Source of the DNA: Infirmifilum lucidum
GTDB taxonomy: Archaea; Thermoproteota; Thermoprotei; Thermofilales; Thermofilaceae
Direction of reading: 5' to 3'
DNA length: 64,000 nucleotides
NCBI RefSeq assembly: GCF_014876775.1
Contig: NZ_CP062310.1
Coordinates: 62,001-126,000, forward strand
The translations under genes and the position numbers were made by a program. This document shows, piece by piece, positions 1 to 64,000 of this stretch (positions within the stretch are counted from its first letter, which is position 1; each line of letters begins with the position of its first letter). The notes under the pieces are model-generated. The model was not told the origin of the DNA. It was given only the letters and a program-made list of their open reading frames with translations, and ran no database searches.

Positions 1-854
1 GACATGTTTTCAGGGATGGGGATGGGTAGCAGCATGTTTTCCCTCGCCAGGCCCGCACTTAAAGCCGTTACCACGTAGCGCTGGACAACATACAGTCTCC
101 CCCCGGCAGTGAAGAGCGTGAATACTGGCTTGAAGGACAAGGTTTGTAGAGACCCGTCTTCAACACTGAGTAGCTCTAGGCTCGTTTCTTCAGGCTCCCA
201 GAGGACGAGGTAGTTACCCCAAGCTAATAGCGACCCTAGACTCACCCTCTGCATCCACAGGGCCTTGCCCGTGTACGCGTCGAAGCACGCAATGTTCTCC
301 TGGCACTTAACAGCTATCTTGTCGCCCACTGCAACTACCCGGGTGCACCCACGAGGCAGGTTCCTAATCCTCAGGAATTCATTTAACTGGGAGCCGCTAG
401 CCGCCAAGCCTATAACCTCGCCTGTCATCGTCAGAGCGTAGAGGTTGTTGTCTACACTCGCCATTGAGAGAATCCTGGGAGACTCAACTTCAAGGGTGTA
501 ACCACTGCCTACGACTTTAACAAGGCTGGCTGCAACTTTCTTCGGGTGCCTCTGGGACATAGCGAAACCCTCCCCTGTTAGGGTAAGCTGGTCAGGTACT
601 GACTCAAGGACATACCTCTCCAGCCTTGCGGGGGGAGAAAGTACTGCTAGGTTCCTTGACTTCGTGTAGAACACTAGTCTCTCTCCAGCCTCGTGGAAAT
701 AGACCGGCTCTCCGAGAGCCTCTGTGAGGCGTTCAGGGGGGCGGGAGGGGTGCAACTTGTATACCTGGCCATGGGAGTCAACTGCGAAAGACAGGAAGAG
801 CTTCCTCACAGGGGCGTCAATGAGTTGGGCTTTCTGTATTGCTAGCTCCATCAT
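1..854 (-). CDS. Beta-propeller (PQQ/WD40-like) protein, C-terminus beyond left edge
   Basis: I read an open frame leftward from an ATG at 854 (tandem ATGs, 854 and 851) through the window edge, about 284 codons. The translation is rich in short beta strands, and one segment, ACFDAYTGKALW (about residues 190-201), is a classic PQQ-type propeller blade motif. Hydrophobic-strand segments recur in a blade-like pattern. No signal peptide is evident, so it is probably cytoplasmic and a protein-binding scaffold. It begins 6 nt after the stop of the bactofilin-like gene and is the fourth gene of the leftward operon that starts at 4876. The exact function is unknown. Confidence 0.75.
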   Translation of the reverse strand, partial: MMELAIQKAQLIDAPVRKLFLSFAVDSHGQVYKLHPSRPPERLTEALGEPVYFHEAGERLVFYTKSRNLAVLSPPARLERYVLESVPDQLTLTGEGFAMSQRHPKKVAASLVKVVGSGYTLEVESPRILSMASVDNNLYALTMTGEVIGLAASGSQLNEFLRIRNLPRGCTRVVAVGDKIAVKCQENIACFDAYTGKALWMQRVSLGSLLAWGNYLVLWEPEETSLELLSVEDGSLQTLSFKPVFTLFTAGGRLYVVQRYVVTALSAGLARENMLLPIPIPENM

Positions 855-860
855 GCCATC

Positions 861-2012
861 CTAGGAGACTTTGCTCCCGCAGTATATACAAATCTTTACC
901 CCAGGGGGGTTAGGCATGCCGCACTTTGAGCAGGTAACGTAGGGTAGTTTTCTAGACTGGAAGTACTCCTCGAGTATCTTGAAGAAGCTCCTCCGGACTT
1001 CTTCAATAGAGGCGCTCATGCCCCCGCCAGCCTTCTCTCTGACGTCTCTAAGGTACTGGCTTACGTAGGTGCTGAGGGTCAACCCGTTAATCCTTTTCTC
1101 TTTCAAGTCGAAAAGGACGTTCTTGCTCAGTGCTAGGGCCGTGTACAGGACTTTCTTGACTAGAACGTTTTGGAGCACCATTGCTGGAGAAGACCTCCAG
1201 AACCAGCTTACATACTCGTACTCTCCGGACTTCGCCAGGTCAAACTCGCTGAGGTAGTCAAAGCCCAGGCCTTTCTCGACTAGGGGGCACGACTGCTCGC
1301 GGTAGCGTGAGCACAGGAACGGGTTCTGCTCAACAGGGCAGTATATGCAAGGAAGCCCGAGGACTCTAATAGTGTCTGCCTTTAATTCTATCCTCCCGCC
1401 CCTCGACGCGATTATCGGGAGCATCGTGGTGTTCCCGGGCCCAAGAGTTACGTCACCGTACGCGTAGACGTGGTAGAACGTTGAGTTTTCAATATAGGCT
1501 TTCCCCTTACTGACCTTACTCCCGACGAGGATTCTACCCAAGATGACGCTCTCAGCCTCGATTTTGAGCTCTCTCAGGGCTAGCACGTTCCCTACAATCA
1601 CAGAAGGTGACCGTATGTAGAGGTTCCCCGTGATGACGTTCCCGAAGATCACTGTCGGGCTTTTCCCCTCTATCTGCAGGGAGCGTTCACGCGCGTGTTC
1701 TTCGCCTTCAGTCCTACTCGGGATAGTACCGACGTCTCCGAAGACGACTGCCGGCTCCTCAACAGTAGAGCTAAAACGTACCCTCGCCTCGGAGAGCACA
1801 GACCCCCTGACGAGCGCATCGCCGTTGAGGAGGACTTCGTCGAAGGCCATGAGGTCGTTGAAATGGGCGACGTCGGGATCCGAGTAAATACTCCTAACTC
1901 CGACTATCGGGCTTACGCCCCGATACCCTCCTTCGAGGTAGACAGCATCCCTAGTCTCGTCGTACTTTACCTTCTCCCCCGCTTCGAACCTCCTCCTAAC
2001 CAGGCCTGGCAT
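861..2012 (-). CDS. Bactofilin-like beta-helix protein with C-terminal zinc ribbon
   Basis: A 383-aa protein. Residues about 60-215 consist of repeating short hydrophobic turns (VIFGNV, VIVGNV, VILGRI) that resemble the right-handed beta-helix of bactofilins and other polymer-forming scaffold proteins. A Cys cluster (CIYC, later two more Cys) sits near residues 223-245. The C-terminus carries a typical zinc ribbon, CSKCG-N10-CIYCG, as found at the ends of archaeal zinc-ribbon proteins. No signal peptide or membrane span is seen. It starts 3 nt after the upstream coiled-coil gene and is followed 6 nt later by the propeller gene, so it is clearly one operon. A scaffold or polymer role is inferred from the repeat pattern only. 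Confidence 0.75.
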   Translation of the reverse strand: MPGLVRRRFEAGEKVKYDETRDAVYLEGGYRGVSPIVGVRSIYSDPDVAHFNDLMAFDEVLLNGDALVRGSVLSEARVRFSSTVEEPAVVFGDVGTIPSRTEGEEHARERSLQIEGKSPTVIFGNVITGNLYIRSPSVIVGNVLALRELKIEAESVILGRILVGSKVSKGKAYIENSTFYHVYAYGDVTLGPGNTTMLPIIASRGGRIELKADTIRVLGLPCIYCPVEQNPFLCSRYREQSCPLVEKGLGFDYLSEFDLAKSGEYEYVSWFWRSSPAMVLQNVLVKKVLYTALALSKNVLFDLKEKRINGLTLSTYVSQYLRDVREKAGGGMSASIEEVRRSFFKILEEYFQSRKLPYVTCSKCGMPNPPGVKICIYCGSKVS

Positions 2013-2015
2013 CGG

Positions 2016-2951
2016 CTACACCCTTATCTCCCATTCCTCGATGAGGCGTCTCTCAGAGGGGTCTCTTGCAAGGCTTAACAGCATTTGCTTGAGCTTGTGG
2101 ACGCTTTCCTGGCTTAGTGCTACAGGGTTGTTGTCAATATAGCTTGAAGCAAAAGACACTAGCTTGTTGTTTATCTCGAGGGGCTTCTCCCAGGCGAGCA
2201 GGGGGCCTGTAGTCCCCTCTAGGCTAGCGGAGTCGTGCTCTACTACTACTTTTACCACAGGTAGCAAGACCAACGTCACATCTGTGCCGTCAGGGGGTGT
2301 TACGGGAAACAGGAACTGCGAGACTCTCTCCTTGAAGGCTTTCTGCACGCCACTAGCTTTTTCGAGCCTAGTGGACGCCCCGGCAAGCTTTTCCCTAATT
2401 TCCTTGAGCGTCTCGATCCTCCTCTTTATATCTTCATGGGTAACTATTTCGAGCAGCTCTGGGTCGACGTACTCCGGTTGGGCGAGGTCATAGAATGTAC
2501 GAACTTGCTCGCGCTCGTCTAAGGCGAGCTTGAGGAGCTTAAAGTCTCCCTGCGCCCTCCTAGCGAATTGAGCAGCGTAGTCCCTTATGGCATCAAGGTA
2601 GTCGCTGATTATCTCCTGGTACTTCTTTACGAACACCTCCTCTACTTCCTTAAGCTTCTTTGCTATAACGTCCCGGAAAGACGTTAAGGCCTCGAGCCTG
2701 CTTTTAACTGCAGCATAGTCGAGCATCACGTCCAAAGCGTTGGTGAGTAGAAGCCTTAGTGCCACTTCATTGCGCATCCTATTGATACTAGAGTCAATTT
2801 TCAGCAGCTCTCCGTCTACCTTCTGAACATCTTTCCTCAATCCACTTATTGAGTCGCGGACTGACTGGAGTAAGCCCAGGATCTGGGAGTTCTGGTGAAT
2901 GAGCTCACGCAGGTAACTCTCAAGCCTAGTGATGCTACTCTCCGAGCTCAT
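2016..2951 (-). CDS. Coiled-coil protein, function unknown
   Basis: A 311-aa protein whose first 75 residues are heptad-patterned coiled coil. A mostly helical middle and a more beta-like C-terminal third (about residues 215-260) follow. It starts with ATG overlapping the stop of the membrane coiled-coil gene (ATGA), which indicates translational coupling and a likely physical partnership. No catalytic motif, Cys cluster or membrane segment is visible. I do not recognise a family. Confidence 0.7.
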   Translation of the reverse strand: MSSESSITRLESYLRELIHQNSQILGLLQSVRDSISGLRKDVQKVDGELLKIDSSINRMRNEVALRLLLTNALDVMLDYAAVKSRLEALTSFRDVIAKKLKEVEEVFVKKYQEIISDYLDAIRDYAAQFARRAQGDFKLLKLALDEREQVRTFYDLAQPEYVDPELLEIVTHEDIKRRIETLKEIREKLAGASTRLEKASGVQKAFKERVSQFLFPVTPPDGTDVTLVLLPVVKVVVEHDSASLEGTTGPLLAWEKPLEINNKLVSFASSYIDNNPVALSQESVHKLKQMLLSLARDPSERRLIEEWEIRV

Positions 2952-4876
2952 CTCCCCTCACCCCTTACAATGCTCAATACCCTCTCAACCTGGCTCTTCA
3001 GCTCCGGCCTCTCTTTGACTAGGTCTTCTATGTTCAGAGCCGCAGCTCCTGCCACGACTACAGCCGAGTACTCTCTCAGCATCTTCAGGTGGGACTCTGC
3101 CTGGGCTATTTCTTTCTGGATGCTCTCTCTTTCTTTCTCGAAGTCCCTCAGGATTTGTTCGTAAGCGCCTATACCTGTTTTGCTCACGTTCTTCAGGTTC
3201 CTTGCCTCATTAACGGATCTTATGATCTCTGAACTCACTTTCTCGAGGTGCTCCACTCTCTCGTTCAGCAGGGCTATATAGCCCTTGACGGCCGGAAGCT
3301 CAAGGTTAAATAGCTTGTAGTAATCCCCTGCTCCCAGGACTGAGCCGCAGCTCCCACAGGTGATTTCCGGCTCGCTGAAAACAGATACCCACTTTAGGGT
3401 TATCTGCTCGTCCGAGCCTGTTAGTGGGAGAGCGAAGATCTCTAGGCCCTCTTCGTAATTCTTTAGGAGTTCGTCTAGGCTCTCCGAGCCCTTTACGTTG
3501 GGGAGGGGGAGAGACCGGGTGAGCTCGTCGTTCAGGCTCCTCCACTTCTCCTCCACAATATGCCTCGTAGACTCGTGTGGGAAAAGAATGTCGGGATCCC
3601 TATCTACACCTCCAAGAATGTAGTCTAGAACCCATCTCCTGAGGTCGATGTCGCGCTTGTACCTGCGTAGGGACGTGCTTGCGCACTTCCTGCAGAAATA
3701 CCTTGAGTACATGTATTCAATGGCTCTGCCCTCTAAGGGAATAGTAGCTTCAATGAGCTCCTTTATAGCTTTCCCGATTAGAGTAGTGTAAATCTCTTGT
3801 CTTTCAGTGAACTCTAGAGCTTCACGGGTAAAGTCGGGAATGTACTGCATACTCTCAATAACAGAGCACAGCTCTCTAAACTTCCCAGCGTCCTCAATAG
3901 CCTCCGCGCCGCCCACAGGTAAACGCCCCCCTAAAGCCTCTACGTCCAGCTCACGGGCAATGCCGTCGGAGAAAAGCTTCCCGAAGAACTCCAGAGTATT
4001 GGGTGCTGGCTTTATAGGCCTGAAGGTCTCCTCGCTATACTCTATAGACGCCGAGACAGTGTTAGACACCTCCGAGATAACCTCGTCTAGGATTATCTCC
4101 GGGTTCCTGCTCTTGAGAACCTTCTCCCAGAAGTTAAGCTCTCTAAGCCCCTTCACGACCTTGTAGCCTGTATCCTTTTCGCGGATAGTCGCCTCTAGGT
4201 ATATGTTCTCTCCTACACGGAGCCTCTTAATAGCCTCGTTGACGAGGTCGGGGTTAGAGACGATGAAGAGCTCGAACTTAGCCTCGTCAGCCCAGGGCGC
4301 GAAGGCCACAAAACCGCCATCTACTCTGGCCAGGGAGACTGGCGCGTACGCGCGAAAGGCCCGCAAGAGTACGGGGGGCAACCTGAAGCCTTTGAGCTCC
4401 CCCTCTAGCGTAGCTATTTTTCTGCTCAAGAACTCTATTTGGCTCTCCAAACCCCTATTCTCCCGCTGAAGCTCCTCTTTTTCCCTCTGCAACCTGCTAA
4501 ACTCGTCGTTTTTAGCGAGGGCAACAGTTCCAGATATAATAAGAAGGAGTAGACTTAGAATTATAAACCCCGCGTTATTGGAGGCGAGAGAAATAACGAA
4601 GATGATTAAGAAGATGAACACTAGAATCGACGCAAAGTTTTTCTGGGGTTCGAGCTCGACTAGCCTCTTTTCGATAAAGGATATACGCTCAGAGTTCTGC
4701 CTGTACTTCGCCTCGCTCTCCCTCTTGAGCTCCAGGCTCCTAGAAAGCTCTTCTTTAAGGTTGCGGAACTCCTCCAGTCTCCTGTTTAATATTTCTTTTA
4801 GGAGTCTTGCTGCAAGTTCTTCCAACAAGGAGGGCATTTCGACGACTAGAAGCCTAGCTTTAGGGCTTTTTTCCAT
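2948..4876 (-). CDS. Membrane-anchored coiled-coil protein with cysteine pairs
   Basis: A 642-aa protein. Residues 10-75 are coiled coil. Two adjacent hydrophobic helices at about 82-122 make a membrane hairpin, followed by more coiled coil to about 165. The large soluble part contains two CxxC-type pairs (CRKC near residue 393 and CGSC near 513) that probably bind one zinc, and the C-terminus is again coiled coil. The ATG at 4876 lies about 29 nt downstream of an AT-rich TATA box at 4900-4913 (minus strand), so the mRNA is probably leaderless. It is the first gene of the leftward operon. It may be the membrane anchor for the coiled-coil, bactofilin-like and propeller proteins; that role is inference. 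Confidence 0.75.
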   Translation of the reverse strand: MEKSPKARLLVVEMPSLLEELAARLLKEILNRRLEEFRNLKEELSRSLELKRESEAKYRQNSERISFIEKRLVELEPQKNFASILVFIFLIIFVISLASNNAGFIILSLLLLIISGTVALAKNDEFSRLQREKEELQRENRGLESQIEFLSRKIATLEGELKGFRLPPVLLRAFRAYAPVSLARVDGGFVAFAPWADEAKFELFIVSNPDLVNEAIKRLRVGENIYLEATIREKDTGYKVVKGLRELNFWEKVLKSRNPEIILDEVISEVSNTVSASIEYSEETFRPIKPAPNTLEFFGKLFSDGIARELDVEALGGRLPVGGAEAIEDAGKFRELCSVIESMQYIPDFTREALEFTERQEIYTTLIGKAIKELIEATIPLEGRAIEYMYSRYFCRKCASTSLRRYKRDIDLRRWVLDYILGGVDRDPDILFPHESTRHIVEEKWRSLNDELTRSLPLPNVKGSESLDELLKNYEEGLEIFALPLTGSDEQITLKWVSVFSEPEITCGSCGSVLGAGDYYKLFNLELPAVKGYIALLNERVEHLEKVSSEIIRSVNEARNLKNVSKTGIGAYEQILRDFEKERESIQKEIAQAESHLKMLREYSAVVVAGAAALNIEDLVKERPELKSQVERVLSIVRGEGR

Positions 4877-5029
4877 ACCGCCCCGATACTATTTGTCTTT
4901 TTTTATATATATTCCTTGCTATTAAATTCTTTTACCTTTTCTTCTTTTAGGGCCTTGTATCAGCCACGTCGAAAATCCACGATTAATGCTGTCGAAAAGC
5001 TTAAAAGAGCTCTTCAGAGTATTTTCCCC
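4877..5029. promoter_or_regulatory. Divergent promoter region
   Basis: The AT-rich stretch at 4900-4913 is the minus-strand TATA box for the gene starting at 4876. On the plus strand TTAAAAG at 5001-5007 lies about 27 nt before the GTG at 5030. Two separate TATA boxes thus drive the two divergent clusters. Confidence 0.6.
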
Positions 5030-5437
5030 GTGGATTGGTACTCCCTTCTTGCACTGGCGAGCGGGTGGGCTGTAGGGCGGGAAGTCAAGAGGAAAGAGTA
5101 CATAGTCTCGCCGACAATAGTTTTCGTCTCACCCACCACCGACGTGATTGATGCTCTAAGCAGCAGGCCTAAGGGAGTGGAGGACATTGTTAGGGAGGCC
5201 TTTAAGGAGAACATGGGGCGGGAGCCCACAGAGGAGGAGTTGAGACTCGTCATTAAGGAGCTTGAGAAGAGGTCTCAGGGCCCGTCGGACAAGACGAGGA
5301 AGATCTACGAGTGTCTGGACAAGCTCAGGAAAATACAGGAAGCTTTTTGCAACGGTAAGATTGACAGCGGGCTCTACGTCTGGATGCGTAGGCGCTACGT
5401 AGACAAGCTCGTGAAGTTAGTGACGGGTGAGGCGTAA
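5030..5437 (+). CDS. Small protein with SHOCT-like C-terminal helical hairpin
   Basis: A longer frame is open from 4916, but I prefer the GTG at 5030 because a TATA box (5001-5007) sits about 27 nt upstream, the spacing used across this window. The 135-aa product has a short hydrophobic N-terminus (LLALASGWAVG), a central acidic helical region, and ends with a helix-GKID-helix segment (FCNGKIDSGLYVWMRR). That segment resembles SHOCT-type hairpins that are also found in four neighbouring proteins. The stop at 5435-5437 is 41 nt before the next gene. The function is unknown; it may be a subunit of the local membrane or protease assembly. Confidence 0.6.
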   Translation: MDWYSLLALASGWAVGREVKRKEYIVSPTIVFVSPTTDVIDALSSRPKGVEDIVREAFKENMGREPTEEELRLVIKELEKRSQGPSDKTRKIYECLDKLRKIQEAFCNGKIDSGLYVWMRRRYVDKLVKLVTGEA

Positions 5438-5478
5438 CGTTCAGAGAGGAGTACGAAAACTTCAAGAAGTTCAAGGAA

Positions 5479-7332
5479 ATGCTGAGAGAGCGGTACGGGT
5501 ACATCGAGCACAGAACCGTAGACGAGCTCGCCGAGAGAGGGCCAAGCTTCCTGGGAGATCTACTCAAGGAGCTGGACGGCATTGAAGACCAAATCTCAAG
5601 AGCTCGTCTCTTGTCCTCTGATATGAAGCATCTACTCGAGAGAGTAAAAGGGTATAAGGAGAAAGTGAGGAGTGCATACGAGAAGGCTAGGGACATATGC
5701 GTTAAGTTACAAATTAGAGCGGATAAGGGGAGCGTCGTTACCGGTGACACGGTACAAGTCACTCTGAGGGCTATTAACTGTAGCCTCTTCGACGTTGAGC
5801 TAGAATTCCCAGAATCCTGGCCTGACAAAGTCTCAGACGGGCTCGAGCTCGTCGCCCCCCAGAAGCCCCCCAAGCCATTCAAAGTCCCGTTGGGGAAGGG
5901 AGAGGATGCAACATACACTTTCACTTACCGTGCTGAGAAAGAGGGGAGACATGCTATTGGTGGGATGTTCGTACACGCACGCGGCGGGGGCGCGTCGAGA
6001 CAACTTCAGATAAACCTCATAGAGGTCATCGTCAGAGCTCCCGGTGCTGAGAGAAAACCTGGCGTGGAGAAGCCGCTAGTTGAAGCCGCCCCGGCACCCC
6101 GAGTCGAAATCGAGCTTAGGAAAACCGTCGAAAGGGATAAAGTCTTTGAGGGCGAGAGTATCAGAGTCAACGTACATGTTCGCAACAGGGGCAACATCGC
6201 TACCCCCCTGGCTGTCAGGAATGACGAGAAGGCGGTGAGCGGGGACTCGAGCTGGTCTGGGACTCTGGGGCCCGGCGAGGAGTACACGCTGAGCTACGAA
6301 GTTAAAGCCGAGAAGAGGGGTGTTATCACCTTGGAGCCAGCCGTGGCGGAGTGCTACGTCGACGGTAAGTTGTACACCTTTAGGAGTAACAGTGTGAGCG
6401 TTAATGTTCTCCCGAGGGAGGAGGAGAGGATAGACGTTGACCAGCTCGTGAACGGAGTTGTGCAGAAGGGGCTCCTCTTCATGGTCGGGTACCTCGTCGC
6501 CAGGGGGAAGGAGGTTAAAGTCCCGAAGAAGACCATCGTCGAGAACATTAGAGCTGTTGAGAAGAGGGATGAGGGGAAACTGTACGTCCTAGAGCACCCT
6601 ATAAGCGTCGTGATCGAGGAACACGACGACTTCGTGCGGCTCAGGAGAGCGAGCCCAGCTGAGCTTTCGAGCGCCGTAGACGCGGCAACAGCTGAGAGGC
6701 TCGAGTCAGCCTTCATCGGGATAATGGAGGGGAGGCTCAGCGCGTGGAGACCTAGAGAAGCGGAGAAATTTAAGAAAGAGAGTATCTCAGACCCCCCTAA
6801 TGGTCTAGGTGTAGTCTACACCTATCTGAGGGGAGGGCTCGTACCTAGGGCTGTCAGTAGAGTGTACGTGCTAACGTACTCTAGGCGTGACAAACTCTCC
6901 AAGTACGGCGTAGACCACTACCCCCTGAGTACTAAGGAGGTCAGCAGAGCTATAGGAGTTGTTGAAGGAAAAGACGAGCCTGCCATAGTGATCGTGGGGT
7001 CACCCACTGGGTGGGACGAAGAAGCTAAGAAATTCGCCCGCCATTACGTGAACCCGAGAATCGGGCTTTTACTAGTCGACTTGAAGACTATGGAGCTCTA
7101 CTACAACCCCCAGGGCCTAGTCCAAGAAGTCGTAGACCTAGTTCCGGACTTCGGCAAGCTAGTCCAGCCAGTCCCAGAGGAGTGCCTCGAGACAGTAGAG
7201 AGGCTAGACGACGCGTTGCTCAACGGAGTTATAACTCAGGACGACTACTTAAGGAAGATAGGCGAGGAGGTGCAAGTGTGCCTGCAGAGGAAGGAGAAAG
7301 TTCTCGCCGGCCCTCTGCCTGAAAAAACTTGA
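5479..7332 (+). CDS. Ig-like (CARDB-type) repeat protein, cytoplasmic, function unknown
   Basis: A 617-aa protein. The frame is open from 5431, but ATG 5479 is the first usable start. The N-terminus (1-75) is coiled coil. Two immunoglobulin-like beta-sandwich domains follow (about 80-180 and 210-315; the second resembles CARDB, with NVHVRNRGN and the spaced strands usual there). An alpha/beta domain at about 340-575 has strands such as AIVIVGSP and GLLLVDLKTMELYY. The C-terminus contains a SHOCT-like hairpin (LLNGVITQDDYLRKI). There is no signal peptide, which is unusual for Ig-like repeats. It is probably co-transcribed with the preceding small gene. Confidence 0.7.
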   Translation: MLRERYGYIEHRTVDELAERGPSFLGDLLKELDGIEDQISRARLLSSDMKHLLERVKGYKEKVRSAYEKARDICVKLQIRADKGSVVTGDTVQVTLRAINCSLFDVELEFPESWPDKVSDGLELVAPQKPPKPFKVPLGKGEDATYTFTYRAEKEGRHAIGGMFVHARGGGASRQLQINLIEVIVRAPGAERKPGVEKPLVEAAPAPRVEIELRKTVERDKVFEGESIRVNVHVRNRGNIATPLAVRNDEKAVSGDSSWSGTLGPGEEYTLSYEVKAEKRGVITLEPAVAECYVDGKLYTFRSNSVSVNVLPREEERIDVDQLVNGVVQKGLLFMVGYLVARGKEVKVPKKTIVENIRAVEKRDEGKLYVLEHPISVVIEEHDDFVRLRRASPAELSSAVDAATAERLESAFIGIMEGRLSAWRPREAEKFKKESISDPPNGLGVVYTYLRGGLVPRAVSRVYVLTYSRRDKLSKYGVDHYPLSTKEVSRAIGVVEGKDEPAIVIVGSPTGWDEEAKKFARHYVNPRIGLLLVDLKTMELYYNPQGLVQEVVDLVPDFGKLVQPVPEECLETVERLDDALLNGVITQDDYLRKIGEEVQVCLQRKEKVLAGPLPEKT

Positions 7333-7380
7333 ACACACGGAGGCAAAAGTTTTAATACCCTTAGGTGCTCTCCTATAAGC

Positions 7381-7788
7381 GTGAGTGTACGCCTACTCAT
7401 AGCACTAATCCTAGCTATTCTAGCCCTCCCAGGGCTCTATGAGTGGTTTTCCGGGGGGATGAGGACGGCCCCTCCCGTACTGCCGATAATCTCCCTCGTG
7501 TTGTCTGCGTACCTAGCCATTTCGTGGCTACGCTCAAAGCTGAAGAAGCCCAAGAAGCTAGCACTCCCCGAGCCCACAGCAACAGGGGTATTGACGGCGG
7601 CGGCTATAGGTCTTCTCCTGGCAGGTCTCCTCGAGGCCCGCAAACAGAGAAAACTCACTGAAGAAGAGATGTTGAGGCTTGGAAAGATTGAACGGGATCT
7701 GGAGGAGCTTATGCTCCAGGGCAAAATAGACGCCAGGAAATACAGCGAGTTGAGGAGAATGATTGAAGAACTTAAAGTAGCATCCTAG
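7381..7788 (+). CDS. Small membrane protein with SHOCT-like C-terminus
   Basis: A 135-aa protein starting at GTG 7381, about 27 nt after a TATA box at 7350-7357. Three hydrophobic segments are visible (about 5-25, 33-50 and 68-86), linked by a basic loop. The last 40 residues form a helix-turn-helix hairpin (LMLQGKIDARKYSELRRMIE) of SHOCT type. Because the same hairpin appears in proteins on both sides, this may be a membrane anchor that recruits partners. No enzyme motif is seen. Confidence 0.65.
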   Translation: MSVRLLIALILAILALPGLYEWFSGGMRTAPPVLPIISLVLSAYLAISWLRSKLKKPKKLALPEPTATGVLTAAAIGLLLAGLLEARKQRKLTEEEMLRLGKIERDLEELMLQGKIDARKYSELRRMIEELKVAS

Positions 7789-7827
7789 AAATATCCCTCT
7801 TTTTCCCTCTTATTTTCCTTGTGCCTG

Positions 7828-8400
7828 CTACCTGAGAGGATATAAGAGCCTCTGTAGCTCCAGTTCCTTCTCTTTTATCTTTCTCTCAACTTCTTCAAGC
7901 TTCTTTTTAGCATCCTCCACCTCCTGGGGGTCTTTCCCTAAGTACACTCTCCGCATTAATTCACCCCTTATCTCGTTGAGAGTATTTATCTCATTCTCGA
8001 TTTTCTTCCTCTGCAGCTCCACCTCAACGGAGGACGGAGAGTAAAGCGGTTGCTGGGGAATTGGGGACGGAGGGTAAAGCGGTTGCTGGGGGGTTTGCAC
8101 CGGAGGATAGCCCCTCCTCTCTAGTTCGCGTATTATGGCGTTTATGTCGACCTGAGGTGAGGCGAGTGGGGGAGACTGTTGTTTTAGCGAAGCTATCTCC
8201 TGCTCGATCCTCCTTAAGAGCTCATCTTGCGTGATTTTGCCTCTATTCGCCTGTGAAACTAAATCCGCGATTTTCTGTGATAGAGCAGGGTAAAGGGTAT
8301 TTATTAATGCAGCATAGAAGAGGCCTCGTGCAGTCTCAGTGCCGACTGTCTTTGCTATCTCTTTAAACACCGCATTCCAGTCAATTGATGAGCTACCCAT
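7828..8400 (-). CDS. Helical, Pro/Gln-linker protein with SHOCT-like segment
   Basis: The frame is open to 8430, but I choose ATG 8400 (MGSSSIDW), since the extra N-terminal residues overlap an AT-rich promoter-like stretch at 8412-8443. The product is 190 aa: an N-terminal helical domain, a hairpin NRGKITQDELLRRI at about 60-73, a Pro/Gln linker with the unit QQPLYxPSx repeated twice, and a C-terminal highly charged coiled coil. It may be a soluble adaptor in the local assembly. It converges on the gene ending at 7788. Confidence 0.6.
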   Translation of the reverse strand: MGSSSIDWNAVFKEIAKTVGTETARGLFYAALINTLYPALSQKIADLVSQANRGKITQDELLRRIEQEIASLKQQSPPLASPQVDINAIIRELERRGYPPVQTPQQPLYPPSPIPQQPLYSPSSVEVELQRKKIENEINTLNEIRGELMRRVYLGKDPQEVEDAKKKLEEVERKIKEKELELQRLLYPLR

Positions 8401-8536
8401 TCGTATCGAGCTATAATATGAACAACACATATATTTACTTTGTGTAGAAAAACGAGGGAAATCATGTATACCCTTAAATTAGAGGATGAAAAGGAAGTAA
8501 TTCGCCTTCCTTAAGGTCTCGACTCCTAAAGATCCC

Positions 8537-8644
8537 CTATGCCTCCGGCCTCAAGGGGTTCCCAATGGGTTTTTGAGCTACATCCCCCCTGGGCACGGCT
8601 CTGGGCTTGAGTCCCACCACGACCGAAAACTCAGCTCTATTCAT
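8537..8644 (-). pseudogene. Possible remnant of a TnpB (IS605 OrfB) C-terminus
   Basis: A 35-codon frame read leftward contains VGLKPRAVPRGDV and ends in a stop at 8537-8539. The Lys-Pro-Arg-rich tail looks like the extreme C-terminus of crenarchaeal TnpB proteins. No catalytic RuvC or zinc-finger part survives upstream, so at most this is the right end of a decayed IS605-family element. I could not compare it with known elements. Confidence 0.3.
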
Positions 8645-8693
8645 TATGCGAGATTAGGGAGTAGCTCTTCAGTCCACTATTCCCACTGGTAGC

Positions 8694-10244
8694 TCAAGAC
8701 TGGTATATCCTCCTTAATTCGCTGATTATAAACTCCTTGTAGAGTTTAAAGTCTTCCTCGGATATCCTCCCAACCCTGAGGAGATACTCTGCGGCCCTGA
8801 GCTTCTCGACGAGCTCCCTCGCCTTGTCCCGTTTGTACGTGAGGAGTGTCCCGACAACCTCTGCAGCGAACGCCCCCAGTAGTGACGCGACAGCCAATGT
8901 TACCTCGTCGACCTTCGGCTTGCCCACAGGAACCCTCCCGATCTGCCTGAAACCCGGAACTGGTATTGAGTGCCTCCCAAGCTCTTTGAGGGCTTTGTCG
9001 ACCTGTATAAGGCCGTAGCCCTGCTTGTACCTCGTAGCGCCCGTGTCTGCGGCAGTTCTAGCAAGTGCGCCGAAAACGAGAGGGTACCTCTGAGCCCTAT
9101 CTGCCCCGAGTTCCTCGAATTTCTCGAGCAACACTGCTATAGCCCCGGAGACGTGCGGGGTAGCCATACTAGTCCCGACCAGCGATACGTGGTACTCGTC
9201 AACAATCCTGCCTGCCAGCTCCTCCCTCCGGCTCCGGGAGATCTCCGTGCTGAGGGAAGATACTATCCCCTCCTGGGAGGAGCCGGGGGCCCCTCCGGGG
9301 GCTACGAGGTTGGGCTTGGGCTCGCCGACGAGACCTTCAAGCTGGGGGCTCCCCTCAGAAGAGTACGCCGTCACCTTGCCTCTCTTGTCAGTAGCGCCGA
9401 CAGCAATAACACCTGGGACTACTGCCGGGTAGTTGATAGAGTTTGAGCCTTGCTCACCGTCGTTGCCGGCAGCCGCTACCACCAGGACGCCGCTCCTCGC
9501 TAACTTATTGAGCTCGGAGGCGAACTTGTTCAGCGCTGGGGACTCGAACTCGCTGGGGGGTAAAAGTACGCCGAAGCTTAGGTTTATGACGTCTGCTTTT
9601 ACACTTACAACCCACTTTACCGCAGCTATGGTGTCGTCAAGCCTCCCCTCTCCAGTAGAATCAATGACTTTTGCATTTACAAGCTCTGCGCCTGGGGCAA
9701 CTCCCGTGTAGTAGCTGTCCCTACTGGAAACAATGCCCGCAACATGTGTCCCATGCCCATTCCAGTCGCCGGGGGGTTCAGACGTGAAGCTCCTCTCCTC
9801 GACTACGCAGCCACGCAGGTCGGGGTGGTTCTTGTCGATGCCCGTGTCTAGCACGGCTACTTTCACCCTCCTCCCCGTGTAGCCCAATTCGTGGGCTCTC
9901 CTCCCCCCAATGAGGGGGACGCTTTCGTGCAGGAGGAGGTGGGTCATTGGGACTAGCTCGACTGCCTCTACCCCAGGGATGCCACTCTTTACGAGCTCCC
10001 CGAATTTATCCAATCTAGCATAAGCCGAGAACATCGCCTCTGGCCCGAAGAGGTGGACTGGCGTGAGGTCTAGTGCTCTTACATATGAGGGCTTGACCCC
10101 GAGAGCCTCAGGTATGTCCTCCCGTACTCTAGCCTTATACGTTAGTATGTAGTAGTCATCCACCCTCATTGTAGTGTGAAAGAAGAGCCTCTCCACCCCC
10201 GATCTCCTCTCGAGGAGGCGCGGGTCAACCCTCACGCTCACCAC
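8694..10244 (-). CDS. Membrane-anchored subtilisin-like serine protease (S8)
   Basis: A 516-aa protein with a full S8 catalytic triad: Asp in VAVLDTGID (about 133), His in NGHGTHVAG (about 164) and Ser in GTSMATPHVSGA (about 357), plus the oxyanion Asn in AAAGNDG. Residues 1-105 look like a second prodomain (I9-like alpha/beta). There is no N-terminal signal peptide. A single hydrophobic span at about 445-467 is followed by a basic stretch and a SHOCT-like hairpin (RVGRISEEDFKLYKEF) at the C-terminus. It would be a tail-anchored protease whose catalytic domain faces the opposite side from the hairpin. It follows the inhibitor/propeptide gene with no gap (that gene's stop ends at 10245). Confidence 0.9.
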   Translation of the reverse strand: MVSVRVDPRLLERRSGVERLFFHTTMRVDDYYILTYKARVREDIPEALGVKPSYVRALDLTPVHLFGPEAMFSAYARLDKFGELVKSGIPGVEAVELVPMTHLLLHESVPLIGGRRAHELGYTGRRVKVAVLDTGIDKNHPDLRGCVVEERSFTSEPPGDWNGHGTHVAGIVSSRDSYYTGVAPGAELVNAKVIDSTGEGRLDDTIAAVKWVVSVKADVINLSFGVLLPPSEFESPALNKFASELNKLARSGVLVVAAAGNDGEQGSNSINYPAVVPGVIAVGATDKRGKVTAYSSEGSPQLEGLVGEPKPNLVAPGGAPGSSQEGIVSSLSTEISRSRREELAGRIVDEYHVSLVGTSMATPHVSGAIAVLLEKFEELGADRAQRYPLVFGALARTAADTGATRYKQGYGLIQVDKALKELGRHSIPVPGFRQIGRVPVGKPKVDEVTLAVASLLGAFAAEVVGTLLTYKRDKARELVEKLRAAEYLLRVGRISEEDFKLYKEFIISELRRIYQS

Positions 10245-10613
10245 CTATTCCTTAAGCGACGCGTCTTTACCCAGGGCCCGCACCCTGGGGACAGGCTCCA
10301 CCCTTACAACGTCTCTGTCTAGGAGTAATTCCCTGAGGGAGCTCTCAGACACGTAGGCTGAAGCCATGTTCATGTCCGGGAACTCTCTCACATACTCGAC
10401 CCCGGGGATGCGCTTTAGGGCTCCCCGGAAGTGTATGAAGACCCTGCCCCCAGGGATCTCCAGAAGCACCTGCACAGCCTGTTCAATGCTGCTAACGCCT
10501 AGTTTGGCTAGAAGTGCACTACGCTCGTCTTCGGGAAGCCTCTCGAGGAAAACACGCCACTTCCTGGCTTTCAACTTTAGCACTAAGCTCCTAAGGCGGG
10601 ACGAGACGTCCAT
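10245..10613 (-). CDS. Stand-alone subtilisin propeptide / inhibitor I9-like protein
   Basis: A 122-aa protein. Residues about 58-110 match the pattern of the peptidase inhibitor I9 fold: a strand (VFIHFRGAL), a helix around GVEYVREFP, a strand (ASAYVSES), a helix and a final strand (VVRVEPVP), as in subtilisin propeptides. The N-terminal 55 residues are basic and helical. It lies directly upstream of the subtilisin gene, so the chaperone/inhibitor part of the protease is apparently made as a separate polypeptide. TATA-like sequence lies at about 10640-10650. Confidence 0.65.
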   Translation of the reverse strand: MDVSSRLRSLVLKLKARKWRVFLERLPEDERSALLAKLGVSSIEQAVQVLLEIPGGRVFIHFRGALKRIPGVEYVREFPDMNMASAYVSESSLRELLLDRDVVRVEPVPRVRALGKDASLKE

Positions 10614-10704
10614 TGTAAAAAGAGTTAAAGGATTGCGAGTTAAACTTTTCGCTAAAAGATAGCCTTAGAAAAGTTTAATATTAGGGGCGTTCACTAGTTA
10701 AAGC

Positions 10705-11265
10705 GTGCAGGCCGGAAAAGTTTTCGGTGAGCCGGCAAAGCAGATCGCAGAAGAACTAGGAGCCTTCCTGATCCGGGTTGGAGGCATCCTCGTACTAATC
10801 TTCAGCCTAGTGGAGGCTGTGAAGAGCATGGTCTCGCTTTTCATAATCTGGGTTCTCCCGCCCCTCCTAGTCGATGTACTCACTACAGTATTCACATCCA
10901 TACCGTGGTTAAAGCCGCTTGTCAGCTTTCTCGTGGGCATTGGCTCAGCGTTACTGGCAGTCATGCTTGTAGTCTATCTCGTCTTAGCCTACCTCGGCTA
11001 CAGGATGTTGAAGCTACCTGACACCCTACCCATACCCCACGGCACCCGGAGCACGTGGCTCGTGCTCACAGCAGTCCTCCTCGCAATCTCTCTACTCACA
11101 GGCTCCATGCTACTTGCCGTCGCGATAGCCACCGTCCTAGTTGGCCTCCTCATAGCGCCCACCGAGAAACCCGCACCCCCTCAAAAGCCTAAGGTGCAGG
11201 AACAGCCTCCACCCCCGCCCCCTCCCCCAGCTCCGCCTCCTCCGCCGGGAGAAGCCAAGAAGTGA
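10705..11265 (+). CDS. Four-span membrane protein with polyproline tail
   Basis: A 186-aa protein starting at GTG 10705, about 27 nt downstream of the TATA box at 10673-10681. Hydrophobic helices lie at about 20-40, 42-60, 68-92 and 115-148. The C-terminal 40 residues are cytoplasm-type, rich in Pro with a run of eight prolines, Lys and Gln. It is divergent from the propeptide/subtilisin pair. The polyproline tail may bind partner proteins. No family is recognised. Confidence 0.65.
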   Translation: MQAGKVFGEPAKQIAEELGAFLIRVGGILVLIFSLVEAVKSMVSLFIIWVLPPLLVDVLTTVFTSIPWLKPLVSFLVGIGSALLAVMLVVYLVLAYLGYRMLKLPDTLPIPHGTRSTWLVLTAVLLAISLLTGSMLLAVAIATVLVGLLIAPTEKPAPPQKPKVQEQPPPPPPPPAPPPPPGEAKK

Positions 11266-11349
11266 GGAGGAGAAGTCTCCTTGGAGTGAAGCCGCCGTGC
11301 TTGCAAGAGCTGTGGCAGTTACCCAGGGGGCATGTTACGCCGGACTTTT

Positions 11350-11862
11350 CTAAATTCTAGTCCTCTGCGAAACGTGAATTGCTGTCGCGGCAACTGCTGT
11401 GGCTATCACAGCAGCCGTTACAAAGACCACCTGAAAAACGCTGAGAGCCGTAAACATCGCCACGAGGGCCGGTACCAGCTCCCACGCAGCCACTCCAGCA
11501 TACGCTATAACTACTCCAGTCATTACAGCTGCGGAGAATGAGTTTCCTAGCATTTCATAGCTTACTTCATATGTTACCTTTCCGACTGTAGGCAGGAGGA
11601 ATACCACGGCGAGAATACAGAAGGCGGCACGGGCCTCCAGGGAGCTCTCCAGGAAACGGAGTATAGCGAGAAGAGCGCTGTAGTAGGGGGAGGCACATGC
11701 TAGGAGTGCTACGGGCACGCTCGCGAACACGAGTGAGGCGCCGAGCGATGCTATTCTAGCGTTACCAGACATCCTCCCTATGTACAATAGCGCACCTCCA
11801 AGGGATAGTGTTAGAAAGTAGCCAACAGCCCCGAGTAGTTCGTAGGGGTCGATGCTAGACAC
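11350..11862 (-). CDS. Multispan membrane protein, unknown
   Basis: A 170-aa, very hydrophobic protein with about five transmembrane helices and no conserved polar motif that I recognise. It starts at GTG 11862, 24 nt from a TATA box (minus strand, 11883-11890) inside the repeated divergent promoter cassette. The same cassette half drives the kinase gene at 22406, so this gene and that kinase may be co-regulated. Confidence 0.65.
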   Translation of the reverse strand: MSSIDPYELLGAVGYFLTLSLGGALLYIGRMSGNARIASLGASLVFASVPVALLACASPYYSALLAILRFLESSLEARAAFCILAVVFLLPTVGKVTYEVSYEMLGNSFSAAVMTGVVIAYAGVAAWELVPALVAMFTALSVFQVVFVTAAVIATAVAATAIHVSQRTRI

Positions 11863-11990
11863 GCTACTCTAACCTCCGGGGCCTTTTATAGCTTTCTGCT
11901 GGAGGTGCTCGGCCCCCAGTGCCCGGGACTGCCCTGCGGCAACGTTTATAGGCCTGCCCCGCGAGTACTCCCCCGTGCCTTGGGGCTCGC
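11859..11990. repeat. Divergent promoter cassette, left copy of inverted repeat
   Basis: About 130 bp matching 22277-22409 in inverted orientation with roughly 90% identity by eye. It carries two TATA boxes: one for the leftward gene (GTG 11862) and one (GTTTATA, 11944-11950) for the ankyrin gene starting at GTG 11975. Identity covers the region between the promoters and the first codons on both sides. Confidence 0.85.
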
Positions 11991-12988
11991 TAGACAGGGG
12001 ACTGCTGGAGGCAGCGGCGAGGGGCGACTACGGGAGGGTAAAGAAACTACTCGACAAAGGCGCACATGTGAACGCCGTGGACGAGGATGGCGACACACCG
12101 CTACACCGTGCTGCTCTCTATGGGTACCTGGATGTCGCGAGGCTGCTGCTGGAGAGAGGCGCACACGTAAACGCCAGAGACAAGGCTGGCCTGACGCCGC
12201 TACACATTGCTGCTGGCGGTGGGCACCTGGGAGTCGTGAGGCTGCTGCTGGATAGGGGCGCAGAAGTAGACGCCAGGGACGGGATTGGCTTGACGCCGCT
12301 ACACTATGCTGCTATGATGGGGCGCTTGGATGTCGCGGGGCTGCTACTGGATAGGGGCGCAGAAGTAGACGCCAGGAGCAAGGGTGGCAATACACCGCTA
12401 CACTTTGCTGCTATGATGGGGCGCTTGGATGTCGCGAGGCTGCTACTGGAGAGGGGTGCAGACGTAAACGCCAGAGACAAGGCTGGCAATACACCGCTAC
12501 ACTGGGCTGCTGAGAAGGGGCACTTGGATGTCGTAGGGCTACTAGTGGAGAGGGGTGCAGACGTAAACGCCAGGAACGTGATTGGCAGGACGCCCCTAGA
12601 CCTTGCGAAAAAGGGGGGGCACAAAGAAGTCGTCGAGCTCCTTGAGTCTGCTAGAGGGGGCTCGCGAGCCAGAGTGGGGGAGCCTGTAGCCGGGTATGCC
12701 GGCGCAGCCGGAGTGCCCCCGTGGGAGGAGTTTGAGGAGTCTCTGAGGAGGAGGCTGAGCGGCGTGAGGTGCCCTGTGTGCCAGGGCGAGGTTGTGTCGG
12801 GTAGTGGTTGGAGCCACGGCCACTTACCCTACATCGAGGTGGGCGGCGGGTACGTGGCCCTAGGCTACCACTGCCCAAAGTCGGGGACGCCAATACTAGT
12901 CTTCAAGTCCAAGAGGGGGGAGGGCGGGGAGGCAGAGCCCCACACCCACGGGGAAGACGAGGAGGCGGTCACCAGGCGGCACGTGTAG
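11975..12988 (+). CDS. Ankyrin-repeat protein with C-terminal zinc-binding domain (ANK1)
   Basis: A 337-aa protein. Residues about 5-225 are seven ankyrin units of 33 residues (consensus TPLHxAAxxGHLDVxRLLLxRGAxVxARD), with an N-cap (LLEAAARGDYGRVKKLL) and a C-cap (RTPLDLAKKGGHKEVVELLE). A linker leads to a small domain (about 263-337) with CPVC, HGHLPY, a lone Cys and the end VTRRHV. The separate 93-aa protein at 16183 is a homologue of this domain. The GTG start is 25-30 nt after TATA 11944-11950. Neighbouring repeat units are almost identical at DNA level, suggesting recent unit duplication. A protein-interaction role is expected; the target is unknown. Confidence 0.9.
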   Translation: MPWGSLDRGLLEAAARGDYGRVKKLLDKGAHVNAVDEDGDTPLHRAALYGYLDVARLLLERGAHVNARDKAGLTPLHIAAGGGHLGVVRLLLDRGAEVDARDGIGLTPLHYAAMMGRLDVAGLLLDRGAEVDARSKGGNTPLHFAAMMGRLDVARLLLERGADVNARDKAGNTPLHWAAEKGHLDVVGLLVERGADVNARNVIGRTPLDLAKKGGHKEVVELLESARGGSRARVGEPVAGYAGAAGVPPWEEFEESLRRRLSGVRCPVCQGEVVSGSGWSHGHLPYIEVGGGYVALGYHCPKSGTPILVFKSKRGEGGEAEPHTHGEDEEAVTRRHV

Positions 12989-13235
12989 GCTGCAAAGCGA
13001 CACTACGCGGGGCAGGCCCCAGTTTCCAGGGGAGCTGGGCCCCGGACTACGTGCTAGCCGTGCTCAAACTCTTCTCCAGGGGGCTCTACGCGATTGCCTG
13101 GCGGCCCGCCTTAGTCCCCCCTGCCGGGGGGTGTCCCGCAGGTGTAGTGCCGGGGGCGGGCTCTTTCAACTCCAGCAGGATCCCTGGGGAGCCTGCCTAC
13201 TCCCTGGGGCGCGCCGGGTGTAGCGCTTTCCCCGG

Positions 13236-13598
13236 CTACTTCCTGGCTGCTAGTAGCCCCCCGATAAGCCCCCCGATGAGGCCTATAACTGCTCCCTTAG
13301 CGCTGAGGATTAAGACTAGTAGTGCTAGGCTGGCCTGTAGGAGGGAGATGTAGGGGGCCAGGAAGGGTATGTATGGGGCGAGGAGAGCTACGAGCAGGGA
13401 GAGGGCGAATGCCAGGATGATCCCCCCGAGCATCCCTGCCAGGAAGCCTGCTATGGCGCCCCTACCCGCACCCACAGCGATGTAGCCGGCGACGAGCCCC
13501 GCGATGAAGTCCCCGATTACGGGGAGGGGCCCGCCGAGGAGTAGGTGTACGATGAAGCCTGCGAGCACGCCTAGGAGGAGGTTGCCCTTCCCCGCCAC
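13236..13598 (-). CDS. Small Gly-rich membrane protein (DUF5518-like)
   Basis: A 120-aa protein of four Gly-rich transmembrane helices (GDFIAGLVAGYIA, GAIAGFLAGMLGGIIL and others). This is the pattern of DUF5518-type archaeal membrane proteins of unknown function. It starts at GTG 13598 with a TATA box at 13621-13628 on the minus strand, 26 nt away. It stands alone between the ankyrin gene and the eroded gene remnants. Confidence 0.7.
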   Translation of the reverse strand: MAGKGNLLLGVLAGFIVHLLLGGPLPVIGDFIAGLVAGYIAVGAGRGAIAGFLAGMLGGIILAFALSLLVALLAPYIPFLAPYISLLQASLALLVLILSAKGAVIGLIGGLIGGLLAARK

Positions 13599-13789
13599 GT
13601 GCTCTTACTCAGAGCCCCCACTTATTAACTTAACTCTGGGCGGGGGCCTGCTACCCCCCGGGACAGACAGTAGCGCCGCAAACTCCATCGCCGTAGCGGA
13701 ACCATGGACTTAATTAGCGGGGGCTACACGACGCACTCTGGGAAGGCGTGTACCGGGAGGAAGGCCCCCGCCGGGCGGGTAGCCGGCGA

Positions 13790-13860
13790 GACCCGGCCTG
13801 CCCCGCGAGTACTCCTCGTGTCTTGGGGTTTGATCGCGGCAGCGAGGGATTTCCAGGAGC
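13790..13860 (+). pseudogene. Stub of an ankyrin gene with its promoter edge
   Basis: GGCCTGCCCCGCGAGTACTC followed by GTGTCTTGGGG (GTG at 13818) nearly repeats the DNA just before and at the start of ANK1 (11951 onwards). The reading MSWGLIAAARD parallels the N-termini of the three ankyrin proteins, then homology stops. The TATA box has been lost. It is a relic of a fourth ankyrin gene. Confidence 0.65.
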
Positions 13861-13902
13861 TGGCGCGACCAGTCTATAGTCAGCACTAGAGCACGATACT
13901 GT

Positions 13903-14010
13903 GGGCTAGCTCTCCGCCGACAGGGGAGACGTACTAGGGTTCCCCTGAGGAGAAGTACAGGGCACGGCCCGTCGCGGTGTATGGTGGGAGGCGTACCGGG
14001 AACCCCCAGG
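13903..14010 (+). pseudogene. Stub of a DUF234-type archaeal ATPase gene
   Basis: GCCGACAGGGGAGACGT, then GTACAGGG and TGTATGGTGGGAGGCGT, match the start of the ATPase pseudogene at 32567-32690 through its P-loop region, with several gaps and a stop. As at 31.2-33.7 kb, it directly follows an ankyrin start, so the whole ankyrin-ATPase cassette was once duplicated here and then mostly deleted. Confidence 0.6.
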
Positions 14011-14171
14011 CCTTGCGGGAGGAATAAAAGTGAGGGGAGAGAGTTCTAGAGGGGGGCCTGTGGGAGGGGGATCCTGTTTGTCCAGCAGCCCGGGCAGGCA
14101 CCTGAAGACGGGCAGCTGCTGCTCCGCGGGGCTATCCTTAAATAAATGAGGGTGATTTGCTACCAAGGGGT

Positions 14172-14780
14172 ATGGGGGCCTCTAGTAGAGGGGAGTGGGT
14201 TAGCACTGAGGTATGTAAGAGGCTGAAGTATTCAGAGGGTTATAGGATTAAGTTTCCTCCGAAATACCTCACGCCAGGCACTCGGGTTACGGGGAAGATT
14301 ATAGTTAGAGAGGGTAAGCATAGAGCAGCACTTTTCATTAGCAGAAAAAGGTTGCTTGGCGAAACCACCGTCTACAGCAAAGTTGTTGGACGTGAAGAGG
14401 ATGTACTCTTCAGCGTTATCGAGGAAGGCGAGTATACATGTTCCCTAGAGTTAAGACCGGTGCTCACGGCCAGTAAGAGGCTTAAGATCTTCGCAGAAAC
14501 TGCAGCTCTTACTGCTCTCATCACATTCCTCTTCATCACATTTCTCCTCATCCTCATCACATTCTTCTTTCTTTACGTTTCCTCGTTTCCTATCGAGAAA
14601 CTAGGCGCGCGCCTAACTTCAATGTTCCTGGCAATGTTCCTGGATATGTTCCTGGAGATGCTTAACACTATTATTCTTGTTACTCTCGCCGTCTCTACTG
14701 TCGTCGGGCTGTTAAATCTGGTGGTTAAGAGTAAGTTAGAAGAAAATTCCTGCGTCGAGGTATCAGTCTACGTGGAGTAA
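14172..14780 (+). CDS. Beta-sandwich protein with inserted transmembrane segment (paralogue of 19728)
   Basis: I choose ATG 14172, 30 nt after TATA TTAAATAA at 14138-14145 (the frame is open from 14157). The 202-aa product begins with a small beta domain containing KFPPKYLTPGTRVTGKI and EEGEYTC. It then has two or three hydrophobic helices (about 105-140 and 160-188) and ends with CVEVSVYVE. The soluble protein at 19728 shows the same motifs (TFPPRHLKVGTKISGKV, EEGDYVC, YVEVYIE) without the membrane helices, so the two are paralogues. No known family is recognised. Confidence 0.65.
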   Translation: MGASSRGEWVSTEVCKRLKYSEGYRIKFPPKYLTPGTRVTGKIIVREGKHRAALFISRKRLLGETTVYSKVVGREEDVLFSVIEEGEYTCSLELRPVLTASKRLKIFAETAALTALITFLFITFLLILITFFFLYVSSFPIEKLGARLTSMFLAMFLDMFLEMLNTIILVTLAVSTVVGLLNLVVKSKLEENSCVEVSVYVE

Positions 14781-15214
14781 GCCCGCTGGGACGGAGAGGG
14801 CTCGGCTGGGCGTTGTTTCCAGGCTGGGAGCGTACGAGGCCGTGGACTGCGCCCCTATGTAGCCGTCTACAGCCCCGACTCTGCTAATCTTGGGCCCCGA
14901 TCACCCCACGTACCCCCACCCTCTATTCCCAATACCCTCGCAGTCGCGGGGTGGATGACTCGGCGAAGAGAGTTACGAAGGGCTTATAGCTCCTCCAGAC
15001 ATCAGCCGTGGATCTCCCTTACCCCAGCTTTTTGCACGTTCCTCACATCCCTCGTAGCTGGCTCAGAGGCCGGGGGTTTCCCGAGCTTGGCAAAGGGCGT
15101 CCTGGAGTTTGGAGCCGGGGGGCTGGGCACGTAGAGATGGGAATCCCCGGGGTTGGCAATTGCTTACCTTCATTGAAACAATGTTTATATGTGCCCCGAT
15201 GCCGTTACAGCGGG
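14781..15214. other. Intergenic region, promoter only
   Basis: GC-rich DNA with no convincing gene. The only element I can support is the TATA box at 15183-15190 for the gene starting at 15215. The upstream open frame from 15008 in the same phase lacks a promoter and coding character. Confidence 0.5.
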
Positions 15215-15799
15215 ATGGAGAGACTGAGAGACGAGATTTTGAGGATAATACGTGAAATAGAGGAGGAGAACCTTAATCCTGCTGTTGCGTTAATGAGGAC
15301 TCTAAGAGCTTGCAGGGATCTAGCCCACACGTTTAAGGACTTTGCGTTTACTGAGGCTTTTATGTGGTTTGAGTTTAGTAGCAAATTACTAGACATTATC
15401 TTCGAGAGAGAGTTCAAGAGAGCACTACTAACGCGCCTCGAAAAATCCGGGCTACCTCTCCAGGTCGTAGAGTCCCTTAGAGGCGAAGCCTACAAATTTG
15501 ACACTGACGAACACTTCAAGGACTATATTCCAGATTTTGGCAAGATTAGTTCGGACTTCACGACTTTCCGGAACCTTGAAGCTATATTCAAAGGAGAAGT
15601 TTCCCAATCCCACCTAGAAGTACATGGCATTATTGTAGATGCGGCGGTAGACGCCCGTGAAGCTCTCAAGAGAATAGTTATAGAGTTTCTCAGGGGGGCA
15701 GATGAAGTTATCAAGAGCGGGGGAGCCCCCCGCGACCTCCTAGCATACCTTAAAGACAGCACTGCTAAGATCCACAGAATGGCCTACGGCTGGCCCTAA
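15215..15799 (+). CDS. Helical protein, function unknown
   Basis: A 194-aa protein from ATG 15215, 28 nt after TATA (GTTTATAT, 15183-15190). It is almost entirely helical with alternating charge (for example RDEILRIIREIEEE) and aromatic clusters (FTEAFMWFEF). It has no Cys, no membrane span and no recognised catalytic motif. Its own promoter suggests a monocistronic unit. Its base composition is more AT-rich than the flanking non-coding DNA. Confidence 0.6.
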   Translation: MERLRDEILRIIREIEEENLNPAVALMRTLRACRDLAHTFKDFAFTEAFMWFEFSSKLLDIIFEREFKRALLTRLEKSGLPLQVVESLRGEAYKFDTDEHFKDYIPDFGKISSDFTTFRNLEAIFKGEVSQSHLEVHGIIVDAAVDAREALKRIVIEFLRGADEVIKSGGAPRDLLAYLKDSTAKIHRMAYGWP

Positions 15800-16182
15800 A
15801 AATAAAGACACTTCACCCCCTTGAAACAAGCCTTTCTGCGCTCTGGCGCCCCGACCTGGAGAGCAGTTCCCCCGGGGTTCCCGGGCTCGGCCAGGCCCCG
15901 CCTGCCGCTGGCCAGTGCCGCCAGACCCCCATATAGCGGGCTCTACAAGAGTCGGCCGTTGTCCGTGCTTACCGGTAAAGCCCAGCTGCAAGCCAAACAC
16001 GGCAACCCCTTTCACCACGGGGGGACGGTTATTATGTTCTTTGATGGGGGGGCACACGGGTACGCGGCACTACGTGGGCTCCTCCTGGCCAGTAGCGTCC
16101 CTAACCGCCAGCTCCTCATTAGTAAGTGCGGGTTAACAGCAAAAAACGTTAAATAAGGGGAGAAAAGGATACATAAGGGGGC
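15800..16182. other. Intergenic region without a recognised gene
   Basis: About 380 bp of GC-rich DNA with no gene that I can support on either strand. The right end carries a TATA box (TTAAATAA, 16149-16156) for the zinc-ribbon gene at 16183. Confidence 0.5.
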
Positions 16183-16464
16183 ATGTCTCTAGACACAGTT
16201 ATGGACAGAATTAAGGAATATGTGGAGGCCAGTGAGCTTCTCAAAAAATATGTTGATTCTCATATAGGAAGGTGCCCATTATGCGGTGGTCGGATAATAT
16301 GTGACGATAGATGGTGTGATGGCCATGTCCCCTATATTTACGTTGACGACGAGGTTATTAAGATAGGTTTTTACTGCCGCGGGGAAGATGAGCATGTCAT
16401 ACTCTTTGAGGAGAAGAGGGGGCGTGGAGGGGGTGAGGAGATGATTACCAGGAGCCACCACTAG
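16183..16464 (+). CDS. Small zinc-binding protein, stand-alone homologue of the ANK1 tail
   Basis: A 93-aa protein. Residues 29-93 (CPLCGG, a further Cys, DGHVPYIYVD, FYCRG, EEMITRSHH) align with the C-terminal domain of ANK1 (CPVCQG, HGHLPYIEV, YHCPK, EEAVTRRHV). The CxxC plus later Cys and His suggest one bound zinc. The N-terminal 28 residues form a helix. A TATA box lies about 30 nt before the ATG. It precedes the kinase gene by 56 nt but that gene has its own TATA. Its small size suggests a partner or regulator that competes with or binds the ankyrin protein. Confidence 0.75.
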   Translation: MSLDTVMDRIKEYVEASELLKKYVDSHIGRCPLCGGRIICDDRWCDGHVPYIYVDDEVIKIGFYCRGEDEHVILFEEKRGRGGGEEMITRSHH

Positions 16465-16520
16465 GCCTCGGGCCCAGCACTGTACCGGGGGAAAGGCTTT
16501 AATCCCGGGAGCACGCCTAG

Positions 16521-17654
16521 ATGCTTGGGATGCTCGCCGAAGGCTACAGGATACGCGGGGAGCACGGAGAGTATACTGTTCTCAGGCACTTTAAGACGGG
16601 GGGCTTCGGCGAGCTCTACCTCCTCTCCGGCGATCTTATAGGGAAGATCCCGCGGCTGGACGTCGTAATTCAGGTAGGCTTTGAGAAGGTGAGGGGGAGG
16701 TTCGAGACCGAGAAGGGCGTCTTGAAAACGGTGAAGGGGGAGCGGCACGTCGTCAGGTTTGTTGATTTCGGGTATGTCAGAGTACAGGGGTACGAGCTCC
16801 CGGTAATTATAATGGAGTTCGTCAAGGGGCCTACGCTACGGGACTACGTTGAGAAGAATGGGCCGCTGGAGGGGCGTAGTGCCCTCCTCTTCGCGAGGGC
16901 CCTGCTCGAGGCTGTTAGGAGCGTGAACGAGAAGGGCTACGTCTTGCGCGACCTTAAGCCCAGCAATATTATACTCAGGGGTGGTGACCCGTCAGACCCC
17001 GTAGTCGTAGACTTTGGCTGCGCACTATACCACGAAGTAACGCAGCTCCCGGAGAACTACCCTGACTGGAGGATATCCAGTGGTAGCTACACGCACCCCG
17101 ACCTATCCAGTAAGGGGGGCGTGGAGTTCTACTACGACGTGTACTCCTACGGTGCCACGCTCTACTACGCCCTCACGGGCGAGCATCCGAATAACCCAGA
17201 ATTCAGGAAGTGTGGCGTCTTCGCAGAGGTCGTTAAGAAGTGCATGCTCGGGGGACTAGGGCACACGAGCCAGATAGTGCTCCCGGGGGGGAAGGTGAGG
17301 ATTAGAGTGGAAGGAAGTGAATACACCTTCGACGTTTTTAAGTGCGGGGGGAAGATACTCATCGGGAGGGATCGCAGTTCACTTAGAGTGGTGGCCGTGT
17401 GCGGGGACGAGAGGGTCACCCTGGCAGATGACGTGGAGCAGTACATCTCCAGGCTCCCCGAAGGGCACCTCCTGGTAGACGTGGCCCGGATGAAGGTGGT
17501 CAGGCTGGGGAAGAACAAGCCGGCGCTATACAGGGGTGGCAGGTGGGTTGTAGTCCGAGGCGAGGAGGCGATAGGCCTTAGGGAGAGGGTGGCGCTCTCC
17601 TACGGCGAAGTGTCGGGGACGACGTACCTAGAGATGGAGCTGGCGGTGGAGTAG
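16521..17654 (+). CDS. Ser/Thr protein kinase with C-terminal FHA-like domain
   Basis: A 377-aa protein. The kinase domain spans about 15-230: Gly-rich loop KTGGFGELY (25-33), Lys42, catalytic LRDLKPSN (142-149; Arg-Asp kept, His replaced by Leu) and intact DFG (164-166). The C-terminal 110 residues form a beta-rich domain starting with ILIGRDRSS, as in FHA phosphothreonine-binding domains, though the usual SxxH is weak. A TATA box at 16497-16503 precedes the ATG by about 24 nt. The HerA-like ATPase gene starts at the next base after this stop, so phosphorylation may control that ATPase. Confidence 0.88.
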   Translation: MLGMLAEGYRIRGEHGEYTVLRHFKTGGFGELYLLSGDLIGKIPRLDVVIQVGFEKVRGRFETEKGVLKTVKGERHVVRFVDFGYVRVQGYELPVIIMEFVKGPTLRDYVEKNGPLEGRSALLFARALLEAVRSVNEKGYVLRDLKPSNIILRGGDPSDPVVVDFGCALYHEVTQLPENYPDWRISSGSYTHPDLSSKGGVEFYYDVYSYGATLYYALTGEHPNNPEFRKCGVFAEVVKKCMLGGLGHTSQIVLPGGKVRIRVEGSEYTFDVFKCGGKILIGRDRSSLRVVAVCGDERVTLADDVEQYISRLPEGHLLVDVARMKVVRLGKNKPALYRGGRWVVVRGEEAIGLRERVALSYGEVSGTTYLEMELAVE

Positions 17655-19559
17655 ATGCCTTCGTCCTTCAGGATCGGCGAGTGGGAGGGCAGGGCTGTCG
17701 AGCTGGCAGAGGAGGAGCTCCTCAAGCACGTGGTCATACTCGGGATGACGGGGTCGGGGAAGACGGGCGTCGGGGTAGCGTTAATGGAGGAGGTGCTCAT
17801 GGACGGGAGGAATGTCGTAGCCCTAGACGTCAAGGGGGACTTGTCTAACATTGCCAGGTGGGCTGAACACTGGACGCAGGGCCAGACCGCGGTATTCACG
17901 CCGGGGGCTGAGCCTAGCCCTGTAAACATCCTCGGGGCCTTGTCGAGGCCCGCCCAGTCAGTGGAGGAGTGCGCCTCAAACCTCGCCTTCTCCCTCCTCA
18001 GCTTGGTCCGCAGGCCCGGGAGAGCTGTCGAGCACACGCTCCTCTCCCACATAATACTGGAGCAGTGGTCGCGCCGCGGTTTTGTGGACTTGCACGAGCT
18101 CGTAGAGCTCGTAGTGTCTCCCCCCTTTACAAGCATAGGCCCGATGGGCCTAGAGGACTTTGCCCCAGAGGGCCTCAGGAAGAGCCTCGCCTCCGAGCTG
18201 AACGCGGTTATCTCCTCCCCCTCTTTCGGGAAGTGGCTCAGGGGGGTGCCCCTAGACATGGACGGGATATCGAGGTTTAAGGCCGCAGTGTTCTACCTGG
18301 CACACCTCACTCTAGACGAGAAGGTCTTCTTCACGTCCCTTCTCGCACAGGCAGTCTACAGGTGGATGACTGGCACTGGCGGGTCTGGCAGGCTCAGACT
18401 ACTCTTCTACCTGGACGAGGCGTACGGCTTCATACCCCCTGTCAGGAGGACACCCTCCAAGGAGCCCCTACTCCTCCTGGTCAAGCAGGGGAGGGCCTTC
18501 GGCACCTCCGTAGTCCTGGCGACGCAGAACGCCAGGGACATAGACTACAAGGCCCTGTCCAATATCGGCACGTGGATTATCGGCAGGCTCCAGTCCGAGC
18601 GCGACAGGAGGGCTGTCGCGGAGGGCGTGGGCCTCGATAAGCCAGGCCTGCTCAGAGAGCTCAAGTTCAGGGAGTTCCTCCTCGTGAGAGAGGGTAGAGT
18701 GGAGTTCATGAGGAGTAGAGACACGTATACGAGGTTGGGCCCACCACTGACTCTAGGCGAGGTAGGCACCCTGGCCAGAGCACTGCCCCCGGGAAGGCCA
18801 CTCCCGCAGGGCCACAGCTTTGGGAGCGTGTACATCCCCCTGGGTGGCTACGGCTTCAAGCCAGCAGTGTACATCTCCGCCAGAGTACACGCCGGCCCCT
18901 GCACCGCGAGGGTGGAGTCCTTCTTCGAGGCGGGCAGGCTGGACTTCGAGTCTAAGGCCGCCTACGGCGTCCCGCTCCAGAGCGTACGCCACTTGATCCA
19001 GGCCGCGGAGCGGGAGCCCGTCCCCGAGGCCTACGAGGCGTGGCTCAGGGACGTACAGGCGATGTTCGAGAAGTACTGGGCTAGCAGGGCGTTCCTCGTT
19101 TACCGGGGCTTCTGCTCCCAGCCCGGTGAAAAACCAGAAGAGTTCGAGCAGAGAGTCCTCGACGCAGTAGCCGTGGAGCTATACAGAGACGTAGAGAAGA
19201 AGTACTCTAGGAGGGTGAAGGCCCTAGAAGGCTCAATACGCAGGCTGGAGGAGAGGATAGCCCGGGAAGAGGAGAGGGAGAGGACGCGCAGGCTAGAGGC
19301 GCTCGGCAGGCTAGCGAGCTCGCTCCTCTCGGGTAGGGGGGCGAGAGCCCTAGCACACCTCGCGCCACTGCTACGCGGTGGCCGGGCGGGAGAGCTCGCC
19401 AGGAGGAAGTCAGAGCTACTTGCACAACTAGCAGAGCTCCGCGCAGAGGTAGAGAGGGAGAAGGCTGAGGCCCGGAGGCGCGTGCGCGAGCAAATAGTAC
19501 CTGTCAAGCCCCAGGGGGTCAGCGTGGAGGAAGTGTGCCTCGTCTGGCTAGGCCTCTAG
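17655..19559 (+). CDS. HerA/FtsK-type ATPase with long coiled coil
   Basis: A 634-aa protein. Residues 1-340 form a HerA-like P-loop domain with Walker A GMTGSGKT (about 30-37), Walker B LLFYLDEAYGF (about 250-260), a Gln motif VVLATQNARD and an Arg-rich IIGRLQSERDRR. Residues 345-450 are a separate domain, and 500-620 form an Arg/Glu coiled coil. HerA proteins pump DNA with NurA nuclease, but no NurA gene is near. Related HerA/DUF853-type ATPases occur in conflict and stress systems. It is translationally coupled to the kinase-FHA gene, suggesting a regulated DNA- or protein-remodelling machine. Confidence 0.85.
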   Translation: MPSSFRIGEWEGRAVELAEEELLKHVVILGMTGSGKTGVGVALMEEVLMDGRNVVALDVKGDLSNIARWAEHWTQGQTAVFTPGAEPSPVNILGALSRPAQSVEECASNLAFSLLSLVRRPGRAVEHTLLSHIILEQWSRRGFVDLHELVELVVSPPFTSIGPMGLEDFAPEGLRKSLASELNAVISSPSFGKWLRGVPLDMDGISRFKAAVFYLAHLTLDEKVFFTSLLAQAVYRWMTGTGGSGRLRLLFYLDEAYGFIPPVRRTPSKEPLLLLVKQGRAFGTSVVLATQNARDIDYKALSNIGTWIIGRLQSERDRRAVAEGVGLDKPGLLRELKFREFLLVREGRVEFMRSRDTYTRLGPPLTLGEVGTLARALPPGRPLPQGHSFGSVYIPLGGYGFKPAVYISARVHAGPCTARVESFFEAGRLDFESKAAYGVPLQSVRHLIQAAEREPVPEAYEAWLRDVQAMFEKYWASRAFLVYRGFCSQPGEKPEEFEQRVLDAVAVELYRDVEKKYSRRVKALEGSIRRLEERIAREEERERTRRLEALGRLASSLLSGRGARALAHLAPLLRGGRAGELARRKSELLAQLAELRAEVEREKAEARRRVREQIVPVKPQGVSVEEVCLVWLGL

Positions 19560-19727
19560 CCGCGGAGGCAGGAGTTACTCCGGTGCTCCCCAGCCCCCGG
19601 CTTCCACTTTTCCCGGCTACAGGGGCAACAGCGGCTCCTACCCGCTCCTGTATTGGGACTGTTAGCGAGTTGGGGGTTCCGGGGTAATGTTTATCTCGTG
19701 GCATTGGAGTACATTAGAGGGCTTGCA

Positions 19728-20255
19728 GTGAAGAAACCCTGGATAAAGACGGTAAGGTATGGAGACATTACATTCCCCCCAAGGCACTTAAAGGTGGGCA
19801 CAAAGATATCAGGTAAAGTTAAAATTCTCCTTTGTAGTGTGAGCTACTGTAGATATGACTTTATAATAGCTTCATACGTCGGACCTGGGCTTGGCAGTGA
19901 AATATTTGCATATTCACTAGTAAAGATCGAGGGGGCCTGGGAGCTCCGCAAGCTAGAGGATTTAAAGGATTTTAGAGGTATTATTCTCGAACCCCAGACG
20001 GACGTTTGGAAAGTCTTGGAACTTGCCAAGGAGAGGGGTGTCGGCGTAGTACTCCCCCCAGTCTACCGGATCACTCTCGAAGGGAGGGGCGATGAGCGCA
20101 CAATCGACTTTGAGGTAGGAGAGGAAGGGGATTACGTCTGCGGGTTAAGGTGCCGCGGAGGTTGTTATGAATCCTCCGATGAGATTTATGTTGAGGTTTA
20201 CATTGAGGGTGCTGCGGAGGAGGTCGGGGAGACCCCGACCCGGCTGCATCGGTAG
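19728..20255 (+). CDS. Beta-sandwich protein, soluble paralogue of 14172
   Basis: The frame is open from 19653. I place the start at GTG 19728, after a TATA-like GTTTAT at 19689-19694; GTG 19698 and TTG 19704 are alternatives. The 175-aa product holds TFPPRHLKVGTKISGKV, two Cys-containing strands (LLCSVSYC) and a C-terminal DYVCGLRCRGGCY cluster, then YVEVYIE. Six Cys residues could form disulfides or bind metal. Its membrane-inserted relative is at 14172. It sits between the HerA-like gene and the phosphatase gene. Function unknown. Confidence 0.6.
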   Translation: MKKPWIKTVRYGDITFPPRHLKVGTKISGKVKILLCSVSYCRYDFIIASYVGPGLGSEIFAYSLVKIEGAWELRKLEDLKDFRGIILEPQTDVWKVLELAKERGVGVVLPPVYRITLEGRGDERTIDFEVGEEGDYVCGLRCRGGCYESSDEIYVEVYIEGAAEEVGETPTRLHR

Positions 20256-20299
20256 CCTCCAGCGATAGGTTTTTATTGTCTGTCCGCGGGGTGTGCGTG

Positions 20300-21199
20300 A
20301 TGGGCGTTTTCTCTCCTCCTAGCTTGGGTGAGCTGAGGGGGCTACTCGAGGAGGCGGAGTCTGCCTTCGAGAGGGAGAGGAGCCTCGTAAAGTTGGGGGC
20401 TAGGAGGGCTGTCTTTGTCGGCGATATTCACGGCGACTACCTTTCGGTGGAGTACGTCCTCAAGAGGTTCCTGGGCGAGTACTCGCTCGTGTTCCTCGGG
20501 GACTACGTGGACAGGGGGCCTGAGCAGCTCAGGTGTATCGTCACGCTCCTCAGGTTGAAGGCCGAGGAGCCGGGTAGGGTCGTCATGCTTAGGGGGAACC
20601 ACGAGACAGCGAGGGTTAACTCTTCGTATGGCTTTTTCGCGGAGCTCGTAAAGTGGTATGGGGGGAGGGCGCAGGAGGCCTTCACGGACTTCAACAGAGT
20701 TTTCTCGAAGATGCCCTACGCGTGCCTCATCGGCAGAGTTCTGGCCGTGCACGGGGGGATTGCGAGAGAGTTGAGAACGCTCAGGGACATCGAGGCAATC
20801 CCCAAGGGGGACTTGGAGGCCGAGGAGGGGTTAGCGGCTGAGCTACTGTGGAACGACCCGAGCGAGGACGTAGAGGGTTTTGCGCCGAACGCCGTGAGGG
20901 GCGGGGGCTACGTGTTCGGGAGGAAGCCCCTCGAAGAGTTCATGAGGAGGAACAGGATCAGCCTGGTTGTGAGGTCTCACTACCCCTACCCCGAGGGCTT
21001 CAGGTACATGTTCCCGACAGGCGGCCAGGAAAAGCCCGGCGGCAGGCTAGCCTCGCTGATCCGCAGGGCCTTCAGGGCAGGGCCTAGGTACCCGGGTCTA
21101 CTCTTATCGATTTTCACGTGCAGGTACTACAGGCAGGTTAAAACACCCTCTGTCGCCGTGTTCGAGAAGGGTAGAATCAGCCAGCACGTAGTAGGCTGA
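20300..21199 (+). CDS. PPP-family serine/threonine protein phosphatase
   Basis: A 299-aa protein with all PPP metallophosphatase signatures: GDIHGDY, GDYVDRG, LRGNHE, a later HGG and RSHYPYPEG. These supply the two-metal centre and the catalytic His of PP1/PP2A-like enzymes. I choose ATG 20300 (GTG 20297 also possible), about 27 nt after TATA 20269-20277; the frame is open from 20276. Residues about 105-145 contain the usual cap helices. It is the only phosphatase among three kinases, so it is the likely eraser of their marks. Confidence 0.92.
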   Translation: MGVFSPPSLGELRGLLEEAESAFERERSLVKLGARRAVFVGDIHGDYLSVEYVLKRFLGEYSLVFLGDYVDRGPEQLRCIVTLLRLKAEEPGRVVMLRGNHETARVNSSYGFFAELVKWYGGRAQEAFTDFNRVFSKMPYACLIGRVLAVHGGIARELRTLRDIEAIPKGDLEAEEGLAAELLWNDPSEDVEGFAPNAVRGGGYVFGRKPLEEFMRRNRISLVVRSHYPYPEGFRYMFPTGGQEKPGGRLASLIRRAFRAGPRYPGLLLSIFTCRYYRQVKTPSVAVFEKGRISQHVVG

Positions 21200-21662
21200 C
21201 CCCCCTCTTCATTTGGGCTTTCACTCCTCAAGCCCACCACATTCCTCGCGCCCCTTTCTCACTACATCATAACATGCAATAGAGGGTGCACTGAGAGATG
21301 TTAACGAGGTAGTACCTAAAATAGGTGTACGGGGTGTGGTGTACTCCGGGGTATAGGCGTGAACAAGCCAGCGTAATAAGGAGAATGAGTCCGTGCAATG
21401 ATCCCAGAAAGAGGGATATGGCTGCCACAAGACACTCCGCCCTCAGTAGCCTCAGCGCAGGCAGAAATGGAATAACGGGCAACCATTTTTAGTCCCTTGC
21501 CACAGCCCAGGATCGCCCCTCCATGAACCCCTTGGGGTTTAAAGTGATAAAATCCAGGTGCTGTTGGTGTGGAGCCCTCCTTAGCCCTGGGCTCAGGAGT
21601 GCAGTGAGCGGGGCGGGAGGAGTTCTTACAGTATGGCTGGGGCACTCTAGCCCCGGCTCCTG
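21200..21662. other. Intergenic region, possibly a small decayed ORF
   Basis: About 460 bp. A leftward frame of up to 71 codons ending at 21267 encodes a hydrophobic stretch (VAAISLFLGSLHGLILLITLA), but it has no properly spaced TATA box. I cannot support any gene here with confidence. Confidence 0.4.
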
Positions 21663-22292
21663 CTAGGGCTTGTGGGACGTGGCTTCTCTCAGCAGCTCCC
21701 TACCCCTCTCTATCGCCCTCTCCACCCACAAGACCGCGCTCTCTAAGTCTACTACCCCGGCTGGAGGGGTTCCAGCAACCTCCCCCCTCCCCACTCTGGC
21801 CCGCGAGCCCCCTCTGACAGACTCCAGGAGCTCGACAACCTCCCTGTGCCCCTTCTCCCTCGCAAGGTCTAGGGGCGTCCTGCCCTCATTGTCCCTGGCG
21901 TTCACGTGTGCGCCTTTGTCGAGTAGTAGCTTCACGACTCCCAGGTGCCCATTGAAAGCAGCAAGGTGTAGCGGCGTCCAGCCAAACTTGTTCCTGGCGT
22001 TCACGTCTGCGCCCCTATCCAACAGCAGCCTCGCGACATCTAAGTGCCCATCGCGAGCAGCATAGTGTAGCGGTGTCCAGCCAAGCTCGTCCCTGGCGTC
22101 TACTTCTGCACCTCTCTCCACTAGTAGCCTTACGACCTCCAAGTGCCCGGAATCAGCAGCATGGTGTAGCGGCGTCCAGCCATCATAGTCCCTAGCGTCC
22201 ACGTGTGCGCCTCTGTCGAGCAGTTCTTTTACCCTCCTGTAGTCGCCCTCCTTCGCTGCCTTCACTAATTCCATGTCTACCGAGCCCTGCAC
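21663..22292 (-). CDS. Ankyrin-repeat protein (ANK2)
   Basis: The frame is open to 22349, but GTG 22292 fits the shared promoter: its TATA (minus strand, about 22316-22322) is placed exactly as in ANK1. The 209-aa product has an N-cap (MELVKAAKEGDYRRVKELL), three full 33-residue repeats (WTPLHHAA, WTPLHYAA, WTPLHLAA) and a C-cap (RTPLDLAREKGHREVVELLE). A tail of about 55 residues without the zinc domain follows. The gene is divergent from the kinase gene at 22406 and shares the promoter cassette with it, which suggests a kinase-ankyrin partnership. Confidence 0.9.
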   Translation of the reverse strand: MQGSVDMELVKAAKEGDYRRVKELLDRGAHVDARDYDGWTPLHHAADSGHLEVVRLLVERGAEVDARDELGWTPLHYAARDGHLDVARLLLDRGADVNARNKFGWTPLHLAAFNGHLGVVKLLLDKGAHVNARDNEGRTPLDLAREKGHREVVELLESVRGGSRARVGRGEVAGTPPAGVVDLESAVLWVERAIERGRELLREATSHKP

Positions 22293-22409
22293 GGGGGAGT
22301 ACTCGCGGGGCAGGCATATAAACGTTGCCGCTCGAGCAGTCCCGGGCACTGAGGGCCGGGCACCTCCAGCAGAAAGCTATAAAAGGCCCCAGAGGCTAGA
22401 GTAGTGTGT
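22277..22409. repeat. Divergent promoter cassette, right copy of inverted repeat
   Basis: Inverted copy of 11859-11990. The AGCTATAAAAGGCCCC box (about 22374-22390) drives the kinase gene at GTG 22406, and the opposite box drives ANK2. The DNA between the boxes, including GTGCCCGGGACTGC-like and TTTCTGCTGGAGGTGC segments, is nearly unchanged between the copies. Confidence 0.85.
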
Positions 22410-23422
22410 CTTATGGGCGCCTTAAAGGGGGGTTTGAGGTTCTAGAGAAAGTGGGTGAGGGCGGTTTTGCTGAAGTCTATAAGGTTAGGAGGGTTTCCGA
22501 TGGCAGAGTCTTCGCGTTGAAGGTTCCGAAGAGTGGCGTAGACCGCGGGTACTTGGGGAGGGTGCTCGGGGTTCACAGGAAGCTATTGAATGTGGAGCAC
22601 CCGAATATAGTGAGGGTGTACGAGGTGGGGGCGGGGGAGGAGCCCTACATACTCCTAGAGTACATCGACCCCAGCTCCAACCTCGGGGGGGTCGTCGGGA
22701 GGAGGAAGGTGGAGCTCGAGGAGGCGGCTAGGATAGTCTACGACGTGATGAAGGCGTTAGTCTTTGCTAGGCAGGTACTTGACATAAAGGCGCACATGGA
22801 TCTCTGCCCCTCAAACATCTTCGTAGTGGAGGGCACGGCTAAAGTCTCGGACTTTGACAGCGCCTACTGGGCAGATATCAGCTACTCTTCCTTCAGGACG
22901 CACTTCGACTACGCCCCGCCTGATGCTAGCGAGGAAGCCCTGCAAGACGAGAGGTTTCTCGAGACGTATGACGCCTTTGCGCTTGGAGTAATATTCCTCG
23001 AGCTGGTAGAGGGTAGGAGAGGGCTCAGGGCACGCATCCTCGCGTCTCGCGAGGAGCTCTTGGAGAAGCTTCCCATCCCTTTAAGGGCTGCTCTTAGGCG
23101 GATGGTAGATCCAGTCTACACTGGGAGGATTAGTGTTGCCGAGGCTATCCCCTTCTTCGAAGACTACCTCGAGGCAACTAACTACAAGGTTCAGGTAGTA
23201 AGGCTAGTCGTGGAGTACCTCGACCTCCTCGAGAACCTGAGGTGGAAAATGCGGAAGGAAGGCGCCAAGTTGTCTGCTAGAGAGCTCGAGGAGTTAAAGG
23301 CTCTTGAAGGAACCGTGGAAAGAGCAGTTCAAGCCCTGAAGAGCGAGGGCGGGGGTGTAGACGCGCTCATCGCGGACGCGAGGCTGAAAATGGACGCGCT
23401 TAGAGGCAAGCTACATAAATAG
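22406..23422 (+). CDS. Ser/Thr protein kinase with DFD motif and coiled-coil tail
   Basis: A 338-aa protein. Gly-rich loop GEGGFAEVY (18-25), Lys39 in FALKV, catalytic loop HMDLCPSN (130-137; His and Asp kept, Arg replaced by Met) and metal-binding DFD (149-151) instead of DFG. The catalytic residues are present, so it could be active, but loss of the Arg and Gly points to unusual regulation. Residues about 255-338 are coiled coil. It starts at GTG 22406, about 26 nt after the TATA of the repeated cassette, and is followed 96 nt later by the FHA protein gene with its own TATA. Confidence 0.88.
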   Translation: MSYGRLKGGFEVLEKVGEGGFAEVYKVRRVSDGRVFALKVPKSGVDRGYLGRVLGVHRKLLNVEHPNIVRVYEVGAGEEPYILLEYIDPSSNLGGVVGRRKVELEEAARIVYDVMKALVFARQVLDIKAHMDLCPSNIFVVEGTAKVSDFDSAYWADISYSSFRTHFDYAPPDASEEALQDERFLETYDAFALGVIFLELVEGRRGLRARILASREELLEKLPIPLRAALRRMVDPVYTGRISVAEAIPFFEDYLEATNYKVQVVRLVVEYLDLLENLRWKMRKEGAKLSARELEELKALEGTVERAVQALKSEGGGVDALIADARLKMDALRGKLHK

Positions 23423-23518
23423 CGTCGGGACGGCACTACCTGGGTGTGGCCTAACCCCGCGAGCATGCGACCCTAGGCTTGCGGAAGGTTTTTAACATTG
23501 GTGCCGAATAGACAGAAT

Positions 23519-24517
23519 GTGGGTAAGGAGGGGCTACTCTGGTACGCAATTAATTTCAAGATCGAAAATATAGACCAGATAATAGGAGAACTCCAGGATC
23601 TTCTGAGACGACTCGAACAGCCGCTTGAACAGGGGGATATAGATAGAATAATGGAGAAGCTAGGAGAACCCGGAGGGATCAAGGCCTTACTTGATGACCT
23701 ATCTTATATGTTGTCGGACATTGGGAGCCCCGAGCTTGCTGTAAAACCAGTCAGTGACTTGAAAAAAGAGGTAGAATACTACATCGAGCACTTTAAAGAA
23801 GAGGGAGTACCTCCCCGCTTGGTCGAAAATCTAGAGATAAAGCTCCAGTCGTGGCGGCGGGCTTTAAATAATAGAATTAGGAATAATATCTTCATCTATT
23901 CCAACGCTATAATAAACCGGGGGAGGGATGAGACCCAGCTAATACTTGGCGATGGGGGAGCCGTAACCATATGGGATCCTAAGGGCGACTTAAGGGGTAG
24001 TGTGCCTGGAAGCCCAGGGCCTCCCACAGGGGAGGGGCCCACCATTATGCCGTTGCCGAAGTTCGTGCCCTACGTGAAGTTTCCCGGGGCTGTTGTCGTG
24101 AGAGCTAGAGACAGGATTTACAGGGCATACGAGCCGTTCATTGTCGGGAGGAAAGGGGGGAGCCTTGTTGTGAGGGGGTTGCAGAGGGGCATGCTGCTCG
24201 AGGAAATCTTCGAGGCACGTGAGGCTGGATATTCTGAGCCAGAGCTCTTGGACGAAAAGTTCCCAGTGGTGGAGGTTCTCTCCGAGGTATGTAGCAGGCG
24301 TGTCTCGAGACTCCACGGGCTCGTGTACTACCTCGGGGGCTCCTTCTACTACGTCAACTTGGGGGGAGGGGGGTCTACGCTCTACATACGTGACTCCTCG
24401 GTAAGGCTGCAGGGCTCTAACCCCCAGCAGTCTTTCCACTTCAGGCTAGAACCTGGTGCTGTTAGGGTTCTCTTGGCTGGCGCTGAAGAAGTTGGGTTAG
24501 AAGTGCCTGGGGCGTAG
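23519..24517 (+). CDS. FHA-domain protein with helical N-terminus
   Basis: I choose GTG 23519, 27 nt after TATA TTTTTAAC at 23488-23495 (the frame is open from 23498). The product has 332 aa. Residues 1-140 are helical with coiled-coil character. A Pro/Gly linker follows (about 155-180). Residues 200-320 form an FHA domain: FIVGRKGGS, then VSRLHGLVYYLGG and a Gly-rich loop before STLYIRD. FHA domains bind phosphothreonine, so this is a likely reader of the adjacent kinase's products. Confidence 0.8.
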   Translation: MGKEGLLWYAINFKIENIDQIIGELQDLLRRLEQPLEQGDIDRIMEKLGEPGGIKALLDDLSYMLSDIGSPELAVKPVSDLKKEVEYYIEHFKEEGVPPRLVENLEIKLQSWRRALNNRIRNNIFIYSNAIINRGRDETQLILGDGGAVTIWDPKGDLRGSVPGSPGPPTGEGPTIMPLPKFVPYVKFPGAVVVRARDRIYRAYEPFIVGRKGGSLVVRGLQRGMLLEEIFEAREAGYSEPELLDEKFPVVEVLSEVCSRRVSRLHGLVYYLGGSFYYVNLGGGGSTLYIRDSSVRLQGSNPQQSFHFRLEPGAVRVLLAGAEEVGLEVPGA

Positions 24518-24582
24518 TGGCCAGGGTTCTGTTACTACCCCGTCCTCCGGGGTTGTAGCCGTGCCCCCTGAAGCTGTAGTAC

Positions 24583-25866
24583 TTATGGACAGTTCTCCTT
24601 CACCATTTTAATTCTTCTCAACACATCATCGCTACAGGCGATTTTCCGCGCAATACTGTCGGCCTCTGCGTACCTCCCCCTCGCCACGAGTAAGGCTAGC
24701 CCGTCAAACAAGCTGAATGTCCCGCCGTCAACTTGAACCTTCTCGTCCTGGTAGATCTTTGCCGTCGAGAAGAGCCTGTCGTCGAATAGCACTTCTTCGC
24801 CGCCGGGCAGTGCGACGTAGAGGTCTGGGACTCCAACACCTCTCCTCTCGAGGATTTTACGGGCAAACCGGTACTTTGGGTAGACGTTCTGGGCTACTTC
24901 GAAGAGGAGGGCGCCCACGAGGTCGGCTAGTCTCAGCTTGTCGGTGTAGAGGTTTCTCGTGAGCCTGATCTTTATCCCGTCACGCTTCGGGTCTACACTC
25001 TCAATAGGCATCTTGAAAACCCAGTGGGTTAGGTATCCGGCACCCAACAGCGCTATGTCCTCGACAATGTTCTTGAGTGTTTTCTCGTCCCCCCTACTCC
25101 TCCCCGCGCAGTCGATCGAGTCTAGGAGGTTTAGTACCCCCACAACCTTGAGCACGTCGACTTCGTCTGGGAAGTCTACAGCCTCGATTCTTACCCCGCC
25201 CTCTAACTCCTGCGGGTAACACTTGGGGTTCTCCAAATCGTGAGACTCAACGACCAGCGCGAGAACCCGCCCCAATTCAGGCCACTCTTTTAATATGAAG
25301 TCCCGAGAATAGGCGGCGGAGACGTATGGGTGTAGCTTCCTCATGACCGCCCTCAGCGTCTCCTTCGCGTAAGATGGGATATCGTCCCAAGCCTTGTCTT
25401 TGAGGTTATGGGGGAATTCTAGTACGCCTCTCGGGAAGAACACGTCAGTTATGCTCCTGCTCCCTTCCCGCAACCCGTCCAGTAGCTTCCTCTCAGCGTC
25501 ACCCCTGCATATGCTACTGACAAAGTAGTCTTCTATCTTCCTGAGCGGGTCTTCTGCACACCATTTCCCAGCCCATGTCTCCACCTCCTCTTTGGATAAT
25601 TGGAGGTCTGCCCAGTTCCGCGGGTTATAAGCCATGCCTATGTCGTGCAGGTACACAGCCATCCTAATTACTTCGTGCTCTGCACCGTTAATGTTCCCAT
25701 ACCACGTCTCATTGTACAAGGACTTAAAGTACATCTCCAGGTTTTTGCTATGCCTGTGGTCGTGGTACGTGTAGTGGAAGAAGAAGAGGTTGGCATACGG
25801 CAGTATACTTGAGGCGGTTTCAACAACGTAGTCTGCGACGCGCCTCAGCTTGAAAGTTCCTGGCAC
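24583..25866 (-). CDS. HD-domain metal-dependent phosphohydrolase-like protein
   Basis: The frame is open to 25911, but GTG 25866 lies 27 nt after a minus-strand TATA box (25889-25897), so I use it; 427 aa. The N-terminal third carries YHDHRHSKNLEMY and, about 40 residues on, VYLHDIGM, the H...HD signature of HD phosphohydrolases. A later VVESHDLENPK may supply the remaining metal ligands. HD enzymes cleave nucleotide phosphates or cyclic nucleotides; the substrate is not predictable here. It faces the Ig-FHA gene across an 88-bp divergent promoter. Confidence 0.75.
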   Translation of the reverse strand: MPGTFKLRRVADYVVETASSILPYANLFFFHYTYHDHRHSKNLEMYFKSLYNETWYGNINGAEHEVIRMAVYLHDIGMAYNPRNWADLQLSKEEVETWAGKWCAEDPLRKIEDYFVSSICRGDAERKLLDGLREGSRSITDVFFPRGVLEFPHNLKDKAWDDIPSYAKETLRAVMRKLHPYVSAAYSRDFILKEWPELGRVLALVVESHDLENPKCYPQELEGGVRIEAVDFPDEVDVLKVVGVLNLLDSIDCAGRSRGDEKTLKNIVEDIALLGAGYLTHWVFKMPIESVDPKRDGIKIRLTRNLYTDKLRLADLVGALLFEVAQNVYPKYRFARKILERRGVGVPDLYVALPGGEEVLFDDRLFSTAKIYQDEKVQVDGGTFSLFDGLALLVARGRYAEADSIARKIACSDDVLRRIKMVKENCP

Positions 25867-25954
25867 GCTATAGCACCTCCTACTTACTCTTAAAAACTTT
25901 CTGATCCTCAATTAAAGAAAAGTATATAGCCTCTGCACAAGCTAATAAAAGCGT

Positions 25955-27100
25955 ATGGGGGATTCTGTACGGATAGTTAAGGATTTTGCCCGAGAGGCCA
26001 GTGCTGTATTAGGGGACATACTCGTTCTCCTTGGGCGCGAAGAGATTGACGGGACAGAGCTCCTCAATCTTTTCTCCAGGCTTCGGGTTCACGTCGAGAA
26101 TATGCATAGCCTTCGGGGAAGTTTCCCGCCGGGGCACCTCCTGGCGATGAACATAGAGAACATATTCGAGAGCGTTGAGTCGTGCGTTGAAAGGCTAAAG
26201 GACTTCCAAGGCAAACGTGTTCCAGTGGGCATTGCAGAGGAGATAAAAATCCATGTTAACGATGTCCGCGAGAGGCTAAAGGTTATTGAGAAGGTAATCG
26301 AGGAAGAGTTTATCAGGGGGGTGAGGCCTACACCGGAACTGCCAAAGCTATACCTACACCTAGATAGCCCTAAGGTCGTAAAGGTAAACACCTGCGCCAG
26401 TGTTGTCGTGCAAGTGACGGATGGCAGTTCTCCCGTTGCCGGCGCTGAGGTAACGCTCTCCTGGGCGGGCGGCACTGTGGATCCGGCTAGTGGTCTAACA
26501 GACTCTAAGGGCTACTTCCGGGCTAAGCTCTGCCCTCTCCAGCCGGGAGAGTATGCTCTAACCGTGAGAGTAACTAAGGAAAACTTCATTGAAGCCCGGG
26601 AAACTGCAGTAGTGAGAGTTGAGTCCGAGGAAACACGCATCGTCGTGAGGGCAGGTAGCTTTGAGAGAGCAGTACTAGGCCCAGTCGTCCTGGGCCGTGA
26701 TAAGGGTGGAGAAGGCAATCTTGTGCTCTACGAGCCGCTACTCCCCATTTCACAGTTCCTGGAGAAAGCTCGATTGGACTACTACTCTGCAGTTGAGCAC
26801 TTGAGAGTCCTAGCAGAGACCGGTACCCCCGTACCTAGGAAGTTTAGCATGGCACACTTTGTTATAGTCCCGTCTGGGAACTTTTTTAGCGTATTTTGTC
26901 TGAATAAAAACTCTACGCTCGTTAGGGTTGATGGTTCAGAGAGACTCATTCCAGGCGGTAGGACGCTTGAGGAGATAAAAGTTCGGACTAACCTTGTCAT
27001 ACTGGAGGTGGGTAAGGAGGCGCTGAAAGTCCCCATTAGGGTTGAGGTTGTTTCTGGAGTCCCTAAGAGAGGAGTACCAACAATCACGGAGAATGAGTAG
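25955..27100 (+). CDS. Helical-Ig-like-FHA protein
   Basis: A 381-aa protein starting at ATG 25955, about 28 nt after TATA 25922-25928. Residues 1-125 are helical. Residues 133-225 look like a bacterial Ig-like/carboxypeptidase-regulatory beta-sandwich (GAEVTLSWAGG, TDSKGYFRAKL). Residues 245-370 look like an FHA domain (VVLGRDKGG, SMAHFVI, NKNSTLVRVDG). Like the neighbouring FHA protein, it probably recognises phosphorylated partners. The last 17 bases overlap the convergent coiled-coil gene. Confidence 0.7.
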   Translation: MGDSVRIVKDFAREASAVLGDILVLLGREEIDGTELLNLFSRLRVHVENMHSLRGSFPPGHLLAMNIENIFESVESCVERLKDFQGKRVPVGIAEEIKIHVNDVRERLKVIEKVIEEEFIRGVRPTPELPKLYLHLDSPKVVKVNTCASVVVQVTDGSSPVAGAEVTLSWAGGTVDPASGLTDSKGYFRAKLCPLQPGEYALTVRVTKENFIEARETAVVRVESEETRIVVRAGSFERAVLGPVVLGRDKGGEGNLVLYEPLLPISQFLEKARLDYYSAVEHLRVLAETGTPVPRKFSMAHFVIVPSGNFFSVFCLNKNSTLVRVDGSERLIPGGRTLEEIKVRTNLVILEVGKEALKVPIRVEVVSGVPKRGVPTITENE

Positions 27101-28715
27101 ATTTTTCCTCGCTTAGCGTCCTCAAGGTCTCAGACAGCTCTCTCACTTGCTTGGCGAGCTCCTCCCTCTCCTTCTCGCAGGCGTCCATCCTCTCGCGGGC
27201 CTTCTCGTACCACTCAATCCTCTCTCTGAGGAGGGCCTCCCTCTTTTCCAGATCCTCCTCCTTCACCTCAAGCTCCCTCTCGCGTTGTTGTAGTGCTAGA
27301 AGTCTCTCGTTGAGCTTCGCGAGGAGGGACTCGTAGTTTCTTCTAACTACTTCTGCTTCCCGTAGGGATTTCTCGGCCTCCTCTCTTAGCTTCGAGGCTT
27401 CAGCGCGCATTTGTTCTACTCGCCTCTTTTCCTCCTCTACTTTTATTGCTTCGTGCTTAAGGTCGTCGAGTTCCCGCGAGAGCTTGCTCCTCTCCTTCTC
27501 CAGTCTTGACTGTTCAGCCTCTAAGGTTGACTTTAGCTTTCTTAAAGCCTCCTCTCTCTTTTTCAAGTCCTCCTCCCACGAGGCTAGCCTCTTCTCCTTC
27601 TCTGCGAGCTGGGCCGCGAGCACCGAGAGCTTTGACGAGTTCTCCTTGAAGGCTTTCTCCATCTCGGCTAGCTCGGCCCTGCGCTTTTCAAGAACTTCTA
27701 ACTCCTTCTCCCTCCTCAACACCTCTTTCTCGCGGGCACTGAGCTCGACCTGTAACTTTGAGAGACTGCTCTCCCACTCCTTCAGTCTCCTCTCCTGCTC
27801 TTCAATGCTCTTCCAGCGAGCCTCCAGCTCTCCTAGCTCATTTTTTACTCTTTCCTCCAGCTTTGCCAAGCTCTCCTCACGCGCCACCCAGGCCTTTTCC
27901 ATCTTGCCGGCATGTTCCTCTAGCCGGCGCACATACTCTTCGAGCTCATTCCTCCTCTTCTCAAGCCTCTCAACTTCTCCTCTGAGGCCCTTAACTCTCT
28001 CCTCTAGCCCCCTGAGAGCAGCCTCCCTGGCATCGAGTTCTTTTTGTCTCCCGCTGAGGTGCTGCTCCAGTACTTTCAGACCCTCTCTTTCGCGTTGTAG
28101 CATTGAGAGCATGTCTGTTAATGTCTTGATAGTACTCTGGACGGTGTTTGAGAGCGTTTTAACTGTATCTGTGTACTCGGAGATTTTCGAGTAGATATCT
28201 TCCATCCTGTTCTCGACTGAAGCCATAAACTCCTCTAGACTCTTCCTCTGACTCCCTAGGATGCTGAGTTGCTCGGCTATGGAGTCCCTGAGCTTCTGGG
28301 ATTCACCCAGCAGTGTATCGACCTGCATCTCCCTCTTCTCCACGTCCTGTATTCTAGACTCGAGGCTCGCGAGCTCCCTCTCAAGGCCCTTTAGATGTTC
28401 TTCGCGCTCACTGAGGACTCTTAGGAGGTTTTCGGCTCTACCCCTAAACTCATCGTGTAGTTTCCTCAGGGAGTTGAGGGCATCGGCAAACATGCTCTCA
28501 AATTTTTTCCTGAGATCCTCGTAGTTGCCCTGCAGGCTTCTGTAATCCTCGGCGAATTTTGAAGATAAATGCTCGTATTTTTCCGAGATGTATGCGGAGA
28601 AGAGGAGTGTTGCCTCTTCCTTACTTAGCTTTTTGCCCTCTTCAATTTTCCTGATGGCTTTGGATCTCTCCTCCGATGATGCGTTTAGGATTTTGTTAAG
28701 CTCGGGTAGACCCAT
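27084..28715 (-). CDS. Long coiled-coil protein
   Basis: I use ATG 28715 (MGLPELNKIL; the frame is open to 28724), giving 543 aa. After a 50-residue N-terminal head, nearly the whole protein is an uninterrupted Glu/Lys/Arg/Leu coiled coil in the manner of SMC arms, without any ATPase ends. It overlaps the end of the upstream coiled-coil gene by about 20 nt, so the two are coupled. It could be a structural filament or tether. Strong strand bias creates large shadow frames opposite it. Confidence 0.75.
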   Translation of the reverse strand: MGLPELNKILNASSEERSKAIRKIEEGKKLSKEEATLLFSAYISEKYEHLSSKFAEDYRSLQGNYEDLRKKFESMFADALNSLRKLHDEFRGRAENLLRVLSEREEHLKGLERELASLESRIQDVEKREMQVDTLLGESQKLRDSIAEQLSILGSQRKSLEEFMASVENRMEDIYSKISEYTDTVKTLSNTVQSTIKTLTDMLSMLQREREGLKVLEQHLSGRQKELDAREAALRGLEERVKGLRGEVERLEKRRNELEEYVRRLEEHAGKMEKAWVAREESLAKLEERVKNELGELEARWKSIEEQERRLKEWESSLSKLQVELSAREKEVLRREKELEVLEKRRAELAEMEKAFKENSSKLSVLAAQLAEKEKRLASWEEDLKKREEALRKLKSTLEAEQSRLEKERSKLSRELDDLKHEAIKVEEEKRRVEQMRAEASKLREEAEKSLREAEVVRRNYESLLAKLNERLLALQQRERELEVKEEDLEKREALLRERIEWYEKARERMDACEKEREELAKQVRELSETLRTLSEEKSTHSP

Positions 28716-29523
28716 CCAAACCACCCTGAACCAGACTGTTATCTATCCTGAAGAGAACTGTCTGCAGGTCTTGGATGCTCCCTGCCAACTCAGTCGCTAG
28801 CGCCTGTAGGCGTGAGGTGAGATCGATCAGAGAGCCCTGGATGGAGTCTACGTTTTCGGAGAGAAGTGCTAGAGCCATGTACTGTTCCCGGAGCTTACCC
28901 GCGACCTCCCCTCTAACCCCATCTAGCGCCTCGATGTGCTTCTTCCCCGCGTTTTCAATTGTTACTCTTATGTCTTTGGCCTGATCCTCGAGTTTCCCGC
29001 CTAGAAGGTCTACTCTGTTCTCAATACCTTCTAGGAGTTCCCCAGTCTTGCCGAGATTTTGCAGAACTTCTATGTGGTTGTCTCTCAGAATCTTCTTCAC
29101 TTCCTCTCTGCTGCTCTTCACTTCCCTCCCTATTTCGCTAAGTTTCTGGTCAACTGTAGAGAGACTTTTCTTGATACCTGTAACCTCTTGGGCAAAGACT
29201 TCAGCGAGTCCAGAGACTTCTTGGGCTAAATCCCTCTTGACTTGCTCGAGCCGCTCAGGCACATCTTTCTGGATTTTCGACACAATGCCCGACAGAACCT
29301 CTATTCTCTCCTCCATTTTCTTTTGAAGAGAAGAGAGGCTGTTTAACTGGCCACTTATGCTTGATATCTGACGCCGGATCTCCTTAATTTCGCTACTTAC
29401 ACTTGATATGGCCCGGCTCAGAAATTCCAGTTCCCTGCCTATACTGTTTATTGTGCTTTCAATTCTACTAATTCTGTCTTCAATTCCACTAAACCTGTAC
29501 GAATAATCGGACACGTAGCTCAT
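28696..29523 (-). CDS. Coiled-coil protein, unknown
   Basis: Start at ATG 29523 (a TTG at 29526 is in frame). The 275-aa product is coiled coil from about residue 10 to 260, with heptads rich in Ile/Leu/Ser/Glu that resemble the signalling stalk of chemoreceptors, but no receptor hairpin tip is recognised. The TATA at 29549-29556 is 27-29 nt upstream. It is the first gene of a two-gene operon with the longer coiled-coil protein. Confidence 0.7.
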   Translation of the reverse strand: MSYVSDYSYRFSGIEDRISRIESTINSIGRELEFLSRAISSVSSEIKEIRRQISSISGQLNSLSSLQKKMEERIEVLSGIVSKIQKDVPERLEQVKRDLAQEVSGLAEVFAQEVTGIKKSLSTVDQKLSEIGREVKSSREEVKKILRDNHIEVLQNLGKTGELLEGIENRVDLLGGKLEDQAKDIRVTIENAGKKHIEALDGVRGEVAGKLREQYMALALLSENVDSIQGSLIDLTSRLQALATELAGSIQDLQTVLFRIDNSLVQGGLDGSTRA

Positions 29524-29576
29524 CAAATTATACCTGAGGAGGAGTAATGAATATATTTTTTCCCCGGTTTATTTTC
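29524..29576. promoter_or_regulatory. Bidirectional TATA region
   Basis: A near-palindromic AATATATT (29549-29556) is correctly spaced for both the leftward ATG 29523 and the rightward GTG 29577. One TATA core may serve both directions. A purine-rich GAGGAGGAG before ATG 29547 offers an alternative start for the rightward gene. Confidence 0.5.
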
Positions 29577-31130
29577 GTGTATTCGTCACGGGATGCCTTC
29601 CTGAAGAAACTCGCAGAAAGGTACGTAGAGAGCATCGAGGAAGTTGCGCGAAGCATAAGGTGCTATCGTATTGAGCTGAGCCAGAAGTTTATCGAGGAGG
29701 TTAAAGCCGGGCTGGTCTCAGAGGACAGCGGGAGGCGCGGCAGGGCAGAGGAGCTTGTGAGCGAGCTCGTTGGCATACTCGAGAGCATAAAGAACGAGTG
29801 TGTTGAGGGAGTCTTCTACGGTAGTAGGAGAATCTCCAGCCTGGGGGACGCGAGACAGCTCCTAGAGGAGGTGCGGAGCGACGTAGAGTCACCCTCAGTG
29901 GAGATAAAGTTCCCCTACACTGTTCCTTTGAGTGTTGAGGAGGCTTCAGTTGTAATAAGGCTTCTGAACAGGAAGCCGTGGCCTGTTAGGCTCGACTCCA
30001 TGCTAATTATAGCTGGGGGGAAGGTTATCGAGAAGATAGACCTGGGGGTAGAGCTCCAAGGCTACTCGGGCCACGACCTCAGGAGGAGGTTGAGGTACGG
30101 CTCCTATAGAGTGAGAGTTTACCACGAGAGCCTAGGTAGATTTCTCGAGAGAGAAGACGTCTTGAGGGTCGAGCCTGGCGCCCGGAAGCCCTGGGTGGAT
30201 CTACTCGAGGAGCCTATTCTGCTGCCGCCGCACTTTAACGAGATACGCGGCGAGCCCCTCAGGCCTTTCATCGTTGAGGGTATGAAAGGGAGATACGAGT
30301 GCACCGAGTTGATATATCCTACCCGCGAAACACTGCGTGACGAGTTAATGCGCAAGAGGATAAAGTTCGCAGTCTTTAGGTGCGGCCCTGTAGTCGTCAA
30401 GAGCCCCCTAGACCTGGCCGTCACGCACATAAATTGGATTACAGAAGGAGAGGTAAGCGGCGAGGATAGAGAGCGCTTCGAAAGAGAGGTCGCTGGGTTC
30501 CAGCGGTTAGCGGAGGGTCTAGGCCACCCTCACGTTGTGAAGTTTGTAGACTATTCTCCGAAGCACCTAGCTACAGTCTGGGAGTTCTGCCCCTTCGGCT
30601 CGCTTAGGAACTATCTAAATAGAGTTGGCCCCCTGGCGCCCCGCGAAGTCGTGAAAGTAGGTATCCAGGTGGCTGACGCGCTAATATACCTCTACAAAGT
30701 AACAGGTGGAGCACAGCACCTCGACATAAAGCCCGAGAATATTCTCGTCGACGGGAGTGGCCTAGTCAAGCTCTCAGACTTCGAGTCCATGGTTAAGCTA
30801 GAGATTTACGGGAGGATGAGGTTTACGCGGAGGTATGCCGCGCCCGAAGTCTTAAGAGGAGGGGTTGCTCAGACAACAGACGTCTACAGCCTCGCCTTAA
30901 CGCTCGCAGAACTCTCCACAGGGTACACGCCCAGAGAAGAGTCCGGACTAGACCTCGCAAGGAGGATCAGGGCAGAAGAGAGAATCCCAGAGCCCCTCAA
31001 GGCTATTCTCCTGGAGTGCCTGAGGGACGACCCCTCAGAGAGGCCGAGCATGGAGAACCTGGCGGAAAGAATGTCTAGGCTATGGAGCGAGAAGAACTGG
31101 AACGAGGGGGGAACGGCCAGGCACAGCTGA
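29577..31130 (+). CDS. Ser/Thr protein kinase with large N-terminal domain and DFE motif
   Basis: The start is GTG 29577 (leaderless spacing) or ATG 29547 (12 residues longer and unusually hydrophobic). The N-terminal 250 residues comprise a helical part and a beta domain. The kinase domain fills the C-terminal half: FAVFRCGPVVVK, QHLDIKPENILV (catalytic Asp and Asn kept), SDFESM where DFG is expected, then APE and DVYSLALTLAEL. The Gly-rich loop is not obvious. DFE instead of DFG could alter Mg binding, so activity needs testing. It is the third kinase in 15 kb and lies 67 nt before the large ankyrin gene. Confidence 0.85.
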   Translation: MYSSRDAFLKKLAERYVESIEEVARSIRCYRIELSQKFIEEVKAGLVSEDSGRRGRAEELVSELVGILESIKNECVEGVFYGSRRISSLGDARQLLEEVRSDVESPSVEIKFPYTVPLSVEEASVVIRLLNRKPWPVRLDSMLIIAGGKVIEKIDLGVELQGYSGHDLRRRLRYGSYRVRVYHESLGRFLEREDVLRVEPGARKPWVDLLEEPILLPPHFNEIRGEPLRPFIVEGMKGRYECTELIYPTRETLRDELMRKRIKFAVFRCGPVVVKSPLDLAVTHINWITEGEVSGEDRERFEREVAGFQRLAEGLGHPHVVKFVDYSPKHLATVWEFCPFGSLRNYLNRVGPLAPREVVKVGIQVADALIYLYKVTGGAQHLDIKPENILVDGSGLVKLSDFESMVKLEIYGRMRFTRRYAAPEVLRGGVAQTTDVYSLALTLAELSTGYTPREESGLDLARRIRAEERIPEPLKAILLECLRDDPSERPSMENLAERMSRLWSEKNWNEGGTARHS

Positions 31131-31149
31131 GCCACGGCTCCACCTCCCA

Positions 31150-31196
31150 CGTAGCCCTGCGGCAACGCTTATAGTTTTGTCCTGCAAGTATCCCCC
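31150..31196 (+). promoter_or_regulatory. Diverged third copy of the ankyrin promoter half-cassette
   Basis: AGCCCTGCGGCAACGCTTAT and the following CCTGCAAGTATCCCCCGTG match the ankyrin side of the repeated cassette at roughly three of four positions. TATA CTTATAG at 31168-31174 precedes GTG 31197 by 26 nt. The divergent half is missing here. Confidence 0.65.
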
Positions 31197-32462
31197 GTGT
31201 CTGAGGATTTGATCGAGGCAGCACGGAGGGGCGACTACGGGAGGGTAAAAGAACTACTCGACAGGGGCGCAGACGTGAACGCCAGTGACTATGCTGGCTG
31301 GACGCCGCTACACCATGCTGCCCGGATGGGGCACCTGGATGTCGCGAGGCTACTAGTGGAGAGAGGCGCAAATGTAAACGCCAGAGACGTAATTGGCGGT
31401 ACGCCGCTACACTATGCTGCTCTCAATGGGCGCTTGGAGGTCGCGGAGCTGTTGCTGGAGAGGGGCGCAGACGTGGACGCCAGGGACAAGCATGGCTATA
31501 CGCCGCTACACTATGCTGCTCTCAAGGGGCACCTGGATGTCGCGAGGCTGCTGTTGAAGGGGGGCGCAGACGCGAACGCCAGGGACAAGTTTGGCAGGAC
31601 GCCGCTAGACCTTGCGGGGGAGAAGGGGCACAAAGAAGTCGTCGAGCTCCTTGAGTCTGTAGTAGAGTTATTCAGGGCCGCGAAGAGGGGCGACCTGGGA
31701 AGAGTCAAGGAATTGCTCGATAGGGGTGTGGGCATAAAGACCAGGGACGAGAGTGGCTGGACACCGCTACACTATGCTGCCCGGAATGGGCACTTGGATG
31801 TTGTGAGATTACTAGTTGAGAGTGGCGCAGAGGTAGACGCCAGGGACAACTCTGGCAACACACCCCTGCACGTCGCTGCTAGGTATGAGCACTTAGACGT
31901 CGTAAAGCTACTAGCCGAAAATGGTGCAGATGTAAACGCGAGGAACAAGGACAGTGAGACGCCACTACATGTTGCTACCAGCAATGGGTACTTAGACGTC
32001 GTGAAGTTGCTGGTAGATAGTGGTGCAGACGTAAACGTCGGGGACAAGGATGGCGAGACGCCTCTGCACGTCGCTGCTAGAGAGGGGCTTTCAGATATCG
32101 TGAAGTTGCTGGTAGATAGTGGTGCGTACTTAAACGCCAGGGATAACTCTGGCAATACACCCCTACACAAGGCTGCTGAGAAAGGGCACCTAGACGTCGT
32201 GAAGTTGCTGGTAGATAGTGGTGCAAAGGTAAACGCTAAAAATGACAGTGACCAGACACCCCTACACCTCGCCGCCTGGAATGGGCACTTAGAAGTCGTG
32301 GAGCTACTCGTCGAGAGCGGTGCAAGCACGAAAGCAAGGGACAATAATGGCAGGACGCCCCTAGACCTTGCGAGGGAGAAGGGGCACAAAGAAGTCGTCG
32401 AGCTCCTGGAGTCTGTGAAGGAGAGGGGGGATGGGGAGAGGGTTACCAGGCGCCACTACTAG
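31197..32462 (+). CDS. Large ankyrin-repeat protein with two capped arrays (ANK3)
   Basis: A 421-aa protein made of about 14 ankyrin units. The first array (5 units) runs from an N-cap (LIEAARRGDYGRVKELL) to a C-cap (RTPLDLAGEKGHKEVVELLE). A second N-cap (LFRAAKRGDLGRVKELL) and about 9 units then end in another C-cap. This is a head-to-tail fusion of two ankyrin proteins. The last residues are GERVTRRHY, a tail also seen in ANK1 and the 16183 protein. It is followed by the ATPase pseudogene. Confidence 0.9.
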   Translation: MSEDLIEAARRGDYGRVKELLDRGADVNASDYAGWTPLHHAARMGHLDVARLLVERGANVNARDVIGGTPLHYAALNGRLEVAELLLERGADVDARDKHGYTPLHYAALKGHLDVARLLLKGGADANARDKFGRTPLDLAGEKGHKEVVELLESVVELFRAAKRGDLGRVKELLDRGVGIKTRDESGWTPLHYAARNGHLDVVRLLVESGAEVDARDNSGNTPLHVAARYEHLDVVKLLAENGADVNARNKDSETPLHVATSNGYLDVVKLLVDSGADVNVGDKDGETPLHVAAREGLSDIVKLLVDSGAYLNARDNSGNTPLHKAAEKGHLDVVKLLVDSGAKVNAKNDSDQTPLHLAAWNGHLEVVELLVESGASTKARDNNGRTPLDLAREKGHKEVVELLESVKERGDGERVTRRHY

Positions 32463-32566
32463 GAGCCGTGCCCGCGGCGGGGCAACTACTGCTCCACGAG
32501 CAGACCCTCCCGGCCTCCCGGGAGTTGGCGTGAGGACCAATTTATAGTTGTTGGAGTATAATACTC

Positions 32567-33720
32567 GTGGCCAACTCTTCGCCGACAGGGGAGACGTGCT
32601 GGGGTTCCCTGGAGGAGGAGTACAGGGAGGAGGGGGCGCAGCTCATCGTAGTGTACGGTAGGAGGCGTGTCGGGAAGACAGAGGTGCTGTTGAGGTTTGC
32701 GCGGGGCAAGAAGCACGTGTACTACCTAGCGGAGAAGACCTCCATGCGGGCTAACATACCCAAGCTCGCGAGGCGCATGGCGGAGTACCTCGGGCGGGAG
32801 AGCTTCGCCAGGATAGGCTTCTCCGACTTCGAGGATCTCTTCAGGGAGTTTCTCGAGTAGAAGCCCCCGGGGAGAGGGCAGTGGTGGTTATAGACGAGTT
32901 CCCCTACCTTGTGGAGCTGGATCCCGGTGTTGTATCGCTCCTGCAGAAGGTGTGGGACATGTACCTGTCGCGCAGGCCCGACGTCGTGCTCATCCTCTGC
33001 GGCTCGAGTGTCGGCATGATGGAGACTGAAATCCTCTCCTACAGGAGCCCTCTCTACGGCAGGAGGACTGGCCAGTGGAGGGTTGACGAGCTCGAAATAC
33101 CCTACTTGAGGGCCTTCGTGCCCGGCTACGCCTCCCAAGACGTCCTCAGGGTCTACGGGGCGCTCGGGGGCGTCCCCGCGTACTTAAGGCACCTCGACCC
33201 CTCTCTCGGGTTCCTGGAGAACGTCGAGAGGCTCTTCTTCAGGAGGGGGGCAGTCCTGTACGAGGAGGCCGAGAACTTGTTGAGGCAGGAGCTGCGCGAG
33301 CCCAGGAACTACAAGCTCGTCCTGGAGGCTGTAGCAGGGGGTAGGAGGAGGGTGTCGGAGGTAGCTGCTGCCATGGGCCTCGACAAGACTACTGTGAGCA
33401 AGTACCTGGACACGCTGGAGCTACTCGGCGTCGTCGGGCACGAGGCGCCAGTGCTCGAGACCCCTAAGACCAAGAAGAGGCTCTACTACATCAAGGACAA
33501 CTACTTCAACTTCTGGTTCCGCTACGTACACCCCAATAGGGATCTCGTCGAGGCAGACCGCGGGGGGCGAGGTTCTAGAGGTTCTCTCCAGGGACTATGA
33601 CAACTACATGGGCCAGGTGTTCGAGCGGGTAGCACTGAAGTTCATCTACAAGGCTAGCCCCCTGTTCCCAGTCGCTAGAGCAGGGAGACACTGGTTTACA
33701 TCTAAGAGGGGCCCAGGGCG
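32567..33720 (+). pseudogene. Archaeal ATPase (PF01637/DUF234 type), frameshifted
   Basis: The start at GTG 32567 follows TATA 32539-32546. Segment 1 has the P-loop VVYGRRRVGKTEVLLRF and ends at a TAG at 32858. Segment 2 resumes at about 32881 with VVVIDEFPYLVE (Walker B) and continues through the winged-helix part. It shifts again at a run of six G (33562-33567) into a third frame (RDYDNYMGQVFERVALKF), which fades after about 33720. The intact relative is at 41843. At least three lesions are present, and the DUF234 C-terminal nuclease-like part is missing. Confidence 0.8.
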
Positions 33721-33798
33721 CTGCCACCTACACCAGTTAGGGCTAACTCCGCCCCTCTGGATCCCGGCTCTGGGAGCTGGGGGTTATCGGTGTGAGGG

Positions 33799-34158
33799 TT
33801 ATGCCCTCGCTATGAAGCTCCGCGTGGGTTTTACCTCCCCAGTGGAGGGGTCTACGGCTAGCCCTAGGGCTTCAAGGGCGAAGGCTCCCAGGAGCGGTTC
33901 TTCTACGCTGAATACCCTCGCAGGCACCAGGTCACCCCTGCCGAGCACCTCCAGGTATATAGTTGTGTACCACGCGTCTACAGCCCTCCCGTCTGTGAGC
34001 ACCGCGCTAGTCTTGAACTCGGGCCTGAGGCCCAGCTCCCTCGCTAGATCCTCGGGGAGGCAGGGGTAGGTGGCTCCAGTGTCTACAAGCGTCCTAACCT
34101 CTCTTACGCGAGTCCTCAGGGGGTCACCAACTCTAGCAGTAACGTAAACGTGGCCCAC
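33799..34158 (-). CDS. Retropepsin-like aspartic protease
   Basis: A 119-aa protein with the clan AA motif LVDTGATYPCLP (about 24-35) and a later hydrophobic-Gly segment (LEALGLAVDP) typical of single-domain archaeal retropepsin-like proteins that act as homodimers. It starts GTG (MGHVYVTARV), 24 nt after TATA (34181-34190, minus strand). The same MGH start and layout recur in the 34359 gene. Substrate unknown. Confidence 0.85.
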   Translation of the reverse strand: MGHVYVTARVGDPLRTRVREVRTLVDTGATYPCLPEDLARELGLRPEFKTSAVLTDGRAVDAWYTTIYLEVLGRGDLVPARVFSVEEPLLGAFALEALGLAVDPSTGEVKPTRSFIARA

Positions 34159-34204
34159 AACAAGAGCTCGTATAGAGGGTTTTTAAAAAGTTTAGTACCT
34201 GTCT

Positions 34205-34300
34205 ACCCAATGTCTGGGTTAGGGGAACTGGCGAGCCCCTGTGCTTATTACTTAGATCCACGGGAAGGGCTGAGAAAACTAGACCTATAGCCCCTAACAG
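34205..34300 (+). ncRNA. Candidate structured RNA or 26-aa leaderless ORF
   Basis: GTTAGGGG (34218-34225) pairs perfectly with CCCCTAAC (34291-34298). Inside, AGCCC-CTGTG pairs with CACGG-GAA-GGGCT. ACA follows the outer CCCCTA, as in H/ACA guide RNAs, and a TATA-like TTTTAAAAAG lies at 34181-34190. Alternatively ATG 34210 opens a 26-codon frame (to TAG 34290) with leaderless spacing. Both readings are weak; the pairing itself is directly visible. Confidence 0.3.
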
Positions 34301-34358
34301 GCGCCCCGGCAAGGCCTAGCCCAACATTATATTGGGTGCTGGGACAAGAGCCGTGCCT

Positions 34359-34763
34359 TCATATAGCAGTTACTCCCAGATTCCCCGCGGGGGTTCTGGC
34401 TATTAGAGCTAGCCGTGCCTCGGACTTTCTCAGCTCCCCGGTTACCGGGTCGACCTCTAGCCCGAGTACTTTGAGCGCAGTCACCCCGAGTACCTCAGCG
34501 TCGCCCTCCTCGGCGAAGACGACCGCTATCGTTGCCTTCTCCCCCATGCACTCTGCAAAGGCCTCGCCGACCCACCTCTCAATGACATTGCCCTCGATGG
34601 TCTTGAACTTCCTCTTAACAACACGCTCCACACCTATAGACTCGAGCATACTCTCCCTGACCCACGTGTACGTGGAGCCAGTATCGACGATGAGCTGAAG
34701 GCCCACGCACCTTGACCTGTCACGGGGGTTACAGAGCCTTACTTCAGCGACCGTGTGTCCCAC
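34359..34763 (-). CDS. Retropepsin-like aspartic protease
   Basis: The frame is open to 34787, but GTG 34763 (MGHTVAEVRL) parallels the paralogue at 34158 and lies about 30 nt from a CTTAAGGCTTA box. The 134-aa product has IVDTGSTYTWV (about 30-40) and a conserved C-terminal GVTALKVLGLEVDP matching the neighbour's ALEALGLAVDP. It is a clan AA aspartic protease, probably an active dimer. The role is unknown. Confidence 0.85.
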   Translation of the reverse strand: MGHTVAEVRLCNPRDRSRCVGLQLIVDTGSTYTWVRESMLESIGVERVVKRKFKTIEGNVIERWVGEAFAECMGEKATIAVVFAEEGDAEVLGVTALKVLGLEVDPVTGELRKSEARLALIARTPAGNLGVTAI

Positions 34764-34880
34764 GGTGCTGGCAATGACTTGTAACATATAAGCCTTAAGT
34801 CAACACAGCGGCCGTGCGTCTTGGTGTGTATAGCTTCTTTACATGATTAATTTATTTATATACCACTTTTAGTAGTAAAT

Positions 34881-35039
34881 ATGATGAAGGCGAGAAACGC
34901 CTTTATCTGGGACTTCGACGGAGTTGTCGCGAGCACCCCACACGAAGAGGCCTTCTACGAGGGGGTCTACAACCCGGAGGAGGCCGAATACGCTATTAGG
35001 AAAATCAAAGGAGTCCTCCGAGAGCTCATAAGCGGGTAG
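34881..35039 (+). CDS. Truncated HAD-superfamily protein fragment
   Basis: A 52-aa frame (ATG 34881, TAG 35037-35039) contains AFIWDFDGVVASTP, the motif I (DxDG) of HAD phosphatases, and then stops before motifs II-IV. TATA TTTATATA at 34854-34861 precedes the ATG by about 24 nt. It is probably a gene remnant, since a HAD fold needs 150 or more residues. A real small protein cannot be excluded. Confidence 0.55.
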   Translation: MMKARNAFIWDFDGVVASTPHEEAFYEGVYNPEEAEYAIRKIKGVLRELISG

Positions 35040-35217
35040 TGAAGAGATGCGGGCAGGGTTATATTTTCAAGGCGGTAGATATATTTAACAAAAATAATAC
35101 CTCTAGTAATGCCCCTCCCAGAGACCTTATTTCCATCTTTAAACGACTTCATTAATTTTTTCCAGCTTGGAAATAAGAAATAGTTTATATTCGTTTGAAT
35201 ATATATAACACGAGAAA

Positions 35218-35682
35218 ATGCAGCCCCCGGGCATAGAGGCTGGAATCCACGTCTTCTTCGCGCTGCTCAGCCTACTCTCAGCATCAGCCCTGCTCGCGCT
35301 CCTACATACTGGCTCAACAAATGTAAAAATGATAAGAGCACTTGCACTAGGCACAGCGATCCTGGTGTGGCTTGCGTGGCTTGCCTCCGTTTACGTTTAC
35401 ACTGTTGAGTACCCAGTAGACAAAGCATTAATAGTGAAGTATCCGCAAACAGCTCTTGCACACAAGTTTGGCATGGAAGTAAAGGAACACATATTCTATA
35501 CGGGTTTGCTCTTGAGTACGTTGCTGCCTATTTTCGCGTATACTGACCTGGAGAAGAGCAGAAAGCTCTTACTGTGGGCTACATTGTTCGTGATCTTAGG
35601 CGGGATTGTGGAAGAGATTCTGGGAGGCTGGGTTTCTATATCGGCGAAGATAGCGTGGACACTAAAGGCTGGAGGTGGGTGA
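35218..35682 (+). CDS. Four-span membrane protein
   Basis: A 154-aa protein starting at ATG 35218 in AT-rich DNA (TATA-like boxes at 35182-35190 and 35197-35206). There are four transmembrane helices (about 8-28, 40-62, 93-112 and 118-135), with conserved-looking His and Glu residues near the third (HKFGMEVKEHIFY). It is followed 2 nt later by another membrane protein gene, so the two probably form a complex. I do not recognise the family. Confidence 0.65.
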   Translation: MQPPGIEAGIHVFFALLSLLSASALLALLHTGSTNVKMIRALALGTAILVWLAWLASVYVYTVEYPVDKALIVKYPQTALAHKFGMEVKEHIFYTGLLLSTLLPIFAYTDLEKSRKLLLWATLFVILGGIVEEILGGWVSISAKIAWTLKAGGG

Positions 35683-35684
35683 AC

Positions 35685-35999
35685 ATGAGAGCTGCCGTGT
35701 CCTCAATAATAGGGTACATCGCCGCGGCTATGTTTAACTCAATACTCTTGGTTATCAAAGAAACAAACAAAAGCGTTTTTGACTGGCTGAAAGCTACATT
35801 TGGCCACCACTGGCTTGGTCACGGGATATTAACAATTGCCGTGTTCGTACTGGTTACGCTGTTGGCTTGGTACGCTATCAGGAGATATGAGCCGACGGAC
35901 AGGGATATAGGGAGGTTAGCCATTTTGGTGGTAGTGTTTACAGCATTGAGCGTCATAATTATAGCTGGCTTCTACGCCATAGAAGTAATGGGTCATTAG
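35685..35999 (+). CDS. Three-span membrane protein, partner of 35218
   Basis: A 104-aa protein from ATG 35685, preceded by a ribosome binding site GGAGGTG at 35671-35677 as expected for an internal operon gene. It has three hydrophobic helices and a His-rich loop (FGHHWLGHG) at about 40-48 that could bind heme or metal. Together with the upstream gene it may form a small membrane redox or transport unit; this is speculation. Confidence 0.65.
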   Translation: MRAAVSSIIGYIAAAMFNSILLVIKETNKSVFDWLKATFGHHWLGHGILTIAVFVLVTLLAWYAIRRYEPTDRDIGRLAILVVVFTALSVIIIAGFYAIEVMGH

Positions 36000-36179
36000 T
36001 ATTACTCAAAATAAAGGTGTTTTTTAGCGGGTCTTCACGTCTTGGGTAGCTACAGAAAGGATAGTAATAAACAGTGTTCCAGAATAGAGGGCTAGCGCGC
36101 TTTCGAGGGCTAATGTACTCTTTTCTCAAGGGCCGAGGCGGGAGTACGGGGCGAGCGACTGTGGGATAAGTTAATTAGT

Positions 36180-36195
36180 GATTATCGCGATAATC
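36180..36195. promoter_or_regulatory. Perfect 16-bp palindrome, candidate operator
   Basis: GATTATCGCGATAATC is a perfect palindrome placed between the TATA-like TTAATTAG (36171-36178) and the GTG start at 36201. The gene encodes a ribbon-helix-helix protein, so autorepression at this site is likely. Confidence 0.6.
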
Positions 36196-36200
36196 TACCT

Positions 36201-36587
36201 GTGGGTAGGAAAGTCTTCCTCAGGGGCATCGACGAGAAGGTATACGCGGAGGCAAAGGCTAGGGCGGCCCAGTTGGGGATAACTGTCAGCGAGGCTGTGA
36301 ATATTGCTCTAAAGGCCTGGCTAGAGTCCTCACATGGCCACTGCTCTAGCGGGCCCACTAGCGCTGGGCACGGGGTAGGGGACGAGCAGGGGGTGAGGTA
36401 TAGGGTTGTCGCCAACGACGGGGAGTTTGAGGAGACTTTTGACAGGCTCGAGGACGCTCTTGCGTGGCTACGGAAGCTCTACAGCGAGGGGAGGCTGAGG
36501 AACTCGTACATAGAGCCGCTGGGCGCCAAGAGGGCTAGGATAATCGAGGTCGGCATGGGGTATGACGAGTTGCGAGGAACAGTATGA
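36201..36587 (+). CDS. Ribbon-helix-helix (CopG-like) regulator
   Basis: A 128-aa protein. Residues 4-45 (KVFLRGIDEKVYAEAKARAA, then ITVSEAVNIALKAWL) show the strand-helix-helix of RHH DNA-binding antitoxin-type proteins. The C-terminal 70 residues form a second alpha/beta domain that may contact its partner. Its last 26 nt overlap the retropepsin-like gene, giving a two-gene operon with a toxin-antitoxin-like layout, controlled by the palindrome just upstream. Confidence 0.75.
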   Translation: MGRKVFLRGIDEKVYAEAKARAAQLGITVSEAVNIALKAWLESSHGHCSSGPTSAGHGVGDEQGVRYRVVANDGEFEETFDRLEDALAWLRKLYSEGRLRNSYIEPLGAKRARIIEVGMGYDELRGTV

Positions 36588-36966
36588 TACGTGGAGAAGG
36601 CCTCCCGCGCCGAGGGTGAGGGTCACCCTGGTGAACCCTGTTTCAGGCGACAAAGTTGAAGTCATGGCCTACGTTGACACAGGCTTCGACGGCTCCCTGC
36701 TCCTCACGGCTCCTCTATGGGAGAGACTGCGCCTCGGCCTCATCGAGATGAGAGAGGATGTTTACGCTGTCCACGCGGGATCCCTACCTGTCAGGCTTCA
36801 AGTAGCGCTGGCGAGCATGAGCGTCTGCGGGCTGTTCACGCTGCTCACGCGGGTGTACATGCACCCTCTACTCAAGTGGCCGCTCCTGGGGCGGGAAATC
36901 CTGAACAGGCTCTTAGTGGAGCTGAGAGGCCCAGAGCTCAGAGTGAGGGTCTCCCAGCCGCTTTGA
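36562..36966 (+). CDS. Retropepsin-like aspartic protease paired with RHH regulator
   Basis: A 134-aa protein with AYVDTGFDGSLLL (about 35-47), the clan AA catalytic motif, and a C-terminal WPLLGREILNRL typical of archaeal retropepsin-like proteins. It overlaps the RHH gene by 26 nt, so the two are made together. The protease could cleave the RHH protein or other targets. It is the third such protease within 3.2 kb. Confidence 0.85.
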   Translation: MTSCEEQYDTWRRPPAPRVRVTLVNPVSGDKVEVMAYVDTGFDGSLLLTAPLWERLRLGLIEMREDVYAVHAGSLPVRLQVALASMSVCGLFTLLTRVYMHPLLKWPLLGREILNRLLVELRGPELRVRVSQPL

Positions 36967-36990
36967 GGCTCCGCTATGCCACGGGCTACC

Positions 36991-38163
36991 CTAAGGCTCT
37001 CCCGTTCTGAGGGCTCCCGTGTCTTCAGGCAGGAGGAGCCGCACGGCGAGAGTGGAGGCTAGTGCGGCCGTGCTCGAGGCCAGGAAGAGTAGCCTCGGGC
37101 TTGTTACGTCTGCCAGGTAGCCTGCGGCCATCCCTATGGTTGAACCGTATATCGTCGAGAGCACGCCCTCGAACGCGTAGAAAGTGGCTCTCTCTGTCTC
37201 GTCGCTTATGTCCATTAGGGCCTTGGAGTAGGATACCCAGAAGAGGGGCCACACCGGGACTATGAAGAAGAGGGCGAAGACGAGGGGGTTCGGGGAGAGG
37301 AAGTAGCCCGCGTAGAGTACTGCCCAGCCGAGGCCTGCAAGGGTGAACATCTGCCGCGTTGAGAGCTTGTCTGCTAGCTTGCCGTAGTGTACCGAGGATA
37401 AGCCCGCCAGCACTGTTATCGAGACTACTAGGGACCAGAGCTCGGGCGAGCCCTTGAGGTATTTCAGGAAGTATATGCCAAGTATGCCGCCGCTTATAGC
37501 CCCTGGGAGCGTCATGAGCAGCCTCGCCGCATAGAGACGCCAAAACCTCCTCGGAACGCGCGGGATCCGGACTATGTCCCTGGCTCTAGGCTTAGAGTCC
37601 TTGTTCTCCTCTCTCAACTCGAGGACTAGTAAAAGTGGTATCACGTTCAGGGCCGCGTTTAGCCTCAAGAGGTTCCTGAATCCTATAGTTGAGTAGAGCG
37701 GGCCTGAGGCTAGGCTGCCAAGGAAAGCCCCGAGAACCCCTGCGGCGTTGTACTTCCCCAGGAACTCCCCCCTCCCGTTGCGGAACTTCTCCGCAATTAA
37801 GGCTGAGAAGGCAGAGCCGCCGGCGCTTCCAGTGAAGGCTCCGAGCGACTGTATAGCCACTACCTGCTCGATGCTCGAGGCGAAGCTCAGCGCCGCACTC
37901 GCCACTACCCCGGTGCCAGCGGAGAGGACTATGAAGGCTTTACGCTTGCCGGTGGAGTCTGAGATGCGGGCCCATACCAGTGACATCGCTGCCGTGATAG
38001 CCGCTGGGAGCTGGCTACTAATGCTCGTCGCCAGGAAGCTCTTGCCCGCCAGCTCGAATATGAATACTGGGAGGAACGGCGAGACGAGGTTGCCTGCAAG
38101 GCTAGACACGAACCCATAGGCAAACAACCTTGTCTTCAGGCTGTCCCCTGGGCGCTCTGACAC
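36991..38163 (-). CDS. MFS transporter
   Basis: A 390-aa protein with about twelve transmembrane helices in two halves separated by a charged loop (ELREENKDSKPRARD, about 185-200). The loop after helix 2 has RISDSTGKRK, a variant of the MFS motif A. It starts at GTG 38163, 29 nt after a TATA box (minus strand, 38188-38196). The substrate is not evident; such proteins in archaea are often drug or sugar exporters. Confidence 0.85.
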   Translation of the reverse strand: MSERPGDSLKTRLFAYGFVSSLAGNLVSPFLPVFIFELAGKSFLATSISSQLPAAITAAMSLVWARISDSTGKRKAFIVLSAGTGVVASAALSFASSIEQVVAIQSLGAFTGSAGGSAFSALIAEKFRNGRGEFLGKYNAAGVLGAFLGSLASGPLYSTIGFRNLLRLNAALNVIPLLLVLELREENKDSKPRARDIVRIPRVPRRFWRLYAARLLMTLPGAISGGILGIYFLKYLKGSPELWSLVVSITVLAGLSSVHYGKLADKLSTRQMFTLAGLGWAVLYAGYFLSPNPLVFALFFIVPVWPLFWVSYSKALMDISDETERATFYAFEGVLSTIYGSTIGMAAGYLADVTSPRLLFLASSTAALASTLAVRLLLPEDTGALRTGEP

Positions 38164-38386
38164 AAGGGTCTAACCCCCGGCCGGCTATAAAACCTTTTGA
38201 AAATTCAGAGTTAGTTATCCTCAAGCTAGTTAGGCGTCGTTTAGGCTAGCGCGGGAGAGTTCATAATTTCCACGTGAGTGCCTGGAGCTTGGGAAACCCC
38301 CTCTTCCTGGTGTCGTGCACTACTCGAGCTCTCTCAGTCCTAGTGGCGTACATGGCTTTTAAGAGTATGTCTCATGAGGCGCAGAG

Positions 38387-38448
38387 CCGAAAACTAGGCT
38401 TGGGGTTTCCAAGAGCCCCTACCCCTGCAGGGGCCCCGAGGTTTTCGG
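38387..38448. other. Multi-hairpin element (three-way junction)
   Basis: CCGAAAAC (38387-38394) and GTTTTCGG (38441-38448) form an 8-bp outer stem. Inside are GGCTTGG...CCAAGAGCC and the perfect palindrome CCCCTGCAGGGG (38422-38433). The layout looks like a folded RNA or the end of an IS200/IS605-type element. No transposase is present. Confidence 0.5.
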
Positions 38449-38514
38449 GACACCCCCCTCGTTCCGAGGGGCTTCGACACGGAGCGTCATCGAGGGGAGG
38501 AGGCTCTAGGGTAA

Positions 38515-39564
38515 GTGGCTGTGGAGGAGTTGCTTAGGGAAAACCTGGCTAGGGCTGTCCCAGACTTGGGGGTTCTAGAGGAGGAGGCCGAGAGGTACAG
38601 GCTTAGCCCGGGTGAGAAACAAGGCGTTCTGGCCGACCTGGAGAGAGTCTACTACGTCCTCTGGCTTATGAAAAAACTGGGGGGTACTTCCGCGAAAGAC
38701 TGTGCTTCGGCGGGGGTGCAGTACTCAACTACATTTTCCTCAGGAGCTACGGCTACGCCCCCAGGTTTACCTTTGACCTAGACGCGAGGTGGCTGGGGGA
38801 GGTTAGAGCGAAGCACTCTCTCCTCGAGGAGATAGCCGGGTTCAATGCGTACTTGAGGCGTGAGGTTTCCGTAGACATGCCTGTCTCGAGCACCGCGAGC
38901 ATTCCCCTCTATACCTCCGAGTATGACGCCGAGAAGGACTTCTTCCCAGACATACTCTCACTGAGAATGCCAGTTATCACGAGGTGGAGTAGGCTCGAGT
39001 TCTACCGTTTTGCCTCGAAAGTCTCGGGGGGTCGAGATGGACTACAACTTGATTAGAAGGCTTAAAGCGGTTTTCAGGGAGACTGTCGGGAGAGAAGGCG
39101 CACTGATCGACTACGTCAGGTTTGAGGTCTCGGTGGGGGAGGCTTACCCTTGCAAGTACTACGTCGTGGATCTCCCCTTCAGGCTTGGGAGGCACGAGCT
39201 CAGCATCACCGAGGTGGAGTACCAGCTGGCTGCCAAGATTGCAGGCAGGCTCTGCAGGGACTTCGGGGACGAGTTACCGCTAGTTGCTCACGACATCCTC
39301 AAGGCCGTGCTCGACCTTAGACTGCTACGCCACGTGGACGAGGCTGCTGTGAGGCGCTATGTAGAACAGCTCGGGTGTACTCGCGGCTCGCTCCAGAGGG
39401 TCAGGGAGAACCTCCGCGCAGTCCTAGGCTTCCCAGAGTTCTACGCGAGCCACTACTACCTCTTGGTTAGGAGAGAGTCGGGACTCGAGAACCTGGTTGA
39501 GGGCATTGAAGCGGGTATCCAGAGGGTGCTGGGGGCTCTACGAGAGCCTCAGCGCCCCGTCTAG
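38515..39564 (+). pseudogene. AbiEii-type nucleotidyltransferase, two frameshifts
   Basis: Three consecutive frames together give one AbiEii/DUF1814-like protein of about 350 aa: 38515 to about 38684 (helical N-terminus), about 38680-39030 (LCFGGGAVLNYIF and TFDLDARW, the GG and DxD nucleotidyltransferase motifs), and about 39030-39564 (helical C-terminal part). The first switch is at a six-G run (38679-38684, one G short) and the second at another six-G run (39026-39031, one G too many). No AbiEi antitoxin gene is adjacent. It is either a pseudogene or subject to slippage or sequencing error. Confidence 0.75.
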
Positions 39565-40547
39565 AGGCGTAGGACGACCTTTACTTGATCCCTCTCGAAG
39601 GCCTTCTCGAAGGCCCTCGGCGCGTTCTCTAAGCCGTCCAGCACTGCTGTAGCTAGAGGCTTGACCCTCCCCGTCTTCAGCATGTCTAGAGCAAGCCTGA
39701 ACTCGCGGAAGGTTCCGCACCTAGTCCCCACTATCCTGAGCTCCTTCACAACAGCCTTCGTCAAGTTGGCCTGGAAGACGCCTCCAGGCGTGGACTTCAA
39801 GTGTATGACGCCGCGGGGCCTAGCTATGTCTATGGCCAGGTCTAGGGCACTCGTGCTACCCGTCGCCTCGAACACTACGTCGAAGCCTGGGATGGACGCC
39901 TCGCGCATGTAGTCGCCCAGGGCGGACAGCGGGACAACATCCAGGCCGACGGAGCCGAAGTACTTCGCCTTCGGGCTCCCGTCCCTCACTACTACAGCGG
40001 CGTCCCACACGCCCTTCTCCTTGAGAACCTGGGCCAGGAGGTAGGCTATGTTCCCGCTCCCCAGTATCGCTACCCTATCGCCGGCTCTCACGGGGAACTG
40101 GGCGAGCGCGTTCAGGACTGCCGCGAGCGGCTCGGCGAACGTCGCCATCACCGGGTCCAGGCCTGACGCGTCGTGTAGCGCAGTCACAGGGGCCACGAAG
40201 TACTCGGCCATGCCGCCGTCGAAGTCTATCCCGAGGGTCTTCTTGTAGGGGCAGTGGGTGTACAGGCCGCTCCTGCAGAGCTCGCACTTCCAGCACGGAA
40301 AGTTTATCTCGCTCACGACTAGCCTGCCCAGGAGCTCCCCGGGCCCCTTGACGACGGTGCCCGCGACCTCGTGCCCCAGTGTAATGGGCTTCTTGAAGAG
40401 GGGGTACGTGCCGGAGTAGAACGCCTTGTCTGTGCCGCAGATGCCCACAGCCTCCGTCTTTACAAGCGCCCAGCCCTCAGGGGGCTTGGGGTCTTCTACC
40501 TCCTCTACTCTCAGGTCTCTAGGCCCGTACAGCCTGACGGCCTTCAT
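39561..40547 (-). CDS. Zinc-dependent alcohol dehydrogenase (MDR family)
   Basis: I choose ATG 40547 (MKAVRLYGPRD), 28 nt from a minus-strand TATA (40573-40580), although the frame is open to 40913. The 328-aa product has catalytic zinc motifs (GICGTD and GHEVAGTV), a structural zinc cluster CWKCELCRSGLYTHC and the Rossmann Gly motif ILGSGNIAYL. It would oxidise or reduce an alcohol or polyol with NAD(P). The substrate is unknown. It overlaps the end of the AbiEii pseudogene by 4 nt and is divergent from hypA. Confidence 0.9.
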   Translation of the reverse strand: MKAVRLYGPRDLRVEEVEDPKPPEGWALVKTEAVGICGTDKAFYSGTYPLFKKPITLGHEVAGTVVKGPGELLGRLVVSEINFPCWKCELCRSGLYTHCPYKKTLGIDFDGGMAEYFVAPVTALHDASGLDPVMATFAEPLAAVLNALAQFPVRAGDRVAILGSGNIAYLLAQVLKEKGVWDAAVVVRDGSPKAKYFGSVGLDVVPLSALGDYMREASIPGFDVVFEATGSTSALDLAIDIARPRGVIHLKSTPGGVFQANLTKAVVKELRIVGTRCGTFREFRLALDMLKTGRVKPLATAVLDGLENAPRAFEKAFERDQVKVVLRL

Positions 40548-40623
40548 TAAGAAGTGCAGGGTTCGAGGGCTCATATACTTGACGGCTGATACCTTTATAT
40601 GATCCCGCAGGGTAGCTTTTCGC

Positions 40624-41019
40624 GTGCATGAGTGGGCTTTGGCAGAGGCTGTCGCCAGGACAGTCGAGGAGCTTGTTCTAAGCGGCAGGGACGTGAAACA
40701 CGTGGAGGTCGTCCTCGGTGAGCTCCAGGCCGTGGACGAGGAGGTTTTCCGGGTGGCGCTAGAGGAGCTACTTAGCTCGCTTAGAGCAGAGAAGGGGGTA
40801 AGCGTCGGGGGCTTCACGATCACGAGGGAGAAGGCGCTCTTCAAGTGCAACGTCTGCGGCCACACGTGGAGCCTCGACGAGTGGGGGGTCGCGGAGGAGT
40901 TCAGGGAGGCCATACACTTCGTCCCCGAGGCCGTCCACTCGTACTACTCGTGCCCCAAGTGCGGTAGCAGGGACTTCGAGATAGTCAAGGGCAGGGGCGT
41001 GCAGGTGAGGGTGAGGTAG
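40624..41019 (+). CDS. hypA: HypA, hydrogenase nickel-insertion factor
   Basis: A 131-aa protein that starts MHEWALAEA, the nickel-binding His2-Glu3 start of HypA, and has a zinc domain CNVC...CPKC with the long insertion between the pairs that is usual in archaeal HypA. The GTG start follows TATA at 40592-40600 by 28 nt. It is directly followed by a Mrp/MinD-type ATPase. In Thermococcales the ATPase working with HypA is of this type rather than classical HypB. No hydrogenase genes are in the window. Confidence 0.93.
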   Translation: MHEWALAEAVARTVEELVLSGRDVKHVEVVLGELQAVDEEVFRVALEELLSSLRAEKGVSVGGFTITREKALFKCNVCGHTWSLDEWGVAEEFREAIHFVPEAVHSYYSCPKCGSRDFEIVKGRGVQVRVR

Positions 41020-41745
41020 GTGGAGCTGGACTTCAGGGCCCCCCTCATACGCGAGAGGCTCTCAAGCATAAAACTCGTAGTGCCCGTCGCGAGCCCCAAG
41101 GGCGGCGTCGGGAAGACTACTATCGCGTCAGCCCTCTCCGTGTTGCTGGCGAGGAGCGGCGTCAAGACAGGCGTGCTGGACCTAGACTTCACGAACCCCA
41201 CGACGCACATAATGCTCGGAGTCGACACCGCGTCGGCTATGCCTGAGGAGGAGAAAGGCGTACTGCCCGTCAGAGTGGAGGAGAACCTGGAGCTCATGGG
41301 GCTGGCCTTCTACACAAGGGACAGGCCGCTCCCCCTCAGGGGCCACTCGGTCGTGGACGCGCTACGAGAGGTGCTCGCCATCACGAGGTGGTCCTCGACG
41401 GTGCTCGTAGTAGACTCCCCGCCGGGCCTCTCGGACGCGCTACTGGAGATGCTGAGGCTGGCTAGGGGCTCGAGAGTTCTCGTGGTATCGGCCTGCGACA
41501 AGCTCAGCCTGGTGTCCACGAAGCGGATCCTGGAGTTCCTGGAGCACGAGGGCGTAGCCGTCCTGGGGGTCGTGGCGAACATGTGTAAAGACTGCAGGGG
41601 CCTGGAGGAGGCCCTGGGCGTGAAGCCCCTCGACTGCGTCCCGCGCTTCGAGCAGCTACGGGAGGGGGACAGGGACAGGCTCGCAGAGCTCTTCTCAGGT
41701 ACGTTGGCCGGGGTTCTAGGCAGGGTCAGGGAGGCCTTAGACTAA
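41020..41745 (+). CDS. Mrp/MinD-type ATPase, probable HypB-like nickel chaperone
   Basis: A 241-aa protein with a deviant Walker A PVASPKGGVGKTTIASAL (about 22-39), Walker A' VLDLDFTNP and switch VVDSPPGLSD, plus a CKDC pair near residue 188. It starts at the next base after the hypA stop (GTG), so the two are co-translated. By analogy with the HypA-HypB complex of Thermococcus, where HypB is a Mrp/MinD ATPase, it should load nickel onto [NiFe]-hydrogenase. The function is inferred from family and position. Confidence 0.85.
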   Translation: MELDFRAPLIRERLSSIKLVVPVASPKGGVGKTTIASALSVLLARSGVKTGVLDLDFTNPTTHIMLGVDTASAMPEEEKGVLPVRVEENLELMGLAFYTRDRPLPLRGHSVVDALREVLAITRWSSTVLVVDSPPGLSDALLEMLRLARGSRVLVVSACDKLSLVSTKRILEFLEHEGVAVLGVVANMCKDCRGLEEALGVKPLDCVPRFEQLREGDRDRLAELFSGTLAGVLGRVREALD

Positions 41746-41795
41746 GGGCTCTATACCCGAGGCCAATTTCCCTTCTTTACGCACCGAAATTTTTT

Positions 41796-41834
41796 AGTAT
41801 CATGGTACTAATGATCATGATCATTAGTATCATG
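41796..41834. promoter_or_regulatory. Palindromic operator before ATPase gene
   Basis: A 22-bp perfect palindrome at 41807-41828 (arms ACTAATGATCA / TGATCATTAGT) is flanked by the direct repeat AGTATCATG at 41796-41804 and 41826-41834. It lies immediately upstream of the ATG at 41843, where a repressor would block initiation. Confidence 0.6.
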
Positions 41835-41842
41835 TGGTGTTG

Positions 41843-43141
41843 ATGGCGGGCAGGTTTATCGACAGGGAGGAGGAGCTCGAGTACCTCGAGAGGCTCTACC
41901 GGGAGGGTAGGCCTCACATGGTTGTCCTCTACGGCAGGAGGAGGATAGGCAAGACGGAGCTCGCGAAGAAGTTCATTGAGGGCAAGAAGAGCGTCTACTT
42001 CCACGCGGTGAGGCAGGACTTGAGGCTAGAGGCTGAGAGGCTGGCCCGCGTCGTTTCAAGAGCTCTTGGGACATACGTGGAGCCCGACTTTGAAGAGGTG
42101 TTCAGCAGGCTCGCGGAGCAGGGGAGAGTAGTCGTAGTGATCGACGAGTTCACGCACTGGGTCGAGGAAGACCCCAGGATTCTCACAGTACTCCAGAGGG
42201 TCTGGGACGAGTACCTCGCGCAGAGCAGAGTCTTCCTACTCCTCGTCGCCTCAGCAGCCACGCTCGTCGAGAAGAGTTTCTCCTATGGGAGCGCGCTTTA
42301 CGGCAGGAGAACCGGGCAGTGGAAGCTGGGCGAGCTCGAGCCGAGGTTCGTGCGAGACTTCCTCCCAAACTATAGCCTCGAGGAGCTCGTGGCAGTCTAC
42401 GGTTGCGTGGGCGGCGTGCCATTCTACCTCTCGCTCTTCGACCCCTCGAGGAGCCTAGAGGAGAACATCAACGCACTCTTCTTCAGCAAAGGCGGTGTAC
42501 TCTATGAGGAGGCCGAGAACCTCCTGAGGTACGAGCTGAGAGAGCCCTACACGTACTTCAACATAGTCAGGGCCATTGAGGAGGGCGCCACGTCCTACTC
42601 GGAGATAGCCGACAAGGCTAGAGTGAGCGTCACCACGCTCCCAAAGTACCTCCACGTCCTCGAGAAGATGGGAGTCGTAGAACGCGTCAAGCCCGTCCTC
42701 GGCAGGGCCAGGCCCGTCTACGCTGTTAGAGACAACTACCTGAGGTTCTGGGTCCGCTACGTCCTCCCCAACAAGGACAGAGTCGAACTCGGGGCCTACA
42801 GGTTCAGGCTCCAGGAGATGTGGGACTACCTCCCGCTGGTCTTCGAGGAGATGGTCAGGAGGTCGCTCAAGCACCTCTGGAGGAAAGGCGTCCTCCCCTT
42901 CCTGGGCACGTGCGGGAAGTACTGGGAGAGAGACCTGGAAGTCGACGTCCTCTGCCTGGAAGGCGAGAAAGTCCTCGCGCTCGAGGTGAAGTGGGCCGAG
43001 CTCGACGCCGGCGAGGCGCGGGAAACAGTCCAGGAGCTCAGGAGGAAGCTCGGCTACCGCGAGGGCTACTATGGAGTCGTCGCAAAGAAGATACACGGCT
43101 ACTTCGAGGGCCTGAAAGTGGAGCTGGCAGACTTGTTCTAG
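41843..43141 (+). CDS. Archaeal ATPase with DUF234 nuclease-like C-terminus
   Basis: I choose ATG 41843 (MAGRFIDREEEL; the frame is open from 41834); 432 aa. P-loop VLYGRRRIGKTELAKKF (about 29-45), Walker B VVVVIDEFTHW (about 97-107), a winged-helix segment (SYSEIADKARVSVTTLPKYL), and a C-terminal DUF234 domain with ERDLEVDVLC...VLALEVKWAEL, a PD-(D/E)XK-like pattern. Such MNS-clade STAND-like ATPases are abundant in Thermoproteota and are suspected mobile or defence elements. It is the intact relative of the pseudogene at 32567. Confidence 0.9.
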   Translation: MAGRFIDREEELEYLERLYREGRPHMVVLYGRRRIGKTELAKKFIEGKKSVYFHAVRQDLRLEAERLARVVSRALGTYVEPDFEEVFSRLAEQGRVVVVIDEFTHWVEEDPRILTVLQRVWDEYLAQSRVFLLLVASAATLVEKSFSYGSALYGRRTGQWKLGELEPRFVRDFLPNYSLEELVAVYGCVGGVPFYLSLFDPSRSLEENINALFFSKGGVLYEEAENLLRYELREPYTYFNIVRAIEEGATSYSEIADKARVSVTTLPKYLHVLEKMGVVERVKPVLGRARPVYAVRDNYLRFWVRYVLPNKDRVELGAYRFRLQEMWDYLPLVFEEMVRRSLKHLWRKGVLPFLGTCGKYWERDLEVDVLCLEGEKVLALEVKWAELDAGEARETVQELRRKLGYREGYYGVVAKKIHGYFEGLKVELADLF

Positions 43142-43170
43142 AGCTCCCGGTGTTGGCGCTCTGCGAGAAG

Positions 43171-43225
43171 CTTGTGGATTTAGACTCCACAATCCTTATA
43201 TATTCTTGTGGATTTAGACTCCACA
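43171..43225. promoter_or_regulatory. Twin operators flanking a TATA box
   Basis: Two identical 21-nt copies (43171-43191 and 43205-43225) each contain the inverted repeat TGTGGA-N7-TCCACA. They lie on either side of the TATA box CTTATATA (about 43195-43202) of the gene starting at 43230. A dimeric repressor binding both would occlude TBP. Confidence 0.7.
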
Positions 43226-43229
43226 CAAT

Positions 43230-44459
43230 ATGGGCTTGCTGTCGGAGGTTACGAGAGAGTATATAGGCTCCCTCCAGTTCGTGAAAGCGGTAGAGCGCGA
43301 AGCCCGGATCCCCACCCACATAACAGACATCGTGGCAGTAGTCGGGGCTAGGAGAGTGGGCAAGACTTTCCTCATGCTACAGAAAGCCAGGGAGCTACTC
43401 GAGAGGGGGGAGAACGTCATCTACGTGTCCATGGACGAGCCGTTCTTCAGGAGAATGGAAGCCAGGAAGCTCGCCGAGCTCGCCAAGTCAGAGTACCCCG
43501 AGGGCAGGATCCACCTGTTCCTGGACGAGGTTCAGGAGTGGAGGAACTGGGACTTTAACCTGAGGTGGCTACACGACGTGAAGGACTTCTACATCTACGT
43601 CTCGGGCTCGTCCTCGACACTCCAGTCGTCAGAGATACCGAGCAGACTCAGGGGGAGGTACGTCTCAGTAGTCCTCCTGCCGTTCTCCTTCAGGGAGGCC
43701 GCGGGGCCTCTGGGCGCTGGGGGCTTCCGGGACAGGGGCACGGCTAGGGGCCTGCTAGAGGACTACTTGAAGTGGGGCGGCTTCCCAGAAGTCTGGCTCG
43801 CGAGGAGCAGGGAGAAGCTCGTCTCCATAGTCGAGACAGTGTTCTACCGTGACATAGTCGAGAGGCAGGGGGTCAGGAGCGTGGGCGAGTTCAAGGAAGT
43901 GTTCTACTACGTGCTGTCCCAGTACGGCAACGCGGTCACCTGGCGCTCGCTTAGGAGGCTACTCGAGGGCGAGGGCCTGAAGCTGGACACCAAGACCCTG
44001 ATAAGGTACGTGTACTCGATGCAGCAGGCCTTCCTGTTGTTCCAGGTCAAGAAGTTCTCCTTCTCCGAGCGCGAGAGAGCCGTATCGCCGAGGAAGATAT
44101 ACCTCGTCGACCACTCGATAGCCACGCTCTTCGAGCAGCCCATGGACCTCGGGAGGAGAGTGGAGAACGTAGTGTACACCCACCTCCTGAGGAGGACAGG
44201 CGACCCCGAGAGGATATCGTACTACACCACGCGGAGGGGCAGGGAAGTCGACTTCATAGTGCGGGAGCCGGGCGGGGCGACGAGGATATACGAGTCCACG
44301 CTCAGGGCGACGCGGGAGCACGTCGACAAGGCCGAGCAGGCGTGCAGAGAGCTGAAGTGCTCCCACGCCACAGTCGTGGCGCTAGAGGCCGAGGAGTTGG
44401 AGGGCCTGCCGGAGAGGGTCAGCGTAGTCCCCCTCTTGGAGTTCCTGCTTAGAGGCTGA
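43230..44459 (+). CDS. AAA ATPase with DUF4143 domain
   Basis: A 409-aa protein. N-terminal AAA_14-type ATPase: VVGARRVGKTFLML (about 36-49), IHLFLDEVQEW Walker B (about 90-100), sensor VSGSSSTL. C-terminal DUF4143: VFYRDIVERQGVRS followed by a winged helix and a nuclease-like YYTTRRGREVDFIV. ATG 43230 is about 30 nt after the TATA box flanked by twin operators. These ATPases are common in mobile or defence DNA of archaea; the precise role is unknown. Confidence 0.9.
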   Translation: MGLLSEVTREYIGSLQFVKAVEREARIPTHITDIVAVVGARRVGKTFLMLQKARELLERGENVIYVSMDEPFFRRMEARKLAELAKSEYPEGRIHLFLDEVQEWRNWDFNLRWLHDVKDFYIYVSGSSSTLQSSEIPSRLRGRYVSVVLLPFSFREAAGPLGAGGFRDRGTARGLLEDYLKWGGFPEVWLARSREKLVSIVETVFYRDIVERQGVRSVGEFKEVFYYVLSQYGNAVTWRSLRRLLEGEGLKLDTKTLIRYVYSMQQAFLLFQVKKFSFSERERAVSPRKIYLVDHSIATLFEQPMDLGRRVENVVYTHLLRRTGDPERISYYTTRRGREVDFIVREPGGATRIYESTLRATREHVDKAEQACRELKCSHATVVALEAEELEGLPERVSVVPLLEFLLRG

Positions 44460-44517
44460 CTTGGGGAGAGCTCGGTTGTAAAGACTCTACACGTGCAGTG
44501 TCTCACGGGGGGAGGGG

Positions 44518-44549
44518 AAAATATAGAGTAGTGCGTAGTACGTAGTACT
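44518..44549 (+). promoter_or_regulatory. vapB promoter with tandem 7-mer repeats
   Basis: TATA AAATATAGA (44518-44526) is followed by GTAGTAC repeated head to tail (44535-44548) just before the GTG at 44550. The repeats are plausible binding sites for the AbrB-type antitoxin. Confidence 0.5.
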
Positions 44550-44786
44550 GTGAAGAAGGTAAGGGTCACGAGGAAGTACCAGGTGACTATCCCCAAGGAG
44601 GTCAGAGAGCTCGTAGGCGTAAGAGTTGGCGACGAGCTCAAAGTGACGGTTGAGGGCAACAGGATCGTGTTAGAGTCCCTGAAGCCCGTAGTAGGCAACC
44701 CCGTTGACTACCTCTCCTCCCTCAGCCCTAAGCCAAGCGACCTGGACGCGGTCAAGCTCGTGGAGGAGTCGTGGCACGAAGACTAG
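44550..44786 (+). CDS. vapB: AbrB/VapB-type antitoxin
   Basis: A 78-aa protein whose first 45 residues (VTRKYQVTIPKEVRELVGV, GDELKV) form the swapped-hairpin SpoVT/AbrB DNA-binding domain. The C-terminal tail would bind and block the toxin. It is followed directly by the PIN-toxin reading frame. The promoter carries tandem repeats consistent with autoregulation. Confidence 0.88.
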   Translation: MKKVRVTRKYQVTIPKEVRELVGVRVGDELKVTVEGNRIVLESLKPVVGNPVDYLSSLSPKPSDLDAVKLVEESWHED

Positions 44787-45260
44787 CGCGTACCTGGACA
44801 CGGACATCTACGTCTGCGTCGCCCTGAGGAACAGGACGTACTACGAGAAGTGCAGGGCGATACTCTACGACGCCTACTCCGAGCGGGTAAGGGCCTACGG
44901 CTCGCCAATAGTAGCGGCGGAGTTGCTGGGCTCCCTTTCACGCGTCGACGCGAAGCTGGCGCGCGAGGCGATGAAAGCCTACCTCGCAATGCCTGTAGTA
45001 AACCTCGAGGTCACGAGCGAGACACTACTCCTGGCCTCACTCGTGAACACTGTAACCAACATCGGGTACGACGCCATCCACGCGTCCCTCCTCCTCTTGA
45101 ACGCATAGACACCGTAGTAACCAACGACGTGGACGACTGGGCGAGGCTCAGGAGGAGCCTGCCTAGAATCGCGGCAGAGGCCCGCGACAACGGGCTCGAC
45201 GTCAAAACAGAGGACATCAAGGTAGTCACGCCCGACACGTACCCAAACCCCCTCACCTGA
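44771..45260 (+). pseudogene. vapC: VapC PIN-domain toxin, frameshifted
   Basis: The PIN frame contains AYLDTDIYV (first Asp), VAAELLG (Glu) and GYDAIHASLLL (third acidic), then hits a stop at 45106-45108. The missing end (RIDTVVTNDVDDW, with the fourth acidic group) follows in another frame, so one base has been lost (or two gained) near 45095. GTG 44771, the natural start overlapping vapB, is also out of frame by one base; the only in-frame start is TTG 44704 within vapB. The toxin is probably dead while its antitoxin survives. Confidence 0.75.
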
Positions 45261-45357
45261 ATACCCACTACACGCGGTAAAGCCGGCAGAGCTGGAGCTA
45301 GTTGACGGGCGAGGAGGTGAGTGCCCTGCGGGGAGTGCCGGAAACCCTAAGTAGCAC

Positions 45358-45552
45358 TTGCGTACTCTTTACCACGTGGAACTACTGAAGCTCGCCACCC
45401 TCCTCCAGCGCGCGTCCTTCACGGTAGACGGGAACCGGCTCCGCGTCTACGTAGACGGCAGACACGTAGCCGACGTGCTCTTCCACGACGAGAAGCTACT
45501 CGACACCGTAGTGAAAGCCCTCCGGAAGCACGGGAAAATACGGCAGGACTAG
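45358..45552 (+). CDS. Small hypothetical protein
   Basis: A 64-aa frame (TTG 45358; GTG 45376 also possible) with a helix, a strand pair (RLRVYVDGRHVADVLF) and a final basic helix (TVVKALRKHGK). Composition fits the surrounding coding DNA, but there is no clear TATA box or homologous family that I recognise. Confidence 0.4.
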   Translation: MRTLYHVELLKLATLLQRASFTVDGNRLRVYVDGRHVADVLFHDEKLLDTVVKALRKHGKIRQD

Positions 45553-45682
45553 CCCGCCGAGCTCCTGCGGTTAAGGGCCACCAGAATTTGGGAAAAATTA
45601 GTTTGATAACGTAACAATTTTCGACAATTCCTCTCGCGAAGATTTTTATATTTAACATGTAATATTATCTTGTGTCGTACTA

Positions 45683-46855
45683 ATGCCTCCGGATCATATG
45701 CTTGGATACCCTACGCAGTTCCTTTGCCCAACCGGCTCAATTGCATACAGGTTCTTTAGACCCGTTAAGGATAAATACATGGGTCGAAGTGGCGAAGAGT
45801 ACGGCTACTGGCGCTACGTGTTCTACGTCTTCAATTACTTGGGCGACTATGCAAGTGTCCTAGCAGTCAATCACTCTGGCGAACGACTACGAGATCAACT
45901 CAAGCATGCGGTATACAAGTTTCCGGTAGAGGAAAAGGGCGATAGGGTACTGACCCATACTTCACTAAAGGAGGTTATAAGTAACTTCCAGAGCCACTAC
46001 GTTATAAACCACATGGTACAAGCTGGAGAAATGTTACACTTCTACACGAGGGGGCTGAGAGATAATGGGCCCTGGCTATTCAGCGAGACTAACATTAAGA
46101 TCCCGGGAAAAGGAGTTTACTATCGAGTGGGCGTCTTCATAACGAGACTATTTCGCAGAAAGCCAGACACTACCCAGATGCCTGGTGGAGTTTCGTGCAG
46201 AAAAATAGCTGAACTCCTTAGAGGTGAGGAAGAGGGCTATGCCGTGCAGGGCTCCTCATCGCAGGTCTACGTCCTGACGAACAGCCCTGACACCGAGTAT
46301 ATCAGGCCACGCAGTGTTGACGTGTGTGTGGCCGACGATGTCGAAGAGAGAGCCGAGGGGTTGGCTTTCGCGATCTACCTGTCTCCAAAGGGTGAACTAA
46401 AAGGGCTTCCGACAATACCCGTGATCCTCCACGTAGAGAGCATCCATCCAGACTTCCTATACAAGTACCTAATCCACATTGCGTGGCATAAGCTGATGCA
46501 CAGCGTAGTAAAGAAAGGGAGAAGAGAAGCCTCCCTTATTGAATTCGAGGAAGTATACAATAGGCTCCGAGAGAGAATAAGGGAAAGACTCGGTCATATT
46601 TCTGATATGTTCAGAGGCACGCCTACTAGGGGACAGACGCTTGCAGAGACTCTGCTCGAACTCAGCCCACGCGTCTTCACGTGGAATAGATCAAAGAACG
46701 TGATGAGACGGGAGGTCAACGTGGACATCCTTGCTGGGAAGGTCATGAGGAACTATGAGTTCGGCGAGGAGATTCAGGTGGCATCTTTAGAACATAACAT
46801 CAGGCACTTCAAGAGAGTAAGAGAGGAGTTGTACGGGGAGTACGTGCTGCTCTAG
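45683..46855 (+). CDS. Unknown 390-aa protein convergent with the helicase operon
   Basis: A 390-aa protein from ATG 45683, about 33 nt after TATA-like TTTATATTTAA (45643-45653). It is mixed alpha/beta with many aromatic residues and no membrane span. It has His-rich patches (HIAWHKLMHS, NFQSHYVINHMVQ) but no motif that I can name. Its stop is 1 nt from the end of the 48-aa ORF of the opposing nuclease-helicase operon. Both units share AT-richer composition, so they were probably acquired together. Confidence 0.65.
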   Translation: MPPDHMLGYPTQFLCPTGSIAYRFFRPVKDKYMGRSGEEYGYWRYVFYVFNYLGDYASVLAVNHSGERLRDQLKHAVYKFPVEEKGDRVLTHTSLKEVISNFQSHYVINHMVQAGEMLHFYTRGLRDNGPWLFSETNIKIPGKGVYYRVGVFITRLFRRKPDTTQMPGGVSCRKIAELLRGEEEGYAVQGSSSQVYVLTNSPDTEYIRPRSVDVCVADDVEERAEGLAFAIYLSPKGELKGLPTIPVILHVESIHPDFLYKYLIHIAWHKLMHSVVKKGRREASLIEFEEVYNRLRERIRERLGHISDMFRGTPTRGQTLAETLLELSPRVFTWNRSKNVMRREVNVDILAGKVMRNYEFGEEIQVASLEHNIRHFKRVREELYGEYVLL

Positions 46856-47002
46856 TCAGGGCTTCTCCAGGACGAGTAGCCTCTCGACCTTTATGCCGTC
46901 GGTTGCAGAGCAAATCCCGTTGTAGAGCTCTTCGAGCAGCCAGCTCGGGAAACTGCAGGGTACATGAGGGGCAAGTATAGCCTCATACCCCACCCTGAAC
47001 AT
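46856..47002 (-). CDS. 48-aa ORF ending the nuclease-helicase operon
   Basis: ATG 47002 overlaps the end of the 719-aa gene by 20 nt, and the frame ends with TGA at 46856-46858, exactly filling the space up to the convergent gene. The product starts MFRVGYEAILAPHVPC and contains two Cys and a helix (SWLLEELYNG). The tight fit suggests a real gene or the start of a truncated fourth component. Function unknown. Confidence 0.45.
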   Translation of the reverse strand: MFRVGYEAILAPHVPCSFPSWLLEELYNGICSATDGIKVERLLVLEKP

Positions 47003-49142
47003 AGCTCCTCAATATTAGGCGGGCGGCAGCCTTGGAAGTTAGCCACTCTCCCAGCAAGGGGTTCTTTGTCCCGCAGTACCTTGGCTTAATCATCGTGCAG
47101 TTATAGCACCCGTCGAAGCATATAGGCTGGTAAGCCATGTAAATAGCGTTTGCAATAATCTTCATACTGCCTATGAGGTCTCTAGTATTATCACCAGTGT
47201 TAGCGGTTCTAGCCAATTTGATTATGAGTCTTCTAAATTGAGACAGAGGGTAGTATAGTTGCCTGTAAGGCTCCCCCTTCTCTGGATCGTGCAAACCAAA
47301 CGCATCCTCATAGGCGTCCAGAATTTCACGTTGAATAATCTCTCTGACGTCTTCGCGCTGGTTCTCGAGGATGACTTTCATAGTTCTGTGGTACAGCCCA
47401 GAGTGTCGTTTCCACAGATCATAACACGGGTCATTGCCTCCACTTTCATCAATGCCTATGTATTTCAGGAGCCGCTCAACTACATTCTTCGCGTCTTTAA
47501 GGTGAAGTTTTGTGTCGTCTAACATGTTAAAACTTTCCTTTACAGCCTGGGAATTTTTGATCTTTTCAAAAGAAAAGTCGTCGTCTATTGATATGAGAAC
47601 ATAACCCTTGAGTGTGTTGGAATTTGATTTCACGACATAGATGTATCCATCAATAACGAGGTTCTTCTTACGTATACCAAGTTTCTCCGCACTAATGCCA
47701 CTACCACTACGTGGGATCTCCAAGACCAGTATCTCCCGCATTTTGGACAGCGGTACATTGAATATGTCGTGGATATAGTGCATGAGCAAGTGTGAGATCG
47801 CATGGAGTCCGAGTTCTGCCAGCGAGAACACGACAAATATCTTCAGGTACTTCTCGCGGGTCTCAGCCCTTTTATACTTGAGCTCTAGTGAATTAAGAGG
47901 TGTTTTTAACTCATCCATCACCTTTTTCTCTATAATATCTTTCACCATGGACAGGAGATTTTCAGAGGAGAGTTTAGAGGAGCTAGCTGGTCTTTCCTTA
48001 AGCTCCTCGTAGAGAGAGTACAAGAATAACTCGAGACTCCTCGTCTTTAGATACCTATACTTCAGCCTGAAGTCCTCACCTCCAACACTTATGTCCATGT
48101 GGAGGCTTCTCTGAGCTATAGGGACAAGTCTGAAGATTTTCCTATCTGCTTCCTGGTCTCCTTTTGTTAAGAAAGCCCGGATAGCCTGAGAGTGTGCCAG
48201 AGCTTTTAGTATAGCCTTTGGATCCATTTTGCTTATTTTTCCGTCAATATCGTCGAAGAAGGAGCTCAAGTCGATTCTCAGCACGAACGTGGCAGCCGAG
48301 AAAGTGACGCTTGAAAACACATTTAGAGGCCTAGGCGTTTTGCCTAACTTCAAAAGTCTGCCGACCACCGGCGTCGGGATTATATATTCAAACTGAACCG
48401 AGGTGTCCCTATCTTTGAGAATTAACCAACTCCCGAGTAGGGACTGCATCAGCACGTCTCTGACTATGTACAAATTGAGTGCTCCTGAGAACTCTCCCCC
48501 GAGTATTCGTGAGAGTGACTCATACGGCACACTGAGAATGAATGGGTATACCGTTTGGTAAGGTTCGCTGTGAGATGGAAGGATTCTCCACAGGTAGACA
48601 ACCGCCTTATCACTGTGGTACTCATGAGTTACATTCTTGTTATTACGCACTACCTCCACGTGGAGCTTTACATTCCTCCGACGCAGGCTCCTTATTTTAA
48701 ATCCAAGTCTAAATATTTGCTTTGCGTACTCGAACGGTACGAAAAGAAAGAATACAGCACTAGACTTGTCGGAGTCCCGTTGAACCGTGAACGAGACAGC
48801 TACAAGCCCACTCAGGTCGTCTGAGAACATGTATACAAAGTATACGTGGTGCTTACTTCCAAGACCGAACTCTGTAGTTACAGAATTAATTTCGTCGTCC
48901 GACACATCTCTCCTAATCTCTTCTAAAATTCTCAAGGTATCTGCAATATCCGCTACTGGGCTGACCAGATATTTACCTCCCACGTCTTTTATTTGAGAAA
49001 ACTCAAGGTAGACCTCTACCAACCTGTCTTGCGTTGAAGATCGAATGGAAAGCTTAGAGGTGTACACTGCAAGTTTTCTATCCGATGGAAACAAGGGAAA
49101 GTTAAACTTAACCTTCCTGCCCGTAGTCATGTAGAGCGTCAC
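46983..49142 (-). CDS. DUF1998-like cysteine-cluster protein of a helicase operon
   Basis: A 719-aa protein. Most of it is unrecognised alpha/beta with a helical stretch at about 385-470. The C-terminus contains CFDGCYNC followed by another Cys (about 670-690). This is the spacing of the zinc-binding DUF1998 domain found in helicase-associated proteins such as MrfA/B and DrmB. It starts at GTG overlapping the helicase stop (GTGA), so the two proteins are co-translated and likely form a complex. It is more AT-rich than the signalling island. Confidence 0.65.
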   Translation of the reverse strand: MTLYMTTGRKVKFNFPLFPSDRKLAVYTSKLSIRSSTQDRLVEVYLEFSQIKDVGGKYLVSPVADIADTLRILEEIRRDVSDDEINSVTTEFGLGSKHHVYFVYMFSDDLSGLVAVSFTVQRDSDKSSAVFFLFVPFEYAKQIFRLGFKIRSLRRRNVKLHVEVVRNNKNVTHEYHSDKAVVYLWRILPSHSEPYQTVYPFILSVPYESLSRILGGEFSGALNLYIVRDVLMQSLLGSWLILKDRDTSVQFEYIIPTPVVGRLLKLGKTPRPLNVFSSVTFSAATFVLRIDLSSFFDDIDGKISKMDPKAILKALAHSQAIRAFLTKGDQEADRKIFRLVPIAQRSLHMDISVGGEDFRLKYRYLKTRSLELFLYSLYEELKERPASSSKLSSENLLSMVKDIIEKKVMDELKTPLNSLELKYKRAETREKYLKIFVVFSLAELGLHAISHLLMHYIHDIFNVPLSKMREILVLEIPRSGSGISAEKLGIRKKNLVIDGYIYVVKSNSNTLKGYVLISIDDDFSFEKIKNSQAVKESFNMLDDTKLHLKDAKNVVERLLKYIGIDESGGNDPCYDLWKRHSGLYHRTMKVILENQREDVREIIQREILDAYEDAFGLHDPEKGEPYRQLYYPLSQFRRLIIKLARTANTGDNTRDLIGSMKIIANAIYMAYQPICFDGCYNCTMIKPRYCGTKNPLLGEWLTSKAAARLILRSYVQGGV

Positions 49143-52100
49143 CCTGAGTGAAGAGGCCTGACCTCGTAGGAGGCTTCAACGAAGTCGCTAATGCTTTCGT
49201 ATTCGCTCTTGCTCGACGGAAGAATATACAGGAATTTTTCTGGTTCGAGAAGATCCGAGTACACTCCTGGCGGTGTAATCTTGGCTGGGATTTCACTAGC
49301 AATCTTGCCTTGCACGCTACTAGGTAGGGTGTCCATTAGTTTTTCAATGAGACGCACGCGTAGTTGGATTAGCATACTATGACATTCACTTGAAATTTCG
49401 CGTCCGAATTTTCGCCTTATGTCTTCTAGCCTATATATGTAAGACAGGAGGTTAATTTTCTCATTATGTCTTCTAGCGGAATTTTCTTCAAGTTCATGTT
49501 TTATTTCTAATATTACCTCCTCTATAGGAGGCAAATTTTCTCTACAGTCCATGATCCTATCGATGAGAAAATTAAAATCATATTTGTACGCATGCTCATC
49601 CTTAATGCTGGAAAATTTTTTCACAGCCAATAGCCACTCTTCATAGTATGGGGGCGAGTAGCCAAATATTTCCCCAAGAGTTTCCTTTAGCTTCTCTCCA
49701 AGGTATAAGAATTCTGTGGTGCTTTTTCTTCCTTTCACGTCTATAACAATTGATGCAGCCACGCGACTGACTATAAGGTCTTCTAGAGGACTCATTCCGG
49801 TCGCTATTGGCTTTAGGTTGAATACGTAAGTGAAAGCTTCTAGCGGGTCTAGGAACGTTAAGTCCTCGCCAGTGTTACGCTGAATGAGGACTAGAGTACT
49901 CACGTACAGCGAGTCCAAGCTCCTCCCGGATCGCCCCCACCTCTGCTGGAGCTCGGACGGGTTTGGCTCAGAGCCATACTGCACGGTCAAGACGAGGTTC
50001 GGAAAATCTACTCCGACCTCGAGTGTCGACGTGCTCAGTACGAGGCGCAATTCTCCATTACGCATCTTCTGCTCAAGCTGATGCCTCTTTCTGCGTCCAA
50101 GGAGGCCGTGGTGACGATCAACGAATGACTTATGTTGCTCGCTTACCCTCCTTACAAACTCGAAAACATCTGGGAAAACGTGTTGTACTTTCCTGCTAAC
50201 ATCTTTAACATCTTCTACGGGGGTTCTGCTTACTTCTCTCAGCTTGTCTAACGTGATATAAAAGGAAAGATTATGGAAGCGGAAGGGTAGCATGACTGTG
50301 TCACCTGCCTTATCCTCATGCGGAGATCGGAAGAGTATATCGAAGAGTGATGGCTTAACTTGCCTGTCTCCGAAGAAAGGTGCGAGCATAGCCTCAACAG
50401 CTGTGACCTCCCTTCTACCTTTGCTTAAGTCTTTGCCTCTCCCTACACTGGTAAAGGTCAGAAGAACTCTATCTACATGATCCTTCGCCTCTACAATTTG
50501 CCTGTTAATGAAATAACTGTAAATTTCTCCCTGTGACTCGCGCGAGTCAATAAATGCTATCGAGAAGCTTCGCTTCAGCTCCTTGACCGGAAGCGAGCGC
50601 AGGGCATTCACCCAATGAAGGACAGTTACCAAGCTCTTATTGAGGCTTGTCTTCGATGATTTCTCCGGGAATGGGTGAGTAACCATTGAAATGTCCACCT
50701 TGTACCCCCCTCGGTAGGTACTCGATGGCCCGACGTAGCTTTCGGAGAGAAGCGCGTAGTAGTCGTGGTATACCAGCTCCCTGTCACCAAGCCTATCGTA
50801 AAGTCTCTCCCCGGTAATCATCCTGATAAAGTTCCTTATCTCCTGTACTACCCTCTTCTCGCGCTCTTTGCCCTCCTCGTGTCGCTTTCTCAGGTTTACT
50901 ACCCCTAAGACCCCGCTTGGGTTTAAGCCGGAACTCTTATCGGATCCAGCCCTATTGGTAAGAGTAGCACTGGACATAACGAAGTCAAACCTTTTAAGTT
51001 CTCCTGTAGGATCTGTCGAATCCTCAAGCGCGGCGATGATAAACGCGACAAGTGACGCGGAAAGTTTCTCCCTGCTCTCAGCATCCCTATATATGTGGGC
51101 CTCGTCCACGACGATCGTGCCCACTCTTCTGGCAAATTCTCTGAAGGTTTCGCCAGAGACAATAGAGTCTCTCGAAAGCTGGTACAGCATCACTTCATTC
51201 GTGACGAGTATGTCTACCTTCCCGTAGTCTTCTATAGATTTTGTATCGAATAACCAGTCTATTTTCTCACTATACCCGTCTTCTCTCCTCAATTCAACGT
51301 AGTATTCTTCATCGGAGTAGCCGTGGTATAGCTCTGCTCTTCCACCAATGTTTAGCTCTAAGTCTCTTAACTTCTGCCGCTCCACATTGTCACGATCTTG
51401 TTTTAGTGAGTCACCGTCGCGAATTGCAACTCTGAGCTTCAGGTTCTTATCGATGCTCTCCAGCTCCTTATTCAAGAAGTAGAGTAGCTCTATAATCTTC
51501 TTTAACTGGTCGCTTGCAAGAGACTTCCTCGGGTAGATCAAGATCGCTTTGAAGCGCGTGCTGTCGCCGCCCTCTTTACTGCGGGCCTTGAGCGCGAGTA
51601 TTTTGGCTATAATGAACACAGTGAAAATTAGAGTCTTCCCGGACGCGACAGGCGACGATAACACTATATCCATGCCGCTGGCCGCACTGCTTCTAGAAGC
51701 CTTCTCCAGGATATCGCTCAGGTACTTGTACTGGAAAAGCCGCAGCCTACCGTAACCCGCCTCTTTCAAGCTACTCACAACAGCGCTGGCAATTTCATCG
51801 GCGCGGGTGACTTTATTGCTTTCAAAGTACTGCTTCAGAAGCCCTTTCAGCTCATCTACCTGTCTGCTCAGATCCGGTGCCTCGTCACCTTCAACGTCCC
51901 TCCGGGGGTTAGCAATGAACGGTAGCACGTGTGCCTCGTAATTCGTAATACGGTCGGGAAGAGAGCGCGCGAACGACACCATTCGGAAGAGCTCGCCGTG
52001 CATTGTCTTGAAGAAGACGTATCTGTTGACCTCAAGCTTTTGCTTTAAATCCTGATAAGCTTTTGAGATATCGCTGGATCTCAGGCCAAAGGACGAGAAA

Positions 52101-52744
52101 AACCGCTCAAGTTGGTGGTAGTGCTTAATGCCTATCAAGTCACTGACCGACTCAGCTTTAACGGTCTTTACACTATTGCCGCTCTCCGCGCTAGCTTCTC
52201 TAATTAGTTTCTCCGAGACTTCTAAGTAGTTCAAGTTATCGTCTGGCACCGTGAAAACGGGTTTTACCAGGCCTGTATACAGTAACACGAGCACTATGCA
52301 GTTAAGGCCGTCTAGGAGGTCGTGCCCGGTGCCAGCAAGTCGTGTCGGGAGCCCCTCGGCGCACCCGTCTATGTACCCAGCCTTAGACTTTATCTTCTCT
52401 ACGAGCCTCCCGAGCTCCTCCCGCACTCTCTTAGCGTCTTCTTCCTCGACGCGGGTTAGATCCCGCAGATCGTACCCGGTGGTTCTGCGCCTTACTGCGT
52501 TGAGGATAGCGTACAGCAGCGTAGCGTAGTCTAGTGCTCTCTCAACGTTAGTGTACGTGTAGTTTGGGAAGTCGGAGTAGGCAATGTAGCCGATACTGCT
52601 CGGGATAGTCTTAGCAAAAATGCTGTTACCGCGAACTACAGCTATCTCGTTCAGGAGTATCTCGTGGTAAATGTCGAGAAGCTCCGGGGTCTCCTCTAGG
52701 CTGAGTCCCTGCCTGCTCTCCTGGGTACCCCTCCAGCTATGCAT
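49139..52744 (-). CDS. Large superfamily 2 DEAH-type helicase
   Basis: A 1201-aa protein. The N-terminal 340 residues form a unique domain. Helicase motifs follow: Walker A SSPVASGKTLIF (about 365), motif II VVDEAHIY, motif III MSSATL, then after a long insertion LSTSTLEVGVDFP (motif V) and QQRWGRSGRS (motif VI). The C-terminal 200 residues are helical. Helicases of this length next to a DUF1998 protein are typical of DISARM (drmA-drmB) and related systems. The start overlaps the nuclease gene by 8 nt. Confidence 0.85.
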   Translation of the reverse strand: MHSWRGTQESRQGLSLEETPELLDIYHEILLNEIAVVRGNSIFAKTIPSSIGYIAYSDFPNYTYTNVERALDYATLLYAILNAVRRRTTGYDLRDLTRVEEEDAKRVREELGRLVEKIKSKAGYIDGCAEGLPTRLAGTGHDLLDGLNCIVLVLLYTGLVKPVFTVPDDNLNYLEVSEKLIREASAESGNSVKTVKAESVSDLIGIKHYHQLERFFSSFGLRSSDISKAYQDLKQKLEVNRYVFFKTMHGELFRMVSFARSLPDRITNYEAHVLPFIANPRRDVEGDEAPDLSRQVDELKGLLKQYFESNKVTRADEIASAVVSSLKEAGYGRLRLFQYKYLSDILEKASRSSAASGMDIVLSSPVASGKTLIFTVFIIAKILALKARSKEGGDSTRFKAILIYPRKSLASDQLKKIIELLYFLNKELESIDKNLKLRVAIRDGDSLKQDRDNVERQKLRDLELNIGGRAELYHGYSDEEYYVELRREDGYSEKIDWLFDTKSIEDYGKVDILVTNEVMLYQLSRDSIVSGETFREFARRVGTIVVDEAHIYRDAESREKLSASLVAFIIAALEDSTDPTGELKRFDFVMSSATLTNRAGSDKSSGLNPSGVLGVVNLRKRHEEGKEREKRVVQEIRNFIRMITGERLYDRLGDRELVYHDYYALLSESYVGPSSTYRGGYKVDISMVTHPFPEKSSKTSLNKSLVTVLHWVNALRSLPVKELKRSFSIAFIDSRESQGEIYSYFINRQIVEAKDHVDRVLLTFTSVGRGKDLSKGRREVTAVEAMLAPFFGDRQVKPSLFDILFRSPHEDKAGDTVMLPFRFHNLSFYITLDKLREVSRTPVEDVKDVSRKVQHVFPDVFEFVRRVSEQHKSFVDRHHGLLGRRKRHQLEQKMRNGELRLVLSTSTLEVGVDFPNLVLTVQYGSEPNPSELQQRWGRSGRSLDSLYVSTLVLIQRNTGEDLTFLDPLEAFTYVFNLKPIATGMSPLEDLIVSRVAASIVIDVKGRKSTTEFLYLGEKLKETLGEIFGYSPPYYEEWLLAVKKFSSIKDEHAYKYDFNFLIDRIMDCRENLPPIEEVILEIKHELEENSARRHNEKINLLSYIYRLEDIRRKFGREISSECHSMLIQLRVRLIEKLMDTLPSSVQGKIASEIPAKITPPGVYSDLLEPEKFLYILPSSKSEYESISDFVEASYEVRPLHSG

Positions 52745-53294
52745 GCACTATGCACCCCTTGTTGACGCAGTAGTTACAGTAGTCGCCCACTACGAAGACT
52801 CCAGGCCCCCTGAAGCCCTTCATGACTTTATCGGGTTTAGACTCTTTGAGCACGCGTTCAGAAACCTCGATTAGCAAGACTTTACCTGGTGCTGCGCGAT
52901 AGGCTAAAAAGGCTTTGATCTTTGCATTCCTCCCCCTGGGTTTCTCCCTAATATAGCTATAATAGTATTCCGCGAGCTGCATCAGGTCTACGAGGCTAAG
53001 GCCAGCCGAGGAGTAGCCCTTACACTCTACCACTAGTATTTCGTCGCCCTTTGTGCAGAGAACGTCGACACGGCCTGTGCTCTCGCCTTCGCGCTTAACT
53101 CCTGCCTCTAACTCACACTCGTAGCCCATCCCCTCAAATACCCGGCTTACCTGAAACTTGAGGTTCTCGTGTTCCTGGTGAATACCCGGCCCGGGCCCAC
53201 GTGCTGTAGAAGGCTTGGTGTAGTTCAGGCACACGTTTAGTCTGGCCTTGACTTTAGAACCTAACACCGCCACAATTAATTCATTATTAGTCAT
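52737..53294 (-). CDS. Cas4-like PD-(D/E)XK nuclease with Fe-S cysteines
   Basis: A 185-aa protein. The nuclease core is RVDVLCTKGDEILVVECKGY (Asp, then ExK) and LMQLAEYYYSY (a QxxxY motif), as in RecB/Cas4 nucleases. The C-terminus has CNYCVNKGC, and a lone Cys lies near residue 21, the layout of the four-Cys iron-sulfur cluster in Cas4 and AddB. ATG 53294 follows TATA-like sequence at about 53313-53320. It is the first gene of the helicase operon and would cut DNA opened by the helicase. Confidence 0.8.
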   Translation of the reverse strand: MTNNELIVAVLGSKVKARLNVCLNYTKPSTARGPGPGIHQEHENLKFQVSRVFEGMGYECELEAGVKREGESTGRVDVLCTKGDEILVVECKGYSSAGLSLVDLMQLAEYYYSYIREKPRGRNAKIKAFLAYRAAPGKVLLIEVSERVLKESKPDKVMKGFRGPGVFVVGDYCNYCVNKGCIVHA

Positions 53295-53374
53295 ATTTTA
53301 AATAACTTTCTTTATGCTCCTATGCTTCAAGTATCGCTACTACGAGCACTACGCCTAAATTGTTACCCCGTCTC

Positions 53375-53578
53375 CTACGCCAGGAGGCCTTTCTCGTGGA
53401 GGAGCTTCAGGATCCTCACTGCCTGTGACCGGGACTTCACCCTGATGATCACCCTGTCGCCTGCTACCGAGTACTCGACGCCCGGCGGCAGGAGGTTCAC
53501 TGCGCCTGCCTTGGCGGCGATCACGTAGTAGCCTTCCGGGTCGCGCCTCCCGAGGTGCTGGTAGACCCCCCGCGGCAT
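53375..53578 (-). CDS. Small hypothetical protein
   Basis: A 67-aa protein with two beta strands (GYYVIAAKAG, DRVIIRVKS) and a C-terminal helix (SQAVRILKLLHEKGLLA). The GC-rich codon use matches the host rather than the helicase operon. It could be a small regulator. No family is recognised. Confidence 0.5.
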   Translation of the reverse strand: MPRGVYQHLGRRDPEGYYVIAAKAGAVNLLPPGVEYSVAGDRVIIRVKSRSQAVRILKLLHEKGLLA

Positions 53579-53633
53579 CCCGTGCTCTAACCCGGCGGAG
53601 AGGTATTAGGCTTACTGCCCGGAGGGCGTGGCG

Positions 53634-54476
53634 CTAGCTCCTCACGTGCACGAGTACTGTGGCGCTGGCGTGCACGCTCCCTGGGGCGGTTCTGGGGAAC
53701 GTGACTTCTAGCCTGGCTAAGCCTCCCTCGTGGAACACGACAGTGAGAGTGTTCTCGACAACGCCGCCTGGGTCGAGGCGCCTCTCCTGCAAGACCTGTG
53801 CGCACACGTCCCGCTGGGCCGGCTCGACGAAGGTTATGCTGCTCGATAGGTCTGACGACACAGACACGTCTGGGTCGCACGGGGTGGGCGCGTAGTAGGC
53901 TAGAGTACTGCTACCCACGTTGGCTACGGCTACTCTCAGCGTGAGGGGCTCCCCCACTTTAGCGTAGTACCTCGGGAGCTCTACGCGGAGCTCGACTGGC
54001 CCCTCCCTGACGGCTACCTGGTACGTTGCGCTCGTGCCGGAGACCTTGTCTTCGACTAGGGCGGCTAGCAGCCTGTGGGCGCTGAGGAGGCCCCCGGGTA
54101 CCCTGCTAGAGGCGACTCCGGGGTCAACCCACTCGAGGCGCCTCCCGTCGAAGTCGAGGCTGTAGGTGAAGAAGTCTGCGGCCCCCTGCTTCGCCTGGAC
54201 GCTAGTGTCCGGGAGTGTCTTCAGTAGCTCGTAGATGCCGTGTACGAGGCCTAGGGATTCTGGGTCGAGCTGGATCCTCCTCTCCTGGCCGAGCTTCAAG
54301 TCGCGGAGGAGGACGCCCCCGTCCTCGCAGAAGACGTACTCCCTGTCGAGGCCTGCGAGGCCCCCGGTGACCCTGTAGGCGAAGAGTGCTCTCGCCCGTG
54401 CCGTGCCAGAGAGGAACACCGCTACTACCAGGAAGACCGCTGCCGTTGAGGCGAGGAGCACTAGCCTTACATCCAT
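53634..54476 (-). CDS. Membrane-anchored extracellular protein with BsuPI-like domain
   Basis: A 280-aa protein. Residues 5-25 form an uncleaved signal anchor (VLLASTAAVFLVVAVFL). Residues 165-280 form a beta-sandwich (REGPVELRVELPRYY, TLRVAVANVGSST, ENTLTVVFHEGGLARLEVTF), resembling intracellular proteinase inhibitor BsuPI or CARDB folds, with three Cys. ATG 54476 is about 29 nt after a TATA box (54502-54510, minus strand). It may be a surface protein or protease inhibitor; the assignment is tentative. Confidence 0.7.
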   Translation of the reverse strand: MDVRLVLLASTAAVFLVVAVFLSGTARARALFAYRVTGGLAGLDREYVFCEDGGVLLRDLKLGQERRIQLDPESLGLVHGIYELLKTLPDTSVQAKQGAADFFTYSLDFDGRRLEWVDPGVASSRVPGGLLSAHRLLAALVEDKVSGTSATYQVAVREGPVELRVELPRYYAKVGEPLTLRVAVANVGSSTLAYYAPTPCDPDVSVSSDLSSSITFVEPAQRDVCAQVLQERRLDPGGVVENTLTVVFHEGGLARLEVTFPRTAPGSVHASATVLVHVRS

Positions 54477-54498
54477 AACAGCCCACTGACTGCGCGGC

Positions 54499-55170
54499 TT
54501 AAAAGCTTAAAGTAGCGGCGCTACGTGGCGCGCGAACCGCCTCGACGCTTGAGTAATCGAGCTTCCCCGGGAAGAAACGTACTGATAGATTGACGTCTTT
54601 ACTTAAGAAAAAAGTATGAATTATGTTGAAAACACCTCGAGGCTGAGATTTTATTGTTGCTTTATTTGTATCTTCCAACGTCCATCCATTTGGCGGATCG
54701 CACAAATATGTTGAAGAATAAATTCCCTTACCAACACAAGAATACCCAAGACCAATTTCATACAAACAACAATATCCCGAATCACATTCTGCGTTGCTTA
54801 AACATGCTTTTTTAGGCCTATAAGTATAACTAGAGCCAGTAAAGTAGCAAGTTCGTGTTGGTGTATAGGACATTCACAAACATATTTTGTATGTGTACCA
54901 GGATCGTAGCCACTACAATCATCATCTTTTAAACATTCAACAACTTGTACGTCGCAGCTAACAGAATTATCCACATATGCACACTTTGAAGTATCATAGC
55001 TTGAAGCTGCATGGCATCTTCCCTGATAGGTATAGGTTCCTAGAGTAGAAGGAGAGTTAAAGTTTATGAATAAGAGTACTAATTGCATGCATCATTTACA
55101 TAAATATTACAAGCTTGTTGCTGCGCACTACTTGAAGATACAGCAGAATAATCAAATCACTATAGAAACA
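54499..55170 (-). pseudogene. Decayed secreted cysteine-rich repeat gene in AT-rich island
   Basis: Overlapping frames (54798-55088 and 54499-54873, plus an upstream piece to about 55170) together encode Cys-rich units such as ECLKDDDCSGY and CLSNAECDSGYCC, with a signal-peptide-like end AVSSSSAQQQAC. At least two single-base shifts (about 54875 and 55085) separate them. The strongly AT-rich composition contrasts with both flanks. A copy of its 3' end lies inverted at 58853. It looks like foreign secreted-protein DNA. Confidence 0.6.
54612..54727. repeat. Inverted repeat shared with 58853-58967
   Basis: About 115 bp matching 58853-58967 in opposite orientation at roughly 85-90% identity by eye, including GATCCGCCAAATGGATGGAC. 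It encodes the C-terminal part of the Cys-rich protein in both places. Confidence 0.8.
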
Positions 55171-55282
55171 TCCCACCCTCTCGGGTGAGGGTAGACGAGA
55201 GCCTGCGCAGGTTCAGGTACTCCCTGTGGAACTCGGCCTACAGGCACGGAAGATTTATTGCGCCCGCGTGCCCAGTAGACTC

Positions 55283-55630
55283 GTGGAGTTCCTGAGAGGG
55301 AACGCTCTGAAGTTCCTGGGGCTCGCCGAGGAGATGCTGGAAAGGGGGGACTACGGGCTAGCCATGTTCTTCGTGGAGCAGTTCTTCCAGCTCTCCCTCA
55401 AGTACGTCCTCTACAGGAAGTACGGCGACTTCCCGAAGACGCACAGCCTGAGGATCCTGTTCGAGCTGACGAAGGAGGAGAGGTACACCGAGTTCTACAG
55501 GGAGAACCTGGACCTGCTCAGGGAGATAAAGCTCTCGCACGTGGCGTCCAGATACTTCGACGTGGAGTACAGCGAGGGCGTGGCGAGGAGGGCTGTCGGG
55601 CTGGCCAGGAGGTTCAGGGAGGTGGTATGA
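55283..55630 (+). CDS. HEPN-domain protein
   Basis: I choose GTG 55283, about 28 nt after TATA 55250-55256 (the frame is open from 55226); 115 aa. It is a four-helix HEPN pattern: FLGLAEEMLERGDYGLAMFFVEQFFQLSLKYVLYRK, a Lys-Thr-His turn, and a late LSHVASRYFDVEYS segment where RNase residues usually sit. Its stop overlaps the ATG of the nucleotidyltransferase (ATGA). HEPN-MNT pairs are toxin-antitoxin modules in which MNT adenylylates HEPN. Confidence 0.85.
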   Translation: MEFLRGNALKFLGLAEEMLERGDYGLAMFFVEQFFQLSLKYVLYRKYGDFPKTHSLRILFELTKEERYTEFYRENLDLLREIKLSHVASRYFDVEYSEGVARRAVGLARRFREVV

Positions 55631-55963
55631 CAGGCGTCTACGAGGACTACTTCGAGAAGCTCAGGGGGGCTGTTCAGGAGGGCCATGGAGGTGGCTAGAG
55701 AGGTGAAGAGGAGGGCTGAGGCCATGTTCGGGAGGTGCGAGGTCTACGTAGTCGGGAGCTTCGCGAGGGGGGAGCATAGGCTGTCGTCAGACTTTGACGT
55801 GCTCGTGGTCGCCGAGGGCATACCGGATAGAGTGGACTTCGAGTGGTACTACGACGTGGCCAGGAGGCTCGTAGACGAGGAGGGGGTGAACGTGCACCTC
55901 CTGAGCCCCAGCTCCTTCGCGAGGCTGGAAAAGATGTACAAGGACAGGGTCAGGGTAGAGTAG
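55627..55963 (+). pseudogene. MNT nucleotidyltransferase antitoxin, frameshifted at a G6 run
   Basis: ATG 55627 opens MTGVYEDYFEKLR. A run of six G (55664-55669, one too many) shifts the frame to a stop at about 55700. The rest continues in another frame from about 55670 with VVGSFARGEHRLSSDFDVLVV, the GSxxRG and DxD motifs of minimal nucleotidyltransferases. Translation could also restart at ATG 55685, giving a 92-aa protein that keeps the catalytic part. It is therefore either disrupted or expressed by re-initiation. Confidence 0.7.
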
Positions 55964-56193
55964 CGGGCATGAGAACAGAGGAGTTGATGTGTGGCTAGAC
56001 ACTTGGTGCGCGAGTGCCTGCAGAGGTAGCTACCTTTTCACCCCTAGTGTACCCGCCTCCTTCTAGCGCCCGGAGGAAGGCTTTTTACCGCGACCCGCGC
56101 CAGTATTAGTGGATGAGGAGGGAAGTTTCGGCTGAGGAGTGATGACTAGCTCCACCGACCGACTGCCCTGGAGGCCTTAATACTGGTATTGTA

Positions 56194-56641
56194 TTATTTC
56201 GCTTGCCCAGCCTTCCTCACGCAGGCGTCCTCGATTATCGCCCTAACCCTTATTGGGTCTGCAACACCTAAGAGGGGCACCGAGCCGGCGTAGTGGCCCG
56301 GGACACTGAGTATGATATTGCCGTAATTCAGCAACCTGCCGAAGAGCCCCTGGGTGACTATGGAGCTCGCTATGCTGTCGAGCTTAGCCTCGCACACCCT
56401 CCTGCCGATCAGGCCGTACTTGCCGGTAGACACTCATGTTCGTCACTAGGTATTCTGCAGACTTCACGCGCAGGAAGGCCCAAAGGAGGAACACCACGCC
56501 CAGCCCAAAAGTCCACGCAGTGAGCACGAACAATAACAGTAGAAGCCAGTTAGCCTTCCAGCTCATCCTCCCGTACCAGAGCGGCTGCTCGCCCTCCAGT
56601 AAGTGGAGACCCGCCGGGAGAACAACGATTTGCGACATCAC
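56194..56641 (-). pseudogene. bPH-domain membrane protein, frameshifted
   Basis: The first frame (56641 to about 56430) encodes LLEGEQPLWYGRMSWKAN, two membrane helices and AEYLVTNMSV. The second (to 56194) continues with YGLIGRRVCEAKLDSIASSI and LFGRLLNYGNIIL. Together they match bPH_2 (YdbS-like) proteins of about 150 aa. A single-base loss near 56430 splits it. Confidence 0.7.
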
Positions 56642-56699
56642 TCATAATGAATAAAAACTTTGCCTGGAGGCCCCATCACGGCCATTGTGGCCCGACAGG

Positions 56700-57410
56700 C
56701 TACCTCTCGTACGACGCTACTACGTGGAGCCCGAGCTCCCTGGCCCTCCTGCTGGCGTCAGGGTAGATCACGTAGCCGAACAACACTCCCACGACTCCAG
56801 CCCGCTGCTCCGAGAGCGGCTTGTACACTTCCCTGTAGAACTTCTCGACGTCCCGCCCGTCTATCCTTGACTTGCACTCGCCCACTACTAGGACTCTCTC
56901 GCCTCCCCTAGTGCCCTCCCCGTACAAGTCCACCTCGACCAGCCTGCCGTCCACCTCGACGAAGCCCCTCTCCAGCTCTACTTCGACGCCTATGTGCCTG
57001 TACAGCCAGCCGGGCAACACGACCCTCGCTATGTCCTCGAGCCCGAAACCCACGGCCTCGGAGAGCCTACCAACCTGAACCCTGAGAGCATCCACGGCCT
57101 CGACAAGCTTCTCCAGCCTCTCCTCAGTCCTCCTCTGGGCCTCAGCGAGCTCTTCTACTCTCCTAGCAAGCGCCTCTAGCCTCTCCTCGGTCCTCCTCTG
57201 GGCCTCAGCAAGCTCTTCTACTCTCTTAGCCAGCGAGTCAAGTCTAGCCGTGAGTACCTCGAGCCTCTCCTCAGTCCTCTTTTGGGCCTCTGCGAGCTCG
57301 CCGACTCTAGCCGCTAGCTTGTCAAACTCCTCCCGCGTGACCTTGATGTCCCTGACTTTGTCCTCGACGACTTTGACAATGAACTCGTAGAGCTCCGCAG
57401 AGATAGCCAT
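56700..57410 (-). CDS. Coiled-coil PD-(D/E)XK protein (DUF3782-like)
   Basis: I choose ATG 57410 (MAISAELYEFI; the frame is open to 57728), after a TATA at 57440-57448; 236 aa. Three near-identical coiled-coil units (ELAEAQRRTEERLE) occupy residues 35-105. The C-terminal 110 residues have VEVDLYGEG...VLVVGECKSRI, a PD-(D/E)XK nuclease-like pattern. Proteins with this layout are numerous in crenarchaeal genomes and of unknown function. The coiled-coil units are also DNA-level repeats. Confidence 0.8.
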   Translation of the reverse strand: MAISAELYEFIVKVVEDKVRDIKVTREEFDKLAARVGELAEAQKRTEERLEVLTARLDSLAKRVEELAEAQRRTEERLEALARRVEELAEAQRRTEERLEKLVEAVDALRVQVGRLSEAVGFGLEDIARVVLPGWLYRHIGVEVELERGFVEVDGRLVEVDLYGEGTRGGERVLVVGECKSRIDGRDVEKFYREVYKPLSEQRAGVVGVLFGYVIYPDASRRARELGLHVVASYER

Positions 57411-57861
57411 CAAGTACCCAAGAGTACACACCCACGAGCGTTTTTTAAACGTGTCGCCCAGCAGAGGCCGGCACGTGAGGTAGCCCAATATACTAAAAGT
57501 TGTATTTATTAACAGAATGGGGGCGTGGGGGTGGCGGGGCGGACGCGGGAGAAATCCATGCAGCGCTACTAGCGCACGAGGCGGCAGGGAGGATACGCGA
57601 GAGGACGTGGAGGAGTGGGAGAGGAGAAAGGGTGGGGGTGCACGGGAACACGCGCGTCGCTGGCGCAGTGTGTAACATCTAGGGCCTAGTGGCCGCGGCC
57701 TTCCTCCTGGCACTCCTCGGCCTGTCATGCCTCCAGGCGGTCGTCTGACTGTAGGCTCCCTGGCTGCAGTACCGTGCTACCTGTACAGCCCCTGAGCCCC
57801 AGGCGCTGGGGCGGGCCGAGGCCCCACGGCCACGAGTCCAGCAGAGCCCCAGTAGAGCCGG
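57411..57861. other. Intergenic region, no supported gene
   Basis: About 450 bp. Besides the TATA of the leftward gene I see only a short rightward hydrophobic frame (LVAAAFLLALLGLSCLQ, about 57683-57750) with a stop just upstream, probably a relic of a signal peptide or membrane segment. Confidence 0.4.
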
Positions 57862-58224
57862 CTACTCGCCCACCAGCTCGCGGAACACGCCCTCCTCGAG
57901 CCTGTTTATCGGGAACGCGACGAGCATGCCCCTCGGCCTAGGCCTAGGCGGGTCGAAGACCCCGAGAACCTCTATCCTGAGCCTCAGGGGCCAGATAGCC
58001 TTCCCCGACTTGAGCTCCTCGGGCCACAGGGGCTCGCCGCTCTCGAACTTCTCCCTCACGACCCCGTAGCCCACGACACCCCTCCTCACGGCGTAGAACA
58101 CGACAGTGTCGCCGAGCCCGACCTTCTCCCAGAGGGGCCTAGCCCTCTCCTTGACGCCCCAGACGCCCCGCCTGACCCCCAACTGCCAGTTCTCGTAGGT
58201 ACCGCTGAGAGTCCAGTAGGCCAC
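57862..58224 (-). CDS. EVE-domain protein
   Basis: A 120-aa protein matching the PUA-like EVE domain throughout: AYWTLSGTYENWQLGV, RGVWGVKERARPLWEKV, GDTVVFYAV, VVGYGVVREKF, PLWPEEL and the final VAFPINRLEE. EVE domains bind modified bases in DNA or RNA and are often linked to defence or RNA modification. GTG 58224 lies 27 nt from a TATA box (58246-58254, minus strand). Confidence 0.85.
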   Translation of the reverse strand: MAYWTLSGTYENWQLGVRRGVWGVKERARPLWEKVGLGDTVVFYAVRRGVVGYGVVREKFESGEPLWPEELKSGKAIWPLRLRIEVLGVFDPPRPRPRGMLVAFPINRLEEGVFRELVGE

Positions 58225-58396
58225 AATACTACCTTCCCATTGGAGTATTTATTTTTTGCGCGAAATACAGGATCAAGTCTAGATAAAACGGCAAGTACTA
58301 AAGCACGGCGTTATATTACTTTAAAACGCTGTTATTCTTCAATAAAATATTGTTTACTTGGAGTATAACATTATTACATTCAAAAGAACCGTTGTT

Positions 58397-58720
58397 TTAC
58401 TGAGTGCCCCCGAGCCACTCATGTATCCTCTCCATCAGCCCCGACATCTCGTCACTCTTCGCAGACCCTTCCAGAAACTTCAGCCTAGCATACTCGACTC
58501 TCTCTGACAGGTACTCGGGTAAGACTTCTATTATCCTCTTGAGATCCTCTGCATAGCGGTGCATATCCTTCAGGTGTTCCTTCTCCTTCACAAGCTCTTC
58601 TCCGCCGAGGAAAGCCTTGACAAGTTTTCCCTCATCTGTCGAGCGCACGAGGTTGAAGACTGCAATGAAGCACTCGTAGAACTCTACCGTAGAGCCCGCA
58701 ACTGCCTCGCCCTCAAGCAT
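58397..58720 (-). CDS. Small helical protein, unknown
   Basis: I use ATG 58720 (MLEGEAVAGSTVEFYECF; the frame is open to 58744), 107 aa, helical with an acidic C-terminal half. Part of it resembles HEPN-like or antitoxin-type helices (GEELVKEKEHLKDMHRYAEDL), but I cannot assign it. It abuts the ParA remnant on the other strand. Confidence 0.5.
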   Translation of the reverse strand: MLEGEAVAGSTVEFYECFIAVFNLVRSTDEGKLVKAFLGGEELVKEKEHLKDMHRYAEDLKRIIEVLPEYLSERVEYARLKFLEGSAKSDEMSGLMERIHEWLGGTQ

Positions 58721-58727
58721 AGCCAGA

Positions 58728-58838
58728 TCGGTCGGGAAGACCACGCTGGCCCTGGGGCTCGCGGCCCACCTCTACGGGAGGCTCCAGAGGAAGCGCCTGC
58801 TGCTTGTCGACCTAGATCCACTGCCGGGCTCTAGCTAA
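58728..58838 (+). pseudogene. Remnant of a ParA-family ATPase
   Basis: The frame SVGKTTLALGLAAHLYG followed by RLLLVDLDP and a stop (58836-58838) is the N-terminal P-loop and Walker A' of ParA proteins. The beginning (KGG) is damaged and the rest is missing exactly where the AT-rich island starts (about 58853), so the island probably cut the gene. Confidence 0.55.
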
Positions 58839-58852
58839 GCGTCCTAGGCGAC

Positions 58853-59000
58853 GGGAATTTATTCTTCAACATACTTGTGTGATCCGCCAAATGGATGGAC
58901 GTTCCAAGATACAAATAAAGTAACAATAAAATCCCAACCTCAAGATGTTTTTAATGTAATTTACAACTTTTTCTCAAACTTGTTTAAGATTTTTTCATGA
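58853..59000 (+). pseudogene. 3' fragment of the secreted Cys-rich gene, inverted copy
   Basis: The frame GIYSSTYLCDPPNGWTFQDT continues to a stop at 58998-59000. It is the better preserved copy of the end of the gene at 54499-55170, in opposite orientation (DNA repeat 58853-58967). It lacks the 5' part and a promoter. Its end overlaps the convergent gene ending at 58984. Confidence 0.6.
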
Positions 59001-60989
59001 GGTAAACAGGTACATCTCCAAAGTAAAAAACATAAACTTTTTTAATACCATCTTTAATCAATCCTTCTTCGCTACAATTGAATAAACCAAAAGTATATCC
59101 AGGACCATACAATATTTTGTTGTTTGGAAATTCTTCTTGTAAAGATTTAGCTATTGGGTAAGGCAAACTAACAGCCCAGTCGCTAGGACCTGCCCCTTTA
59201 GGACTAGGTTCAATATTAATATGAGCGGTTGGAAAACCAAATATTCTGAGAGTTTGTGGGATTGTAAAGTCGGTCGAAATATTATCACCAGTTGTGTAAT
59301 ACCAGTATCCACATACGAACTTTAACAAATCCCAATACTTCCAGTTTCTTGTTAGGAATTGATCCATACCAAATGTTTTATTAACTTCTTCTAAAAACTC
59401 AGGAAAACTATGCAACTCCCCCACAGATACTAAATGTTTCCTTATAAAATCTTCGGAGAAACCAAGATATTTTCCAACAATAGTATGTACCCTATGATGA
59501 AATCTATCATCTAACCAACCATAATACCCTAATCTTGGGTCTTCGTTCCATTTTCCTATCGTTCCATTTGGATATAAACCAGCAATTTTTTGATAATATT
59601 TCAACCCATCTAGCAAGCCAACTCTCGCTCCTTCTATCCCATAAATAAATACTCCATCGAAAGGACGGCTTTCATCAGTTATATGGTAAGTTCTAAATGG
59701 CATATAGAACAAAAAGTATAGAGCAGCTCTCAGTTCATTTTTGTCAGGATATAGTGCTTTCAATTGAGTAGAATTGTACCATGGAAAATCTCTATTATAA
59801 AGCTTATCCCCTCCGCCAAGCTGAGGAGCAAATCGAGAATATACTTCCCATTGAAGCATCATCAAATCTAAAACATCTTCATCAGTCGGTGAAATGGTCC
59901 TGTTGTTTAATTTTTTTCCAAGTAGCTACCCCCATAGGGCTCATCAAACAAATTGTAAGCATTTGTTATAATTTTTCCATTTAGCCCTAAAAACATCTCA
60001 GGATGTTTTAAAATGTTAAAACCAGTAGTATTTATCCTTTTAAGCATTTCAGCAGTTAGCCAAGTTTCTCTCGAAGCATTTGGAGTTAAGTAGAAGTGCT
60101 TTCCGTCTACACTCTTAAAAACTATAGGCGAAAAATCTACAATATCGGTATTTATTTGAGTTGCATTTCCAAGCAAAAACAAGGAATTTCTGTCGTGTTT
60201 TGGCAAGCCCGACTGATAAATAGCTACGCTATAATTCCCAAGGGCTTGAATTGTAGATTTTTTCAAATGTTCTTCTTTGTAGTTCCCGCTGCTAGGGTCA
60301 AGGACTTTTACTTTGTCTCCATAGCCTAAGTCCAAAAACAATTTAGAAGCTAGCTCGGTTAGCTTGCCTCTATCCATAGTCACTCTCGGATCATTCAAAA
60401 CATTTCTATAAAGCTCGTTGAAAACCGTTGAATTTCTTGAATAAAGTGATAGAGAGTTTTCAAAGTTCAAGTTTTTTATCAAAGGAGGATATTTTTGAAC
60501 AAACTCCAAGGCATTTGGCTTATCAATAGTTTTATTCAAAACTGAATTTGAGTCTCTGAAGTTTTCAGTTATGTTAAAAACTGCAATGCTCAAATCTTTG
60601 TTCTTCTGGTAATGTTTCGCAAAATCTAAGTGTGTTTGATTGTATTCTTGTTGAGCATAGTTTGAAAATAAAGAATTAAATTGGTTTGCCTCTTCTTTCG
60701 AGAAACCAATTTTCAAAAGCTGTAAAGTTTTTGCATCTTCAGCTGGTGTAGTTGCACTAGGCGGCACAGTAACTGTTTGGTTTGTCCCCTGGTTTTGTGT
60801 AGTTGTTTGATCTGTAGTTTGATTTCCTCTTTGAGAAAAATAGAACCATAACATTCCCCCAACTATCCCACTTAGTAATAGTCCTACAAGCAGTAGTGCT
60901 AATTTTCTCCTTCTCGAAATTCCCTCTTCTTTCTCAAATTCTTCTTTTACCTCGACCCCGCTAGACCCCCTGTGCACGTCCACCTGCAC
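58984..60989 (-). CDS. Large membrane-anchored surface protein, split by a frameshift in an A7 run
   Basis: Two frames in series: 60989-59907 (360 aa) and the frame ending at 58984 (293 aa from its first ATG). The first has a basic stretch and a membrane helix (LALLLVGLLLSGIVGGML, about 30-48), then a Thr/Gln/Asn-rich linker and a helical ectodomain. The second continues as SPTDEDVLDLMMLQWEVYSRF and on to YLMKKS. The frames join by a -1 shift at GAA AAA AAT (run of seven A, 59911-59917 in complement). The translation is full of Asn-x-Ser/Thr sites. Strongly AT-rich, so foreign. Family unknown. Confidence 0.65.
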
Positions 60990-61143
60990 CCCCCACGACA
61001 GCGTTCCCCGAGCCCCCCACAGTGTTCGCCAAGAAGGAGTTCAAGTCCCTCTCACCCCTAACCTGCCCCACCAGGGCGCGGAAGCGCGGATCCCGGAAAA
61101 GCGACGCAAGCTCCCCCAGCAAGCCCATCAACAGAAAAAGCAT
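60961..61143 (-). CDS. Small protein upstream of the surface-protein gene
   Basis: A 60-aa frame starting MLFLLMGLLGELASLF and ending in a Gly-rich stretch, overlapping the start of the surface-protein gene by 29 nt. TATA-like GTTTATTTT lies about 20 nt before the ATG. It could be a leader gene of the operon or the ruptured N-terminus of an older gene. Confidence 0.4.
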   Translation of the reverse strand: MLFLLMGLLGELASLFRDPRFRALVGQVRGERDLNSFLANTVGGSGNAVVGGAGGRAQGV

Positions 61144-61535
61144 GAAACATCAAAATAAACATTACCCAAAGACAAACAAAACCCGTAGCCCGTCCAAACT
61201 CCCACACTAGCAGACGTGAAGAAAACAAAGAAAAAGTTCAATAGCCCATACACCCCCACCCGTCCCGCCCTCCTCTACGCGTTTTTGCATGCGCAAAACT
61301 GCATGCCGACACCACAGCCGCCCCGAGGGAAAAGACTTCCTCACGCACCCTGACAGCACTACCTGGGAGAAGCACAGCCAACCTCCACAGTGGCCTGGCA
61401 ACACTCTACACGCGGCTCAAGCGGTGCAAGCCCTACAGTCCCCGGACAGCTCACTAGAGCCGCGCCCGGCAGCTGATCACTTAGGAGCCCGCCAGTGCAT
61501 TATGCCGCGCCTCTACCAGCTAGCGTGTACGTTGC
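61144..61535. other. Intergenic region without a supported gene
   Basis: About 390 bp of mixed composition. The left end holds the AT-rich promoter of the small gene at 61143. The remainder has short frames only, none with a plausible promoter or motif. Confidence 0.45.
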
Positions 61536-62540
61536 TTAACCCGTCGCGAGGTCTACTACTGTGCGTATAACGCCAAAGCCTCCCCTCGTGTAACCGTGCT
61601 CCAGCGACACGTCTACCTCTGTCCCCTCGGGGCGTATCTCGACAACAGTGTAGCTCCCAGAAAACCTCGGTATCTTTGCAAGTTCACTGGCGGGAACCAT
61701 ATACTTATCGTTATAGTGGAGGCCTATATACCACGGGTCAAATATATACCACGTCCCGTTCAGCCTGACCTCGGCCCACCGGTGATCCCTCTCCCTAAAC
61801 TTGACCTGGCGGGCCTCGAGCCCAAGACTGCTGAAAATGTACCACGCTACCTCGGCATACTGGCCACAGGAGCCCCAGCCCTGGAAAACTATAACGTGAG
61901 CCCTGCTGAAACCAAACTTCTTTAGTAGGCGGTTATCGAGCAACGACAAGTGGTTATCTAATTCAAACACGCTCTCTGGCTTCATGTAGGAGTTTCTTAC
62001 GTGAGTATCGATGAAGCCTGCAACCTTGTGGGCTATTCCCCTGAAGTCTGTTAGAGCATAAGACTGCCTTAGTTCGGCAATGAACATTTTCAGCTCACTG
62101 TCGACAGGCTGGAGAAAGAGGGGGATAAGAACAATCGACAGAAGGAAGAAAATAACAAAAACCAGGCTGAGGTCTTTAATCAGCGTTGTTTTAAATGCCT
62201 TGAATACCACTTGTAGTATAAGACCTGCTGTTTGCCTCCCGCCAAACCTAAACTCAGAAAGATTCAGTCTGGTAAGATGCGCAGCTGTGAGTAGAGCTGC
62301 GAGTAGAATGGGGTATAATTGCCGAAGGATCTCTAATTGGGGGTAGGAAAACCACCACGGGTTTAGCTTAGCGGCGAAATACACAAGTAGCTCTAGAGGC
62401 CACTTCGGGAAAAATATAAAAATGAGATAACAAATGAAATAGTAAAGGAGAAATATAAAAATGAGAAATAAAAGAATGAGACAGTAAAGTGAGAGGTGGA
62501 GTAAGAGTTGTGTAACATATCTTCTATCAAGACGCCACAT
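61536..62540 (-). CDS. Membrane protein with extracellular transglutaminase-like domain
   Basis: A 334-aa protein. Three membrane regions (about 12-48, 70-90 and 122-145) are followed by a transglutaminase-like protease domain with the catalytic Cys in GSCGQYAEVAWY, His in RDHRWAEV and Asp in YIFDPW. ATG 62540 is about 30 nt from TATA ATTTAAAAAG (62566-62575, minus strand). It may crosslink or cleave surface proteins. Confidence 0.85.
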   Translation of the reverse strand: MWRLDRRYVTQLLLHLSLYCLILLFLIFIFLLYYFICYLIFIFFPKWPLELLVYFAAKLNPWWFSYPQLEILRQLYPILLAALLTAAHLTRLNLSEFRFGGRQTAGLILQVVFKAFKTTLIKDLSLVFVIFFLLSIVLIPLFLQPVDSELKMFIAELRQSYALTDFRGIAHKVAGFIDTHVRNSYMKPESVFELDNHLSLLDNRLLKKFGFSRAHVIVFQGWGSCGQYAEVAWYIFSSLGLEARQVKFRERDHRWAEVRLNGTWYIFDPWYIGLHYNDKYMVPASELAKIPRFSGSYTVVEIRPEGTEVDVSLEHGYTRGGFGVIRTVVDLATG

Positions 62541-62651
62541 ATTACTAGCAATATTTTCTAATGTCTTTTTAAATTTTACTAGTTATTATAAGGCTTATCA
62601 TGGAAAAATTAACAATATTTTCTTATTTTTCAGTTTATATCACGAAGCAGA

Positions 62652-63131
62652 ATGGAGAAGCACACCCATGTGTGTAAATGTATACACGACGAGTACATAA
62701 GCTACGCTGAGAAACTGCTGAACCAAGCGAGAGGCGAGCTAGAAGCCGTAGAAATCCTACTGAGCTCCAGCGAGCAGGTAGACACGAGAGTCACCCTACG
62801 CCTACTAGCAGAGGCCATCGAGAAGGAACTAAAGTCCTACTACCTCCTCTACTTCCCACAAGTACGCAGCGCCATTAATCGGGTGCTAAGCCGAGCCGAA
62901 CACGGCGAGACACCCTGCCCCAAGAGCCCCGAAGAGATAAAGAGAGTTCTGCGGGAGCTCGGCCATAAACCGGCGAGAGAAATACTCATAGAACTCCTCG
63001 ATGTCGAGTGGGAAAAATCAAACCTGAAGAGCCTAACACGCAAAGGCTTAGAGGACGTAACTATGAAACTGGAGAAACTTTCTTCTTATGATCCACGATT
63101 CAGGCCCTGTGTTAAAGTATATTGGAAATAG
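62652..63131 (+). CDS. Helical protein, possibly HEPN-like
   Basis: A 159-aa protein from ATG 62652 (GTG 62670 fits the TATA at 62633-62639 better). Paired long helices (AEKLLNQARGELEAVEILL, LRLLAEAIEKELKSYYLLY) recall HEPN or AbiV-type proteins, but the usual Rx4-6H is not clear. It is followed 8 nt after its stop by another helical protein gene, so they probably work together. Confidence 0.55.
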   Translation: MEKHTHVCKCIHDEYISYAEKLLNQARGELEAVEILLSSSEQVDTRVTLRLLAEAIEKELKSYYLLYFPQVRSAINRVLSRAEHGETPCPKSPEEIKRVLRELGHKPAREILIELLDVEWEKSNLKSLTRKGLEDVTMKLEKLSSYDPRFRPCVKVYWK

Positions 63132-63139
63132 TTACTAGT

Positions 63140-63754
63140 ATGCTCTACGAGCACCTTCCACGTAGCTTTGACGAGTATACGGCTATCCTACGTGACTCCG
63201 TGATTTCTTCTCCTGAAGATAGGAAGAAGATGATAGATGTGCTGAATAGAGGGGCCGATGAGATTATCCCCAAGCTCGACATAGACGACATGCTGTCTTC
63301 GACGCTCCAGTGGTTTACTCAAATTAGCAGGGAAGTTGAGTCCATCAAACAATCATTAGCAAAGAACATGGAAGATATTTCCGCTAACCTTAAGGAATGC
63401 ATGAAGGTGGCGAGAAAACAAGTAGGATTCGCTCTCGACGAAGAAGGTATAAAGACTAAGACTCTAGTTAGCGCCGCTATTAACACAGGTAGTACCCATG
63501 TACTCTGCGCGAACCTCATACCAGTCGCCCTCATCGTTGAAGTCTACTACATGGCCACAAGGTACCCGGATGAAGGAGAGATCCCCGAGAAGCTCCTCAA
63601 GCGCGACACGCAGGGAGAAATTCTCAAAGCCGCTAGGAAAACACTGGAAGCCCTCGAAGAAGGCACTAAAAGCCTGGGGACTCTGAAGAGCCTCTCGGAG
63701 AGAAACACGGGCATAAAGCAGGCAGTCGAGTCCCTAGGAATTCACTTCTGCTAA
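63140..63754 (+). CDS. Helical protein, partner of 62652, unknown
   Basis: A 204-aa protein from ATG 63140 (TTG 63122 would overlap the upstream gene). Largely helical, with a coiled-coil centre (SREVESIKQSLAKNMEDISA) and a weakly hydrophobic helix (CANLIPVALIVEVYYMA). It has two or three Cys and no recognised motif. It is the last gene of a two-gene unit. Confidence 0.6.
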   Translation: MLYEHLPRSFDEYTAILRDSVISSPEDRKKMIDVLNRGADEIIPKLDIDDMLSSTLQWFTQISREVESIKQSLAKNMEDISANLKECMKVARKQVGFALDEEGIKTKTLVSAAINTGSTHVLCANLIPVALIVEVYYMATRYPDEGEIPEKLLKRDTQGEILKAARKTLEALEEGTKSLGTLKSLSERNTGIKQAVESLGIHFC

Positions 63755-63766
63755 GAACCGAAGTCG

Positions 63767-64000
63767 CTAACCAGACCCGACTTTCTTATGTGCTTCGTAA
63801 GTGAGCACCACGGCAAGTACTGATAAGCCTGCTCCGTCAAGGTGTCCATTGAGCCCGAAAAGAGACTCTAGTTGTCTATCTCTACAGGGGCCAAATAGCT
63901 ACTCAAGCTTGTTGTGCGAGAATATCTCCGAGAATGTGCACCATGGGACTCCTTTCGCAGTCTCTTTATGTGAAAAATTTATAGCTAAAAATATTAAAAA
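63767..64000 (-). pseudogene. C-terminal part of a gene entering from the right edge, with in-frame TAG
   Basis: Reading leftward from the edge, one frame gives HKETAKGVPWCTFSEIF, then a TAG at 63899-63901, then further protein-like sequence (RQLESLFGLNGHLDGAGLSV, VVLTYEAHKK) to a stop at 63767. One frame with a single stop suggests a pseudogene or a separate short gene. No family is recognised. Confidence 0.35.

Follow-up and report, generated by a model that had tools for sequence, protein, structure and literature searches.

A gene island of protein kinases, a PPP phosphatase and candidate divergent FHA domains in the archaeon Infirmifilum lucidum

The window, a stretch of 64,000 nucleotides from the genome of the heat-loving Infirmifilum lucidum (termed G000), carries an accessory locus of ∼34 kb that extends from the window start to position 32462 and corresponds to ∼60.2-94.5 kb of G000:C1. 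Its left edge lies ∼1.8 kb outside the window, such that the whole window start is included. The boundaries of 16183 and 32462 given in a preliminary description are therefore too narrow, as the island begins before the window at a gene for a propeller/Ig/kinase protein, KIN0. The core of the locus comprises KIN0, a scaffold with a beta-solenoid and a zinc ribbon, membrane and coiled-coil proteins, an Ig-like protein that bears an “SPTGW” domain, a subtilisin anchored in the membrane, FHA-like readers and a protein of the HD-CE type. Ankyrin scaffolds, additional kinases, an extra PPP phosphatase and an ATPase resembling HerA are joined to this core.

Only the 5′ part of KIN0, encoding the N-terminus, falls in the window (1-854, minus strand, start codon at 854), and the gene ends at G000:C1:60803. 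The complete protein of 683 amino acids combines a beta-propeller (PQQ-like, weak), an Ig-like region and a Ser/Thr kinase domain (Pkinase, 7e-33), and its homologue in a second species of the genus (G001) occupies the same operon position. The adjacent gene, DUF_861 (861-2012, minus), is predicted to encode a beta-solenoid, a helical part and a C-terminal zinc ribbon (Zn_Ribbon_1, 2e-6). Its AF2 model has a pLDDT of 75.7 and displays repeated strands; Foldseek returned no significant match to this model (best E 0.2), and the beta-solenoid character alone was used. DUF_861 is 42% identical in G001 and is also found in Thermocladium and Vulcanisaeta. Two coiled-coil genes lie beyond it: cc_2016 (2016-2951, minus), which is 29% identical in G001 and has two Thermocladium fragments, and cc_2948 (2948-4876, minus), which also encodes two hydrophobic segments and two CxxC motifs, is 33% identical in G001 and has a homologue in Thermocladium.

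The SPTGW domain forms the C-terminus of a CARDB/BatD Ig-like protein (5479-7332, plus; BatD, 4e-10). Upstream of this gene is a small partner, g4916 (4916-5437, plus), whose homologue in another genome (G020) adjoins the homologue of the Ig-like gene. The small membrane protein g7381 (7381-7788, plus) has homologues in G001 and G020, and the small helical protein g7828 (7828-8430, minus) in G001, Vulcanisaeta and G020. A membrane-anchored subtilisin-like protease (8694-10244, minus; Peptidase_S8, 4e-53) has its Asp, His and Ser motifs and a 45% identical counterpart in the G001 island. Next to it is an I9-like propeptide/inhibitor protein (10245-10613, minus; weak Inhibitor_I9), whose G001 homologue likewise adjoins the protease. 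TM_13236 (13236-13598, minus) is a glycine-rich multi-pass membrane protein with homologues in G001, Thermocladium and G020.

The three Ser/Thr kinases of the preliminary description all have Pkinase domains: KIN1 (16521-17654, plus; 3e-17) with a C-terminal FHA-like domain, KIN2 (22406-23422, plus; 2e-23), and KIN3 (29547-31130, plus; 5e-30) with an N-terminal extension and a start preceded by a Shine-Dalgarno sequence. Catalytic motifs of the HxD/DFx type are present in each, the variant in KIN1 being LRD, and KIN2 lacks the catalytic-loop Lys. G020 has a fusion of kinase and FHA with which KIN1 can be aligned from end to end (4-366). The one PPP-family phosphatase (20276-21199, plus; Metallophos, 1e-28) is complete, with GDIHG, GDYVDRG, GNHE and HGG all present, and is the genome's second copy. 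A PPP gene occurs in 42 of 42 high-quality relatives, and a second one in this genome and in G030, where PPP has been independently doubled beside a kinase with an FHA gene adjoining. The G001 island has no PPP, the single G001 PPP being the housekeeping copy.

Shared promoters had been proposed. Three divergent pairs of the island are separated by 20-57 bp as called, but 21663 and 24583 probably start further in, and the pairs thus look like separate divergent promoters. TATA-like boxes stand ahead of 22406 (∼30 bp upstream) and 25955.

In addition to KIN1, FHA domains had been ascribed to a helical protein with a C-terminal FHA-like domain (23498-24517, plus) and to a protein composed of a helical part, a Big_1-like Ig domain (2e-6, below cut-off) and an FHA-like domain (25955-27100, plus). 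Neither Pfam nor NCBIfam, nor a PF00498 search in six frames, detected an FHA domain in any of these proteins, and the same PF00498 search gave five FHA matches elsewhere in the genome. However, when all window proteins were ranked, with filters off, by an HMM built from 29 archaeal FHA domains, KIN1 (E 0.004), 23498 (0.063) and 25955 (0.4) took the top three places. This ranking suggests that the three proteins likely carry divergent FHA domains, each of which is statistically marginal alone. The predicted structure of the 23498 domain is poor (pLDDT 59.5) and gave no informative PDB match. A counterpart of 25955, 24% identical, resides in the G001 island. Sequence searches of 60 genomes with 23498 and 25955 yielded no convincing relatives, and relatives surfaced by position and profile only.

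One base past the end of KIN1 begins the gene for a HerA/DUF853-like (HerA/FtsK-like) ATPase with a coiled-coil tail (17655-19559, plus; HerA_C 5e-7, DUF87 1e-6). Its Walker A and B motifs uphold the previous assignment, and a 37% identical relative is present in the G001 island. In most other genomes, as judged by reading, HerA relatives stand alone among ordinary genes, and for this reason HerA was dropped as a marker of the system. A protein without a family match (19653-20255, plus) is encoded between the ATPase and the phosphatase. The HD-domain protein noted earlier is of the HD-CE type (24583-25911, minus; PF24391, 9e-10) and has a 25% identical homologue in the G001 island. The two coiled-coil proteins are also real and derive from overlapping genes, the longer of which (27084-28724, minus) is 27% identical in G001 with order and strand kept, while the other (28696-29526, minus) has a G001 coiled-coil gene at the same position. 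Ankyrin proteins are encoded, as described before, at 21663-22349 (minus, likely true start near 22274) and 31197-32462 (plus; 12 repeat matches, Ank 5e-126), with the upstream third at 11975-12988 (plus). By sequence comparison, the zinc-binding-type tail of this third protein resembles a small zinc-ribbon-type protein (16183-16464, plus), a relative of which adjoins a kinase in G020. A fourth ankyrin gene accompanies KIN0 (G000:60803-62854) in the left-hand extension of the island, and ankyrin paralogues have multiplied in this genome.

The clustering of kinases and ankyrins in this genome is more than chance: four of its five Hanks kinases lie within 32 kb (simulation, p 1.6e-4), and four of its five ankyrin loci are inside the same island. 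In the second species, most of these families also sit in a single island, with the genes rearranged; this island holds all three of the species' Hanks kinases (p 7e-4) and all of its ankyrin loci. Represented there are KIN0, DUF_861, cc_2016, cc_2948, the subtilisin, the I9-like protein, g7381, g7828, TM_13236, the HD protein and the Ig/SPTGW protein, together with two FHA-like proteins, a further two kinases, both types of coiled-coil protein, HerA and ankyrins. Four other near-complete species (G003-G006) have no Hanks kinase, and in G002 a single ankyrin gene lies two genes from a KIN0-like kinase. Much of the core is found on contigs of Thermocladium modestius and Vulcanisaeta sp. This recurrence in other archaea makes the island look like one signalling machine and not a chance pile-up, and the view that its genes form one system is well supported. 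The earlier proposal to this effect has more than proximity in its favor, as the second species keeps these families together and kinases and FHA proteins recur around a shared core gene across the phylum. HerA, whose relatives mostly occur alone, and PPP are less tied to the system.

A profile of the SPTGW domain (A6) matched 10 of 398 Thermoproteota genomes. Kinases are near SPTGW in 8 of 11 loci (G000, G001, G119, L107, L109, L110, L111 and L112), and FHA-profile matches occur at L109 (4e-9), L113 (8e-7) and L110 (0.007). The SPTGW proteins of distant relatives have only part of the protein in common, and a PDB search with the profile returned nothing usable. A distinctive Vps4-like subfamily of ATPases from the membrane-cutting ESCRT family, one member of which matches MIT (6e-7) and Vps4_C (7e-10), is present in 7 of the 398 genomes, five of these with SPTGW (p 6e-8), and in four loci the Vps4-like gene is 1.5-3 kb from the SPTGW gene. 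An AAA ATPase beside the G119 cluster was considered as a Vps4 and not counted, given its weak MIT match (0.005) and a neighbour without a Snf7 match. Neither G000 nor G001 has a member of the Vps4-like subfamily, their profile matches being of the Cdc48 type only, and neither gave a Snf7 match with a model that stays below cut-off in control genomes too, Sulfolobus included. The link of the island to sorting thus consists of one shared domain and its kinase/FHA company.

We favor, with a probability of about one in two, the reading that the island is a relative of archaeal kinase/FHA/ESCRT loci and acts as an accessory system of phospho-signalling, building a complex associated with the membrane. 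The propeller, Ig and ankyrin parts might sense a cue and switch on the kinases, which would phosphorylate threonines in the coiled-coil proteins and the scaffold. These marks could then be read by FHA domains, which would bring together a membrane-bound complex, PPP would remove the marks, and the ATPase and protease might carry out the work or reset the system. The most likely output would be a regulated process of sorting or remodelling at the membrane, because elsewhere in the phylum the SPTGW marker adjoins a Vps4-like ATPase as well as kinases and FHA proteins; we infer such a membrane-sorting function for the island itself. Most knowledge of archaeal phospho-signalling comes from the small Arn network. 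A ∼34-kb cluster that brings together four kinases, a dedicated phosphatase, divergent FHA readers and scaffolds, and that a second species conserves as a unit and another family in part, would rank among the richest such loci. If true, the Vps4-like link bears on the persistence in this phylum of sorting under phosphorylation control, a trait inferred for the archaeal ancestor.

The main rival, which we regard as doubtful, is a large antiviral defence island in which infection activates the kinases, ankyrins recognise invaders, and the HerA-like, HD-CE and protease proteins respond. Patchiness within the genus, the multiplied ankyrin paralogues, and a DrmA/DpdJ-like helicase and Cas4-like nuclease 15-20 kb away within the window are consistent with defence. 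PADLOC also matches KIN3 (6e-39) and KIN0 (3e-41) to mad6 of MADS, but such kinase matches, which extend to PD-T4-6 kinases, are generic, and the NCBIfam MAD6 score is far below the equivalog cut-off. The island HerA matches mad8 and anti-phage HerA at 1e-13 to 1e-14 (1e-13 for mad8), although its relatives sit among ordinary genes. DUF_861, cc_2948 and the SPTGW protein have no PADLOC match whatsoever, no methyltransferase or known effector is present among the scanned island proteins, and the plasmids, phages and viral contigs searched hold no copy or relative. The many membrane and protease parts are, moreover, unusual compared with known defence systems.

It is unlikely that kinase, FHA and PPP constitute an Arn-like switch for transcription, motility or the DNA-damage response, whose targets would be the other genes. 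The enzyme set is the same as in Sulfolobales, but the scanned proteins include no vWA protein of the ArnB/ArnE type, no DNA-binding domain was found, and the structural and membrane components far exceed the Arn set. Very improbable, and already disfavored, is the possibility that unrelated accessory genes piled up at a hot spot, with kinases, ankyrins and ATPase independent of one another. Such a pile-up would accommodate the independent occurrence of HerA and PPP elsewhere and the different gene orders of G000 and G001, but not the many families common to the two islands, the linkage of the core in other families, or the co-occurrence of kinase, FHA, SPTGW and Vps4-like genes far above chance.

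The island had been likened to the PpkA/PppA/Fha switch of type VI secretion and to Ter systems. The parallel holds for the logic of kinase, phosphatase and FHA, but not for the components. The phosphatase of the PpkA/PppA/Fha switch is of the PPM/PP2C type, unlike the PPP enzyme of the island. Pfam/NCBIfam scans revealed no T6SS structural genes among the main island proteins, and no TerY/vWA or TerD-family match among island proteins. With these parts missing and the wrong phosphatase type, membership in either switch was rejected. MADS resembles the island in uniting a kinase with a HerA-like ATPase, and of the PADLOC profiles mad6 fits KIN0, KIN2 and KIN3 best, but the scanned island proteins include no DNA methyltransferase or remaining mad genes. 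Unlike HerA-nuclease/SIR2 defence pairs, the island HerA adjoins a kinase and the protein without a family match, and no nuclease or SIR2.

The Sulfolobales Arn network and kinase/FHA-bearing archaeal ESCRT loci are closer in logic. Sulfolobales have the kinases ArnC/ArnD, the FHA protein ArnA and PP2A, and dephosphorylation by PP2A alters FHA complex assembly (PMC10470591). The island has in common with the Arn network (ArnA-E) Hanks kinases, a PPP phosphatase and a putative FHA reader (by custom profile, Pfam negative), and differs in having no vWA partner, more membrane and scaffold genes, and genes clustered in an accessory island. Archaeal ESCRT loci with a Ser/Thr kinase, phosphatase and FHA form the “Main” and “Halo_FHA” clades (Makarova et al. 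2024, PMC11188069), and ESCRT in the superphylum of Thermoproteota is described as reduced to the Cdv division set (PMC11188069). We tentatively consider it possible that Thermoproteota also have a second, kinase/FHA-controlled membrane-sorting machinery, marked by SPTGW and its own Vps4-like subfamily, of which the window island might be a Vps4-less derivative with ankyrins and a HerA-like ATPase. The island differs from the ESCRT loci in lacking this type of Vps4 and in adding ankyrins, the HerA-like ATPase, subtilisin, HD-CE and the beta-solenoid protein. An ESCRT-III match is likewise absent, with the Snf7 model that falls short of its cut-off in the control genomes as well. The likeness lies in Ig-domain kinases, phosphatase, FHA, PQQ/WD40-like propellers, zinc ribbons and coiled coils, with the Ig/propeller kinase KIN0 and the FHA-profile proteins as its representatives in the island, and it extends in related Thermoproteota SPTGW loci to a Vps4-like ATPase.

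The preliminary description's gene calls in this archaeal genome (a single contig of 1.63 Mb; window at G000:C1:62001-126000) are essentially correct. Pfam scans, which took in the main island proteins and not each small ORF, match protein kinase domains in KIN1 (16521-17654), KIN2 (22406-23422) and KIN3 (29547-31130), a PPP-type phosphatase (20276-21199), a HerA_C/DUF87 ATPase (17655-19559) and an HD-CE protein (24583-25911, reverse strand), with gene starts assigned mechanically; repeat matches make the ankyrin proteins unmistakable. The catalytic motifs of the kinases are mostly kept: KIN2 and KIN3 have HxD..N and DFx, KIN1 has LRD, and a Cys replaces the catalytic-loop Lys of KIN2. The phosphatase holds the full PPP motif set (GDIHG, GDYVDRG, GNHE, HGG).

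The FHA domains assigned to KIN1 and to the proteins at 23498 and 25955 are matched by no library model, and a six-frame PF00498 search of the genome missed all three while returning five FHA matches at another locus. A custom profile of 29 archaeal FHA domains, run unfiltered against 119 proteins, gives them E-values of 0.004 (KIN1), 0.063 (23498) and 0.4 (25955), along with an FHA-like protein of G001, the second species of the genus (0.5). These four scores are the best once training-locus proteins are set aside, and the three nominated proteins rank 1-3 among all window proteins. KIN1 also aligns across residues 4-366 with a kinase of another genome (G020) that has a PF00498 match; an FHA structure model was too poor in quality to inform. 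The three proteins thus likely carry divergent FHA domains, although the E-values are marginal. The five PF00498 FHA matches fall in a second, more canonical cluster (G000:C1 1360743-1376188; L079, L052) that encodes a PP2C-like protein, membrane proteins and a kinase fused to an FHA domain; comparable FHA/kinase groupings occur in G028, G047, G057, G043 and G019.

The island reaches further left than had been proposed, across the window start to KIN0 and a fourth ankyrin gene immediately left of it, and in full occupies ∼60.2-94.5 kb of the contig. KIN0 (G000:60803-62854; 683 aa), which spans the first base of the window, has a kinase domain (E 7e-33) together with propeller-like and Ig-like regions. 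It forms one same-strand group with DUF_861 (861-2012, reverse strand; a predicted beta-solenoid plus zinc ribbon) and the coiled-coil genes cc_2016 (2016-2951) and cc_2948 (2948-4876). Beyond this group lies an Ig-like protein (5479-7332) whose conserved C-terminal domain is here named SPTGW, followed further right by small membrane proteins and a subtilisin (8694-10244) with a propeptide-like neighbour (I9, 10245-10613).

Small proteins with a VDTG-like motif flank the island (33799-34158, 34359-34787, 36562-36966 and L037:14033-14407); they resemble retropepsin-like aspartic proteases, and three of the four are homologous. One ATPase gene, probably a broken copy, is divided between two reading frames (ORFs 32567-32860 and 32881-33600), and 41834-43141 encodes a full-length protein of similar look. 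Overlapping reverse-strand genes at 46983-53294 encode a helicase of 1201 aa that matches SngC, DrmA and DpdJ in PADLOC, a 719-aa protein without assigned family and a Cas4-like nuclease, possibly a DISARM/Dpd-like defence operon.

A matching island stands at a contig end in G001, with identities of 42% for DUF_861, 29% for cc_2016, 33% for cc_2948, 45% for subtilisin, 25% for HD-CE, 28% for the Ig/SPTGW protein and 37% for HerA. It also holds KIN0, TM_13236, g7828, g7381, I9, ankyrins, two FHA-like proteins and two further kinases, and both coiled-coil genes keep their relative order and strand. G000 has five Hanks kinases and five ankyrin loci, and four of each fall within the island; in G001 the matching island takes in all three Hanks kinases and every ankyrin locus (kinase clustering p of 1.6e-4 for G000 and 7e-4 for G001). 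In G002, an ankyrin gene shares a 6-kb contig with a KIN0-like kinase. No Hanks-type kinase was found above background Rio/Bud32-like matches in G003-G006 (95-99% complete), which makes the island accessory.

A core extends to a different family of the same class, on draft contigs that are short or frameshifted, from Thermocladium modestius JCM 10088 and Vulcanisaeta sp. KMA_Bin30. One contig groups DUF_861, cc_2016, cc_2948, TM_13236 (13236-13598, reverse strand), HD-CE, Ig/SPTGW and FHA-like genes; the other groups DUF_861, KIN0, g7828 and subtilisin. HerA appears less tied to the island, since ∼15 relatives across the family, order and class lack adjoining kinases. The island PPP is the second copy in its genome; among the 42 high-quality genomes surveyed, each has at least one, and two are present in G000 and G030 alone. 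The second PPP of G030 (L051, G030:C2 ∼57-62 kb) has a kinase gene and a gene for an FHA protein as neighbours, so the writer-eraser-reader grouping recurs there independently.

Most families of the island are grouped in G001, and core genes in Thermocladium and Vulcanisaeta; this conserved clustering supports the earlier suggestion of one system, and the data support one accessory phospho-signalling system. The main rival, an antiviral defence island, would fit the accessory distribution, the amplified ankyrin genes, the nearby helicase/nuclease genes and the matches of the kinases to mad6 and of the HerA-like ATPase to mad8/HerA, but for the core proteins no defence model gave a match, and searches of mobile elements found no copy. 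An Arn-like regulatory switch has an enzyme set in common with the island, which, however, shows no vWA partner among its scanned proteins. The findings are gene content, motifs and a conserved neighbourhood; for a phospho-signalling system, the following mechanism can be proposed: propeller, Ig or ankyrin parts would sense a cue, kinases would mark threonines of scaffold and coiled-coil proteins, FHA domains would assemble a membrane-bound complex, PPP would erase the marks, and the ATPase and protease might act or reset.

In a sample of 398 Thermoproteota genomes, the SPTGW profile matches 10, and in distant proteins similarity to the 5479-7332 protein covers part of the protein only. Kinases, often as fusions with propeller or TPR repeats, share a 15-20 kb stretch with the SPTGW gene at most SPTGW loci, and FHA-profile matches occur at L109 (4e-9), L113 (8e-7) and L110 (0.007). 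At L107, L110, L111 and L113 a Vps4-like ATPase lies 1.5-3 kb from the SPTGW gene. These ATPases, 43-51% identical to the first of the set, all match AAA, with Vps4_C at varying strength and MIT in one (6e-7). They form a subfamily set apart from Cdc48 (7/398 genomes above 440 bits; next best, Cdc48-sized, ∼250), and SPTGW occurs in five of these seven genomes (hypergeometric p 6e-8); the phylum scan found no member in G000 or G001. The kinase cluster of G119 adjoins an AAA ATPase, whose MIT match is weak, and two small helical proteins (L088:11027-12298 and L086:325-1589, both reverse strand); no Snf7 match was found.

In archaea, ESCRT loci have been described that encode FHA, Ig-like and PQQ-like proteins as well as Ser/Thr kinases and phosphatases, some of these loci read as phosphoprotein sorting, with ESCRT in the superphylum of Thermoproteota reduced to the Cdv division set (Makarova et al., PMC11188069). 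Because the SPTGW/kinase/FHA/Vps4-like loci of Thermoproteota resemble these systems, we prefer membrane-associated sorting or remodelling as the inferred output of the island, which would be a derivative of such loci without the Vps4-like ATPase.
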